Virus record (IMG/VR): IMGVR_UViG_3300037882_001453
Span: 1-40,599 of that record
Direction: 5' to 3' (one strand)
DNA from: a virus
Length of the DNA stretch: 40,599 nt
Shown: one piece after another, positions 1 to 40,599 of the stretch
Numbering within the stretch: position 1 is the stretch's first letter
How the letters are laid out: each line of letters opens with the position of its first letter
Program-made: the position numbers and the translations under genes
The notes under the pieces: generated by a model
The model's input: only the letters and a program-made list of their open reading frames with translations
The model's database searches: none
What the model was told of the DNA's origin: nothing

Positions 1-147
1 AGAATGGAGCAAGCAATTAAAGAATCCATTTGGACAGATAGTGAAGTTTTACAGGGTTTATTGGATGCGCCGGAGGCAAAGCTAACAATCCGTTTGGATT
101 TCCCAGATGGTTCATTCGCTACAATTGAAAGGGTACTAAATCTATGA
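1..147 (+). CDS. Small hypothetical protein, 3' part of a gene spanning the map ends
   Basis: The frame is open from the first base and stops at 145-147. The visible part is 48 residues and ends in a beta-like stretch (LTIRLDFPDG, FATIERV). If base 40599 is joined to base 1, the frame continues without interruption back to an ATG at 40534, giving about 70 residues that read coherently across the joint. An internal ATG at position 4 is an alternative start if the genome is linear. Its stop overlaps the next start (ATGA at 144-147), so the two are translationally coupled. No family is recognised. Confidence 0.6.
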   Translation, partial: RMEQAIKESIWTDSEVLQGLLDAPEAKLTIRLDFPDGSFATIERVLNL

Positions 148-314
148 TCCCTGTAGGAACTACCGTGCGAGTTACCCTTAAAGGTTCTTATTACGACGGG
201 AATATTGGTGTAGTTTACAAGTCTGACAAAGCAATGTCCTTCGTAGAAGTTAAGTTCCCTAAAGAAACCAAGCTAAAGACTTTCCATTACTCAGAACTGG
301 AGATTACCAAATGA
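144..314 (+). CDS. Small SH3/KOW-like protein (type B paralogue)
   Basis: This is a 56-residue protein that opens with VGTTVRVT and closes with ELEITK. It shares the pattern V-G-x-x-V-R-V, a central G-x-x-G-V-V, a V-E-V-x-F strand and a terminal E-L-E-[VI] with the proteins at 4553-4726 and 5264-5434. The strand-turn-strand layout with conserved glycines looks like a small SH3-type or KOW-type barrel, which often binds nucleic acid or RNA polymerase; that is an inference from pattern only. The start overlaps the previous stop by ATGA, and the stop overlaps the next ATG in the same way. Confidence 0.7.
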   Translation: MIPVGTTVRVTLKGSYYDGNIGVVYKSDKAMSFVEVKFPKETKLKTFHYSELEITK

Positions 315-820
315 GCTATGAGACAGAGGTTTTATCAGCCTTTCCTAAGAAACCTAATAATCTCTTAGCACTTGTAGAAACTCTACGTGTGAACACTGAG
401 TTTACTAATGCGACTGTCGCAGAAAAGATTACTAGGGCTGGATTAAGTCAGGCTGCTTATTACAGGGCTCTGACCCAATTAAAAACAGTAGGTGTCCTTA
501 CAGAGCACGGGGTTCCTAAGAAGAGCTTTAACATGCCAGACCATATTAGTAAAGGAGTTCTTCCACCTCAGGGATATAAGTATGTTCACTTGGCAGCTTA
601 TCTAAGTAGGTTTAAAGCAGGAGAAGACGTACCACCGTTCAATAAAACCGTTGAAGAGATTTGTAAGGAATTCGCAGGGAAGTTGATGGATAACCCGCTT
701 TTGGCGGCAGATGTAGTTTATGGAATTCAAGACAGGCTAGCGCAACTCGCACTAGCAACAAATGACCTTAGCCAATTTAGAAACATGATGGGGACTGTAA
801 GGCTCCCAGATGAATACTAA
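311..820 (+). CDS. Hypothetical early protein with possible N-terminal winged helix
   Basis: The protein has 169 residues. Residues 15-70 contain a run of helices followed by a short beta pair (AYYRALTQLKTVGVLTEHGV), which resembles a winged-helix DNA-binding fold. The rest is helical and slightly acidic. The start overlaps the stop of the upstream gene (ATGA at 311-314), so it belongs to the same early operon. A role in early gene control is plausible but unproven. Confidence 0.6.
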   Translation: MSYETEVLSAFPKKPNNLLALVETLRVNTEFTNATVAEKITRAGLSQAAYYRALTQLKTVGVLTEHGVPKKSFNMPDHISKGVLPPQGYKYVHLAAYLSRFKAGEDVPPFNKTVEEICKEFAGKLMDNPLLAADVVYGIQDRLAQLALATNDLSQFRNMMGTVRLPDEY

Positions 821-837
821 CCACTAGAACAGGAACG

Positions 838-1065
838 ATGACAATGGAACCAGTTAATGAGAATATGGTAAAAGCTTTGGTTGATGTTTTTAATAGCATC
901 CCAAGAGAAATGTTGAATGACATTATGGCACCAGCACTAGTTAATGATTTGGAGACGGGCGACGAAGAACACTTCTGGGAAATTGTTGATTTGTTTAGCC
1001 AGCCCGATAATAAGAATCCTTCTGCAATTATCCTACGAGAAGTTATTCGTAGGTTTAAGCATTAA
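838..1065 (+). CDS. Small acidic hypothetical protein
   Basis: This is a 75-residue, mostly helical, acidic protein ending in a basic patch (REVIRRFKH). A ribosome binding site (AGGAA at 831-835) sits just before ATG 838; a second ATG at 844 is possible. It is the last gene before the first promoter-bearing gap. No family is recognised. Confidence 0.6.
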   Translation: MTMEPVNENMVKALVDVFNSIPREMLNDIMAPALVNDLETGDEEHFWEIVDLFSQPDNKNPSAIILREVIRRFKH

Positions 1066-1088
1066 AAGTAATTAGCGTGTGCTAGCTT

Positions 1089-1118
1089 TTGCAAGCGCGT
1101 CGCTAACTCTTGCAAGCG
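1089..1118 (+). repeat. Pair of direct repeats upstream of a promoter
   Basis: TTGCAAGCG occurs at 1089-1097 and again at 1110-1118, exactly 21 bp apart, and the preceding bases also match imperfectly (GCTAGCTT versus GCTAACTC). Spacing of two helical turns upstream of a probable promoter is what tandem binding sites for a regulator look like. The region 1066-1208 holds no gene apart from this and the promoter. Confidence 0.5.
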
Positions 1119-1144
1119 AACGTGTGTTCGGTACTTGACAGGTA

Positions 1145-1153
1145 TGATACACT
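1145..1153 (+). promoter_or_regulatory. Probable extended -10 promoter
   Basis: TGATACACT fits the extended -10 form TG-N-TANNNT. It is followed at once by GACAGG, a run also found downstream of the 6400 promoter. No good -35 hexamer lies at the usual distance; a TTGACA at 1135-1140 is far too close. The promoter would serve the genes from 1209 onward. Confidence 0.45.
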
Positions 1154-1208
1154 GACAGGTGGGGCAGAAGACTGCCACGACTCACAAACGACTGGAGAAA
1201 GATTAATT

Positions 1209-1469
1209 ATGGAAATTTTCAATTACAGTAACAATTCCACTAATCCCTACAAGGTGGAAGCGCGGCATCAATTGATTCCAACCTGTTTGATTTGCCGTAA
1301 GGGTTCGGTCATTATTTTTGATGGTTCGGACTATTTCTCCCATTTCATGCGAGGTGCTTATATTCAGGACGCTTTTCCTTACCTGCCATCTTCGCAGCGG
1401 GAACATATCCTCACTGGAATGCACCCTAAGTGCCAGGACGAAATTTACAATTCCTTGGAGGATTTGTAA
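1209..1469 (+). CDS. Small zinc-finger-like phage protein
   Basis: The protein has 86 residues. It carries CLIC near residue 22-25 and HPKC near residue 73-76, a Cys2/His-Cys arrangement likely to bind zinc. Between them is an aromatic, acidic stretch (GAYIQDAFPYLP) followed by REHILTG. This arrangement is typical of a very common small protein of actinobacterial phages that has no established function. The start at 1209 is preferred over upstream ATGs because GGAGAAAG lies directly before it. The stop overlaps the next start as TAATG. Confidence 0.75.
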   Translation: MEIFNYSNNSTNPYKVEARHQLIPTCLICRKGSVIIFDGSDYFSHFMRGAYIQDAFPYLPSSQREHILTGMHPKCQDEIYNSLEDL

Positions 1470-1645
1470 TGAGAATCACAACGGCTGTAAAGATTTCCAA
1501 TCGGGAAACATCTGCTGAAACTCACGGCATCGAAACTTTGCCAAACAAAGCAGCGTTTATGAAATTCGTTTCTGACTGTTACGAAACTCAAAAAAACGCA
1601 CCTGAACTTTCCATAACTTTCCGCCTCATCCGAATCACCAAGTAA
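1469..1645 (+). CDS. Small hypothetical protein
   Basis: This is a 58-residue protein read from the ATG that overlaps the previous stop (TAATG at 1467-1471). It has a basic N-terminal strand (MRITTAVKIS), a helix (NKAAFMKFVSDCYE) and a final beta strand (SITFRLIRITK). The coupling to its neighbour supports it as real. No family is recognised. Confidence 0.6.
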   Translation: MRITTAVKISNRETSAETHGIETLPNKAAFMKFVSDCYETQKNAPELSITFRLIRITK

Positions 1646-1661
1646 AGGACAAACGATTAAC

Positions 1662-2339
1662 ATGGCAGCACAAAAAGACAACATGGTCGGACTTTTCCAG
1701 GACTTGGGAATTGCTGAATTCGATTGGGTAAATGATCCCAATGGTTTCGCATTACTCCTGGTCGAAGAGGCAAATAAGTTGCGTAAGCAATTGCAACAGA
1801 GAAATACAATTACGGACGTGGAAGAACGATTCCGCTACGATGCCGTTCATAATTCCGATGCCGTTGAAATAGCTGAGGAATTTATCAACCGCTTTTCCAA
1901 CGAGCTCTACAATTTCACACCGGAAGTTATGGTGAACATTCTTGCGAGAATGCCAGTTATCACGCAAGAGTTGCATGGAATTGTGCGGGCTACCGCTATG
2001 CGTAAGGGACAGCTTTTTAGCCGTCGCCGTTTGCATGGTATGTATATCCGTATTCGCAAGATGTACGAAAGCTACACTGCTTTCTATAAGTCTTTCGATC
2101 CAGATACGATGAAAGGTGTTCCCCTTATTCCCGCATTGCCAGGGAACTATTCAGATGATTCCTCACTTGGAATTACTGAGTATGTGTTCTACATCGGGAC
2201 CACACAATTCTACAACTATTACAACTGTGCCCGTATTTTGGGTATTCAGATTGCGTCCTATATGGACCTTGTGGAATACTTTGAAAAGAATTCAGAATTC
2301 GATGGCAAGCCTCTTCGCATGGTAGAGTTGACCCGATGA
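1662..2339 (+). CDS. Hypothetical helical protein
   Basis: The protein has 225 residues and is largely helical, with a tyrosine-rich C-terminal half. AAGGACAAACG before the ATG at 1662 is a fair ribosome binding site. A basic helix near residues 115-130 (RKGQLFSRRRLHGMYIRIRK) could contact nucleic acid. It is followed with a 4-base overlap by the next gene. No motif identifies a function. Confidence 0.65.
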   Translation: MAAQKDNMVGLFQDLGIAEFDWVNDPNGFALLLVEEANKLRKQLQQRNTITDVEERFRYDAVHNSDAVEIAEEFINRFSNELYNFTPEVMVNILARMPVITQELHGIVRATAMRKGQLFSRRRLHGMYIRIRKMYESYTAFYKSFDPDTMKGVPLIPALPGNYSDDSSLGITEYVFYIGTTQFYNYYNCARILGIQIASYMDLVEYFEKNSEFDGKPLRMVELTR

Positions 2340-2539
2340 AAATTACAATTACACCCATTCCAAAGACTCCACTTTGTAAAGTGTGGGTACGTAAAGAGGG
2401 TTTCCAATGTGGAAAACCTGCTACCTGTATAGTTCAATGGGATAATGATATTACTATTTATCATCGTTGCACAAAGCATGTTAAAACCCTTATTCAAGGA
2501 TCAGAAAAGTACGGGACAGAAATTGAGGATTTGCGATGA
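2336..2539 (+). CDS. Small Cys/His-rich protein, probable zinc finger
   Basis: This 67-residue protein has cysteines near residues 14, 25 and 31 and a HRC triplet with a further His near 44-48, a pattern compatible with one zinc site. It overlaps both neighbours by 4 bases (ATGA), so it is translated together with the SNF2 helicase that follows. It may be a partner or accessory of that helicase, but this is inferred from position only. Confidence 0.65.
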   Translation: MKITITPIPKTPLCKVWVRKEGFQCGKPATCIVQWDNDITIYHRCTKHVKTLIQGSEKYGTEIEDLR

Positions 2540-4374
2540 GCGACGAACTAGAAATTTTGGGTGCTGAGATTCAACAGCTTCGATTTAAGTTGACTGTTGA
2601 ATCCGCCACCTGTAAAGATGTTGCAAGCCGTAAATTGGACGTGGATAAATACGTTCGTTCGGAAGAGCAGCGTTTACAGGATGAATATTTGCGTGCTGTA
2701 GAATTGGTACGCTCTAAGAGGCTGGAACTTGCACGACAAGTAGAAGAGCTTAATGCCTCTGTCAATAATCTTACAGATGAAATTGATCGTAAGAATGTGA
2801 AATACGCTAAATTGCTCCAAGCTCGTAATGAGGCGGATGCATATTCTAAGTTGGCAGATGAACTAGCCGAAATTTGCGTAGACTTTCCCGCTTATTTCAA
2901 GGCGCACACTTATCAGCATGACGATCTTTTGTTTATTGCTGACGCCTATAAGTCGGGCCGTAATGGCGTGCTTAATGCTAATGACATGGGTCTAGGAAAG
3001 ACCTATGAAAGCACGGTGTCTCTTTATTTCTTGCGAGAGATGTTCCAAGCACAATATGGTCGCAAACCCCGCATCCTTTGGCTTACTAAGAAAAGCCTTG
3101 TTTCAAGTTCCCCTAAGGAAATTCGGGAATGGTGGCCGGACGTTAAGGTAATTACTTCTGAAAAGAGTAATTCCCCCTCGGATCGTGAGTTCGATCTTAC
3201 CATTTATCTTTCAATTGGTGATATCTTTCTGTGCAACTACGAATTTATCCGCACAACTAAGAGAGCACAAGCAATTGATTGGGATTTGGTAGTTATCGAC
3301 GAAGTTCACAAGTTGAAAGGTGGAGCTAATCAATCTGGCCCTACTGCAATTTGGGAATCAATTAAGACTGTTTGCCAGAAAGCTAAGTTTACTCTTATGC
3401 TTTCAGGTACCCCAATGGTTAATCGTCCGCAAGAAATGTGGAGCTATTTGCACATCTTCTCCCCTGAGAAATTCCCAACTGTTCGTGACTTTGAGTCTAA
3501 GTTCATGGACCTTAAAGCAGTTGCTGGAGAAATGCAATTGGTTGTTTCACCTGAGCGAATTCTTAAGGGTGCGCTTAAGGGACAAATGATTCGTCGTCGC
3601 CGAGATGAGGTTGGTTTGCAATTGCCGGAACTGACTCGCATCTATAAGACTTTGCAAATGAATCCAGAGCAAGCAGCTTGCTACAAGCAAATGCGAGAGA
3701 ATTTCTTTGTGTGGCTTGATAGCGAGCGGGAAAAGCCTCTTACAGCTACTGCAATTATTGCACAGTTGACTAGGTTGCGCCAAATTAATGTGTGGCCTGC
3801 TGGAATTAAGTTGGTCAATCCTGAGACTAAGCAAGAGTCAATTCTTAACGTGGAAGATTCCTGTAAGATTGACGAAGCAATGGATATCATTGAAACTTCC
3901 AATGACCAGGTAGTTATTTTCTCTACCTTCAATGAGCCGATGGAAGAAATCAAAAAGCGTTGTGCTGTTAAGGGATTGACTTGCCAGATTATTTCTGGCG
4001 AAACTGTCGCACGTATGGGTGAGTATGAAAATGACTTCCAGCAAGGTAAGTTGGATGTTATTTGTATCAACTCAGCTATGGGTGAAGGACTTAACCTACA
4101 AAAGAATCCTTCAAGGTGGCCTGGTGGAAGTTCTACAGGTATTTTCCTTGATCTTTGGTGGAGTCCTGCAAGAAACGAACAATGCGAAGGCCGTGTTCAT
4201 CGGCAGGGTGCAAATCAAGCCGTAATGATTTACGTGCTTTCAAATGATGCTTCGATTGATGCGTTTATTGAAGGTAAGTTGATGGATAAGAAGCGAGTCT
4301 TTGACTCTATTATGGAATCGGATGCAATCCGTCCCGCTACTGAATGGCGAGACTTTCTTGAAGGAGTGTTGTAA
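2536..4374 (+). CDS. SNF2-family DEAD/DEAH-type ATPase
   Basis: The protein has 612 residues. Residues 1-110 are predicted coiled coil, rich in E, L, K and R. The helicase core follows: motif I with DMGLGKT near 150-156, motif II DEVHK near 253-257, a conserved SGTP (motif III) near 293, a C-terminal RecA lobe with SAMGEGLNLQ near 511-520, and motif VI with EGRVHRQG near 550-557. These are SNF2/HepA-type signatures, so it is likely a double-stranded DNA translocase that remodels protein-DNA complexes rather than a strand-separating helicase. Many phages carry such ATPases near replication genes. The coiled-coil N-terminus suggests oligomerisation or partner binding. Confidence 0.9.
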   Translation: MSDELEILGAEIQQLRFKLTVESATCKDVASRKLDVDKYVRSEEQRLQDEYLRAVELVRSKRLELARQVEELNASVNNLTDEIDRKNVKYAKLLQARNEADAYSKLADELAEICVDFPAYFKAHTYQHDDLLFIADAYKSGRNGVLNANDMGLGKTYESTVSLYFLREMFQAQYGRKPRILWLTKKSLVSSSPKEIREWWPDVKVITSEKSNSPSDREFDLTIYLSIGDIFLCNYEFIRTTKRAQAIDWDLVVIDEVHKLKGGANQSGPTAIWESIKTVCQKAKFTLMLSGTPMVNRPQEMWSYLHIFSPEKFPTVRDFESKFMDLKAVAGEMQLVVSPERILKGALKGQMIRRRRDEVGLQLPELTRIYKTLQMNPEQAACYKQMRENFFVWLDSEREKPLTATAIIAQLTRLRQINVWPAGIKLVNPETKQESILNVEDSCKIDEAMDIIETSNDQVVIFSTFNEPMEEIKKRCAVKGLTCQIISGETVARMGEYENDFQQGKLDVICINSAMGEGLNLQKNPSRWPGGSSTGIFLDLWWSPARNEQCEGRVHRQGANQAVMIYVLSNDASIDAFIEGKLMDKKRVFDSIMESDAIRPATEWRDFLEGVL

Positions 4375-4376
4375 AA

Positions 4377-4553
4377 ATGGACGAAAGAATTATTCGTGTT
4401 CTGATAACGGAATATAGCTCTTCTTTTTACGGACAAGAAGGTACAGTACTTTCTTGTATTGGAGGACACTTGTTTAAGATTAAATTGGATGAGTATGAAG
4501 ACTCACTGGCTATGCACGAGTTTGATTTTACTTGGCTTGGAGAGGAATACTAA
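4377..4553 (+). CDS. Small beta protein (type A paralogue)
   Basis: The protein has 58 residues. It begins MDERIIRV and ends FTWLGEEY. It is clearly a paralogue of the protein at 4906-5082: they share ERIIRV, EGTVL in the middle, KLD and the WLGEEY end, and the DNA encoding the last residues is nearly identical. The strand-turn-strand pattern suggests a small SH3-like barrel. It lies 2 bases after the SNF2 stop and shares TAATG with the next gene. Confidence 0.7.
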   Translation: MDERIIRVLITEYSSSFYGQEGTVLSCIGGHLFKIKLDEYEDSLAMHEFDFTWLGEEY

Positions 4554-4726
4554 TGAATGTTGGAGATAAAGTCCGAGTAACCGCTCCCTTCTCTAATTAC
4601 AACGGTTGGGTAGGCGCAGTCAATAGGGTTAGGCGATACCCCGGCAGCCTCTTCCCTGTAGAAGTACTTTTTCTGGAAGAGAACAGATTGGTAGTTTTTG
4701 ATGACAACGAGTTGGAGGTAATCTAA
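4553..4726 (+). CDS. Small SH3/KOW-like protein (type B paralogue)
   Basis: This 57-residue protein begins NVGDKVRV and ends ELEVI. It is the best match in the window to 5264-5434 (VGDKVRV, VEVLF versus VEVVF, ELEVI) and resembles 144-314. The real start is the ATG inside TAATG at 4551-4555, not an in-frame start seven codons upstream, because every junction in this block has that overlap. Confidence 0.7.
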   Translation: MNVGDKVRVTAPFSNYNGWVGAVNRVRRYPGSLFPVEVLFLEENRLVVFDDNELEVI

Positions 4727-4893
4727 TGACTGTAGGAGAATTAATTGAAAAGCTGAGGGATTTTCCACAAGACGCAGAAATTTGGTATGTATCTCGTGAT
4801 TCGTATACAGATACAGTTGAAGGCATAGATCACCAACCGGAATTTAAGCGCTGGTCGGGTGCCGATCCGTCTAATGCAGTCCTACTTTTATAA
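4726..4893 (+). CDS. Small phage protein of the VGELIEKL type
   Basis: A 55-residue protein that begins MTVGELIEKLRDFPQDAEIW. This opening is common in small phage and bacterial proteins of unknown role with a short helix followed by beta strands. It shares TAATG with the upstream gene and is followed by a clear ribosome binding site (AAGGAGAA) for the next. Confidence 0.65.
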   Translation: MTVGELIEKLRDFPQDAEIWYVSRDSYTDTVEGIDHQPEFKRWSGADPSNAVLLL

Positions 4894-4905
4894 GGAGAAC
4901 TAGAA

Positions 4906-5082
4906 ATGGAAGAGAGAATTATTCGTGTTCGCATTAGAGAGCGCAACTCAAAGTTTTTTAGACTTGAGGGCACAGTGCTTTACAAATACCCCAGCGGTTG
5001 GTTTGCTGTAAAATTGGACGGACCCTATAGTACTATGTCTTTCAAGGAAAGCGAATTCGTTTGGCTTGGAGAGGAATATTAA
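4906..5082 (+). CDS. Small beta protein (type A paralogue, second copy)
   Basis: This is a 58-residue paralogue of 4377-4553, with the same MxERIIRV start, EGTVL core, VKLD strand and FVWLGEEY end. It is preceded by AAGGAGAA at the correct distance. Together with the type B gene at 5264 it appears to be a second copy of the A-B pair, separated here by an inserted Cys-rich gene. Confidence 0.7.
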   Translation: MEERIIRVRIRERNSKFFRLEGTVLYKYPSGWFAVKLDGPYSTMSFKESEFVWLGEEY

Positions 5083-5267
5083 TGGCTTACTGGCAAAACG
5101 GAGAAAGGTTAGAAGGACCACCTACTTGGGAAGTATGTGATTCTTGTAACTACAATTTACACATCTGTTGTTTATGTGGGGATGATCTTACTCATGCAGA
5201 AGCTCAAGGTGATAAGCATTACAGGGAATGTCGACCGGACCTATACGAAAATGAGGAAACAGAATGA
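5082..5267 (+). CDS. Small Cys-rich zinc-binding protein
   Basis: This 61-residue protein has CDSC near residues 20-23, then CCLCG near 31-35, a His and a further Cys near 50-54, giving at least one four-ligand zinc site. The start at 5082 (TAATG overlap with the upstream gene) is preferred over the in-frame upstream TTG. It ends in an acidic tail and shares ATGA with the next gene. Confidence 0.65.
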   Translation: MAYWQNGERLEGPPTWEVCDSCNYNLHICCLCGDDLTHAEAQGDKHYRECRPDLYENEETE

Positions 5268-5434
5268 AAGTTGGAGATAAAGTACGAGTCTTGACTATTG
5301 CCTCTTCCTTTGCAAAAATGGTAGGGGTTATTAGTAAGATCGAAGATACTAACATATTTCCTATCGAAGTTGTGTTTGCGCCTGGAGAAAAAGGCACCTA
5401 TTTTAATTCATTGGAATTGGAGGTAATCGTATGA
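5264..5434 (+). CDS. Small SH3/KOW-like protein (type B paralogue, third copy)
   Basis: This 56-residue protein begins MKVGDKVRVL and ends LELEVIV. It matches 4553-4726 and 144-314 in glycine positions and in the V-E-V-x-F strand. It shares ATGA with the upstream gene and ATGA with the downstream one. Confidence 0.7.
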   Translation: MKVGDKVRVLTIASSFAKMVGVISKIEDTNIFPIEVVFAPGEKGTYFNSLELEVIV

Positions 5435-5532
5435 ACATTGATTGGTCAGATGTAATCTTTTTCATTTTTCTTTTTACGTTCGGCTTTTGGGCTGTTCGTG
5501 GAGCATGGGAAGATATGGGTAAGGATGACTAA
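5431..5532 (+). CDS. Single-span membrane micropeptide
   Basis: This 33-residue peptide has one hydrophobic segment (VIFFIFLFTFGFWAV) at about residues 8-22 and a charged C-terminus. It starts within the ATGA that ends the previous gene, which supports it as real. Such peptides often sit in the inner membrane, but no role can be assigned. Confidence 0.5.
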   Translation: MNIDWSDVIFFIFLFTFGFWAVRGAWEDMGKDD

Positions 5533-5929
5533 TATTGAAGAGACGTTGGCGAGAGCTCATGCTTTGTTGCCAGCTAAAACTGTCAAGAAGTTAAACGCCC
5601 CTGTAAAAACCTCCACCCCGATTCCTAGGGTTAGTGATATTTACAGGGTGCTTGTGAGACGCACTCGGTGTTATCAGTGGCTCAGTAATTTAACTGAGAA
5701 AGAAAGTAACTCAGTAACACTTAAGCATTGGTATCCTGTAGATGTTTATAACACAGAGCCAAGAGTTATTGAGGTTTATCACAATCATCCATTTGGCACT
5801 GCTTGTGCAGCACCTAATCTTTGTTTCGATGAAACATTTAAACTTACAGGGGCAGAGAATCCCGATTTTGTTAGGGTGTACAACTTGATGATGGAAAAGA
5901 GGAATAGTGTCAGCGAAGAAGCATTGTAG
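5525..5929 (+). CDS. Hypothetical protein
   Basis: The 134-residue product starts at the ATG of GGATGACTAA that overlaps the micropeptide stop; an in-frame start nine codons upstream is also possible. It has a basic, proline-containing N-terminus and a His/Cys-containing centre (YHNHPFGTACAAPNLC). No known family is recognised. It is overlapped at its 3' end by a GTG-started zinc-ribbon gene. Confidence 0.6.
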   Translation: MTNIEETLARAHALLPAKTVKKLNAPVKTSTPIPRVSDIYRVLVRRTRCYQWLSNLTEKESNSVTLKHWYPVDVYNTEPRVIEVYHNHPFGTACAAPNLCFDETFKLTGAENPDFVRVYNLMMEKRNSVSEEAL

Positions 5930-6044
5930 ACTTTGCGGAGATTATCTTTACGCAACCGACGAAGATCAATGGGGTCCTAAGGATTTCCAGTGTACTAATC
6001 CAGCTTGTTATTCTTTAGATAGAGAAGACGATGACGAAGAATGA
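5907..6044 (+). CDS. Zinc-ribbon micropeptide with GTG start
   Basis: This 45-residue protein contains CRLCGDYL near residues 7-14 and CTNPAC near 29-34, the two knuckles of a classical zinc ribbon, and ends in a strongly acidic tail (DREDDDEE). It starts at GTG 5907 inside the previous gene and overlaps the next gene by 14 bases. The paired CxxC and CxxxxC knuckles are unlikely to arise by chance. Confidence 0.6.
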   Translation: MSAKKHCRLCGDYLYATDEDQWGPKDFQCTNPACYSLDREDDDEE

Positions 6045-6360
6045 TGATGCAATTATAGATTGGAGAAGTACGGGTCGCCGAAAAGCTAGAAGGGCTTTGT
6101 TTGAAAGTTTCACACCTTTTGCCTGTGCTGTTTGTGGTAAAACTTCAATCGAGCCACCAAAGGACGCGCCAAGTTGGTTTGAAGAAATTTGGCCAGAAGA
6201 GAATAGAGTATTGGCATATTCTTTACAGGCCGATCACTTGACAAAGAACCTACAGAACAATTCAGCAGAAGATTTGGAATGGAAATGTTCCCCTTGCCAT
6301 AAGGCGTCTGATAGTCTTACCGAAAAAGGTGAATCCACTATCGACAAGGGTCTATGGTAA
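6031..6360 (+). CDS. HNH endonuclease
   Basis: This 109-residue protein has a zinc pair CAVC near residues 32-35, a central QADHL with the first catalytic His near residue 70, an Asn in LQNN, and a second knuckle with WKCSPCHKA near 85-93 that gives the last His. This is the beta-beta-alpha metal motif of HNH nucleases. It may act in phage DNA processing or as a free-standing homing endonuclease. Its position at the end of the early operon, directly before a new promoter, does not decide between these. Confidence 0.75.
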   Translation: MTKNDDAIIDWRSTGRRKARRALFESFTPFACAVCGKTSIEPPKDAPSWFEEIWPEENRVLAYSLQADHLTKNLQNNSAEDLEWKCSPCHKASDSLTEKGESTIDKGLW

Positions 6361-6399
6361 GAACTATGGCTTTCGCTATAGTGCTTTACTAGAGTAGTA

Positions 6400-6408
6400 T
6401 GGTACAAT
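6400..6408 (+). promoter_or_regulatory. Probable extended -10 promoter for the 6471 gene
   Basis: TGGTACAAT fits TG-N-TANNNT. The transcript would start near 6415, directly before GTGACAGG. The -35 region is not convincing. The gap 6361-6470 otherwise holds only the palindrome at 6422-6436 and the ribosome binding site AAAGGAAA. Confidence 0.5.
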
Positions 6409-6421
6409 AGCATACGTGACA

Positions 6422-6436
6422 GGGACACCGTGTCCC
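6422..6436 (+). promoter_or_regulatory. Perfect palindrome, probable operator
   Basis: GGGACACCGTGTCCC is a perfect 7+1+7 inverted repeat placed about 14-28 bases downstream of the -10 element. This is a classic place for a repressor to block transcription. It could instead form a short 5' stem that protects the messenger. Confidence 0.55.
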
Positions 6437-6470
6437 ACTAACCTATACACTAGAAAAGGAAATAAAAAAC

Positions 6471-7247
6471 ATGAGTGAGATGAATGATGTTTACGCCAAG
6501 CTCCACGCTAGTATTGCAGAAATTGATGAAGTGCTTGATGCACAAACTGCTGATGCAAAAACTGCTGGTAAGCGTAAGCTGACCAATGACTTTATCGAGG
6601 CTGAGACTGCAACTTGGGAGCCGATTGTTAATCAGCTCAAGGAATTGCTTGAGAAGGTTTCTCCCGAAAAGCAGATCGGCGTTTATTTCGGTATTGTTCG
6701 TGGTCTTGGTACGGAATATTCGACTAAGTTGGCTGCACAAATCGAAGCACTTGTTTCGGCTCAGCCGGTTGTTGAAGTCGAGAAGATTTCTCCCGAAACT
6801 CTCAAGCAGCTTTCCGCTACTCGTTCGCAGCTTGCTAAGCAGCTTTCGAGCTTGGTCGAAACCCTTGTTGGTTTTGGTATGAATATTCTTCCCGACGGTA
6901 CCGAAATGGTCGTTGCAAAGAAGCGTGTTGGTGGTCGTGGTCCTCGTGGAAAGCGTGCGCTTTCTTTCTTCACTTGGAGTGTTGGCGATATTTCTTATGC
7001 CAATCTCAAGGAAGTTGTCGAGGCTTACGATTCTTTCGAGAAGGTCGCAAACCTTACCGCAGCAATGCGTGCGGCTGAAATCGACACGAAGAATCCCGGC
7101 GATCGTATTGAATTTACTCTTCCCGATGGAAGTATTCTCATCGGTGTTAAGGGTGAGGATGCTCCCGAAACTGATTCGGATGCAGACGATGACGACGACG
7201 ATTCAGTTGTTGAGACTGAAGTCGAAGACGATACTGATTCCGAGTAA
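6471..7247 (+). CDS. Abundant acidic-tailed protein, probable nucleic-acid binder
   Basis: The 258-residue protein is helical at the N-terminus (residues 1-130). It then has a Gly/Arg/Lys-rich patch (KKRVGGRGPRGKRA near 150-163), a compact beta-containing segment and a tail of about 30 residues dominated by D and E. A basic loop plus a long acidic C-terminus recalls single-strand DNA binding or nucleoid-type proteins, but no family is certain. It has its own promoter and operator, and codon choice is strongly biased (GTT, CTT, CGT, AAG), both signs of high expression. Confidence 0.6.
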   Translation: MSEMNDVYAKLHASIAEIDEVLDAQTADAKTAGKRKLTNDFIEAETATWEPIVNQLKELLEKVSPEKQIGVYFGIVRGLGTEYSTKLAAQIEALVSAQPVVEVEKISPETLKQLSATRSQLAKQLSSLVETLVGFGMNILPDGTEMVVAKKRVGGRGPRGKRALSFFTWSVGDISYANLKEVVEAYDSFEKVANLTAAMRAAEIDTKNPGDRIEFTLPDGSILIGVKGEDAPETDSDADDDDDDSVVETEVEDDTDSE

Positions 7248-7287
7248 TAAAATTAGGAGACTTGCTTTTACGGCTCAGTCTTAAACA

Positions 7288-7463
7288 ACCCGAGAACGGG
7301 TGTCCATCCCTAATCTCTTAGAGAGAAAAAAGAATCTAAGAGAGAATACCGTAGTTACCCCAACTCCTGCCAGCTACAACTGTAGAAGTTAGTAATTACA
7401 AAAGTGAGAAAGCCAGAGAACACTACTAACGGGTGTCTTGAGAACGGCTTTGGCTTTCTCACT
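7288..7463 (+). ncRNA. Structured RNA segment directly upstream of tRNA-Leu
   Basis: Three stems can be read: ACCCG/CGGGT closing an AGAA tetraloop (7288-7301); TCTCTTAG/CTAAGAGA (7314-7321 with 7336-7343); and a perfect 12-bp stem AGTGAGAAAGCC/GGCTTTCTCACT (7403-7414 with 7452-7463) that ends three bases before the tRNA. The nonamer ACGGGTGTC occurs at 7296 and 7429. A competing short pairing CTCT-TAG-AGAG at 7315-7325 overlaps the second stem. There is no reading frame with a ribosome binding site here. The whole looks like the 5' part of a larger folded RNA. Confidence 0.55.
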
Positions 7464-7466
7464 CTA

Positions 7467-7547
7467 GGGAGCGTGGCGAAATGGCAAACGCTGAGGTCTT
7501 AAACACCTCTGATGAAAATCTTGTGGGTTCGAGTCCCACCGCTCCCA
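7467..7547 (+). tRNA. tRNA-Leu (anticodon UAA)
   Basis: The acceptor stem GGGAGCG pairs with CGCTCCC, with A as discriminator. The anticodon stem GAGGT/ACCTC holds the loop CTTAAAC, so the anticodon is UAA. A long variable arm follows, as expected for tRNA-Leu, and the T arm reads GTGGG-TTCGAGT-CCCAC. CCA is not encoded (CAG follows). Confidence 0.95.
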
Positions 7548-7550
7548 CAG

Positions 7551-7654
7551 TTTACAGGTGTTTTCACACGAGACTTAATTGCATCGAGGCAACGCTACGG
7601 CGACCGGTGAGCCTGTAAATAAGTACCGCACAGATACGTTAACCTCTATTTGTG
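7551..7654 (+). ncRNA. Structured RNA segment downstream of tRNA-Leu
   Basis: The octamer TTTACAGG (7551-7558) pairs perfectly with its inverted copy CCTGTAAA (7612-7619), enclosing a small TTGC/GCAA hairpin. A second stem CACAGATA/TATTTGTG (7629-7636 with 7647-7654) follows. No gene is evident. This segment links the tRNA to the tRNA-like fold at 7666. Confidence 0.45.
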
Positions 7655-7665
7655 TAGGGCTGGTC

Positions 7666-7750
7666 ATCTCAGTAACGCTAAGTAAAGCTACCAGGGGCTA
7701 TACCAACCTAGTCACAAGGGTGTTTGTAGGTATCGAATCCTACCTGAGAT
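7666..7750 (+). ncRNA. tRNA-like fold without a canonical anticodon arm
   Basis: A perfect 7-bp acceptor-like stem ATCTCAG/CTGAGAT (7666-7672 with 7744-7750) is stacked directly on a T-arm-like hairpin GTAGG-TATCGAAT-CCTAC (7726-7743), whose loop is 8 rather than 7 bases. The remaining 53 bases contain a weak D-arm-like pairing but no acceptable 5-bp/7-base anticodon arm. It is either a degenerate tRNA or a tRNA-like domain of a larger RNA. Confidence 0.45.
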
Positions 7751-7753
7751 ACT

Positions 7754-7791
7754 AGTTAGTAACTAATTTTGCCATGGGTTAGTTACTAACT
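7754..7791 (+). repeat. 13-bp inverted repeat built from two 11-bp palindromes
   Basis: AGTTAGTAACTAA (7754-7766) is the exact reverse complement of 7779-7791. Each arm contains the palindrome TTAGTWACTAA, so this can be read either as a hairpin or as two operator sites 23 bp apart. It lies just before the ribosome binding site (AAAGGAGC) of the secreted protein gene at 7815. The half-site AGTAACTAA recurs at 13769. Confidence 0.55.
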
Positions 7792-7814
7792 GTTCTAACA
7801 AACAAAGGAGCATA

Positions 7815-8261
7815 ATGAGAAAGCGTATTGCAACATTCGTATCAATCATCCTACTTGGTGTAGGAATCGGTGTTTCACCTGCCGAAGCCGTTTATCCTAA
7901 TGATTGTTCTCAACCAACATTCTTTACTAATCGTGTTTGTGTTGACCCAAATGTTGGTGGGTACGGACCTATTTTGTCCGTTTACACAAATGGAGTTTTG
8001 TATACTGCCTATCCTTTGCAAGTAGCTTCTAATGGAAGTCCTACACCACTTCCTATCTATATTTATCCAGGACAAACAGGTTATACCTTTGCAGGAATTA
8101 TCTTGCAAACTGGCTTGGTTGCAGTCTTGCTTCCCGATACTTGGATTGCCAACAGTCCTCACATTCTTGCTTGGAGAATGCCTACAACTGGTGGATTCAA
8201 TTATATCTCCGGTCTGCTGTCATCTGGGTCACATACTTTTGTGGTAGTTAATAAGATTTAA
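7815..8261 (+). CDS. Secreted hypothetical protein
   Basis: This 148-residue protein has a classic Sec signal peptide: RKR near the N-terminus, a hydrophobic core at about 5-20 and an AEA cleavage site near residue 25. The mature part is rich in beta, G, P, T and Y residues, with two cysteines near 31 and 42 that could form a disulfide, and no recognised enzyme motif. AAAGGAGC precedes the ATG. It is flanked on both sides by structured RNA and tRNAs. A role at the host surface, for example in blocking superinfection, is possible but unproven. Confidence 0.7.
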   Translation: MRKRIATFVSIILLGVGIGVSPAEAVYPNDCSQPTFFTNRVCVDPNVGGYGPILSVYTNGVLYTAYPLQVASNGSPTPLPIYIYPGQTGYTFAGIILQTGLVAVLLPDTWIANSPHILAWRMPTTGGFNYISGLLSSGSHTFVVVNKI

Positions 8262-8267
8262 GTTGTA

Positions 8268-8420
8268 AATAGGAAGCCCTTAACCGTAAGGAAAGGGTAG
8301 CTCATTTATTCTAAGATAGTGAGACAACTTTCGCAAGTAGCTGTTTATCCCCCCGACAGTGAATATCTGTGAACACGGATTCTTGCCCCCCCCATAGTTG
8401 GGGCTCTATCACTTCCTATT
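8268..8420 (+). ncRNA. Multi-stem structured RNA closed by a 9-bp helix
   Basis: AATAGGAAG (8268-8276) pairs perfectly with CTTCCTATT (8412-8420). Inside, in order, are CCTT/AAGG, CTCA/TGAG, ACTT-TCGC-AAGT, a bulged CCG-ACAG/CTGT-CGG stem (8353-8378) and GCCCC/GGGGC (8385-8404). No reading frame with a start signal is present. The ordered stems inside a perfect closing helix suggest a functional folded RNA of about 153 nt. Confidence 0.5.
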
Positions 8421-8424
8421 CAAT

Positions 8425-8507
8425 CTAAAGGTGCAACATCGTTGCGCAAGTACGGCGATACTAAGCCCGTAATCAGAGATGGAAGATGTTAACTCTCTGG
8501 CCTTTAG
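8425..8507 (+). ncRNA. Cloverleaf-like structured RNA
   Basis: A 7-bp closing stem CTAAAGG/CCTTTAG (8425-8431 with 8501-8507) encloses three hairpins: GCAAC-ATC-GTTGC (8433-8445), TACGG/CCGTA with an 11-base loop (8451-8471) and CAGAGA/TCTCTG with a 14-base loop (8474-8499). The topology is that of a tRNA, but no arm has tRNA consensus loops and there is no anticodon or TTCRA loop. It ends four bases before tRNA-Arg. Confidence 0.5.
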
Positions 8508-8511
8508 TTCG

Positions 8512-8584
8512 GGGGCCTTAGCTCAATGGATAGAGCAATAGCTTTCTAATCTATAGGTTACAGGTTCGACTCCTGTAGGCCCCA
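8512..8584 (+). tRNA. tRNA-Arg (anticodon UCU)
   Basis: The acceptor GGGGCCT pairs with AGGCCCC, discriminator A. The D arm is GCTC-AATGGATA-GAGC, the anticodon loop is TTTCTAA giving anticodon UCU, and the T arm is ACAGG-TTCGACT-CCTGT. One mismatch closes the anticodon loop. The ATG of the next gene begins two bases after the discriminator. Confidence 0.93.
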
Positions 8585-8586
8585 CT

Positions 8587-8934
8587 ATGGAAAACTACAC
8601 AATTCACAACGAACCTGATTTTGTTCCTGTATATGAAACAGAGGGCGAAGTCACGATTGATAAGAGTGTACTAAGAGCTTTACTTGATCTGGCCACAGGT
8701 TCTATGGACTTTGGTTCGGGATTCTGGGATAACGAACAAGTAGAGGTAGCTAGAAAAGTAGCTAAGATTCTAGGAATTGAACCTCGTACTGTTACCCCTA
8801 CTGACTTTAGCTGTCAGTATGACGGACACGTATTATATAAGGATAGTAAAAACAAAACTCATCAGGCAATAGCTGACCAAGACTACTATACCAACAGATG
8901 TTCAGTCTGCCATAGAACAACTAAGGAGAATTAA
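8587..8934 (+). CDS. Hypothetical protein directly behind tRNA-Arg
   Basis: The protein has 115 residues with an acidic N-terminus, a central helix (VLRALLDLATGS), and a C-terminal CSVCHRTTKEN that resembles half of a zinc knuckle, paired perhaps with the Cys near 79. No ribosome binding site lies outside the tRNA; the ATG is at the third base after the tRNA 3' end, so translation is either leaderless after tRNA processing or uses tRNA sequence. No family is recognised. Confidence 0.65.
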   Translation: MENYTIHNEPDFVPVYETEGEVTIDKSVLRALLDLATGSMDFGSGFWDNEQVEVARKVAKILGIEPRTVTPTDFSCQYDGHVLYKDSKNKTHQAIADQDYYTNRCSVCHRTTKEN

Positions 8935-8935
8935 A

Positions 8936-9028
8936 ATGTGGTGGATTTTCGTAGGTTTGTTTACAGCAGCGTCTGCTGGTACTAGTGTTAAACAAGCAGC
9001 TAAAAACGGATTGTTTCGCAAGAAGTAA
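8936..9028 (+). CDS. Short hydrophobic/basic peptide
   Basis: This 30-residue peptide begins MWWIFVGLFTAASAG and ends in a basic stretch (KNGLFRKK). A strong ribosome binding site, AAGGAGAA, stands before it, which is the main reason to accept it. It is probably a small membrane-associated peptide. Confidence 0.5.
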   Translation: MWWIFVGLFTAASAGTSVKQAAKNGLFRKK

Positions 9029-9054
9029 ATTATTCCAACAACAAAGGAGCTGAA

Positions 9055-9228
9055 ATGATCCACTACTACGAACCCGCTGACTCTTGGGTTTCAGGAAAAA
9101 ACCCTGACGAACAGGGAATGCCTACCACTAATCTTACAGGCGACACAGAAGTTTGCCTTTGTAGAGATTGTGCTACGGCGGCCAGCTTTGGTTTTGGTTA
9201 CAATTTCCAAGACCTACCGGAAGAGTAA
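9055..9228 (+). CDS. Small Cys-containing hypothetical protein
   Basis: This is a 57-residue protein with CLCRDC near residues 34-39, which may bind metal. It is preceded by AAAGGAGC at good spacing and ends just before tRNA-Lys. No family is recognised. Confidence 0.6.
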   Translation: MIHYYEPADSWVSGKNPDEQGMPTTNLTGDTEVCLCRDCATAASFGFGYNFQDLPEE

Positions 9229-9235
9229 TTAGGTC

Positions 9236-9307
9236 GGCCCTCTAACTCAATGGTAGAGTAGGACACTTTTAATGTCTTAGTTCTGGGTTCGAGCCCCAGG
9301 GGGGTCA
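9236..9307 (+). tRNA. tRNA-Lys (anticodon UUU)
   Basis: The acceptor GGCCCTC pairs with GGGGGTC through two wobble pairs. The D arm is ACTC/GAGT, the anticodon stem GGACA/TGTCT holds CTTTTAA, giving UUU, and the T arm is CTGGG-TTCGAGC-CCCAG. Discriminator is A. As with tRNA-Arg, the next ATG starts two bases later. Confidence 0.9.
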
Positions 9308-9309
9308 CT

Positions 9310-9705
9310 ATGATTATTAACACTTCAAAGTTTGGTATAGAACCTGTAACAGATTTGGCAACAATTGATGTTCCCAACTTACAGGAGTATCGTAGAGCAA
9401 TCTTTGGTAGAAGTCCTAAACTAGATATGCTCGCTAAGGTATTGGTAGATAATCCAGGTAAATGGTTCACCTTTAGTGAGCCAGTTTATGGGCGATCTGC
9501 TAATAAGTTCTGTGAGTCAATCTATTCTAGGTTAGAGATGCTTACAGATAAACACGGCATTATTTTAGAATGGTGCCATCAATTACCCGAGTGGAATCAC
9601 TACCACTTGCCACCTAACTACTACCTATACGCCTTTAGGATCTTTGAGACACTGGCCGACGGTTCATTAGCCCCTATCCCCCCTGTAAACCCTACAACAC
9701 TATAG
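9310..9705 (+). CDS. Hypothetical protein directly behind tRNA-Lys
   Basis: The protein has 131 residues with a possible helix-turn-helix region (KLDMLAKVLVDNPGKWFTFSEP then a helix KFCESIYSRLEML) and a proline-rich C-terminus. The ATG sits at the third base after the tRNA; the G-rich 3' strand of the tRNA acceptor (GGGGGG at 9299-9304) could double as a ribosome binding site. DNA binding is a guess from the helical pattern. Confidence 0.65.
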   Translation: MIINTSKFGIEPVTDLATIDVPNLQEYRRAIFGRSPKLDMLAKVLVDNPGKWFTFSEPVYGRSANKFCESIYSRLEMLTDKHGIILEWCHQLPEWNHYHLPPNYYLYAFRIFETLADGSLAPIPPVNPTTL

Positions 9706-9715
9706 AGAAGGAACC

Positions 9716-10288
9716 ATGAGAAAAGTATTTTGGAGTTTGGCTGCAACCCTTACAGTTACAGGTTTGTTTGCTCTAAACAAGAATGAAAATCAATCAGCCG
9801 TAGGTCATCATGCTGTTACAAAGACCGTTGTAAGTTGTCCAAACGGAGATACTTGGCAAACATCAATTGTCGTTTATCCAGATGCTGACAGACCCGAGTT
9901 TACTTGGTCTGTCCAAACGGATAATGTTTCATGGGGGCCGGATAAGGTAGCTATCTCATCTGAGCCTTTCGTTAAGACGGTAAACGTACCCAACACTAAA
10001 CTGAGTTACACTTTTACAGGTGTGGCTAAATGGTCTAATGGTGCATCAAATTCCTTCACAGATCAGGTATATAAGCGAGATAATTGTGGTGAGGAAACAA
10101 CTACTACATCAGTCTTGGAAACAACTACTACAACCACACCAATTGTAACAACCACTACTTCAACTGTTATTGATACAACCACAACTACGAGTGAACCTGT
10201 TGTAACTACAACTACGATTCCAGATACTACAACAACTTTTGAAATCAGCACTGTAACAAGTGAGAGAGTTCTTCCTAAAACTAATTAA
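9716..10288 (+). CDS. Secreted Thr-rich stalk protein with LPKTN end
   Basis: This 190-residue protein has an N-terminal hydrophobic segment (residues 5-20) after MRK, a beta-rich domain to about residue 125 with two cysteines (CPNGD, NCGE), and then a low-complexity tail of T, V, S and P from about 133 on. Thr-rich tails act as extended stalks on actinobacterial surfaces. The last residues, LPKTN, resemble a sortase LPxTG signal, but no membrane span follows. Good ribosome binding site AGAAGGAACC. Confidence 0.7.
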   Translation: MRKVFWSLAATLTVTGLFALNKNENQSAVGHHAVTKTVVSCPNGDTWQTSIVVYPDADRPEFTWSVQTDNVSWGPDKVAISSEPFVKTVNVPNTKLSYTFTGVAKWSNGASNSFTDQVYKRDNCGEETTTTSVLETTTTTTPIVTTTTSTVIDTTTTTSEPVVTTTTIPDTTTTFEISTVTSERVLPKTN

Positions 10289-10294
10289 TAAACA

Positions 10295-10343
10295 GGTGTA
10301 GTCTGATATCGGGCAGACAATGGGTTCAAGTCCCACTACACCG
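10295..10343 (+). ncRNA. 49-nt tRNA-like element lacking an anticodon arm
   Basis: GGTGTAG (10295-10301) pairs perfectly with CTACACC (10336-10342). A D-arm-like hairpin TCTG-ATATCGGG-CAGA (10302-10317) is followed by CAA and then a T arm TGGG-TTCAAGT-CCCA (10321-10335) with consensus T loop. G10343 would be the discriminator. Nothing can serve as anticodon stem-loop. The acceptor and T arm are intact enough to be seen by RNase P, so it may be a processing signal, a minimal tRNA mimic or a tRNA with a precise deletion. Confidence 0.6.
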
Positions 10344-10371
10344 CTACAACCAAAAACAGAAAGGTATCAAA

Positions 10372-10974
10372 ATGAAAGAAATGCTTGTATGGTTAGATGT
10401 GGAGACAACGGGTTTGGACTCGGACTTTGATGATCTACTTGAGATTGCTGTGTGTATTACACCTATTTACTCTTTTCAACCAATCTTTACACTAGATGTA
10501 CCTTTGACGTTTTCGCAAGACCCAAATATTTTAATTATTGATCCAGTTGTTGTAGATATGCACAATGCAACAGGTCTTTGGGAAGTTTGTAAGAATTCTC
10601 CGCATAATTGTAACACCATTGATCAGGTATTGGCTGCTAATATTCAAAGACTTGGTTTGGATACAGATGCGGTTTTGTATCCCGCTGGTTCAAATCCTGG
10701 TTTTGATTATGAATGGTGTAAGCATTTCTTTCCCAGGTTCTTTAATTATCTTTCACATCGTAAGTTTGATGTTTGTTCCTTAAAGATTGCCCATAAGATT
10801 CAAAGAGGGGAAGACCCTGATTTGTCACACTTGGCAGTTAAACCTGCTCATAGGGCTTGGAATGATGTTGTTACCTCCATGAATGAGGCTGCTTATTTTC
10901 TTGGTATGCCGCCAGTAGATACTGGTGCTGAGGATATTATTCTCATGGCTCAGCACGTAGGCAAGCAATTGTGA
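10372..10974 (+). CDS. DEDDh 3'-5' exonuclease, oligoribonuclease-like
   Basis: This 200-residue protein has the Exo I motif WLDVETTGL at residues 7-15 (catalytic D and E), an Exo II region PAGSNPGFDYEW near 103-114, and Exo III HRAWNDV near 160-166 that supplies the His and last Asp. The order, spacing and length match oligoribonuclease, which degrades short RNA oligomers to nucleotides. In a phage it could recycle nucleotides from RNA. Ribosome binding site GAAAGG. Confidence 0.85.
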   Translation: MKEMLVWLDVETTGLDSDFDDLLEIAVCITPIYSFQPIFTLDVPLTFSQDPNILIIDPVVVDMHNATGLWEVCKNSPHNCNTIDQVLAANIQRLGLDTDAVLYPAGSNPGFDYEWCKHFFPRFFNYLSHRKFDVCSLKIAHKIQRGEDPDLSHLAVKPAHRAWNDVVTSMNEAAYFLGMPPVDTGAEDIILMAQHVGKQL

Positions 10975-11033
10975 TTTACGTTATTATAGTAGTTGTGCTT
11001 ATATTGGCCGTTTTAGCAGGAGAATACCTATGA
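10971..11033 (+). CDS. Possible 20-residue membrane micropeptide
   Basis: A GTG-started frame overlaps the previous stop (GTGA) and ends by overlapping the next start (ATGA). It encodes a peptide that is almost wholly hydrophobic (IYVIIVVVLILAVLAG) ending in EYL. No clear ribosome binding site is present, so only the coupled overlaps and the hydrophobic composition support it. Confidence 0.3.
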   Translation: MIYVIIVVVLILAVLAGEYL

Positions 11034-11287
11034 GTGATGAAATTAGTGATCAGATTATTAGAACCATGAACCGGGTTATCTTGGGGGAGGTCGCCGAAAA
11101 CCCTAGCTCCAGAATCATTAACCTGGACAACATCTATCCACAAGTGTTTGATTGGATTAGATCATTGCCAGATATGCAATGGGCTAGATTCCCTAATCAA
11201 GATTTGGTAGATGTAGAGCGAAATGCTAAGTGGTTTGTTTTTGAGCTAGAGAGGTTTTACGCTCATGCTGTTCAACACTCCGTTTAG
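11030..11287 (+). CDS. Hypothetical protein
   Basis: This 85-residue protein is helical with a tryptophan-rich centre (VFDWIRSLPDMQWARFP). GCAGGAG lies eight bases upstream. It overlaps the next gene by 23 bases. No family is recognised. Confidence 0.55.
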   Translation: MSDEISDQIIRTMNRVILGEVAENPSSRIINLDNIYPQVFDWIRSLPDMQWARFPNQDLVDVERNAKWFVFELERFYAHAVQHSV

Positions 11288-11537
11288 TGCATTTACAATT
11301 AAGCCACCTTTTGATTCAGGGGTCTTTCTAAGAAAGTACGAAGATGAAGACGGTGAAATTAAGAATTGCATTGGTATTGCGTTTGCTACCGAAGAGGGCT
11401 TTAATTTTGCAGCAGAACTAGTAGATCATGAGTCATACACACCTGAACTATATGAAGAGCTTGTTAGAAAATGGACTGACTTTATGGCACTACTTCCAGG
11501 TAGTGAGGTAGTGCATGAACACTTCGATCAAGATTAG
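11265..11537 (+). CDS. Hypothetical acidic protein
   Basis: This 90-residue acidic protein has a beta-rich N-terminal half (FTIKPPFDSGVFLRKYEDEDG) and a helical C-terminal half. It overlaps the genes on both sides by about 23 bases, typical of this compact block. No family is recognised. Confidence 0.55.
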   Translation: MLFNTPFSAFTIKPPFDSGVFLRKYEDEDGEIKNCIGIAFATEEGFNFAAELVDHESYTPELYEELVRKWTDFMALLPGSEVVHEHFDQD

Positions 11538-12477
11538 TCCAAGTGGTTTAGGTCTATTCACTAAATGTAGAAGAGCTTATTGGTACACATACAATAGAGA
11601 ACTAGAAAAGAATGTACCTAAGGCAGCACATTTTGAAAAAGGTACCTATGCCCATTCTATTGGACATGAATACTATGCAGCTTTAGAAGCAGGCCTACAG
11701 CCGGGCAACCCTATTATGCTTAAGCGTTTGCAGAATAGGACAATGGCCGATTTAAAAGAAGCCATGTCTTTAGGTTCCCCATCTAAGACTCAAATGATTA
11801 GAGATGTGTCTGCTGTATTCCTAGAATACTTGAACAACTATTCATCAGATTCTGATAGAAACATAAAGGTGGAAGGTATTGAAAGATACCTAACACATGA
11901 TTTTGAAATAGATGGAGTTAAGTTTACGCTACACGGATATGCGGACTTGCTTTATCGAACCAAAGGTGGTACACTTGTTGTACGCGATTTGAAAACTGGT
12001 GAGAATAGCAGGGCATGGAGTGAGTACAAGGTAAAGATTAATGCTCAACTAATAATCTATCTTTACCTAGCAAGTAAGTTGTATCCTGAACAGCAAACCT
12101 TTAGAGGTGAAATCCTGTTCATGCTTACAAAATTCTTTAAGAACCCCACGCCACTAGACACTAGATTTAAACTACTGACTGTTTCGTACACACGAGACGA
12201 ATTAGAAACAGTGTTTAAAGAGTTGTCTAGTATCTTGGTAGAGGCAGCTACACTTACAGAAGAAAAAGCAGTAATGGCAATGGATAAAGACGCCTGCGCC
12301 GGATGCCAGTTTTCTGATTTGTGTGATGCCAAACTAAGAGGAAAGCCCGTTGAGCCTCTTATTAAAAACCTATATAGAAAACGAGAGAACTCAAATGGAA
12401 CTAAACCTGTCAAAACTGACGGAGAAAACGCCGGACAACAAGCACCGGAAGGTTTCACGTTGCGAATTAACTTTTGA
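11515..12477 (+). CDS. RecB/Cas4-type PD-(D/E)XK nuclease with Fe-S cluster
   Basis: The protein has 320 residues. Cys18 in FTKCRRAYW, together with three C-terminal cysteines in CAGCQFSDLC near residues 260-269, forms the four-Cys iron-sulfur site of Cas4/AddB-type nucleases. The nuclease core shows a His near the start of motif I, GYADLL (Asp near 143) and RDLKTG (Asp and Lys near 157-159), then a Q/Y motif (NAQLIIYLYL). It probably resects DNA ends during recombination with the ATPase and SSB-like protein encoded next to it. Confidence 0.88.
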   Translation: MNTSIKISPSGLGLFTKCRRAYWYTYNRELEKNVPKAAHFEKGTYAHSIGHEYYAALEAGLQPGNPIMLKRLQNRTMADLKEAMSLGSPSKTQMIRDVSAVFLEYLNNYSSDSDRNIKVEGIERYLTHDFEIDGVKFTLHGYADLLYRTKGGTLVVRDLKTGENSRAWSEYKVKINAQLIIYLYLASKLYPEQQTFRGEILFMLTKFFKNPTPLDTRFKLLTVSYTRDELETVFKELSSILVEAATLTEEKAVMAMDKDACAGCQFSDLCDAKLRGKPVEPLIKNLYRKRENSNGTKPVKTDGENAGQQAPEGFTLRINF

Positions 12478-12601
12478 TGATGGAACTACAATGGTCCTAG
12501 ATGCGGACGACAATCAAGGTCTTTATACATCTACAACGTACAAAGCCCCTAATTCATTACTAACTATCCACGAGGTATTCATTACACATGGGAATTCTTG
12601 A
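12395..12601 (+). CDS. Small beta-rich hypothetical protein
   Basis: This 68-residue protein is read from ATG 12395; an in-frame start 15 codons upstream lies deep inside the nuclease gene and is less likely. A basic stretch (NKHRKVSRC) precedes strands ELTFDDGTTMVLD. It overlaps the nuclease gene 3' end by 83 bases and the ATPase gene start by 14. Confidence 0.5.
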   Translation: MELNLSKLTEKTPDNKHRKVSRCELTFDDGTTMVLDADDNQGLYTSTTYKAPNSLLTIHEVFITHGNS

Positions 12602-13319
12602 TAAAGCTGTAGCCGCAGATGAAATCCCTAATTGGATGAAACTGCTTTTATATGGTCCACCAGGTGTTGGTAAAACTGAATTAGCTGCGTCTGCCCCTGA
12701 CCCTTTCTTTGTTGATATGGAAAGGTCTACGGAGACATTGCGTAATCACCCCACGCTTAATAAAACACCTGTGTTTAGACCAACCTGTATGGATGATATC
12801 TTTCAAGTAGTGAAAGAGTTTCCAGCTTCTAAGTTCCAAACACTTGTTTTGGATACAGGTACTAGAATGCAGTTCTTCCAGCTTAGGGAAAAGATGGTGG
12901 AGGTTACAAAGAATGGTACTAGTGGTAGAGATATTTATCTACCTCTGTTTCAGGAGTATAGAATCTCTGCTGAAATGCTAGATCACATCTTTGTTCTTTT
13001 ACAGGCAATGGAAAAGCATGTTATCATTGTGGCACACGAAAGAATCGTCACTAAGAAAATGCCTGACGGTTCTGAAACCCATGTTGCTACTTTGCCGGAG
13101 TTTACACCGGCCGTTGCTTCCAAGATTAACGGATTGCTTAATGCAACTTTCCATCTTTCTGTAAAGAATAGTCCCATTGTTGGCAAGGGGCCTTCCAGAA
13201 TTCTGACGGTAAATCCATCAGGAAAGATCGTAGCCAAGAACCGGCTGCGAATTCAAGAAACCACAATTGAGAATCCGAATCTTCGGGAAATTTTCAAACT
13301 AACAGAAAAGGGTAAATAA
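12588..13319 (+). CDS. RecA-like phage ATPase, Sak4-type
   Basis: This 243-residue P-loop ATPase has Walker A GPPGVGKTE at about residues 23-31 and Walker B TLVLDTG near 85-91. Size, motif spacing and position beside a RecB-type nuclease and an SSB-like protein fit the phage RecA-like ATPases related to Sak4, which support single-strand annealing recombination. A core ATPase role is certain; the Sak4 assignment is inference. Confidence 0.8.
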   Translation: MGILDKAVAADEIPNWMKLLLYGPPGVGKTELAASAPDPFFVDMERSTETLRNHPTLNKTPVFRPTCMDDIFQVVKEFPASKFQTLVLDTGTRMQFFQLREKMVEVTKNGTSGRDIYLPLFQEYRISAEMLDHIFVLLQAMEKHVIIVAHERIVTKKMPDGSETHVATLPEFTPAVASKINGLLNATFHLSVKNSPIVGKGPSRILTVNPSGKIVAKNRLRIQETTIENPNLREIFKLTEKGK

Positions 13320-13322
13320 ACT

Positions 13323-13766
13323 ATGTTGCTTGATCTTGACTTTACAGGTGTTGAATCTCTCGCAAAGCCGGAGTATACGCCAATCCCAGAAGATGAGTAC
13401 CTTTTGATTCTTGAGGGAATCGAAGTTAAGCCGTCTAAGGCCAATTCAGCTAACCTGGTGGCTCATTGTAACTACACCGTTTCCGGTGGAGATTACGATG
13501 GAAGAAAGCTCATGGCTTGGCAGGTTGTGGGTAATACTTCGGGTGGTCTTTCTGAGGAACAAAAGGGCTATGTAAAGTACTGGCTCGAATGCCTTATGGG
13601 TTCTGAGATTGACGGTTCTGTTTCCATTGATCTGAGCGATTTGGTTGGTGCATCTGTTACCGCCAAAGTTCGCATTATTGATAGAAACGACGGCAAGAAA
13701 GACGCCAATGGCGAAATCATGAAGCAGAATGACATTCATTACTTCATTAATCCGCTCCAGGCTTAA
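13323..13766 (+). CDS. SSB-like (DUF669-type) protein
   Basis: This 147-residue beta-rich protein has an LDFTGVE start, a PIPEDEYLLILEGIEVKPSK strand pair and a YDGRKLMAWQVV segment typical of the small OB-fold-like proteins found next to Sak4-type ATPases and polymerases in many phages. It probably binds single-stranded DNA. Codon choice shifts to highly expressed codons from about 13450 on. Confidence 0.7.
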   Translation: MLLDLDFTGVESLAKPEYTPIPEDEYLLILEGIEVKPSKANSANLVAHCNYTVSGGDYDGRKLMAWQVVGNTSGGLSEEQKGYVKYWLECLMGSEIDGSVSIDLSDLVGASVTAKVRIIDRNDGKKDANGEIMKQNDIHYFINPLQA

Positions 13767-13770
13767 GGAG

Positions 13771-13846
13771 TAACTAAATCGTAAGGGGCACGAATATACG
13801 AGCATGTGGCTGTGCTTGATCCCTGTTCGTGCCCCTTACTTAGTTA
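13771..13846 (+). promoter_or_regulatory. Long hairpin between SSB-like and primase-helicase genes
   Basis: A perfect 14-bp stem GTAAGGGGCACGAA/TTCGTGCCCCTTAC (13781-13794 with 13826-13839) is extended by TAACTAA/TTAGTTA (13771-13777 with 13840-13846) across a 3-base bulge. The 31-base loop contains AGCA/TGCT. No T run follows, so it is not a standard terminator. It ends 12 bases before an ATG that lacks a ribosome binding site, so it may control translation or protect or split the messenger. Confidence 0.65.
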
Positions 13847-13858
13847 GATTGGTTAAAC

Positions 13859-15511
13859 ATGGCAGACCTTGATAAGTATCTTAAGTTTCTTTATGAAAAC
13901 GATGCGGGTTTTGTATACTCCCCTGTAAAAACAAAACAGGGTGATTGGGAAACCCATTGGTTTCAGTGGCCTAGCCAAGAAGAGAAACTAAAAGATCACA
14001 TTCTTTTTGCAAAAGAGTACGGAAACGTATATGTTGCTCCGGCATTATTCAGTGCTAAGACAGCTACCAAAGAGCACGTCTTGCATACTAATGTTGCTTG
14101 GATTGAATTTGATGGTCAGAATCAGATTGCCTTTAATGGTATTCCACAGCCGGATATGGTTGTGCAAACAAGCACTGACACTCACCAACATTGTTTCTGG
14201 AAAATTGAAAAAACAGGTTCGTCTGCTGTAGAAGATGTAAACAGGCGGTTAACTTATCATTTACAGGCAGATGGTTCGGGTTGGGACTCTACTCAGGTAT
14301 TGAGACCACCGGATACAACTAACTGGAAAAATGGCTTACCTGTAAGATTGGTTAAGTACGAAGTTCCTATCTTAAAACACAAGCTATTTATCTTTGATAA
14401 CGCACCTACAGTTGTTTCAGCCCCCTCATTAATTACATATGATGATCTGGAGCCTGTAGAAAAAATCATTCCTCGGTATAACCTACCTGAGTCATTAGTT
14501 AGAATGATTACTACTGAGATTGCAGTAGAGCCCCACCGATCTACGTTTTTAATGCGATCAGGTTTTTTGTTGGCTAGTGCTGGTCTTACAGAAGTAGAGA
14601 TCGTAGCTTGTCTTTTTAATATCGACCACAGAGTAAAGAAGTTTGTCGGTAGGTCAGATCAACTAAGAAGACTATCAGAGATTGCATCTATTGCACTCTT
14701 ACAGGTGGTTTCTACAAAGATAGAATCTTACAGCCCCCTTGATATTATCAATCATCAACACGACCTAACTTGGTTGGTGGATGGTTGGTTACATGATAGG
14801 GGTATTATGTTAGTTTCTGGCTCCCCTGGTGTTGGCAAAACACAATTTGTTTTGCACATGGCTTTCGCATTAACAACTGGTAGTAAGTTCCTAGACAAGA
14901 AAGTTACAAAGCCTGTAAAGGTTATGTTTCTATCTTTGGAAATGTCTATTTTAGAATTGAAGTACATCTTCAAACACCAATATACAGAATGGGTTGAGGA
15001 CGAAAAGCACCACATGTGGTTAAATGCTTTTCAAACATACTCACCGGATGAAGTTCTTTCTCTAACAGAGATTGAAAAGCTGATCAAAGAGTGCGATCCA
15101 GATGTTTTAATTATTGACTCACTCAGTGAATTAGCTGTGGATGACTTGAAGGAAACAGAAGCCCGTCGCATTATGTCATGGGTTCGTAGAGTTCGCACAG
15201 TGTATAGTACCGCTGTGATACTCATTCACCACAACCGTAAAGCTTCTACTGGCAACGCTAAACCTCGTAAGCTGTCTGATCTTTATGGGTCATTCATCTT
15301 TGGTAAGTTGTCTGAAACCGTAGTGTCTTTGTGGGATACGGAAAGAGATTCGGTGCTAGAGCTAGACATTCTTAAAGCTCGTTTTGGTTCTAAAGATACA
15401 ATCAAATTCACTAGATCAGCTAATCTAACATTTACTAAGGTGACCAATGTTAATAGAAACCCCGGACCAACTGGAGACACTAACCCGTTGCTTGGCTTCC
15501 TCACGAAATAG
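13859..15511 (+). CDS. Primase-helicase
   Basis: This 550-residue protein joins two domains. Residues 1-175 resemble the archaeo-eukaryotic primase type found at the N-terminus of plasmid RepB and phage proteins, with WIEFDG near 81-86 and an H-containing strand (STDTHQHCFW). Residues 300-500 are a RecA-like ring helicase with Walker A GSPGVGKTQ near 320-328 and Walker B VLIIDSLSEL near 414-423, followed by a conserved HHNRKAS. It would unwind DNA and lay primers for the adjacent DNA polymerase. No ribosome binding site is visible; the hairpin at 13771-13846 precedes it. Confidence 0.85.
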   Translation: MADLDKYLKFLYENDAGFVYSPVKTKQGDWETHWFQWPSQEEKLKDHILFAKEYGNVYVAPALFSAKTATKEHVLHTNVAWIEFDGQNQIAFNGIPQPDMVVQTSTDTHQHCFWKIEKTGSSAVEDVNRRLTYHLQADGSGWDSTQVLRPPDTTNWKNGLPVRLVKYEVPILKHKLFIFDNAPTVVSAPSLITYDDLEPVEKIIPRYNLPESLVRMITTEIAVEPHRSTFLMRSGFLLASAGLTEVEIVACLFNIDHRVKKFVGRSDQLRRLSEIASIALLQVVSTKIESYSPLDIINHQHDLTWLVDGWLHDRGIMLVSGSPGVGKTQFVLHMAFALTTGSKFLDKKVTKPVKVMFLSLEMSILELKYIFKHQYTEWVEDEKHHMWLNAFQTYSPDEVLSLTEIEKLIKECDPDVLIIDSLSELAVDDLKETEARRIMSWVRRVRTVYSTAVILIHHNRKASTGNAKPRKLSDLYGSFIFGKLSETVVSLWDTERDSVLELDILKARFGSKDTIKFTRSANLTFTKVTNVNRNPGPTGDTNPLLGFLTK

Positions 15512-17096
15512 AATTGTAGTAGATACTGAAACTAACGTAACAGATAGGTATCACGAACGTTATTGTATGGGAATCTCAATTGAGGTAGGTGGGGATACTT
15601 CCTATATACCTGTAAGACACGATTCTTGGATGACACCTAATGCACCTAATGTTTCAGTACCTTCGGACCTCTTAACGGCTGTACAAGCCGAACTGGTGTT
15701 CCATAACGCCAAGTTCGATCTTCATGTGCTTCAAAGACTAGGTGTAATCATACCTAGATCAGTTAGAGTGTACGATACAATGATTATGGCTCATCTATTG
15801 AATGAGAACCATAAAGACTATAGTTTGGAAGTTTTGTCTAATCAACTCTTAGGGTCCGGTAAAGAAAAAGATTTAGCTAAGATTTGGAATGGTATTTGGG
15901 AAGAAATGCCGTCTTTCGCAATGGCTAAGTACGCTGAGAGAGACGTAGAAAGAACCGGAAAACTGTACGATCTGTTTAAGCCTATTTTTGGAAACTTTGA
16001 AACTGTGTGGAAGGTAGATGAGCAATTCATGTACCTTCTTCAAAAGATGGAAGCAAAAGGTCTAATCGTAGACAAGGATGAAGCAAAACTTTTACAGGAT
16101 GCTACGATTAAACGTATCAGGGAAATTGATACAGAACTTGGGTTCGATCCAGCAAAGCCTTCTCAGCTTCATAGAAGACTATTCTCTGAACCACCAATTG
16201 GTCTTGGTTTAGAGATAACGCAAACAACTCCAACAGGTAGACCACAAGTAAACACTAAATACTTGCGTAGTTTACAGCACCCGATTGCTGGTCTTTTATT
16301 AGAACGATCAATGCTAGCTAAGCAGTTATCTTCTTACTACAATCCTTACTTAGATTTTACAGAAGGCCATGACAGAATCCATGCCAGCTTCAAACAGCAC
16401 GGAACAGTTACCGGACGACTTTCATGTGCTGACCCAAATATGCACCAAATTCCCAGAGAATCCCCTATTAAGAAACTGTTTCTACCTGAGCACGGTAAGC
16501 AGTTATGGGAGATTGACTTTTCGGCACTTGAGCCGAGGTTAGCTGCGGTATATAGCAAAGAGCCTCTCTTATTAGACGTCTTTAATAACGGAGGTGATTA
16601 TCACCAACTAACCGCAACCTCTTTGGGTATTGTTAGACATATGGGAAAGACAGTTAATCTTTCTATGCTGTATGGCGGCGGTGCTCCTTCTTTAATGAAC
16701 TCTTTAAGATGTGATTACGCTACGGCTTCCAACCACGTTAGGGGTTACTGGAATACATATAGAACACTAGATGCGTTTAAAGAATCTGTTAACTATGCGG
16801 CTGAACAAGCTGGTGAAATCAAAATGTGGTCTGGAAGATACAGGAGATTCCCTTACAAGAGTGAGGCAAGAAAAGCCTTTAACTCCCTTATTCAAGGCGG
16901 GGGTTTTGAGATAGTTAAGCAATCAACCATGCGGCTTGATGATGCTGGATTTGATATCCGCAACCAAGTTCACGACAGTGTTTGGATTGTTGTAGATAAC
17001 GAAAAAGAAGTTATAGAAGCAGAGCATGTTATGTCCGATTGGACCAAAGAAGCATTTGGTCTACACTTCGCAGTAGAAAGCAAGAGGTTGAGTTAA
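15447..17096 (+). CDS. Family A DNA polymerase with 3'-5' exonuclease
   Basis: The 549-residue protein has exonuclease motif DTET near 26-29, an Exo II-type NAKFDLHVL near 88-96 and an Exo III region with AKYAERDVERT. The polymerase part has motif A DFSALEPR near 356-363, a finger helix with MGKTVNLSMLYGGG and motif C VHDS near 506-509. This is a compact replicative polymerase of the size class used by small phages. The gene overlaps the helicase gene by 65 bases. Confidence 0.93.
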   Translation: MLIETPDQLETLTRCLASSRNRIVVDTETNVTDRYHERYCMGISIEVGGDTSYIPVRHDSWMTPNAPNVSVPSDLLTAVQAELVFHNAKFDLHVLQRLGVIIPRSVRVYDTMIMAHLLNENHKDYSLEVLSNQLLGSGKEKDLAKIWNGIWEEMPSFAMAKYAERDVERTGKLYDLFKPIFGNFETVWKVDEQFMYLLQKMEAKGLIVDKDEAKLLQDATIKRIREIDTELGFDPAKPSQLHRRLFSEPPIGLGLEITQTTPTGRPQVNTKYLRSLQHPIAGLLLERSMLAKQLSSYYNPYLDFTEGHDRIHASFKQHGTVTGRLSCADPNMHQIPRESPIKKLFLPEHGKQLWEIDFSALEPRLAAVYSKEPLLLDVFNNGGDYHQLTATSLGIVRHMGKTVNLSMLYGGGAPSLMNSLRCDYATASNHVRGYWNTYRTLDAFKESVNYAAEQAGEIKMWSGRYRRFPYKSEARKAFNSLIQGGGFEIVKQSTMRLDDAGFDIRNQVHDSVWIVVDNEKEVIEAEHVMSDWTKEAFGLHFAVESKRLS

Positions 17097-17473
17097 TGAG
17101 ACCACCAAGAGAATATGCTGTAGAAATTGATGAAGGCAAATGGCGTCAACACGCTCTGTGTAAAGAATTACCAACAGAAGTAAGTTGGAAAATGTTTTTT
17201 CCTCATCCCGGTAGATATGATGCTGTATCTGAAAAGGCTAGAAGAGATTTGTGCGACGCTTGCCCGGTTAAAAAAGAGTGCAATGAGTATGCTGTTGTAA
17301 ATCAAATGCTCGGTTATTGGGGAGGAACCTCGGCAAAAAAGCGCAGATATATGGAACCAAACTTTGAAGAGTTTGGAGAAAGATATTCTAGGGGTTTCGT
17401 TTCAGTGTTCGACGAACATCTAGTAAAAAACCCACCCAAGCCTGAAAAAGAAAAAGAATGGTATGATTACTGA
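17096..17473 (+). CDS. whiB: WhiB-family transcriptional regulator
   Basis: The 125-residue protein has four cysteines at 22, 53, 56 and 62 (C-x30-CxxC-x5-C), which bind a 4Fe-4S cluster in this family, followed by the GYWGGTS turn near 73-79 and a basic stretch KKRRY. WhiB proteins bind the primary sigma factor of actinobacteria and redirect RNA polymerase. The ATG overlaps the polymerase stop. It probably helps switch host polymerase to phage promoters. This gene is the firmest host indicator in the window. Confidence 0.92.
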   Translation: MRPPREYAVEIDEGKWRQHALCKELPTEVSWKMFFPHPGRYDAVSEKARRDLCDACPVKKECNEYAVVNQMLGYWGGTSAKKRRYMEPNFEEFGERYSRGFVSVFDEHLVKNPPKPEKEKEWYDY

Positions 17474-17847
17474 TGGATAAGGAAGCTACATATAACGTGG
17501 CTTTAAGAGCGCCTTTAGATAGTGATCAAATGGAATTATTGATTACCAAAAGATATCCAGAGGCTCTTTTTTACTGGACCAAAGATATGGAGTGGAGACT
17601 AGTTAAATATACAGGAGAGCGAATCACAGATTTACCAACTTTACCGGGTCAAATGCTACATACTCTTAGAGTAACAGAAAAAAAACCATTAGGCGTAATT
17701 GTATTAAGCTGGGCGGTTGGTGTAGTAACTGTTGCAATACCTGACTATGAATTTAATCTGGACTGCAAACCTGATCCTAAAATGTCAACTTTGTTTGAAA
17801 TACAAAAATTCCTAGATCCGTTTTATTGTAGATGGGATATGTCATGA
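17473..17847 (+). CDS. Hypothetical protein
   Basis: This 124-residue mixed alpha/beta protein has no recognised motif. A short hydrophobic stretch (LGVIVLSWAVGVVTVAI) near residues 72-88 could be a buried strand pair or a weak membrane segment. It overlaps the neighbours by a base or an ATGA. Confidence 0.55.
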   Translation: MDKEATYNVALRAPLDSDQMELLITKRYPEALFYWTKDMEWRLVKYTGERITDLPTLPGQMLHTLRVTEKKPLGVIVLSWAVGVVTVAIPDYEFNLDCKPDPKMSTLFEIQKFLDPFYCRWDMS

Positions 17848-18353
17848 AACTATTTGCTTTGCTTTTGATCCTTCCGCTTTCATCTGCTCCATCAGATATT
17901 AACTTAGATGGTGAGAGACATGCGATTGCCACAGTGGGGGCTGTAAGATTAAATCCGCCCGAACCACCTGTTCCCGTAGGTATTTGGGGACAACCTTTTG
18001 CACCCGAAGGTTTATCCGATTGTGATGAGATGAATTTTTACAGGGTTCAGTGGGGATTGCCTGAATTGTTTAGCGACCAACCACGAAATGGTCCAAGAAG
18101 TTCTTGGGGCTACGGTTGGAGGGAATCCAATTGTAGAAACGAAGAAGGTGTTAGAACATATTGCTGCTATGGTTATTGGCAGATGTATTTCGATCAGCAT
18201 ATGGAAGACCATAGAATGAGTGTTCGTTATGCTGCTTGTGAGATTGACGAAATTTCTGATTACAATGGGGATGAACCTTTGGATAAGCAAAAGCAAGCAT
18301 GTGCGGCGGCTGCACTATATGACTTGGTGGGTAAATCTCCATGGAAATTGTAG
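17844..18353 (+). CDS. Secreted lysozyme-like (transglycosylase-type) protein
   Basis: This 169-residue protein is read from the ATG overlapping the previous stop. Residues 1-15 form a signal peptide. Next comes DINLDGERH at 18-26, a motif also found twice in the virion protein at 22873-24042. The domain that follows has GYGWRESNC with a probable catalytic Glu near 94, then CCYGYWQM and a helical end with paired cysteines, the layout of lysozyme-like domains in actinobacterial resuscitation factors and transglycosylases. It likely cuts peptidoglycan, perhaps during entry rather than lysis, since an amidase endolysin is encoded elsewhere. Confidence 0.7.
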   Translation: MKLFALLLILPLSSAPSDINLDGERHAIATVGAVRLNPPEPPVPVGIWGQPFAPEGLSDCDEMNFYRVQWGLPELFSDQPRNGPRSSWGYGWRESNCRNEEGVRTYCCYGYWQMYFDQHMEDHRMSVRYAACEIDEISDYNGDEPLDKQKQACAAAALYDLVGKSPWKL

Positions 18354-18781
18354 CAGGATTTGATCCCGGTCTGACAACTGGATTTGCTATCATATCCATT
18401 TCGGGCAAAAAAATAACCCCTGTAAGGGTAGGTGAGATTAAAAATGGTCTGAAAGGTTTACAGGAATTTAATACTATTCTTTCAGAAGTAAATCACGTAG
18501 CCATTGAAGGTTTTTTGGTGCGACCAAAGAACGCTCGTCAAGGTTCTTTTGATTGGGACCCGATGATTGCGCCACAAGTAATCGCACAGTTAAGGACGCT
18601 TTGCGAACTTTCGTCTCTACCGTATAAGATTCAGCAGCCTTCGATAAAACCTGTTGGATATGGTTTTGCAAACCAGAAATATCAAGCGGGGAAGAAGGGG
18701 ACACACTCACAGGACGCTCTGGCTCATGCGGTTTATTATGCTGTAACAGTGCTTGGGGCCCACCCTGTAAAAACCTCTTAG
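18341..18781 (+). CDS. RuvC-like Holliday junction resolvase
   Basis: The 146-residue protein has GFDPGLTTGFA at 6-16 with the first catalytic Asp at 8, AIEGF with Glu near 55, and HSQDALAHAVYYA near 121-133 with the last acidic residue. These are the RNase H-fold motifs of RuvC. It resolves branched DNA before packaging. Much of it (18474-18781) is overlapped on the other strand by the second WhiB frame. Confidence 0.85.
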   Translation: MEIVAGFDPGLTTGFAIISISGKKITPVRVGEIKNGLKGLQEFNTILSEVNHVAIEGFLVRPKNARQGSFDWDPMIAPQVIAQLRTLCELSSLPYKIQQPSIKPVGYGFANQKYQAGKKGTHSQDALAHAVYYAVTVLGAHPVKTS

Positions 18782-18992
18782 TTATTAAGGTTTGTCTTTC
18801 ATCTTCTGTGTGACCAGCCCAAAAACCTTCTTCATTGTTATCAATGGCACTATTGAGACAATCAGTTCTTACTTCACATTCTCCACAAACCGATCTTAAG
18901 TATTTGATATCCTCTTTAAGATAAGAGAAAAATCTATTTGTGGGGATTTCCATAATAGAGCATAGTGCCCATTTACGCCAATCTTCCGTCAT
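18474..18992 (-). CDS. whiB: Second WhiB-family regulator with antisense-encoded tail
   Basis: The 172-residue frame has cysteines at 11, 36, 39 and 45 and GFWAGHT at 56-62, a compact WhiB domain complete by about residue 70. The remaining 102 residues are encoded entirely opposite the RuvC gene, with no family features and a Ser/Pro-rich composition. The tail may be real overprinted protein or just open frame to the first stop. It is the only leftward gene in the early arm, so it is likely regulated separately from the first WhiB. Its mRNA is probably leaderless. Confidence 0.8.
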   Translation of the reverse strand: MTEDWRKWALCSIMEIPTNRFFSYLKEDIKYLRSVCGECEVRTDCLNSAIDNNEEGFWAGHTEDERQTLITKRFLQGGPQALLQHNKPHEPERPVSVSPSSPLDISGLQNHIQQVLSKAAESYTVETKVRKASLTVRLLVAQSSGPNQKNLDERSLVAPKNLQWLRDLLLKE

Positions 18993-18999
18993 GTATGGC

Positions 19000-19008
19000 A
19001 GTATACCA
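19000..19008 (-). promoter_or_regulatory. Extended -10 promoter giving a leaderless WhiB transcript
   Basis: On the minus strand TGGTATACT is followed by seven bases (GCCATAC) and then the WhiB ATG at 18992. That is the normal distance from -10 to transcription start, so the transcript should begin at or next to the A of ATG. No -35 hexamer is evident. Leaderless messages are common in actinobacteria. Confidence 0.6.
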
Positions 19009-19046
19009 CACCATCATAGCAACCACTACTCACCAGGAGCATATTT

Positions 19047-19592
19047 ATGCCAACTTCTGACACAGAAATTGAAAAGCTGCTCGAAAGAGCCAAGTCTTTA
19101 GTTAGAAAGACTAAAACTAAAGAAACAAATAAAAGAAAACCTTGTTCTAGTTGTGCTTTAGATAAGCCCTTGTATGTAGCGGGCAAGTGTAAAGAATGCT
19201 ACCTAAATGGTAGAGAGCTTAGAGAAGAAGCTAAGATTGGTAAAAGGTGGATTTCCACTAACGGTCTTGAATACACCTATACTCTTAAAGATGGAAAAGC
19301 ATCTGTAGCGCTTTACAGCCGTGTAAGAATGGCGGAATTACTAGGGCGAAGCCTCCATCCTTATGAGATTGTTTCTCACAAGGATGGAGACAAGGCCAAT
19401 AATAATGATGATAATCTTTATCTAACGTTTAGATCAGGGTTCGATCTATCAACCCTAGTCTGTAGTTGCGGCATTCATTACACAGATGCAATGAAATCAG
19501 CAGCTTCCTTGAAAGAAGAAAACTCCGAGACAACTCGTCCAGTGGAGTCTTTCACTCTAATTGTAACCCCATCACCTCTCTCAGAGAGATAA
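19047..19592 (+). CDS. HNH homing-type endonuclease with zinc finger
   Basis: The 181-residue protein has a coiled N-terminus, a zinc finger CSSC/CKEC at about 33-52, and the HNH_3-type core RMAELLGRSLHPYEIVSHKDG followed by NNDDNLYL near 98-132. This core with HKDGDKANNNDDNL is typical of phage HNH homing endonucleases. A CxC pair follows at about residue 144. The last 38 residues lie opposite the 3' end of the ejection protein gene. Ribosome binding site CAGGAGC. Confidence 0.8.
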   Translation: MPTSDTEIEKLLERAKSLVRKTKTKETNKRKPCSSCALDKPLYVAGKCKECYLNGRELREEAKIGKRWISTNGLEYTYTLKDGKASVALYSRVRMAELLGRSLHPYEIVSHKDGDKANNNDDNLYLTFRSGFDLSTLVCSCGIHYTDAMKSAASLKEENSETTRPVESFTLIVTPSPLSER

Positions 19593-22500
19593 ACCTTAAA
19601 GCCCTTTTCAGAAGCGTAGTCATCTAGCTTCGTAAGATTGTCTTTGAGTTGATATCTTAAAGAGGTAAACTGAGAATCTTGCATCTGCTCAGTAACATGA
19701 GTTAACGGAATACCGAAGAAGTTAAGCAGTTTGTCTGTGCGACTCTTATCCGCTTTTGTAAGATTATCAATTAGAGGGAATACTCTGATGTTACTCTTAA
19801 TCATGTCCCAACCACCATCAATCTTCTTACCTGTAAAGGTGTCTTTTTTAGACTTAGCTTCAAAAAGACCCTGGATAAGAGGCGTTAATTTGTCAACCGG
19901 GTTAGTGCTTAGGTCCTTAAAGATGTTGGTAGGCAATACACTTGCTGTAAAACCATATGGAGAATCTCCATCAGTTAGTTGAGCGAAGCCACCTTTTTCC
20001 AAGTAATCAGGAAGAAGCATGTTTCTATTACCATCTTCGGATGGAGCATAGTTTTCTAAAAAGTTCTGCACCTTCCCCATATGACTTGGGGAGATTAAGG
20101 CCGCCTCCAAAATCGTGGGGGCGGCCTTTCGCAGATATGTATAGAAAGGCATAACCCTCTTCATTACACCTTTTTCAGCACGAGTTAAAGCACTGTAGTC
20201 AAACTTGTATTTGTTAACTCTAAATACGGCCGCTTGAACCGCAGCGTCTAAAGCCCTTTGTGGGTCTTTATACTTTAACTTAGCAGCTGTTAACTCGTCA
20301 TCCAAAGCTCTCTTGAAGTGAACTAATCTACCCCAGTCTTCTCTTTTCTCAGACATTTTAACTAAGCCCTGGGGCCAGTTTCTTGGGTCGCCTATAACCT
20401 GAGGAACCGTTTTTTCAACGTCTGCTCTCTTAGAGAAGATGTTAATGTCTGTATCCATGAATGTGCCAGAAGCTGCATGTTTTTCATACAGGCCCAGCAA
20501 ATCCATGTAAGCCATATCTTCCCCGCCGATTTTAATCGTAGAGGTTCCACGTTTAAACCACTTGCTTGTAATATCGGTGTAATCCTTTGGCTTTACACCA
20601 TCCATTGCACCCATGAAGAAATCGCTAATCATGTTTCTAACATGGAAGGCAGGATAAGGAAGAGTGTTTGCAATCTTGAAGAAGCGGGTCATCTTATCAA
20701 CAACCCACAAAATATCTTCGTCTGCACCTCGTTTTAACATCTCGCTAAAGTCTTTGTAGACCTTTTCGATATCGCTGTCAATAACGATTCGTTCTCCCGG
20801 TTTAAGCTCAATGCCAGCCGGAAGATCTTTTTCAGCAACTTCTTTTAATCCCTTAGTTCTGGCCTCTGAAACAGATGACCTAGTTCTAATACCAAAGTGA
20901 TTTACAAGATCAACTCTAAAATAGTGCCTGGTTAATTGACGGCCCTGCTTGGCTTTTCTGTATAAAAGATTCTTAAAGATATCTTCTTCTACTTTTAAGC
21001 CAGCTTTCTTAGCCGCTTCCACGCCGAAGCCCACATGATTTCCGTTTTTTAAGAAGGCTTGTTTACGAGCCTCTAAGAAACGTTCTTTAGACGATCCGTG
21101 GGTAACTCTTCCTTTAATGTGGTAATAAGCATAGTTTTCTGCTTTAACCGCTTTTGCACCTTTTCTGATGCCAGCCTGTAATTCTTGCTCCCACATTTCT
21201 TGGTTGAGTTCACGGATGGCGTTCTGAACCTCTTGAAGACGCTCGCCAGCCGGCCCATCGACCACAGTTCCTATATCAATCCCCTCGCTTGTATACCGCT
21301 GTAGGAGCCGAGCATCCTCTTTAGATACCCCATGACTAATGTCAACTACTTGTTTACGGAATGCTTTGAAAGCGTCAGTCATATTAGACCGAGCGGATTG
21401 AGCTAAGTTAGAAGTTACACCAGGCAAATGATGGGAATAGCTAAATGTCTTTTGGAAGGTAGTTTTGCTTTTAGAAAGAGTATCACCCATCCTAGCAGCT
21501 TGAGGATTTCTACCTACAAAGCCTTTGATTCTATCATATGGAATTTTGTTTACAGGGATTGGAATCTCTAAGTAATCAAAGTCTCTCTTGACTAAACCCT
21601 TCTTGTACCTCACACGAAGAGTAGGAACTCTAGCTAACTCACTATCCAATGCGCCGATGACTTTGTTAAAGACAACATCGGTTTCATCATTAAGTGCTTT
21701 AGCAGCGGCCTGTCTTGCTTCAATTAAAGCATCATCAAAAGACTGTGTTCTCTTAAAGTTACTGATGTGGGCTTCATAGAAAGCCGCAAACAATGGGTCC
21801 TCTTTGAGTGTTGCTAACCTGGCCTGGCTTAAAGGCTTACCCTTTTCAATAGAGCCTGTAAACTCTTTGATCTTCTTTTCAAGAATATTTGAGTAGGTGC
21901 TTCTAACTTCTTCTCTAGCTGCTTGAGCCACAGATCGGTTAGCTGCATGACCCCCTAAAACCTTACCCTTGTTAGGTCCACCCCTAACTTCGTAAATCAT
22001 TTTAGAAGCTCTATCTACCACATTATCCACAACATCATCTACTACAGGAGTTACGCCCTTGCCCCGCATTTTATTAGGAAGAACATTAACTCTTGTAGCT
22101 TTAGAAATAGCAGTGCCATCAACAGCCTCTCTAACAGCCTTATTTACTGAGTGATTAACTGCATCCATACCACCTTTTTTAAGAGCTTGCTTGCTACCAT
22201 TTCTTACAGCGGTAGTCACACCAAAGCTAAAAAAGGTTGTAGGGTCAAAGGCAACATCTCCGGTAAATCCAATGAGCCTCTTTACCCATAACGGCGTATC
22301 TTTCTTTGTATCAGCCATTTCTTCAATATGACCAATACCATAATGATCCTTACCTGTAATACCTCGACGGGCACCATAAGCAATATCATCACCGATAGAG
22401 TAAAAAGGCTCACCTTCTTTTACAGCATTTACACCCTGATAAAGAGCATTGGTAACCGTATTACCGGGCCTACCAAGAAGCTCTAATCCATTGCCAACCG

Positions 22501-22873
22501 TGTTAGTAATACCTTTAGGAATTACGTTTACGGCCTTTACTAAACCACCACCAACTGAATCAAGAAAGCCTTTATCTTTAGCCTTAACCCGTACACCTTC
22601 CATCGACTTAACGAGTTCAAGAACCTGGGCTGATCTTACAGGATCGGTTGAAGGCTTTAGAGACAATTCCTCAGAAGTAGTTGTCCCCGCAATCTTGGGG
22701 GCTTTCTTTTTCTTGGAGGTTAGTCCAGCAATCATAGAACGCATCTCGGGAGTGATTTGACTATCAAAGGTTTTTGAGGAATAGTTTTTCCTTACATTGC
22801 CATTCTTGTTTCCAACTAGTTCATTGAACTGGTCATTAAACTTTTGACGTCTTTGCTCATCCCAAGTAGCCAT
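19478..22873 (-). CDS. Large internal virion (DNA ejection) protein
   Basis: The 1131-residue, mostly helical protein is the longest in the window and the last gene of the structural arm, the position of the T7 gp16-type ejection protein. A stretch near residues 885-935 (NKYKFDYSALTRAEKGVMKR, PFYTYLRKAAP) is a hallmark of large phage internal proteins. No lysozyme motif is seen in it. It is likely to be ejected and form a conduit across the envelope. Its ATG overlaps the stop of the upstream gene region (19478-22873 next to 22873-24042). The C-terminus is encoded opposite the HNH gene. Confidence 0.8.
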   Translation of the reverse strand: MATWDEQRRQKFNDQFNELVGNKNGNVRKNYSSKTFDSQITPEMRSMIAGLTSKKKKAPKIAGTTTSEELSLKPSTDPVRSAQVLELVKSMEGVRVKAKDKGFLDSVGGGLVKAVNVIPKGITNTVGNGLELLGRPGNTVTNALYQGVNAVKEGEPFYSIGDDIAYGARRGITGKDHYGIGHIEEMADTKKDTPLWVKRLIGFTGDVAFDPTTFFSFGVTTAVRNGSKQALKKGGMDAVNHSVNKAVREAVDGTAISKATRVNVLPNKMRGKGVTPVVDDVVDNVVDRASKMIYEVRGGPNKGKVLGGHAANRSVAQAAREEVRSTYSNILEKKIKEFTGSIEKGKPLSQARLATLKEDPLFAAFYEAHISNFKRTQSFDDALIEARQAAAKALNDETDVVFNKVIGALDSELARVPTLRVRYKKGLVKRDFDYLEIPIPVNKIPYDRIKGFVGRNPQAARMGDTLSKSKTTFQKTFSYSHHLPGVTSNLAQSARSNMTDAFKAFRKQVVDISHGVSKEDARLLQRYTSEGIDIGTVVDGPAGERLQEVQNAIRELNQEMWEQELQAGIRKGAKAVKAENYAYYHIKGRVTHGSSKERFLEARKQAFLKNGNHVGFGVEAAKKAGLKVEEDIFKNLLYRKAKQGRQLTRHYFRVDLVNHFGIRTRSSVSEARTKGLKEVAEKDLPAGIELKPGERIVIDSDIEKVYKDFSEMLKRGADEDILWVVDKMTRFFKIANTLPYPAFHVRNMISDFFMGAMDGVKPKDYTDITSKWFKRGTSTIKIGGEDMAYMDLLGLYEKHAASGTFMDTDINIFSKRADVEKTVPQVIGDPRNWPQGLVKMSEKREDWGRLVHFKRALDDELTAAKLKYKDPQRALDAAVQAAVFRVNKYKFDYSALTRAEKGVMKRVMPFYTYLRKAAPTILEAALISPSHMGKVQNFLENYAPSEDGNRNMLLPDYLEKGGFAQLTDGDSPYGFTASVLPTNIFKDLSTNPVDKLTPLIQGLFEAKSKKDTFTGKKIDGGWDMIKSNIRVFPLIDNLTKADKSRTDKLLNFFGIPLTHVTEQMQDSQFTSLRYQLKDNLTKLDDYASEKGFKVYLSERGDGVTIRVKDSTGRVVSEFSSFKEAADFIASV

Positions 22874-24042
22874 CAGATTTTCTTTTTACCTTTAGTAGAG
22901 GTTTTGTTGGTTGTGGCTTGATTTCCATATGCTCCAGAAATCTTAACAAGAGCCTGCTGTGCAGCAAGTGCTTGTGCGCTTCTGGTTTTGTTTACATAGT
23001 TTTGAAGACCGGGCAAGAATCCAGTTGTTTTCTTTTTACTCTTGCTTCCAATATATGCCTGTATATCGGAAATGGCCTTTGTAACATCTAATCCAGAACC
23101 CCTGTAAAACTTATCAAACATAGCCTGGGCTGCGGGATTGCCTTGCAAAGAGTTAAAGGCTTCAACATCCCCAACATTGTTAATGGTGTTACTTTCAGAA
23201 GCATCTAAGGTAGTGGAACCGGAAGAAGAACCTTTTCCTTTACCTTTTCCACCACCGCTTTTACCTCCACCTCCGCCGCCACCACTACCACCTTGCATAG
23301 CAGCTTGCATTAACTCTAAGGCTAAAGCATTCTTTCTTGACACTTTGGCAGTTTCTGCTTCTGCAAGAAGGTTCTCAAACTGAGAACCTCTTAAAGCTTT
23401 CATCTTATCAACGTAAGCTAAGTTGGAATCTTTTTGAAGATTAGATAGGTCAGCAATACCTCTTAAGTTGGCATCATATTCTTGACCAATTTTTGTAGTA
23501 TTTAAGTCAATACCAAGACCCTGGGCATTCTTATTTACAGTATCTCTAGAGCCCATGTAAGTGTTGTACATTGTATCAGCAGAAGAACCAAATTGCTTTT
23601 TAATAGCTTCTTTGGCTGCATCATGTAATGCTGCGGTATTGGTATTACTACCCTGTAAAGATTCGACTAACTTTGCATAAAGGGCATCAATTTGAGAGTT
23701 ACCTGTAGCCAAAGGGTCTACCATAGGACCAGCTAAAGCAGCTGAGCCACCACCTGATAAACCACCTCCACCACTAGAAGAACCACCGCTACCACTACCG
23801 TATTGTCTAGCTAAAACACTATTGGCTAAACGTGTTTGGCCGGCAGTGTGACGCTCACCATCTTTTACAATGTCGTCTAATTTCTTGGGCTTTCCGGGGT
23901 TTTTTCCAGCCGTATGCCGTTCTCCGTCTTTGTTAATATCAGAGTAGGGAGACGGTTTTTTTGGCTTACTGTTAATATCAGGAAGGTCTACACCACGAGG
24001 CTGGTACTTTTTCTTCGGGGGTTTCCAATCAAACGGTGCCAT
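22873..24042 (-). CDS. Internal virion protein with DGERH repeats
   Basis: The 389-residue protein has a basic Pro/Lys-rich start, then DINKDGERHTAG near 35-46 and DIVKDGERHTAG near 57-68. A Gly/Ser stretch precedes a helical domain (about 105-250), then a pure Gly/Ser/Lys run near 250-275 and a further helical domain ending in basic residues (KGKKKI). The unstructured linkers fit a protein that threads through a portal. It sits directly before the large ejection protein, so they may act together. Confidence 0.7.
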   Translation of the reverse strand: MAPFDWKPPKKKYQPRGVDLPDINSKPKKPSPYSDINKDGERHTAGKNPGKPKKLDDIVKDGERHTAGQTRLANSVLARQYGSGSGGSSSGGGGLSGGGSAALAGPMVDPLATGNSQIDALYAKLVESLQGSNTNTAALHDAAKEAIKKQFGSSADTMYNTYMGSRDTVNKNAQGLGIDLNTTKIGQEYDANLRGIADLSNLQKDSNLAYVDKMKALRGSQFENLLAEAETAKVSRKNALALELMQAAMQGGSGGGGGGGKSGGGKGKGKGSSSGSTTLDASESNTINNVGDVEAFNSLQGNPAAQAMFDKFYRGSGLDVTKAISDIQAYIGSKSKKKTTGFLPGLQNYVNKTRSAQALAAQQALVKISGAYGNQATTNKTSTKGKKKI

Positions 24043-24182
24043 TACTTCATATTCCGTAACTTGGCCTTAGCAGCTGCTGCCAGAGGTGTAACTTTTACAG
24101 CGGGCGTTTTTGGTACTCTGTTGCTCTTTTGATTAAAGAGGTTTTTCATACGCATGATGCTGTTCTTAGTTTGTGGATTCAT
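24042..24182 (-). CDS. Small basic virion-associated peptide
   Basis: A 46-residue peptide rich in K, R, N and A (starts MNPQTKNSIMRMKN, ends KAKLRNMK). It shares TAATG overlaps with the genes on both sides, a strong sign of real coupled translation. The charge suggests contact with DNA inside the capsid. Confidence 0.55.
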   Translation of the reverse strand: MNPQTKNSIMRMKNLFNQKSNRVPKTPAVKVTPLAAAAKAKLRNMK

Positions 24183-24793
24183 TACATCACTCCTACTTTT
24201 CTGGGGTTACTAGAACCACTTGGGGCAATTTTCTTAGGTGGTGCTGCCTTTTTAACAACAACCGCACTAGGTGCTGCTTTTTTAACAACTGGTGGCTTAG
24301 ATGCAGAAGGTGCAATCGCCGCTGGTGGTTTTGCAGCAATTAAAGCCTGGGCGGCTGCGGCTGGTAAAGATTGTTCAGGTGTTGAAACAATTTGAGAAGA
24401 AGCAGATGACTGAGCACCATTAGCTGCCAAAGTGGAAGGATCAGCAGTATTAGCAGCAGCTGCTTCTAGCTCTGCTTTTCTTAAATTGTAATTAGCTTGA
24501 GCGGCCAATCTTGCTTTAGCAATAGCAGAAAGGGCTGCGTTATTATCATCAGTTGCTGTAGCTAACTGACCATCATAAGCAGTATTGGTATCTACCTGTT
24601 GTTTTAAAGCAATTCCACTTTGAAGAATTCCTCTAGTAGAGGCATTTTGATCCCCTGTTTGTAAACTCTTTCCACGACTCTTTGCAAGGTTTTGTAGTAA
24701 CTTCAAAAAACCTGTTTGCTTACTTTGCTCTTGAGAGTCAAGATCAGCTAAGGTAAGACCTAAACCATCTAATAAATCAGAGAGCTTACTCAT
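24182..24793 (-). CDS. Ala-rich internal virion protein
   Basis: The 203-residue protein is helical to about residue 115, with STRGILQSGIAL and LRKAELEAAA segments seen in minor virion proteins of actinobacterial phages. The C-terminal third is a disordered Ala/Pro/Lys region in which KKAAP-type units are repeated (VVKKAAPSA, VVKKAAPPKK). Its overlap with neighbours supports the start. Confidence 0.6.
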   Translation of the reverse strand: MSKLSDLLDGLGLTLADLDSQEQSKQTGFLKLLQNLAKSRGKSLQTGDQNASTRGILQSGIALKQQVDTNTAYDGQLATATDDNNAALSAIAKARLAAQANYNLRKAELEAAAANTADPSTLAANGAQSSASSQIVSTPEQSLPAAAAQALIAAKPPAAIAPSASKPPVVKKAAPSAVVVKKAAPPKKIAPSGSSNPRKVGVM

Positions 24794-24957
24794 ACAAGGT
24801 TCCTCTTTTTCTTAAGTCCTCTTTTGAGAAGGAGTTTAGCGGCAGTCGCCATATTCGTACCAGCTGGGTTAGGGGAGCCACCTGAATACACGGGCTTGCC
24901 TCTGGAGAATACACCCCTAGAGGAACGTGCGTCCATTGGATTATTATTTTTTGACAT
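24790..24957 (-). CDS. Small basic virion-associated peptide
   Basis: A 55-residue peptide (starts MSKNNNPMDARSSRG) with 12 or more basic residues and a final RGLKKKRNLV. Its stop overlaps the next ATG (ATGA), and it begins one base after the tail-fibre stop. It fills an otherwise unexplained 165-base gap. Confidence 0.55.
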   Translation of the reverse strand: MSKNNNPMDARSSRGVFSRGKPVYSGGSPNPAGTNMATAAKLLLKRGLKKKRNLV

Positions 24958-26154
24958 TTAGGTCTCCGAACTAATAACGAGTCTTGCAGTAGATGAATTA
25001 TCCACACCTAACCAACCTGGTCTACCAGTGACATATGCAGAAGAAGATAAAACCTGGAAATTTAAAAAGTTAGCACTACTATCTGGTGCAACAGGATTCA
25101 TACCAGTGACTGGATAAATTCCTAAGTTAGCATCTATAACTCTAAAAGGAGCAATCCAAAAAACACCTGGAGAAGAAGTTCTCATAGGAACAGGAAGTGG
25201 TACTAGCATTCTAAAATCTGTAGTAGAGATAGCCATACCTGATGCAACTGTTTCAAAGAGATTACCTCCCCCTCCTAAAACATTAAGATACCTTCTACAA
25301 ACAGTTACTGTTTGTATTCTAGGAACAGTCTCTAAGGGTGTTGGTGTAGTACCAACCTCTAATTGCGCCCCTGTAAACCAAAAGGAATTATTAATGGTTG
25401 AGAAACAGTTTACTTGATCTTTAATTCTACTAGTCCCAGAAGCAGCAAAAGTAGTCCAACCAAACTCTCTATCTAACGCACCGTATGTCGGAATGTGACC
25501 AGCTAACCAAATGTTAAAAGAAAACCCATATGAAGAACCAAAAGGAATCTTTGATCCACCAGTATCAGGAGGAATGGCAATAGTTATTTTTTGCCACACT
25601 AAACTGTCGGTAATCGTAAAGGATCTAGTGATCCGTCTTAATGAGTACAGATTCTCTAATTCAAAAGTATAAATACCAGTTTGATTAGCTTTAACCCAAA
25701 AGGTTGCTACCAGTGGAGAAGCATATGATGTTCCAAAGTTTATTGGATATACTCTACTTTCCTCTAAATTCTGACGCAAAAGAACATACTGATTTGCACC
25801 GAGTGTTAGGGCACTTGTTCCTTGAATTTTTAATGATCTAGTATTAGAAAGACTGGCCGGTGCATCAAACGTTTCTACAGTAGTATTTACTGTAAAAGCA
25901 CCTGCAATAACCTCTTGCTGCCAACGATCTGCATGAATGTAAGCAATATTGCTACCAGACAAAACTGAAGTACCTCTTTGTACCACAGACATATGAGAAT
26001 TATCAAGCAAGTTCCTATGAGGCAAATTAGCTAAGTGAGCACTTAAATCCTCAGATAATGCGTGTTCATGGTCAGAGCTAGACGCAAATTTAGAGAAGCC
26101 ACTAGTACCGGTTCTATTTGAAATAGGTCTTGGTGTTTCGTTAGTTACTTCCAT
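24958..26154 (-). CDS. Tail fibre with carbohydrate-binding-type domain
   Basis: This 398-residue protein has, after a polar N-terminus, NLLDNSHMSVVQRGTSV near 49-65, YIHADRWQ near 73-80 and TGAQLEVGTTPTPLE near 268-282. This set (QRG, ADRW, GAQLEVG..P) is characteristic of beta-sandwich domains on phage tail fibres. It therefore probably recognises the host surface. The gene is translationally close to the nozzle protein upstream. Confidence 0.75.
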   Translation of the reverse strand: MEVTNETPRPISNRTGTSGFSKFASSSDHEHALSEDLSAHLANLPHRNLLDNSHMSVVQRGTSVLSGSNIAYIHADRWQQEVIAGAFTVNTTVETFDAPASLSNTRSLKIQGTSALTLGANQYVLLRQNLEESRVYPINFGTSYASPLVATFWVKANQTGIYTFELENLYSLRRITRSFTITDSLVWQKITIAIPPDTGGSKIPFGSSYGFSFNIWLAGHIPTYGALDREFGWTTFAASGTSRIKDQVNCFSTINNSFWFTGAQLEVGTTPTPLETVPRIQTVTVCRRYLNVLGGGGNLFETVASGMAISTTDFRMLVPLPVPMRTSSPGVFWIAPFRVIDANLGIYPVTGMNPVAPDSSANFLNFQVLSSSAYVTGRPGWLGVDNSSTARLVISSET

Positions 26155-27805
26155 CTTGATGATTTCTCTCTGTTTCGTTACCCATCATATGTACAGACTT
26201 AAGTTTAATATAGGGGTTTTCTACAGTGCTTGGTGACCAAGCTCCACCGGTTTCTGGAATGTCTAAAGTAAACTTAAAAGCAACTCTTCTGTTAAACTGA
26301 GGCATAGGCATCTTAACGAAGTTATTTCTATCATCGTTGACGCCGCTTACAGGGGTGGTAGAAAGAAAAGTTGATGTACCTACAATATTACCATCAACAT
26401 AATGAGTGTAATAAACACCTGCACCTTTTAAATACACATCGAGATAACCATATAACCATCTCTTTAAAGTACTGAATGGTTTAGAGTGCCACTTAGTAAA
26501 CACAGAAACAGTTTTAGGTCTATTAGAAGTATCTGGACTGTAATGACTGAGCCCCAAGAAGTTACTGTTAGACCCTTCTTCTCTGTGAATATATGCAATA
26601 ACTGATCTAGGTTTATCAGGCGAATTATGAGTAAACAAAGGACCAGCGGCACCTACAACAGAAATAAATGTGTCCTCACCAAATTCCTTTTCAGGAGTTA
26701 GAATTAGTTGAGACCAGGTTTTACCATTATTGTAATATACCTTAGTATTAGAAGCAGCAAACGTCCATAGTCCACCACTGCTAAAGAACTTCGTGACCAC
26801 AAGAATGAATCCGTTTTCAAATGGGAAAACAGCAGCCGAGTTATAGGTTGCAAACAGATCAGAGATCGGATAATCAATTTTGGTAGACCCGTTCTCACTG
26901 AAAGCATAAATAGCGGTTCTGTCAGTAACGATCAAAGAGTTCTGAGTTAAACAAACACCAAATTCACCGGAAGCTCTAATTTGATCAGTCATGAATTGCA
27001 AAGACCAGTTAGTAGGATCACCGTTAGGATAGAAAACATATACCCCAGCCTGAGTAAACAAGTACACCTTGTTATTTACAGGCACTGCTGTAACTAAAGG
27101 ACCACCGCCACGAGAAGAGGGCATTTCAATAACATTAGTAGTGGACCAAACTTCTGGATAACCACCAACAGAAGCTAAATCTGTGAAGTAGATTTTATTA
27201 CCTGCAAGAGCAAATAACCTATCTCCGTAGGTGAAAATCTTAGTCACTCCAGAAATAGTAAACAACAAAGTGGTTGTTAAGTTAGGCGGAGAAAAGGAAG
27301 CTGTGTTGAAATCACTAACTCTGTAAATTTCTGTCTTGGCTTGATTACAGGCGTAGTAACGATCTCTGTAGCTAGTCATGTCTAAGATTCTACGAGAAAC
27401 CACATCTAAGCCTTGTTCCATTCCCTCATTAAAGGAACCTCTGCCCGAAGCCGTACTCCAAACTCTTTGTCCTGTAGGAACAGTGTTTCTACAAATAACT
27501 AGGGTAGGGGTTGTCTGGTTCGCCGTAGGTGGATAAAACCTAAATAACTTAACTGTTTGGGCATTTAAATAATCAGGGGGACGACCAGTGTTAACGCCGC
27601 CATCACTAATAGGTAGTCCAGCATCTGCTACTGCCATGTTGGTTAAACATGGAACAAAATCACCTCGATCTTTTAAATGACCCAGGTCATCAACTTCCAT
27701 GTTAATCAACTCTTGAGAAAACCCATCTGGAATAGCATCGGGAGTGTCTGAAAGATACAGACCTTTATCAAAAGTAATTACAGCTGTGTTTTCTCCATAA
27801 ATCAT
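26141..27805 (-). CDS. Tail nozzle/stabilisation-type protein
   Basis: This 554-residue beta-rich protein starts with YGENTAVITFDKGL and DGFSQELINMEVDDLGHLKDRGDF, the opening of podovirus tail-tube B or P22 gp10-like proteins, and carries repeated strands compatible with a beta-propeller. Position after the connector gene fits the distal tail. The start overlaps the connector stop by 4 bases. Confidence 0.7.
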   Translation of the reverse strand: MIYGENTAVITFDKGLYLSDTPDAIPDGFSQELINMEVDDLGHLKDRGDFVPCLTNMAVADAGLPISDGGVNTGRPPDYLNAQTVKLFRFYPPTANQTTPTLVICRNTVPTGQRVWSTASGRGSFNEGMEQGLDVVSRRILDMTSYRDRYYACNQAKTEIYRVSDFNTASFSPPNLTTTLLFTISGVTKIFTYGDRLFALAGNKIYFTDLASVGGYPEVWSTTNVIEMPSSRGGGPLVTAVPVNNKVYLFTQAGVYVFYPNGDPTNWSLQFMTDQIRASGEFGVCLTQNSLIVTDRTAIYAFSENGSTKIDYPISDLFATYNSAAVFPFENGFILVVTKFFSSGGLWTFAASNTKVYYNNGKTWSQLILTPEKEFGEDTFISVVGAAGPLFTHNSPDKPRSVIAYIHREEGSNSNFLGLSHYSPDTSNRPKTVSVFTKWHSKPFSTLKRWLYGYLDVYLKGAGVYYTHYVDGNIVGTSTFLSTTPVSGVNDDRNNFVKMPMPQFNRRVAFKFTLDIPETGGAWSPSTVENPYIKLKSVHMMGNETERNHQDGSN

Positions 27806-28431
27806 GACATAAACCCGGTTTCAAAAGGATCATCACCAATGGTGACATATTGATCTACTTTGTCGGAGGCTTCCTCTAATTGATTAGAGATAGCACCGTA
27901 ATACTCATTTGAGGCTAACTCAACAGCTCTGTAGTTTTGAAGTCTTTCATAAAAACGCATTTTGCAAAAAGAAACAATGGAATAATGATAGGCAACAGGA
28001 ACACCAGGTGTATCCGTACCAGCAGTAACATTGGCAGGTACTGCATAGTAATGAGCAAAGATAGTTGTAGAGTCTGTTGGAGCCGGTTTCGGAAATAGTT
28101 TTATACCGGCTTGTTTAGTCCAGTAGAAATAGTAAGGAACACCAATTTCATCTGGGTTAATATACAGGTTATCTAACTGTTGTAATGTAATGTGAGTCAG
28201 AGGCAAAGTGTCATACAGGACTCTTGTAAACTGGATAAGTGTACTATTTAAAGCCCCTGTACTAAAAGAGCTAGCAGGAGAAGAAGCTACGTTAGTATTG
28301 CAGTTCGTTTTACGAATGATATCTAAGACAGCTTCATTAATCCAATCGTACACGTCCTGTTGATTAAAGCTGATGAAACCATCATCTCCAACAATTCTTT
28401 GTACCATTCTAGTAATATCAGATACTAACAC
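27802..28431 (-). CDS. Head-tail connector (adaptor)
   Basis: This 209-residue protein begins with a helical region (VSDITRMVQRIVGDD, VYDWINEAVLDIIRKTN) typical of phage adaptor proteins in the gp4/gp11 class, and then a beta-rich centre. It would form the ring below the portal to which the nozzle binds. Confidence 0.65.
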   Translation of the reverse strand: MLVSDITRMVQRIVGDDGFISFNQQDVYDWINEAVLDIIRKTNCNTNVASSPASSFSTGALNSTLIQFTRVLYDTLPLTHITLQQLDNLYINPDEIGVPYYFYWTKQAGIKLFPKPAPTDSTTIFAHYYAVPANVTAGTDTPGVPVAYHYSIVSFCKMRFYERLQNYRAVELASNEYYGAISNQLEEASDKVDQYVTIGDDPFETGFMS

Positions 28432-28440
28432 CTAGACTCC

Positions 28441-28929
28441 TTAAGTTAGGTAGGTCTTGTCATTATTTCTACTTACAACGCCTCGTGTTTCATCAAGGGT
28501 AACCAAATCACCCTCTGTGTTTTCAAACTTAAAGGTAGTCTTTTTATGCTTCATAGCTGTGGCTAAAAGGTCTGCCATTTCAAGGCGCTTCTCCTTGTAC
28601 CTGGCTTCCTTTAATTTAGCCTGAACTGATTCCATTGATTCAACCTTGCTCAAAGCGTCAAATCTATGCTGATCTGCTGCAACAACTCTATCATACACAG
28701 AAGCATTTAATTCCCAGCATTCAAAAACTCGAACGTAAGAACCTGTTCTTGTATCAAACCAGCAAATAACATAAGGTGCATCATTGATATCACCCATGTC
28801 AGGATCAAGACAAAAGATTTCTAAGTCAGGGTCGTACTCTTTAATTCTTTCTGCAATACCTAGAACATCTCGTTCCACGATATTACCATCCACAATAACA
28901 TGCTCTCCATGTCCAGGATCAAAATACAT
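28441..28929 (-). CDS. Hypothetical virion-region protein
   Basis: This 162-residue protein begins with DPGHGEHVIVDGNIVERD, followed by a helical stretch with many E, K and R residues (EARYKEKRLEMADLLATAMKHKKTTF). No catalytic motif is certain. It sits among structural genes and overlaps the upstream gene by one base, so a minor virion or assembly role is likely. Confidence 0.55.
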   Translation of the reverse strand: MYFDPGHGEHVIVDGNIVERDVLGIAERIKEYDPDLEIFCLDPDMGDINDAPYVICWFDTRTGSYVRVFECWELNASVYDRVVAADQHRFDALSKVESMESVQAKLKEARYKEKRLEMADLLATAMKHKKTTFKFENTEGDLVTLDETRGVVSRNNDKTYLT

Positions 28930-29309
28930 TATACTTTTCTCTTCTTTCTAGATCGAGTAAAACCAAGAGCAGAACCTGTTCCCGGTATATCAATAGAGAC
29001 ACCTCTGTTTAAAACAGAAACAGTGTGCCTAGTTAAAACAACACTAACACCAACGATAACATTTACAGGTCTGTTTGTAACAATTATATTATTAACAGTG
29101 ATGGGATAAATTCCAGTAACTTGAATAGCCGGGGTTCTATTTGAAACCACAAACACAGTTAAGGATAGATTGACGTTTACAGGCCCCGAACCTGGCTGAC
29201 CGAAATAAAAATCCCTTAAGGCGGCTCTTAATCCGGTTTGTTCAAAACCAAGTGTGGAATTAATAGGACCAAATAGACCTGTAGAAAAACCATTTCCCGA
29301 AGCAGGCAT
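28929..29309 (-). CDS. Short beta-repeat virion protein
   Basis: This 126-residue protein contains about three units of the strand repeat found in the 373-residue protein upstream (for example VVLTRHTVSVLNRGVSI) and ends in a basic GFTRSRKKRKV tail much like that protein's FKTRKKRRQ. It appears to be a shortened paralogue that keeps the C-terminal repeats and tail. Confidence 0.6.
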   Translation of the reverse strand: MPASGNGFSTGLFGPINSTLGFEQTGLRAALRDFYFGQPGSGPVNVNLSLTVFVVSNRTPAIQVTGIYPITVNNIIVTNRPVNVIVGVSVVLTRHTVSVLNRGVSIDIPGTGSALGFTRSRKKRKV

Positions 29310-30119
29310 TTAGCCCTCCCCGACCATTACCGCCCCGTTAATTGCAACAACGGTACCAGCAACTGGTAAAACTCTTAAGCAAAGAGCAGTACCATCAAAA
29401 CATCGTGGAGCAATACCATCCCTGTAACCAACCTGTGATAAAACAGGAGGAGAAACATAACCCAGATTTCTAGTTAATACTAATCCGACAGCGCCTGCTC
29501 CATAGGAAGTTCCTAATGTAATACTTTGAATACTTCTAACACCGGTGTCTCCGGCCTGTAAGTTAAATCTTACCATTGTACCTAAAAGAGCAGTGGCTGG
29601 GAATGATGGCATAGTGCCAGTGCGTCCAGCAGTACCAGCACTATTAGTATAACTAATAGTGGTGTTTGTTATAGCTGTGGCGTTTGTAGTAGCCGTATAA
29701 ACTTCCAACCAAGCCTGTACACCGTTTCCATCAGTTAAACCAAGTTCATCTCTTGCAGGTAAAGCTACTGGCGTAATCGCCTGAGCGGTTAAAGTAGTAA
29801 CAACAATACCACTATTCTGCCAAAGCCTATCATAAAGCTCGAAAGTAGTCTGTCCAGTAACTCCATTACAAGAAAAACCAAGTAACCGGGCTTCATTTCC
29901 TGGTGCCGCGTTTACAAAAGGAATAACACCTGATGTAGCGTTTGTTACAACTTGGCCATTTAAGCCAACAGATGGCGCCACACCTGCACCAGTTACTCCA
30001 GAGAATAACCAATAACTATGCCAAACACCAACTGATTCCACAGTTACGTTTGTCTTACCATAAGCCCTGTAAGAACCGCTGATAGCTTTAGCAAGTTTGT
30101 CCGCAGTGTCGATAGCCAT
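29310..30119 (-). CDS. Beta-rich virion protein, probable decoration or fibre component
   Basis: The 269-residue protein is rich in G, A, T and V, with alternating strands throughout, and is of a type commonly found between capsid and tail genes in actinobacterial phages. It lies between two repeat proteins and overlaps the upstream one by one base. No enzymatic motif is seen. Confidence 0.6.
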   Translation of the reverse strand: MAIDTADKLAKAISGSYRAYGKTNVTVESVGVWHSYWLFSGVTGAGVAPSVGLNGQVVTNATSGVIPFVNAAPGNEARLLGFSCNGVTGQTTFELYDRLWQNSGIVVTTLTAQAITPVALPARDELGLTDGNGVQAWLEVYTATTNATAITNTTISYTNSAGTAGRTGTMPSFPATALLGTMVRFNLQAGDTGVRSIQSITLGTSYGAGAVGLVLTRNLGYVSPPVLSQVGYRDGIAPRCFDGTALCLRVLPVAGTVVAINGAVMVGEG

Positions 30120-31240
30120 TATTGACGTCTTTTCTTTCTAGTCTTAAAAACAGAAGCGGGGACACTTGTTCCAGGGATAAAAACAGAAGCAAATCTATTA
30201 ACAACCGTAACCGTGTGTCGGGTGAGATTAACCGTAGCACCGATAGAAATACTTACAGCACGATTAGTTACTGTAATTACTTTCAAGGCTAAGTTTGCAG
30301 GAATAGTAACTGCTCTGTTTGTAACTGCAATAGTGTGTCTTACGAGATTAACGGAGGCCCCATAAGAAACAGAGACAGCTCTGTTTGTTACAACCATTTC
30401 TTTAAGTGTTAACAAAGGAGATGCACCTGTTTGTACAGTTACAGCTCTGTTTACTACAGCAATAGTCTGTCTAACAAGATTGACCGCTGCACCTAAAGAA
30501 ACCGACGTAGTGAAATTAGTTACAACAATAGTTTGTCTAGTCAGGTTAACATTAGTAGGAGATGACCCAACATCTACAGTTGGAGCACGATTAGTGACCG
30601 CAACCGTATGCCTAGTTAAGTTAACATTTACAGGGGAGGAAGCCGTAGGCTGTAAAGCAATTCTGATACCAATGTACGAATCACCCGTAGCATGGGTTAC
30701 TGCTAAAGTACCAGTAGCTCCTGCTGTAGCTTTTGTTTCAGAATAACAAGCTACGCCGCCGCCATCATAGTTATCAATCTCATTACCGGAAGGAGAACTA
30801 AATCCGTTGTTGTAACCAGTCAAAAAACTTAAAATGATGGCATTATCTACAGTAGTAGTAACACCAGTAACCGCCGTAGGTGTTCCAGCGGAACCTACTC
30901 CCGTGCCTAAGACCTCAGAATCCACACCTGAGAAAGTAATGATTCCCGCATCTAAGTAGTTTGTACTGTCCCAAATTACATCTACAGATGTTCCTCCTTC
31001 GGAACCCGTAGCCACTCTTCTAAACAGACAACCATTAATAGGGTCGCCCGCTAAATAATTGAAGTTTGTAAGAAGGGTGAAACCTGAGGCGGTAGCTGTG
31101 GTAGAACTAGAGTTGTAATTAACTGCCCAGAGATATATATAGTCCCCGGCTACCGTTCCAGTAGGTTTTGTAACCGTAATAGTGGTTCCAGAACTTACAG
31201 GCCCGTAACCGGAAGCAATTCCTCTTCTTGCTACGGCCAT
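30119..31240 (-). CDS. Virion protein with N-terminal jelly-roll-like domain and tandem beta repeats
   Basis: The 373-residue protein has about 198 residues of beta sandwich, then about seven tandem units of roughly 23-25 residues with consensus NLxRHTVxVTNRAVxVxxGA, and a basic tail (FKTRKKRRQ). Repeats of paired strands usually stack into a prism or solenoid. The conserved N-R pair in VTNRAV probably builds the turn. The copy number and the common tail with the 28929-29309 protein suggest expansion by unequal recombination. Likely a capsid fibre or decoration protein. Confidence 0.65.
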   Translation of the reverse strand: MAVARRGIASGYGPVSSGTTITVTKPTGTVAGDYIYLWAVNYNSSSTTATASGFTLLTNFNYLAGDPINGCLFRRVATGSEGGTSVDVIWDSTNYLDAGIITFSGVDSEVLGTGVGSAGTPTAVTGVTTTVDNAIILSFLTGYNNGFSSPSGNEIDNYDGGGVACYSETKATAGATGTLAVTHATGDSYIGIRIALQPTASSPVNVNLTRHTVAVTNRAPTVDVGSSPTNVNLTRQTIVVTNFTTSVSLGAAVNLVRQTIAVVNRAVTVQTGASPLLTLKEMVVTNRAVSVSYGASVNLVRHTIAVTNRAVTIPANLALKVITVTNRAVSISIGATVNLTRHTVTVVNRFASVFIPGTSVPASVFKTRKKRRQ

Positions 31241-31249
31241 TTCAAGTCC

Positions 31250-31675
31250 TTAAATAGTAATCTGATAAAGACCAAGCACATCAAGGACAATAGTAAACAC
31301 GTTTGAAACAACGATAAAGTCGGCACCAAAATCAATACCATACATTAGGTTATTTCCTGCTAAGGCGTCTGCATAAATGTCCGCATACCTAGCAGTAAAG
31401 GATACACCTGTCCAAGAAGGGTTATCCATATCAAAAACAATTTTAGTTGGAGAACCTGAGCCAACAAGGGTTGGAGAAGAAACAGCCAAACCACCAGCAG
31501 TGTAACCTGCTGAAACAACTTCGTTTGTAGAAGTATATGCTGAATCGGTTAACAAGTTTGGTGCTCTGGATGCTGTATAAAGGGCTGTTTTGTTAGAAGT
31601 AGAGCCCCAATCAACTGCAAGTTGAGTAGGGTCCATCATATCTACAAAAGAAGTTACATAAAGGCCACTAGGCAT
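31250..31675 (-). CDS. Beta-rich virion protein
   Basis: This 141-residue protein begins PSGLYVTSFVDMMDPTQLAVDW and then alternates strands and turns. Similar sequences are frequent near capsid genes of actinobacterial phages, with no defined role. The ribosome binding site lies inside the preceding small gene (AACGAGGAAAA). Confidence 0.6.
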   Translation of the reverse strand: MPSGLYVTSFVDMMDPTQLAVDWGSTSNKTALYTASRAPNLLTDSAYTSTNEVVSAGYTAGGLAVSSPTLVGSGSPTKIVFDMDNPSWTGVSFTARYADIYADALAGNNLMYGIDFGADFIVVSNVFTIVLDVLGLYQITI

Positions 31676-31841
31676 TGTTTTCCTCGTTTTCTAAAATCAT
31701 GAACATATATGGCTGTTGAATAACAAGAGGATCATCAGCCGGCAACTTATCTAAGTTAGCTCGATAAGAAGTGCCTCTGTAATAAATATCAGTTAAACAC
31801 AGAGCCATTTTAACCGGAGGCTTTTTAGTAAACCAGCCCAT
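31668..31841 (-). CDS. Small hypothetical virion-region protein
   Basis: A 57-residue protein (starts MGWFTKKPPVKMALCL, ends ENEENNA). Its ATG overlaps the upstream stop (TAATG) and its 3' end overlaps the next gene by 8 bases. Nothing identifies a function. Confidence 0.55.
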   Translation of the reverse strand: MGWFTKKPPVKMALCLTDIYYRGTSYRANLDKLPADDPLVIQQPYMFMILENEENNA

Positions 31842-32023
31842 TAGTTACCTGACCTATTTACAGTGGGGGATACATTAATTTCTGGCATAACATAAGCCGA
31901 TACAGTACCGTCTTTGTGGTACATTTGCTCGCCAACTTTTGAACCAGTTTCTTTTGATCTAACATCAACAATACGTCTAGAACCAAAAGAAAGAGACTTT
32001 AACTTTTCTTTAAAATCATCCAT
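31841..32023 (-). CDS. Small hypothetical virion-region protein
   Basis: A 60-residue protein, basic in its first half (KEKLKSLSFGSRRIVDVRSKE) with a short beta-rich end. It is coupled to both neighbours by one-base overlaps. A capsid-binding minor protein is possible. Confidence 0.55.
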   Translation of the reverse strand: MDDFKEKLKSLSFGSRRIVDVRSKETGSKVGEQMYHKDGTVSAYVMPEINVSPTVNRSGN

Positions 32024-32289
32024 TACTGCTCCCTAGTAATCAATACCTGTAAGTTCAAGGTTGATCCTGCAACTGCCCACATATCATCAAAGGGGCCAAG
32101 ATCAATAGAAATAGAAGATGCTGTAGGAATTCTAAGGCCATTCGCAACAGATACAGTCGGACCACCAACAAAAATATCTGCACCGGAATCGTTTCTTAAA
32201 ATAACAGTCTTAAGGTCATGTGTAGATGTACCACCACTGACTAAGAAAGTAGGAGCAGTGGTAACGGCGACAACAGAAGTACGGACCAT
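32023..32289 (-). CDS. Small beta-rich protein, probable capsid decoration
   Basis: An 88-residue protein read from ATG 32289, behind AAAGGTGG; the frame extends 19 codons further up but that region is the capsid terminator. It is made of short strands (VVAVTTAPTFLVSGG, TVILRNDSGADIFVGG) and fits a decoration or head-stabilising protein. It begins the transcript that continues past the capsid terminator. Confidence 0.6.
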   Translation of the reverse strand: MVRTSVVAVTTAPTFLVSGGTSTHDLKTVILRNDSGADIFVGGPTVSVANGLRIPTASSISIDLGPFDDMWAVAGSTLNLQVLITREQ

Positions 32290-32311
32290 TATAGGCCACC
32301 TTTCATAAATG

Positions 32312-32341
32312 AAAAAGGGGAGGGAATTACCCCTCCCCTTT
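32312..32341 (-). terminator. Intrinsic terminator after the major capsid gene
   Basis: Read on the minus strand, a perfect 11-bp GC-rich stem AAAGGGGAGGG/CCCTCCCCTTT (32331-32341 with 32314-32324) with a 6-base loop runs into TTTTT. It is 22 bases after the capsid stop codon. Partial termination here would raise capsid message over that of the tail genes. Confidence 0.85.
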
Positions 32342-32362
32342 CCCACGATTGATATAGTTGGA

Positions 32363-33574
32363 TTAAACTTCGGTAATCGTAGTCATCTTGGCATGAGCAT
32401 TACGCTTGTGAGTAACAAGCTGCCAATACTGACGAAGAATAGCCTCGAAAGCATCGAAATCATGCACATACTTAAGAACGCTACCATCATCGTCAGCCCA
32501 ATGCCACGGCTTATTACGGTAAACCTTAATCTCGCTTTCGTCAATGAAAGTCATCGTGCTGGCCGGGCAGTAAATATCCGAAACAACCGGAATTTCCTTT
32601 TCGTAGTTAAACGCCAAGCCAATAAGACCGCCCGAGAATTCCTTCGGCTCGTTGTAACGACGAAGTGAAGTCATCAGGTTGAAATATGCTCTACGAACAC
32701 CTAACGAACAGAAAATAGCGGACGGACGAGAACCACCTGCAACACGAACGTTATCACACGAACGAATCATAGCAGCCTCAGTTAACGTAGTGGTAGAAGC
32801 ATCAACCGGGCTTCTCCAATATTCGTTACCAGCAGTTGCCGAGTTAATATTATGAACCGTACCGAGGTTATCAGCTAACTGAAGAATACCATAAGGCTCT
32901 TGGTTAAAGTTACCCGCACGAACAACGTTGTTACCAACAGCCGTAGTAACTGCAACATCTACGGTGAAAGATGCTGCACCAGGAACGGCAGTAACAACAG
33001 TACGGCCTGAACCGGAAGCAATTGGAGTACCAGCGTTATCGGTAATATCAACAATCATACCGACTTCAATAATAGAAGTAACCGGAGCGTTAATGGTGGT
33101 GGTAGCAGTACCGATTGCTGTACAACGAGAAAGAATACCCGTAGCACCAACCGTAGTTGCCTGGAAGTGACCCCAAGCAATTCTTGCACTATCAATACCA
33201 ATATCCTTCTTAAGCCCATCCATTTCCAAATCCGCAGCATTAGCAAATGCCTTGGGGTTAGAATCTGCAAGAGACATAAGCTGACCAGTTAAACGAACAC
33301 GGCCATAACCGTACTTTAACTGTTCCTGAGCCTGCTGGTAACCCTGACGACCAGCAGCGGCAAGCTGAGTATTTTCTGAACGGTACGAAATACCCTGGTT
33401 TCTACGGTTACGAACCGGGAAAACAACATACTTACCGCCAGCAGTCTCAAAGACGCCTTCGCTGGACTCTTCAATTCTCTTTAAGAGAACCTTCTCTTCG
33501 TTAAGCTGATCGTTAATAGTACCCTCATAAACTTCCTTAAGGATACCACTAGCGGTAGTCATAGTTGCGGACAT
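32363..33574 (-). CDS. Major capsid protein
   Basis: The 403-residue protein follows the scaffold gene and is followed by the terminator. Its helical N-terminus (LKEVYEGTINDQLNEEKVLLKRIEES), a beta-rich inserted domain at about 150-215 (TTTINAPVTSIIEVGM, GSGRTVVTAV) and a C-terminal domain with FIDESEIKVYRNKPWHW fit HK97-fold capsids of podoviruses. Codons are strongly biased to AAC, ACC, GGT and CGT, unlike neighbours, as expected of the most abundant protein. The over-represented octamer TTTACAGG is absent from this gene. Confidence 0.85.
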   Translation of the reverse strand: MSATMTTASGILKEVYEGTINDQLNEEKVLLKRIEESSEGVFETAGGKYVVFPVRNRRNQGISYRSENTQLAAAGRQGYQQAQEQLKYGYGRVRLTGQLMSLADSNPKAFANAADLEMDGLKKDIGIDSARIAWGHFQATTVGATGILSRCTAIGTATTTINAPVTSIIEVGMIVDITDNAGTPIASGSGRTVVTAVPGAASFTVDVAVTTAVGNNVVRAGNFNQEPYGILQLADNLGTVHNINSATAGNEYWRSPVDASTTTLTEAAMIRSCDNVRVAGGSRPSAIFCSLGVRRAYFNLMTSLRRYNEPKEFSGGLIGLAFNYEKEIPVVSDIYCPASTMTFIDESEIKVYRNKPWHWADDDGSVLKYVHDFDAFEAILRQYWQLVTHKRNAHAKMTTITEV

Positions 33575-33583
33575 TATTATCTC

Positions 33584-34321
33584 CTATTGTTTGGCCCGCT
33601 CAAGCATTTGAGCGATGTAAGCTAATCTGTCTGATTTACTAAACTTAGATGGATCTGCCTGGCCATTAGGAATAGAACCTGCACCCGGTAAAACAATAGG
33701 GGCGGGTTTTCCTTTTCGGCTGCTAACGTTCGCATCAATTAAAGAATTCCATTTCTGAATAGCATCTTCCGGTGAAACACCGTCTGCTAATTGGAGTAAG
33801 ACCCATCGGTCGTCAAAGTCTCCGTGCTCAGTATGCAGCTTAGACATAATTCCGTCAAGCTCATCCATTTGTGCTTTCTCAGCAACAGTCTGTTCATGAG
33901 CAGTCCATTTACTGCTTAAGTCTTCTAAAGCAGCCTTTAATTGAGCGACTTCACTTGAATCCGCATTTTCAGGTTCTTTAATCTCTACAGGTGGTTCATT
34001 GAGTGACATTTCATCATCCTCGTTTAGTTCTTCCATGATTTTACTAAGATTGTCATAGAAACCCTTAGGGTCTAACCGTAAGGCTTCCATAACTTCTAAT
34101 GCTTGCTGAATATCACCAATATCGCCCAACTCTTTGTATGGGGCATATTGATTGTGAAGTTCTTGGAACTTGGTAGTTACGCCAGAATCCCAATCCTTCA
34201 CGTACTTTTCAACAATGGGTCTATCTTGTTCTGGGATTTTACTTAAAAATCCATTACCTAAGCTATCCTGCGAAGGAGTTTCCTTCGGCTGAAGCTCCGG
34301 AATTACCAGCGGGCCCTCCAT
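33584..34321 (-). CDS. Scaffold protein
   Basis: The 245-residue protein is acidic and helical, with a long coiled segment near 100-165 (EPENADSSEVAQLKAALEDL) and a basic helix at the very end (SKSDRLAYIAQMLERAKQ). Position between portal and capsid, acidic charge and helical content are typical of phage scaffolds. Its start overlaps the portal gene by 59 bases. Confidence 0.75.
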   Translation of the reverse strand: MEGPLVIPELQPKETPSQDSLGNGFLSKIPEQDRPIVEKYVKDWDSGVTTKFQELHNQYAPYKELGDIGDIQQALEVMEALRLDPKGFYDNLSKIMEELNEDDEMSLNEPPVEIKEPENADSSEVAQLKAALEDLSSKWTAHEQTVAEKAQMDELDGIMSKLHTEHGDFDDRWVLLQLADGVSPEDAIQKWNSLIDANVSSRKGKPAPIVLPGAGSIPNGQADPSKFSKSDRLAYIAQMLERAKQ

Positions 34322-36248
34322 TTAAAATTCCTTCCTGCAATTTAGCTTGCTGATGTAAAGTGAAGTGAAGCAAAATTGCTTCTTTGATAACTGGCTCCAA
34401 GAACTCATACTCTTGGCTTACCATAAACTTACGGTGTTCAGTGATATGAACATCTGTATTATCCCACGGATTAATTGGGTGAGTTTGATATTGTGGCTCA
34501 CCAGTTTGTGGGTCTAATTGAGGAACGTCCATCATCATAGGAACACCAGTTACAGGATTGGGCATCTCCTGCTTAGTCATAATAGGTTGGGGAACCTGCA
34601 TTGACATTTTGCGGTTTTCTCTTTGAGCAGCTTTTGCATCCATCTGAATCTCATCCCACAATTGGTTTGTTTCAGACATTTCAAGATACTTCATACCCTG
34701 CTCAGGTGTAATGATACCCAGCTTAATCCATTCAGTTAAGAATGCCTGTCTGGCAGCCTTACTTCTTGGAGCCATTGATCCAGCTTCAATACGAAGATCA
34801 GTGTTGCCTTTAATATCAGCAGATTTAAACTGTACTGCTTCAAAAGCGCTGTTCTTAGAAACAACAGCAACTAACTTCTCTTCGTCCCAAAACTCTTGAA
34901 CCAATTGAAGTAACTGACGACCCAAATCACCAACAGACTGCTCAATAGAAGCAACTGTAAGATGAAGCTTTGAATCGTTTTCCTCTTGAAGATAAGCAAT
35001 GGCAGAAGCAGCTTCAATACCAGGAGGGGTTCTACCTTTTGAAATTTCATTTTGAGAAGCCACCTCGTCAATATCTCTTGCAATTAAATCTACTTCTGCA
35101 ATAGCCATTGGGTTAGGGGGTGATTGTTCTAATAAGCGTGGCGGATCGAAACCTGGGTTTACAGGAATCATTAAACCAGGCTTACTACTAATCTTAGTAG
35201 GATCAATTGCGCCCTTAGTATAGGTAAGCATAGGCTTACCCATTCTATTTTTTGCTTCTACCATTTGAGAGCGAGTTCTATTATACTCCATTTGCAATGG
35301 AATTAACTCGTCCACAATTGAAGTAGAATAGAAGCCACCAGTAGGAATGTGGTCCTGTTTTACAAAAGGAAACTCACCATGTTCATATGGGAAATCAGCT
35401 TCACTGAAACCGTTTTCATTTTTGATGTTTGGAAGGCCACCTTCCTCCTGTAAAGCCCTGTAGACGTAGCTAACGTTCCCATTAGCTAAGACAAGCATAG
35501 CGCCTCTGGGGTAGTTCTTACAGGGTTTAACCCACACCTCAATGACATAGATCATTCCACTTGAGCTAGAATAACTGTCTCTAATGTTAAGAGAGTGTAG
35601 AAATTTCAATTCAAGGTTAGAATCTGAGCCACCGGCTGATTCAGGTACATCAACACCATAAGTCTCTTTAAACTTGTCCCTAGAAATACCTCTACCATGC
35701 ATAACATAAGGTTGAGCCTGAATATCTTGCTCATCTAAATTAGGAACAAAAATATGGAACGGAGATGGTGCGGCTAAGTTAAGGTCATACTCTTCGCCAC
35801 TGATGGTTGCCTTCATAAAAGCAACTCCACAAATACTTAACCAAAAAGCAGCCTGTCGCCGCTTATGATTGAACTTGAGGGAATCCATTAAATGTTCAGC
35901 AATAACTTCCGCAACTCTAGCAGATGAAATATCAGCAGGTTCAGGTGTATTAGGCCTAACAAAGAACTGAGGCTCTGCGCTAGTAAACTTAGAAATTTCA
36001 GTTCTAACAATAGGCTTAACCTTATTACAGACAAGTCTAACCCTGTGAGAAGGTGCTGCGGGCTCTACTAGTCTTTGGCTAGACAAAGGCTTATTTTGTG
36101 GAAGCCAAACAGAATACTGCTTACCATTAAAGAAGGCCAAGTTAATATGCCATTGTCTTTCAAAAGGCTCTCTAAGTGCTTTACACTTGGCGAACTCTCT
36201 CATCCAATAAGCAACTTCTTTGTCTTTAAGCATTTCCTCAGACATCAA
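34263..36248 (-). CDS. Portal protein
   Basis: The 661-residue protein has an N-terminal helix with WHINLAFFNGKQYSVW near 32-47, a central NRTRSQMVEAKNR helix near 310-322 and a SAIAYLQEENDSKL region near 415-428 that matches the stem helix of podovirus portals. Size and place between terminase and scaffold agree. It forms the dodecameric DNA entry ring. Confidence 0.85.
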   Translation of the reverse strand: MMSEEMLKDKEVAYWMREFAKCKALREPFERQWHINLAFFNGKQYSVWLPQNKPLSSQRLVEPAAPSHRVRLVCNKVKPIVRTEISKFTSAEPQFFVRPNTPEPADISSARVAEVIAEHLMDSLKFNHKRRQAAFWLSICGVAFMKATISGEEYDLNLAAPSPFHIFVPNLDEQDIQAQPYVMHGRGISRDKFKETYGVDVPESAGGSDSNLELKFLHSLNIRDSYSSSSGMIYVIEVWVKPCKNYPRGAMLVLANGNVSYVYRALQEEGGLPNIKNENGFSEADFPYEHGEFPFVKQDHIPTGGFYSTSIVDELIPLQMEYNRTRSQMVEAKNRMGKPMLTYTKGAIDPTKISSKPGLMIPVNPGFDPPRLLEQSPPNPMAIAEVDLIARDIDEVASQNEISKGRTPPGIEAASAIAYLQEENDSKLHLTVASIEQSVGDLGRQLLQLVQEFWDEEKLVAVVSKNSAFEAVQFKSADIKGNTDLRIEAGSMAPRSKAARQAFLTEWIKLGIITPEQGMKYLEMSETNQLWDEIQMDAKAAQRENRKMSMQVPQPIMTKQEMPNPVTGVPMMMDVPQLDPQTGEPQYQTHPINPWDNTDVHITEHRKFMVSQEYEFLEPVIKEAILLHFTLHQQAKLQEGILNGGPAGNSGASAEGNSFAG

Positions 36249-36519
36249 GGTCCTCCATCATTTCATCAATAGCATCCTCAGAAAGAATACCAGAATAATC
36301 CACAATGATTTCTTCTGGAACCGTATCAGTATCTGCATCATCGGTAGATAAAAAGATACCCTCTTTACTTAATTCCTGGTACGGAGAATCCATCAAATAA
36401 GACGAGCGGGGAGAGAGTTGCATCTTCACCATCTCCAGCAGTGTCTCGTTCTGTTTCTGTAGGTGTCTCACTAATTCCGCTAATAATGAGCGTTCCAGCT
36501 GTTCCGGTTCCATTTTCAC
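36238..36519 (-). CDS. Small acidic helical protein overlapping the zinc-ribbon gene
   Basis: This is a 93-residue protein starting at GTG 36519 (or ATG 36513) with a coiled helix (LERSLLAELVRHLQKQNETLLEMV) and an acidic C-terminal half. Its first 52 codons overlap the end of the zinc-ribbon gene in another frame on the same strand. It overlaps the portal start by 11 bases. No family is recognised. Confidence 0.5.
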   Translation of the reverse strand: MKMEPEQLERSLLAELVRHLQKQNETLLEMVKMQLSPRSSYLMDSPYQELSKEGIFLSTDDADTDTVPEEIIVDYSGILSEDAIDEMMEDLDV

Positions 36520-36868
36520 TCTCTTTCAGGGAAGCCTTGTACTTATCAACAATAAACTGTAAATCCACACCAAATTCTTTACAGGCCTCAAAAATTAATT
36601 CAGCCTCAGAAATAACTCTAGACGCCTCATCAGAGGTATCATTAAAACCATCCACAACAGCATCGACAGTTTCTTTTGAGACAAACTCTCCATGTGTAGC
36701 GTTAACCATGTTACCAAAACATGAATCACAGCAGTAAATAGTGCCACCGAAATCCAAATCTACGCCAGTATCCATATACCATTTTCTACCTGAATTATTA
36801 CTGGCACCACACCAATAACAGGTTCCAGGAGGAAGTGTTGGAAACTCATTTAATTGAGGGACTCTCAT
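36365..36868 (-). CDS. Zinc-ribbon protein next to terminase
   Basis: This 167-residue protein has CYWCG near residues 17-21 and CCDSC near 46-50, a zinc-ribbon pair, followed by a helical stretch and then a Thr/Glu/Gly-rich, probably disordered, last 45 residues. It begins right at the terminase stop. A packaging or assembly accessory role is plausible. The disordered tail is the part that overlaps the next gene. Confidence 0.6.
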   Translation of the reverse strand: MRVPQLNEFPTLPPGTCYWCGASNNSGRKWYMDTGVDLDFGGTIYCCDSCFGNMVNATHGEFVSKETVDAVVDGFNDTSDEASRVISEAELIFEACKEFGVDLQFIVDKYKASLKESENGTGTAGTLIISGISETPTETERDTAGDGEDATLSPLVLFDGFSVPGIK

Positions 36869-38377
36869 TTACCATTCCGATCCTAAATAGGAGTTGGCAG
36901 ATTCGCCAACCTCATCTCCATATGTGGTAACTCTATCCATGTACTTTTCTGAGTTAATTGCAAGAGGTGCGTTTAAGACGTTACCAATTCTTAAATCCTC
37001 TTCTCCAGCAAAGCTAGGTGTGGAACAAATACCATACCTAAGTGCGTCCATTGCGTGGTCGTTTTTCTTTACAGGGGTTTCCTTCAAGTTATGTCGTTCT
37101 GCTGTTTTACTGTTGGTATACTTATCCCAACGATATCTGTTCAATTCCCATTTAAGAAATGTGCAGTTATTGCAGAAGAATAACATGTTCTGGCTTAACC
37201 GTGTAGAAACTCTCTGAATACCTGTAGCCACGCTGTTATTACCAGGGCTTAAATACAGACCCTCTTTACCATACTCAGCTAATGGAGAAGTTCCTGTAAT
37301 GGCCTCTCTCTGACTCATAGCTGGATCACAAATAATCCATTCCAATTTATCAGTGAGCTTCAATTGTTCAATCAGTGCTAGAATGTCTCTAGCATTTTCT
37401 TTAACAAGCTTCTGTACGTGATAATACTCTTCATAGATAATAACTTGGCCTTCTGGCATAATACAACCAAGAAGGAATGCCGTAGCACCACGAAAACCGT
37501 GGTCAAGCATACCGAAGTGTTTACCCTGCTCGTAATAAAGTGGCCATCTATCTGAATGAATAATAGATGGAATCCAAGTATTAGGCTGAATGAAATCCTT
37601 ATATACCAAACCACCACCGGACATATAAGTACCGTGTTGTCTAGCGGCCTTTTCTTGAGAACTAAGACCAATAGTGAGCACTTCAAGTTCGGTGGCAGAG
37701 ATATGCTTGTTTTGTAGTGTACTAACTTCAAAACAAGCAATATTTGGATTAGTACCGTCTTTAGCCGGTAAATAAAGTCTATCTTCCGTCCAAGACATAT
37801 CAAACAAAGGTGTCATGGTTACCCACCACGATCCAGCTGCATCAACTAATCGCATCATGTTTTCATTGAAAATATCTTCCGGTGGTTCTTCGTCGAACCA
37901 CACGAAATCACGACTAGTACCGGAGAACTTATCTACGTCTTGATCGTAAGACATAAACTCAATGAATGAACCATTAGTTAATGTTAACGTTCTTGTACCT
38001 TTGGAGTAGGACTCCTCCCAGCTTCCATTCTTTAATAAACTGGGAGGAGTCCATCTCGCAATTTCCGGCATAACAACTTTCTCGATACCTTGAGGAAAGT
38101 CAACTGCAATTGCCCTACCTTTAATTGGAGGCCGTTTAGAATAAGTAGGGTGAGTTCCTGATAATCTCATAACGGATTCCGCACCACCTGCTACAGTTTT
38201 ACCTGATCTGTTACCACCAATAATTAACCGACCTTGTGCCGGACTTTCATGGAAAGCAATTTGGTAATCCTGTGGTTTGTAGCCAGAAATGGTAGGTCTT
38301 ACAGCCGTTCTTCTTAGGGCTTCTTGAATTTGTGCCTGAATGTCTTGTACAGGTATTGGTTTAGCTACTTTACCCAT
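36869..38377 (-). CDS. terL: Terminase large subunit
   Basis: The 502-residue protein has Walker A GGNRSGKT near 54-61 and Walker B with acidic FVWFDEEPP near 157-165 in the ATPase half. The nuclease half has GMLDHGF with Asp near 287, an ICDPA motif near 351-355 and HAMDALRYG near 441-449, the RNase H-like metal ligands. It cuts and drives DNA into the capsid with the small subunit encoded at 39740-40357. Confidence 0.95.
   Translation of the reverse strand: MGKVAKPIPVQDIQAQIQEALRRTAVRPTISGYKPQDYQIAFHESPAQGRLIIGGNRSGKTVAGGAESVMRLSGTHPTYSKRPPIKGRAIAVDFPQGIEKVVMPEIARWTPPSLLKNGSWEESYSKGTRTLTLTNGSFIEFMSYDQDVDKFSGTSRDFVWFDEEPPEDIFNENMMRLVDAAGSWWVTMTPLFDMSWTEDRLYLPAKDGTNPNIACFEVSTLQNKHISATELEVLTIGLSSQEKAARQHGTYMSGGGLVYKDFIQPNTWIPSIIHSDRWPLYYEQGKHFGMLDHGFRGATAFLLGCIMPEGQVIIYEEYYHVQKLVKENARDILALIEQLKLTDKLEWIICDPAMSQREAITGTSPLAEYGKEGLYLSPGNNSVATGIQRVSTRLSQNMLFFCNNCTFLKWELNRYRWDKYTNSKTAERHNLKETPVKKNDHAMDALRYGICSTPSFAGEEDLRIGNVLNAPLAINSEKYMDRVTTYGDEVGESANSYLGSEW
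38009..38052 (-). repeat. 13-bp perfect inverted repeat inside the terminase gene
   Basis: GGACTCCTCCCAG (38009-38021) is the exact reverse complement of 38040-38052, with an 18-base AT-rich loop. It lies in the first quarter of the terminase message. No T run follows. It may be an RNA hairpin or a DNA site. Confidence 0.5.
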
Positions 38378-38631
38378 TTGCTATCTCTTGAGTAACCAAG
38401 AAACTTCCCAGCTAAGCTAGACCACTTGGGAGAGGTGGCTAAAAGCTCAACTGCTCTAAACACAGCGTAATAAAGAGAACTTAAAACCAATGTAACGACA
38501 GTAACTAACCAAGTCCTATCAATCGAGGTGATATTGTTATTGATAAGCCATGTACCAATAGCTCCAACGATAGGAGGTACTAAGCTCGTTCTAATAAATG
38601 AGATGCCAAGTTCTTTTACAGCCGGACTCAT
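38365..38631 (-). CDS. Two-span membrane protein, probable holin
   Basis: The 88-residue protein has two hydrophobic segments, about 16-30 (SLVPPIVGAIGTWLI) and 40-58 (WLVTVVTLVLSSLYYAVF), separated by a short polar turn, and a basic end. This is the size and layout of class II-type holins in actinobacterial phages. It is encoded next to the endolysin and another membrane protein, with overlapping ends. Confidence 0.65.
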   Translation of the reverse strand: MSPAVKELGISFIRTSLVPPIVGAIGTWLINNNITSIDRTWLVTVVTLVLSSLYYAVFRAVELLATSPKWSSLAGKFLGYSRDSKWVK

Positions 38632-38927
38632 TTCTTCTCCTTCTCTCTTAGTAAGTGCATAGTAATTTCGTGAACCGCTGTATGGAGTGTGTCTAAATTG
38701 GACGAAATTGCTTTCTTGTCCGCATGATCCTTTTCAATGAACACATCAAAGCGAGTACTCAGTGACTTTAGGATATCTCCGTTGTTATCAATTTTGTTTA
38801 CGGTAGAACCATGCTCCGCCGAATTTTGCGCCTTTGTCTTCTGTACCATGACAGAAAGGATGCCCAAAATTAAAGTTACAGCAGAGCCGATAATACCTAA
38901 AGTCCAGGTTTCGGCGTTTGCTAACAC
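38628..38927 (-). CDS. Single-span membrane protein with coiled C-terminus, lysis cassette
   Basis: The 99-residue protein has one N-terminal span (LGIIGSAVTLILGILSVMV, about 9-27), a polar linker and a helical, charged C-terminal half ending REKEKK. Proteins of this layout (DUF2746-like) accompany endolysins in actinobacterial phages and may act as a second holin or regulator of lysis. Confidence 0.6.
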   Translation of the reverse strand: MLANAETWTLGIIGSAVTLILGILSVMVQKTKAQNSAEHGSTVNKIDNNGDILKSLSTRFDVFIEKDHADKKAISSNLDTLHTAVHEITMHLLREKEKK

Positions 38928-38936
38928 TTTAATCCT

Positions 38937-39743
38937 TTACAGGTTGCTAAGGATTTCCTGGAACTTAGCTAAACCTTCTGCTGTCTTAGGTCCGTAAATA
39001 CCATCCACCGTGTACGGATACAGATTAGCATCCTTGAGCATTTGCTGGAAACTTGCAACAGCCGCTTGAGTCTTGGGGCCATAAACACCGTCCGCAGGAC
39101 TTTGGTTGAAACCAAAGAAAATGAGGATGTTTTGCAAATCAAAAACAGCACTGTTCCTGTTACCAATAGTTAACGTTGGTGCGGGATTATTAAACACCAC
39201 AGGATTAGGGTTGTAATCAGCAGAAAGGCTGCCATTATCCACCAGTTTCTGTAAGGCTTCGCCGGGGCAAGCTGTTGCTCTAATTTGTCTGTGACCAACT
39301 ACTTCAGTACCATTAGGGTACAAGTACAAACTGCAAGCTCTTGCAAACTTGATACCTTCAATCATGGCCTTAGTAATCTTGTCATCTACTCCAACAAGAA
39401 CTAAAATTGAAACGTATCTTCTGTTCATCATTGGATCAGAAGCAGAGTTTGCTCCACCTCTGTTAATCAAACCTCTACAAACAACAACCTCACCCGTCGG
39501 TGTGACAGCCAGGTTATACATAATGTCCGAGATTCTCTTAACGTCCATGTCGTGCGACATAACAGACCGGAGCAAATCAAATGGGTCGTTATTAGCGGTA
39601 GTTTTCATACCGGTGTAGTGAATTGCCACACCCTTAACTTCGGACGCTACGAAATTGGGCAAACCGTCTACTTCGTCATCTAAGTCTACTTTTTCATTTC
39701 TCGGAATGCGGCTCGTCCAATCCGCTCGGTTAACTACCTTCAT
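38937..39743 (-). CDS. Endolysin: N-acetylmuramoyl-L-alanine amidase with peptidoglycan-binding repeats
   Basis: The 268-residue protein has an Amidase_2 domain with zinc ligands His near 42 (AIHYTG), His near 150 in GHRQIRATACPG and Cys near 158. Two PG_binding_1 repeats follow, one with DGVYGPKTQAAVASFQQML near 217-236 and another with DGIYGPKTAEGLAKFQ near 246-261. It cleaves the amide bond between muramic acid and the stem peptide at the end of infection. No signal peptide is seen, so a holin is needed. Confidence 0.93.
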   Translation of the reverse strand: MKVVNRADWTSRIPRNEKVDLDDEVDGLPNFVASEVKGVAIHYTGMKTTANNDPFDLLRSVMSHDMDVKRISDIMYNLAVTPTGEVVVCRGLINRGGANSASDPMMNRRYVSILVLVGVDDKITKAMIEGIKFARACSLYLYPNGTEVVGHRQIRATACPGEALQKLVDNGSLSADYNPNPVVFNNPAPTLTIGNRNSAVFDLQNILIFFGFNQSPADGVYGPKTQAAVASFQQMLKDANLYPYTVDGIYGPKTAEGLAKFQEILSNL

Positions 39744-40357
39744 GCGTTTAACTCCTTCAAAATAGTGACTGAATCAAGTTCATCAGCCAGCTCGGCTAAA
39801 ATTACAGGGGATACTTTAGATGCTAGAAATTCCATCATCTTAGCAATTACAAGCCCAAGGTTAACTTGTGTTTCCTGGTTAGGTCGGTAAACACCAGTCA
39901 TCTCGTGAACGTGTTTAATTGAAGCCAAGTCCCCTGCTTCAACGTTTCTCGCTAGGCTAGTCTTGGCACTCAGTAATACTGTGCCGAAACTTTCATCCAG
40001 CATTTGCTGGTAGTATTCTCTGTATTTAGGAATTCTGAGGAAACCTTGCCACTGCTGCGTTGTCAAATTCGCGTCCTTGAGTTTTACAGGGGTTGTTCTT
40101 TTATCTCCTGTAACAGTCATCAAGTTGCAAGCTAGTACAAATTCAGCTGGAAACTCATCTTCATCAAAGACAAGCTCAAAAGGAGGTAAACCCCGTTTTT
40201 CTAAGGCCAAGGAAATATCAGTTAAAAGATTTTCTAACTCTTCTGAAGAAAGCTCGAATTTTTCCAGTAGTACGTGCTTCTCAGGGTACTTACCTGTAAG
40301 CATTTGACTTGTCTCACAAAAAGTGAGAACTCTTGTTCGTGTGTCGCTAAAAGCCAT
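39740..40357 (-). CDS. terS: Terminase small subunit
   Basis: The 205-residue helical protein has a helix-rich N-terminal half (SSEELENLLTDISLALEK), a central WQGFLRIPKYREYYQQMLDES, and a KTSLARNVEAGDLASIKHVHEMTGVY region that matches the oligomerisation core of small terminases. It is the first gene of the leftward arm, separated from terL by the lysis genes, an uncommon order. It would recognise the packaging site, possibly in the adjacent control region. Confidence 0.65.
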   Translation of the reverse strand: MAFSDTRTRVLTFCETSQMLTGKYPEKHVLLEKFELSSEELENLLTDISLALEKRGLPPFELVFDEDEFPAEFVLACNLMTVTGDKRTTPVKLKDANLTTQQWQGFLRIPKYREYYQQMLDESFGTVLLSAKTSLARNVEAGDLASIKHVHEMTGVYRPNQETQVNLGLVIAKMMEFLASKVSPVILAELADELDSVTILKELNA

Positions 40358-40387
40358 TTTCCACCTAAAATTTCTGTAGGTATTTCA

Positions 40388-40416
40388 AAGATACAATGTT
40401 TTGTTACTTTTGTAAA
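40388..40416 (-). promoter_or_regulatory. Promoter for the structural/lysis arm
   Basis: On the minus strand TTTACA (40416-40411) and TATCTT (40393-40388) are separated by exactly 17 bases and lie about 30 bases before the small terminase ATG. This is a good host-type sigma-70 promoter. It is the only strong promoter found upstream of the leftward arm. Confidence 0.65.
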
Positions 40417-40453
40417 GTTTTGAATTTTAAAAATAATTTTTCAGAAGTTTGTG

Positions 40454-40459
40454 TATACT
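40454..40459 (+). promoter_or_regulatory. Possible rightward early promoter
   Basis: TATACT is the same -10 hexamer as in the leaderless WhiB promoter and is followed by TAGGTGTTACG. No good -35 lies at 16-18 bases. It would drive the early genes that continue at base 1 if the genome is circular. Confidence 0.35.
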
Positions 40460-40505
40460 TAGGTGTTACGAGCACTCACTACGTTCGTCCATCGCACTAG
40501 TGGGT

Positions 40506-40556
40506 GTGGGGGATCAACCTACCCCCTCCCCCCATGAATAGGAATGGTTCCTATTC
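40506..40556 (+). promoter_or_regulatory. G-run, C-run and perfect palindrome in the control region
   Basis: A GGGGG run (about 40508-40512) faces a CCCCC run (about 40522-40526), and directly after ATG 40534 lies GAATAGGAA-TGG-TTCCTATTC (40536-40556), a perfect 9-bp palindrome. Runs like these and a strong palindrome between divergent promoters fit an operator, a packaging site or a replication origin. The rest of 40358-40599 holds only the two promoters. The alternative reading is a hairpin within the small gene's start. Confidence 0.5.
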
Positions 40557-40599
40557 CCAAATAATAATAAGTCTCAATGGTATTGATGTCTTGTTGCAA
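40534..40599 (+). CDS. 5' part of the small gene that crosses the map ends
   Basis: The frame from ATG 40534 encodes 22 residues (MNRNGSYSQIIISLNG, then IDVLLQ) to the window edge. Joined to base 1 it runs on into RMEQAIKES without a stop, for a total of about 70 residues. There is no Shine-Dalgarno sequence before 40534 and the start is inside a palindrome, so the true start could be farther downstream. It is included because the continuity across the joint is striking. Confidence 0.45.
   Translation, partial: MNRNGSYSQIIISLNGIDVLLQ

Follow-up and report, generated by a model that had tools for sequence, protein, structure and literature searches.

A dispersed, lineage-specific word in phage genomes as a probable recognition and initiation site of their own RepB'-type primase

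The window, that is the whole 40,599-nucleotide stretch of viral DNA analysed here, contains many copies of one octamer, TTTACAGG (CCTGTAAA when read on the opposite strand), and a replication module that includes a fused primase-helicase, which we propose as the reader of this word. The relevant genes and domains are the following:

11515..12477, plus strand: PD-(D/E)XK (RecB/Cas4-like) exonuclease (PF12705, E 1e-24)
12588..13319, plus strand: Sak4-like annealase of the same replication module (phrog_124, E 1e-33)
13859..15511, plus strand: 550-aa RepB'-like primase fused to a RepA-like hexameric helicase, the proposed word reader (by profiles)
13859..14755, plus strand: its N-terminal AEP (archaeo-eukaryotic primase) catalytic domain and helix bundle, residues 1-299 (AlphaFold2, Foldseek)
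15447..17096, plus strand: family A DNA polymerase of the module (PF00476, E 3e-48)
32363-33574: capsid gene

The 550-aa protein matches phrog_3123 (E 1.5e-63), and profile comparison against the PDB matched its C-terminal part to RSF1010 RepA (1g8y, E 4e-13) and its N-terminal part to RepB' (3h20, E 9e-6). An AlphaFold2 model of residues 1-299 (pLDDT 91) gave RepB' (3h20, E 5e-10), the S-2L PrimPol (6zp9, E 9e-9) and the RepB'-ssiA complex (3h25, E 3e-7) as top Foldseek matches. According to this model, the N-terminal part has an AEP catalytic fold of the RepB' type and is a predicted primase, in which the catalytic domain is followed by a bundle of five helices (200-288). D85 and D138 are invariant among 40 sequences and the catalytic acids of RepB' are D77, D78 and D134, the register between the two being approximate; residue 83, placed against RepB' in the same approximate register, is E in the window and D in distant relatives. 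When the primases of the window and of phage MW202795 were compared, the helix bundle was the most diverged part (57% identity, against 71% in the catalytic domain). These two phages also carry differing words.

The octamer is present in 35 copies (22 on the plus and 13 on the minus strand), with starts from 48 to 40083 in 40.6 kb:

48..55, plus
2609..2616, minus
2673..2680, plus
5600..5607, minus
5640..5647, plus
6222..6229, plus; aligns with CCTACAGG in MW202795
7551..7558, plus
7612..7619, minus
9682..9689, minus
10013..10020, plus
12998..13005, plus
13341..13348, plus
13922..13929, minus
14260..14267, plus
14912..14919, minus
16091..16098, plus
18037..18044, plus
18457..18464, plus
18764..18771, minus; aligns with CCTACAGG in MW202795
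19830..19837, minus
21549..21556, plus
21855..21862, minus
23101..23108, minus
23652..23659, minus
25370..25377, minus
27075..27082, plus
29062..29069, plus
29176..29183, plus
30627..30634, plus
35158..35165, plus
35447..35454, minus
36578..36585, plus
37068..37075, plus
38936..38943, plus
40083..40090, plus

Under a third-order Markov model only 3.7 copies are expected on both strands, and TTTACAGG is the top-scoring octamer of the window; TTACAGG, its top heptamer, occurs 64 times against 12.4 expected, and CCCTGTAAA 14 times against 0.7. A preliminary description made by eye had put the octamer at 34 copies or more (22 and 12 on the two strands) against about 2 expected, with TTACAGG commoner still, and the counts bear this out. 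It had also named a prediction of more than 20 copies as the result that would undo the enrichment; shuffling of synonymous codons gave 4.8-5.9 copies and a maximum of 13 in 300 shuffles, so that this number was reached neither by the Markov model nor by any shuffle. The enrichment is thus independent of codons. As TTACAG/CTGTAA spell common codons, an artefact of codon, amino-acid or host composition had to be considered, and it is refuted by the shuffles, which yield 5-6 of the 35 copies; moreover, the word varies between close relatives (with 65% identical primases) and within the phages of one host, leaving this explanation with practically no probability.

As had been noted by eye, the copies lie on both strands, sense and antisense to genes, in all frames and also in non-coding DNA. 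For TTACAGG, 59 of the 64 copies are inside genes, 31 sense and 28 antisense. The plus-strand excess of the octamer reported earlier is there in the count, but 22:13 is not significant. Likewise, its reported avoidance of the capsid gene and ORF 6471 holds in that neither contains a copy, but the capsid gene is the one at 32363-33574 and not ORF 6471; the capsid genes of 11 phages together contain 12 words where 23 are expected (p=0.008).

This distribution bears on the possibility that the words are dispersed repressor or silencer sites, like the stoperators of mycobacteriophage L5, or sites for a nucleoid or packaging organiser protein. Many copies of an asymmetric site with lineage-specific variants would suit such a role, as would the Lsr2-like genes of Jasminevirus. 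However, the sites are mostly intragenic, in both orientations and all frames, and TTACAGG is neither intergenic nor oriented with transcription as stoperators would be. TTTACA was also rejected as a promoter -35 element for want of a -10 element downstream (4 of 35, against 14% in the control). Furthermore, positions turn over freely among relatives (between the window and MW202795 their conservation is not above background), and the word tracks the primase, as described below, and no regulator. We consider this explanation very improbable.

The count in related phages, which the preliminary description had called for, showed that each relative is enriched in its own version of a word family, 5'-[C/G]TGT-NN(N), with the versions CTGTAGG, CTGTGGG, CTGTCG, GTGTGG and GTGTGC. 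Observed and expected numbers were 98 and 40 for CTGTAG in MW202795, 101 and 30 for CTGTGG in Jasmine, 116 and 41 for CTGTCG in DS1, 71 and 25 for GTGTGG in Muddy, and 95 and 29 for GTGTGC in Gorgeous. In the examined full-length carriers of the primase domain, [CG]TGTNN ranks first to third of all 6-mers, with the exception of Shocker, whose likely primase word, CTGTCG, ranks seventh and is that of its tree neighbour DS1. The top-ranked word of Shocker, CTGTAAAGG (45 copies against 1.8 expected), was rejected as primase word because it is unevenly spaced, whereas CTGTCG is evenly spaced there, and it is probably a different element. The word differs even between close relatives with 65% identical primases, and GTGTGG recurs in phages of unrelated hosts. 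The core is GTG in the GTGTGG, GTGTGC and CTGTGG lineages and GTA or GTC in others, all conforming to [C/G]T-GT-N.

The carriers include phages of unrelated structure that infect Gordonia, Mycobacterium, Microbacterium, Serratia and Pseudomonas. Among loci with a RepB'-like domain, found in viral contigs with an alignment query, such a word is in the top 5 in 49 of 69; among loci of at least 10 kb that pair this Sak4/exonuclease/PolA module with a PrimPol, it is so in 0 of 14, about half of these PrimPol phages being from one genus. The word is also absent from phages in which nuclease, annealase, polymerase and SNF2 helicase are retained and the primase is a different one. Gorgeous, which keeps the N-terminal domain with another helicase, has the word, and Diane, which has the helicase-like part only, lacks it. 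When records were picked by their terminase, the primase domain was encoded in 5 of 5 with a clear word, and those without one gave a weak partial match in 1 of 15. Mapped on the primase tree, the word states require 9 changes, against 25 when shuffled. A clear word was not found at the distant primase loci L156, L158, L159, L166 and L179, and Jester and L027, both without the primase domain, show CTGTGC, unevenly spaced in Jester. Practically every carrier has Sak4, exonuclease and PolA alongside the primase, and a search for carriers lacking any of the three found none, the module being tightly linked. Because of this near-total co-occurrence, their exclusion as word readers rests on the PrimPol-carrying phages, which have the module but not this primase and lack the word. 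The word tracks the RepB'-like primase domain and not the other genes of the module.

The same comparison speaks against a Chi-like site controlling a recombination nuclease of phage or host (RecB/Cas4-type with Sak4), one of the earlier candidates. In its favour, the word is of octamer scale, dispersed in coding DNA on both strands, and the nuclease and annealase genes are there, in constant linkage with the primase. Some co-inherited protein may conceivably have a Chi-like function. However, phages that share nuclease, annealase and polymerase but have a PrimPol have no such word, and for this reason both a Chi-like site and the packaging organiser proposed earlier are disfavoured. A host Chi, or a signal for restriction escape or otherwise set by the host, is disfavoured because the phages of one host differ: Jasmine has CTGTGG, Gorgeous GTGTGC and GreenHearts no word, all three being phages of one host, and GTGTGG is found again across unrelated hosts. 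As priming also fits the GTG core and the even spacing better, we regard a Chi-like site as improbable. Dispersed consensus words can also mark single-strand nick sites, as in T5 or Pseudomonas phage tf; such a function, or that of a DNA-modification site, is slightly less probable again than stoperators, since the word tracks the primase domain and not a nickase or methylase, and the strands are equal when their composition is taken into account.

In Jasmine, Casserole, Cozz, Cleo, Muddy and Gorgeous, no other 6-mer on one strand (of 1,072-1,338) is spaced as evenly as the word, with a combined p of about 1e-17. The spacing exceeds chance evenness in most relatives; it is not significantly even in the window, DS1, Serbin or Lebethron. 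The interval in relatives, about 0.7-2.3 kb per strand, suggests start sites of Okazaki fragments. Strand bias was rejected as a sign of fork direction, as the excess on the structural-gene strand vanishes against a strand-specific expectation; the bias in relatives is due to strand composition.

Tracking, spacing and the analogy with known GTG start sites all favour the primase start site among the four earlier candidates, and on this genomic evidence the word most probably serves the phage's RepB'-type primase for recognition and initiation. As template, 5'-(C)CT-GTAA(A)-3' would be where the phage's own primase-helicase binds and initiates while moving with the fork helicase, presumably along the lagging-strand template. 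The helix bundle would bind GTAA, and primer synthesis would begin on the two adjacent bases to its 5' side, first T and then C, so that the primer would open with A-G. By chance a word of this length would turn up too rarely, and selection would therefore maintain about one copy per kb and strand where coding sequence permits, and as primase specificity drifts the whole genome set of words would drift along. More tentatively, each lineage might possess a private priming code, in which the specificity of the primase evolves together with dozens of dispersed sites and only the own primase copies efficiently; if true, co-infecting phages would be separated by a barrier at the level of replication, and gene exchange would be slowed.

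In the literature searched, subscription papers aside, we found no description of such genome-wide enrichment with lineage-specific drift, in agreement with the earlier remark that this type of phage has no known site of the kind. If our reading is true, primase specificity and priming density could be read from sequence for hundreds of uncultured phages, because related viruses each spell the word in their own way, and Okazaki start points could be predicted in cultured ones such as Jasmine, Muddy and Gorgeous. Primase recognition would then be a selective force on whole genomes, showing how a recognition word changes though many sites must change with it, and the natural series of GTG, GTA and GTC cores could help to show how the helix bundles of AEPs recognise DNA.

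Chi sites of RecBCD/AddAB are likewise over-represented words of octamer scale, but they are set by the host enzyme, whereas the phage word, set by a phage gene, differs among the phages of one host. T7 gp4 also combines a primase fused to the replicative helicase with a short start word (primer pppAC), but it is a DnaG/TOPRIM primase in which a zinc finger reads a 3-nt core, and the window enzyme is a RepB'-type AEP. Known AEP primases initiate at GTG, as RepB' does at ssiA (PMC4434180) and pRN1 ORF904 (PMC8076596), and the NrS-1 primase-polymerase starts at TTTGGTTA, GTGG/GTGA (PMC8718748). NrS-1 is similar in being a phage AEP enzyme with a helix bundle and a sequence-specific start, but it belongs to a different AEP branch, and neither dispersed, evenly spaced enrichment nor lineage drift is reported for it in PMC8718748. 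The RepB'/ssiA/ssiB/RepA system of RSF1010 shares the primase fold, the helicase family and a GTG-containing start site (PMC4434180). However, the sites of RSF1010 number only two, each a 40-nt hairpin, and its RepA and RepB' are separate proteins working in a leading-strand mode, whereas here the protein is fused and there are dozens of 6-8-nt words on both strands, around which we found no conserved hairpin-type flanks. The pRN1 ORF904 protein has the same arrangement of AEP catalytic domain and helix bundle; its site is of 3 nt, in an archaeal plasmid with no genome-wide enrichment described, and unlike its GTG the phage words vary by lineage in the third and later bases. The template for the first dinucleotide made by ORF904 is the two bases that precede GTG on its 5' side (PMC8076596), a position that would correspond to the fixed [C/G]T before GT in the phage words.

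Across the 40,599 bases of the window there are 35 copies of the octamer TTTACAGG, 22 on the plus and 13 on the minus strand (the preliminary description counted at least 34, 22 against 12). A third-order Markov model covering both strands predicts 3.7, and under this model it is the top-scoring octamer, as TTACAGG is the top-scoring heptamer (64 vs. 12.4 expected). Shuffling of synonymous codons within genes gave 5.9 copies (sd 2.1) and drawing codons from a pool 4.8, with a maximum of 13 across 300 trials, so that neither these models nor the Markov model reach more than 20. As had been described, the copies are indifferent to strand and frame and extend to noncoding RNA: 59 of the 64 heptamers are inside genes (31 sense, 28 antisense, all frames represented) and the tRNA-Arg gene carries one. 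Sequence information drops outside (C)CTGTAA(A). The reported plus-strand excess is present in the raw counts but is not significant, and in relatives the strand bias disappears against the strand-composition expectation, the enrichment being alike on both strands.

Heptamers of the window beyond the octamers
TTACAGG, + strand: 460, 5219, 5844, 8558, 9134, 9379, 9756, 14699, 22636, 26347, 27345, 31195, 34550, 35518, 39802
CCTGTAA (minus-strand copies): 3860, 9343, 14339, 15609, 18419, 21175, 22353, 29421, 29555, 30066, 32046, 37293, 40107, 40293

This 40.6 kb IMG/VR virus record has two divergent arms and a replication module of PD-(D/E)XK nuclease, Sak4-like annealase, SSB-like protein, primase-helicase and family A polymerase. 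Among named phages it is closest to MW202795 (uncultured phage, Manatee Spring), with 73% identical nucleotides across 76% of the segment that was searched, 34.3-40.6 kb; more remotely related are Arthrobacter Jasminevirus, Cellulosimicrobium phage DS1 and Microbacterium phage Shocker. The enrichment is shared by related phages, but its spelling differs by lineage: MW202795 has only 5 TTTACAGG but 28 CCTACAGG (1.9 expected), and the word is CTGTGGG in Jasmine, Casserole and Adat, CTGTCGC in DS1 and CTGTAGG or CTGTGGC in IMG/VR relatives. Read on one strand, all versions are [C/G]TGT plus lineage-particular bases. A word is also carried by phages that are unrelated in structure but have a related primase, namely Gordonia Cozz and Cleo, Serratia Serbin and Pseudomonas Lebethron (GTGTGG, 62-90 vs. 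23-25 expected), Mycobacterium Muddy, Microbacterium Eleri (GTGTGGCC, 40 vs. 3.4) and Arthrobacter Gorgeous (GTGTGC, 95 vs. 29). Because Jasmine and Gorgeous share one host and have different words, the word is not set by the host. The partial genome STP9 has 74 GTGTGG (21 expected); by our own positional argument, its sequence ends near the position of the primase gene in its relative Lebethron.

The most likely reader, judging from sequence comparisons, would be the RepB'-like N domain of the 550-residue primase-helicase.

13859-15511, + strand, primase-helicase

In profile searches the solved structure that best matches the C part is RSF1010 RepA helicase, and for the N part it is RSF1010 RepB' primase; the modelled N domain (pLDDT 91) matches only RepB' and the S-2L PrimPol catalytic domain at E < 0.001. 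Searching IMG/VR with the primase alignment and including the window and named phages, a [CG]TGTNN word was among the top five 6-mers in 49 of 69 primase loci of at least 10 kb, as against 0 of 14 further PrimPol loci of that size (about half from one genus), most of which carry Sak4, exonuclease and PolA. Of the candidates in the preliminary description, a primase start site is the one supported. GreenHearts (from Jasmine's host) and Sucha (from Eleri's) have no word; they possess nuclease, Sak4 or RecA-like protein, polymerase and SNF2 helicase, with the primase replaced by PrimPol, and also have PurZ-like (2-aminoadenine) genes. The word is also absent from Kabluna, Ranch and Diane, the last having the RepA-like part only, and present in Gorgeous, which keeps the N domain with a different helicase domain. 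In a set of records picked by terminase, the domain was encoded in 5 of 5 records with a clear word and missing from the other 15, save one weak partial match. The N-domain tree requires 9 changes of the word, compared with a mean of 25 after shuffling. Module genes are linked to the primase across carriers, which limits their separation as readers; some distant primase loci have no clear word, and Rhodococcus phage Jester and record L027 show a CTGTGC excess without a RepB'-like primase.

Neighbouring words on one strand are separated by about 0.7-2.3 kb. Of the 1,072-1,338 6-mers compared on the structural-gene strand, none is more evenly spaced than the word in Jasmine, Casserole, Cozz, Cleo, Muddy and Gorgeous (Fisher p about 1e-17 across relatives, which are not fully independent); the window and MW202795 show the same tendency, not significantly. 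Among the 29 window octamers that could be aligned with MW202795, 2 read CCTACAGG there and another 4 retain TACAG, which is conserved overall at 19%, the same as any 5-mer. As sites are not kept in place, it is density rather than position that is maintained. The capsid avoidance noted earlier is borne out by the window gene (32363-33574), which lacks the word, and by the capsid genes of 11 related phages taken together (12 words vs. 23 expected, p=0.008), presumably because capsid codons are constrained.

Other repeats were also seen. Shocker (MW507126) contains CTGTAAAGG/CCTTTACAG (8-mer CTGTAAAG, 45 copies where about 2 are expected), scattered at uneven intervals; its primase word is likely CTGTCG, separate from this element. 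It also has 15 clustered copies of TACCCTAA (0.04 expected), some shortly upstream of possible start codons, and this repeat resembles a promoter or operator element.

TACCCTAA in Shocker, examples
+ strand: 522, 538, 680, 721, 879, 1915, 1927, 3570
minus strand: 23431..44342

Jester has about 16-20 copies of a promoter- or operator-like TTGACAATAG-type repeat (8-mers up to 20 vs. 0.6), and in viral contigs L179 and L047 further words are strongly over-represented (ATTTCGC, 18 copies; AGTACGG, 14 vs. 1.0).

The open-licence literature searched contained no account of a word of this kind, nor is it reported in the parts consulted of a Microbacterium phage study that covers Eleri and lists repeated motifs (PMC7302621). 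We propose that the primase would bind the recognition part, GT N.., and start at two fixed bases 5' of it, T and then C or G, so that the predicted primers are pppA-pG or pppA-pC; the word would serve priming on the lagging strand. The helix bundle is the part of the primase-helicase that differs most between the window and MW202795, at 57% identity against 71% for the catalytic domain and 64% for the helicase, which is consistent with the GTAG to GTAA change of the word. RSF1010 RepB' initiates at GTG within ssiA (PMC4434180), pRN1 ORF904 forms its first dinucleotide opposite the pair of bases 5' of GTG (PMC8076596), and NrS-1 polymerase uses GTGG/GTGA as start (PMC8718748). The phage words consist of [C/G]T, then GTG, GTA or GTC, then one to three bases, and so resemble these GTG-type sites in some lineages but have GTA or GTC in others.
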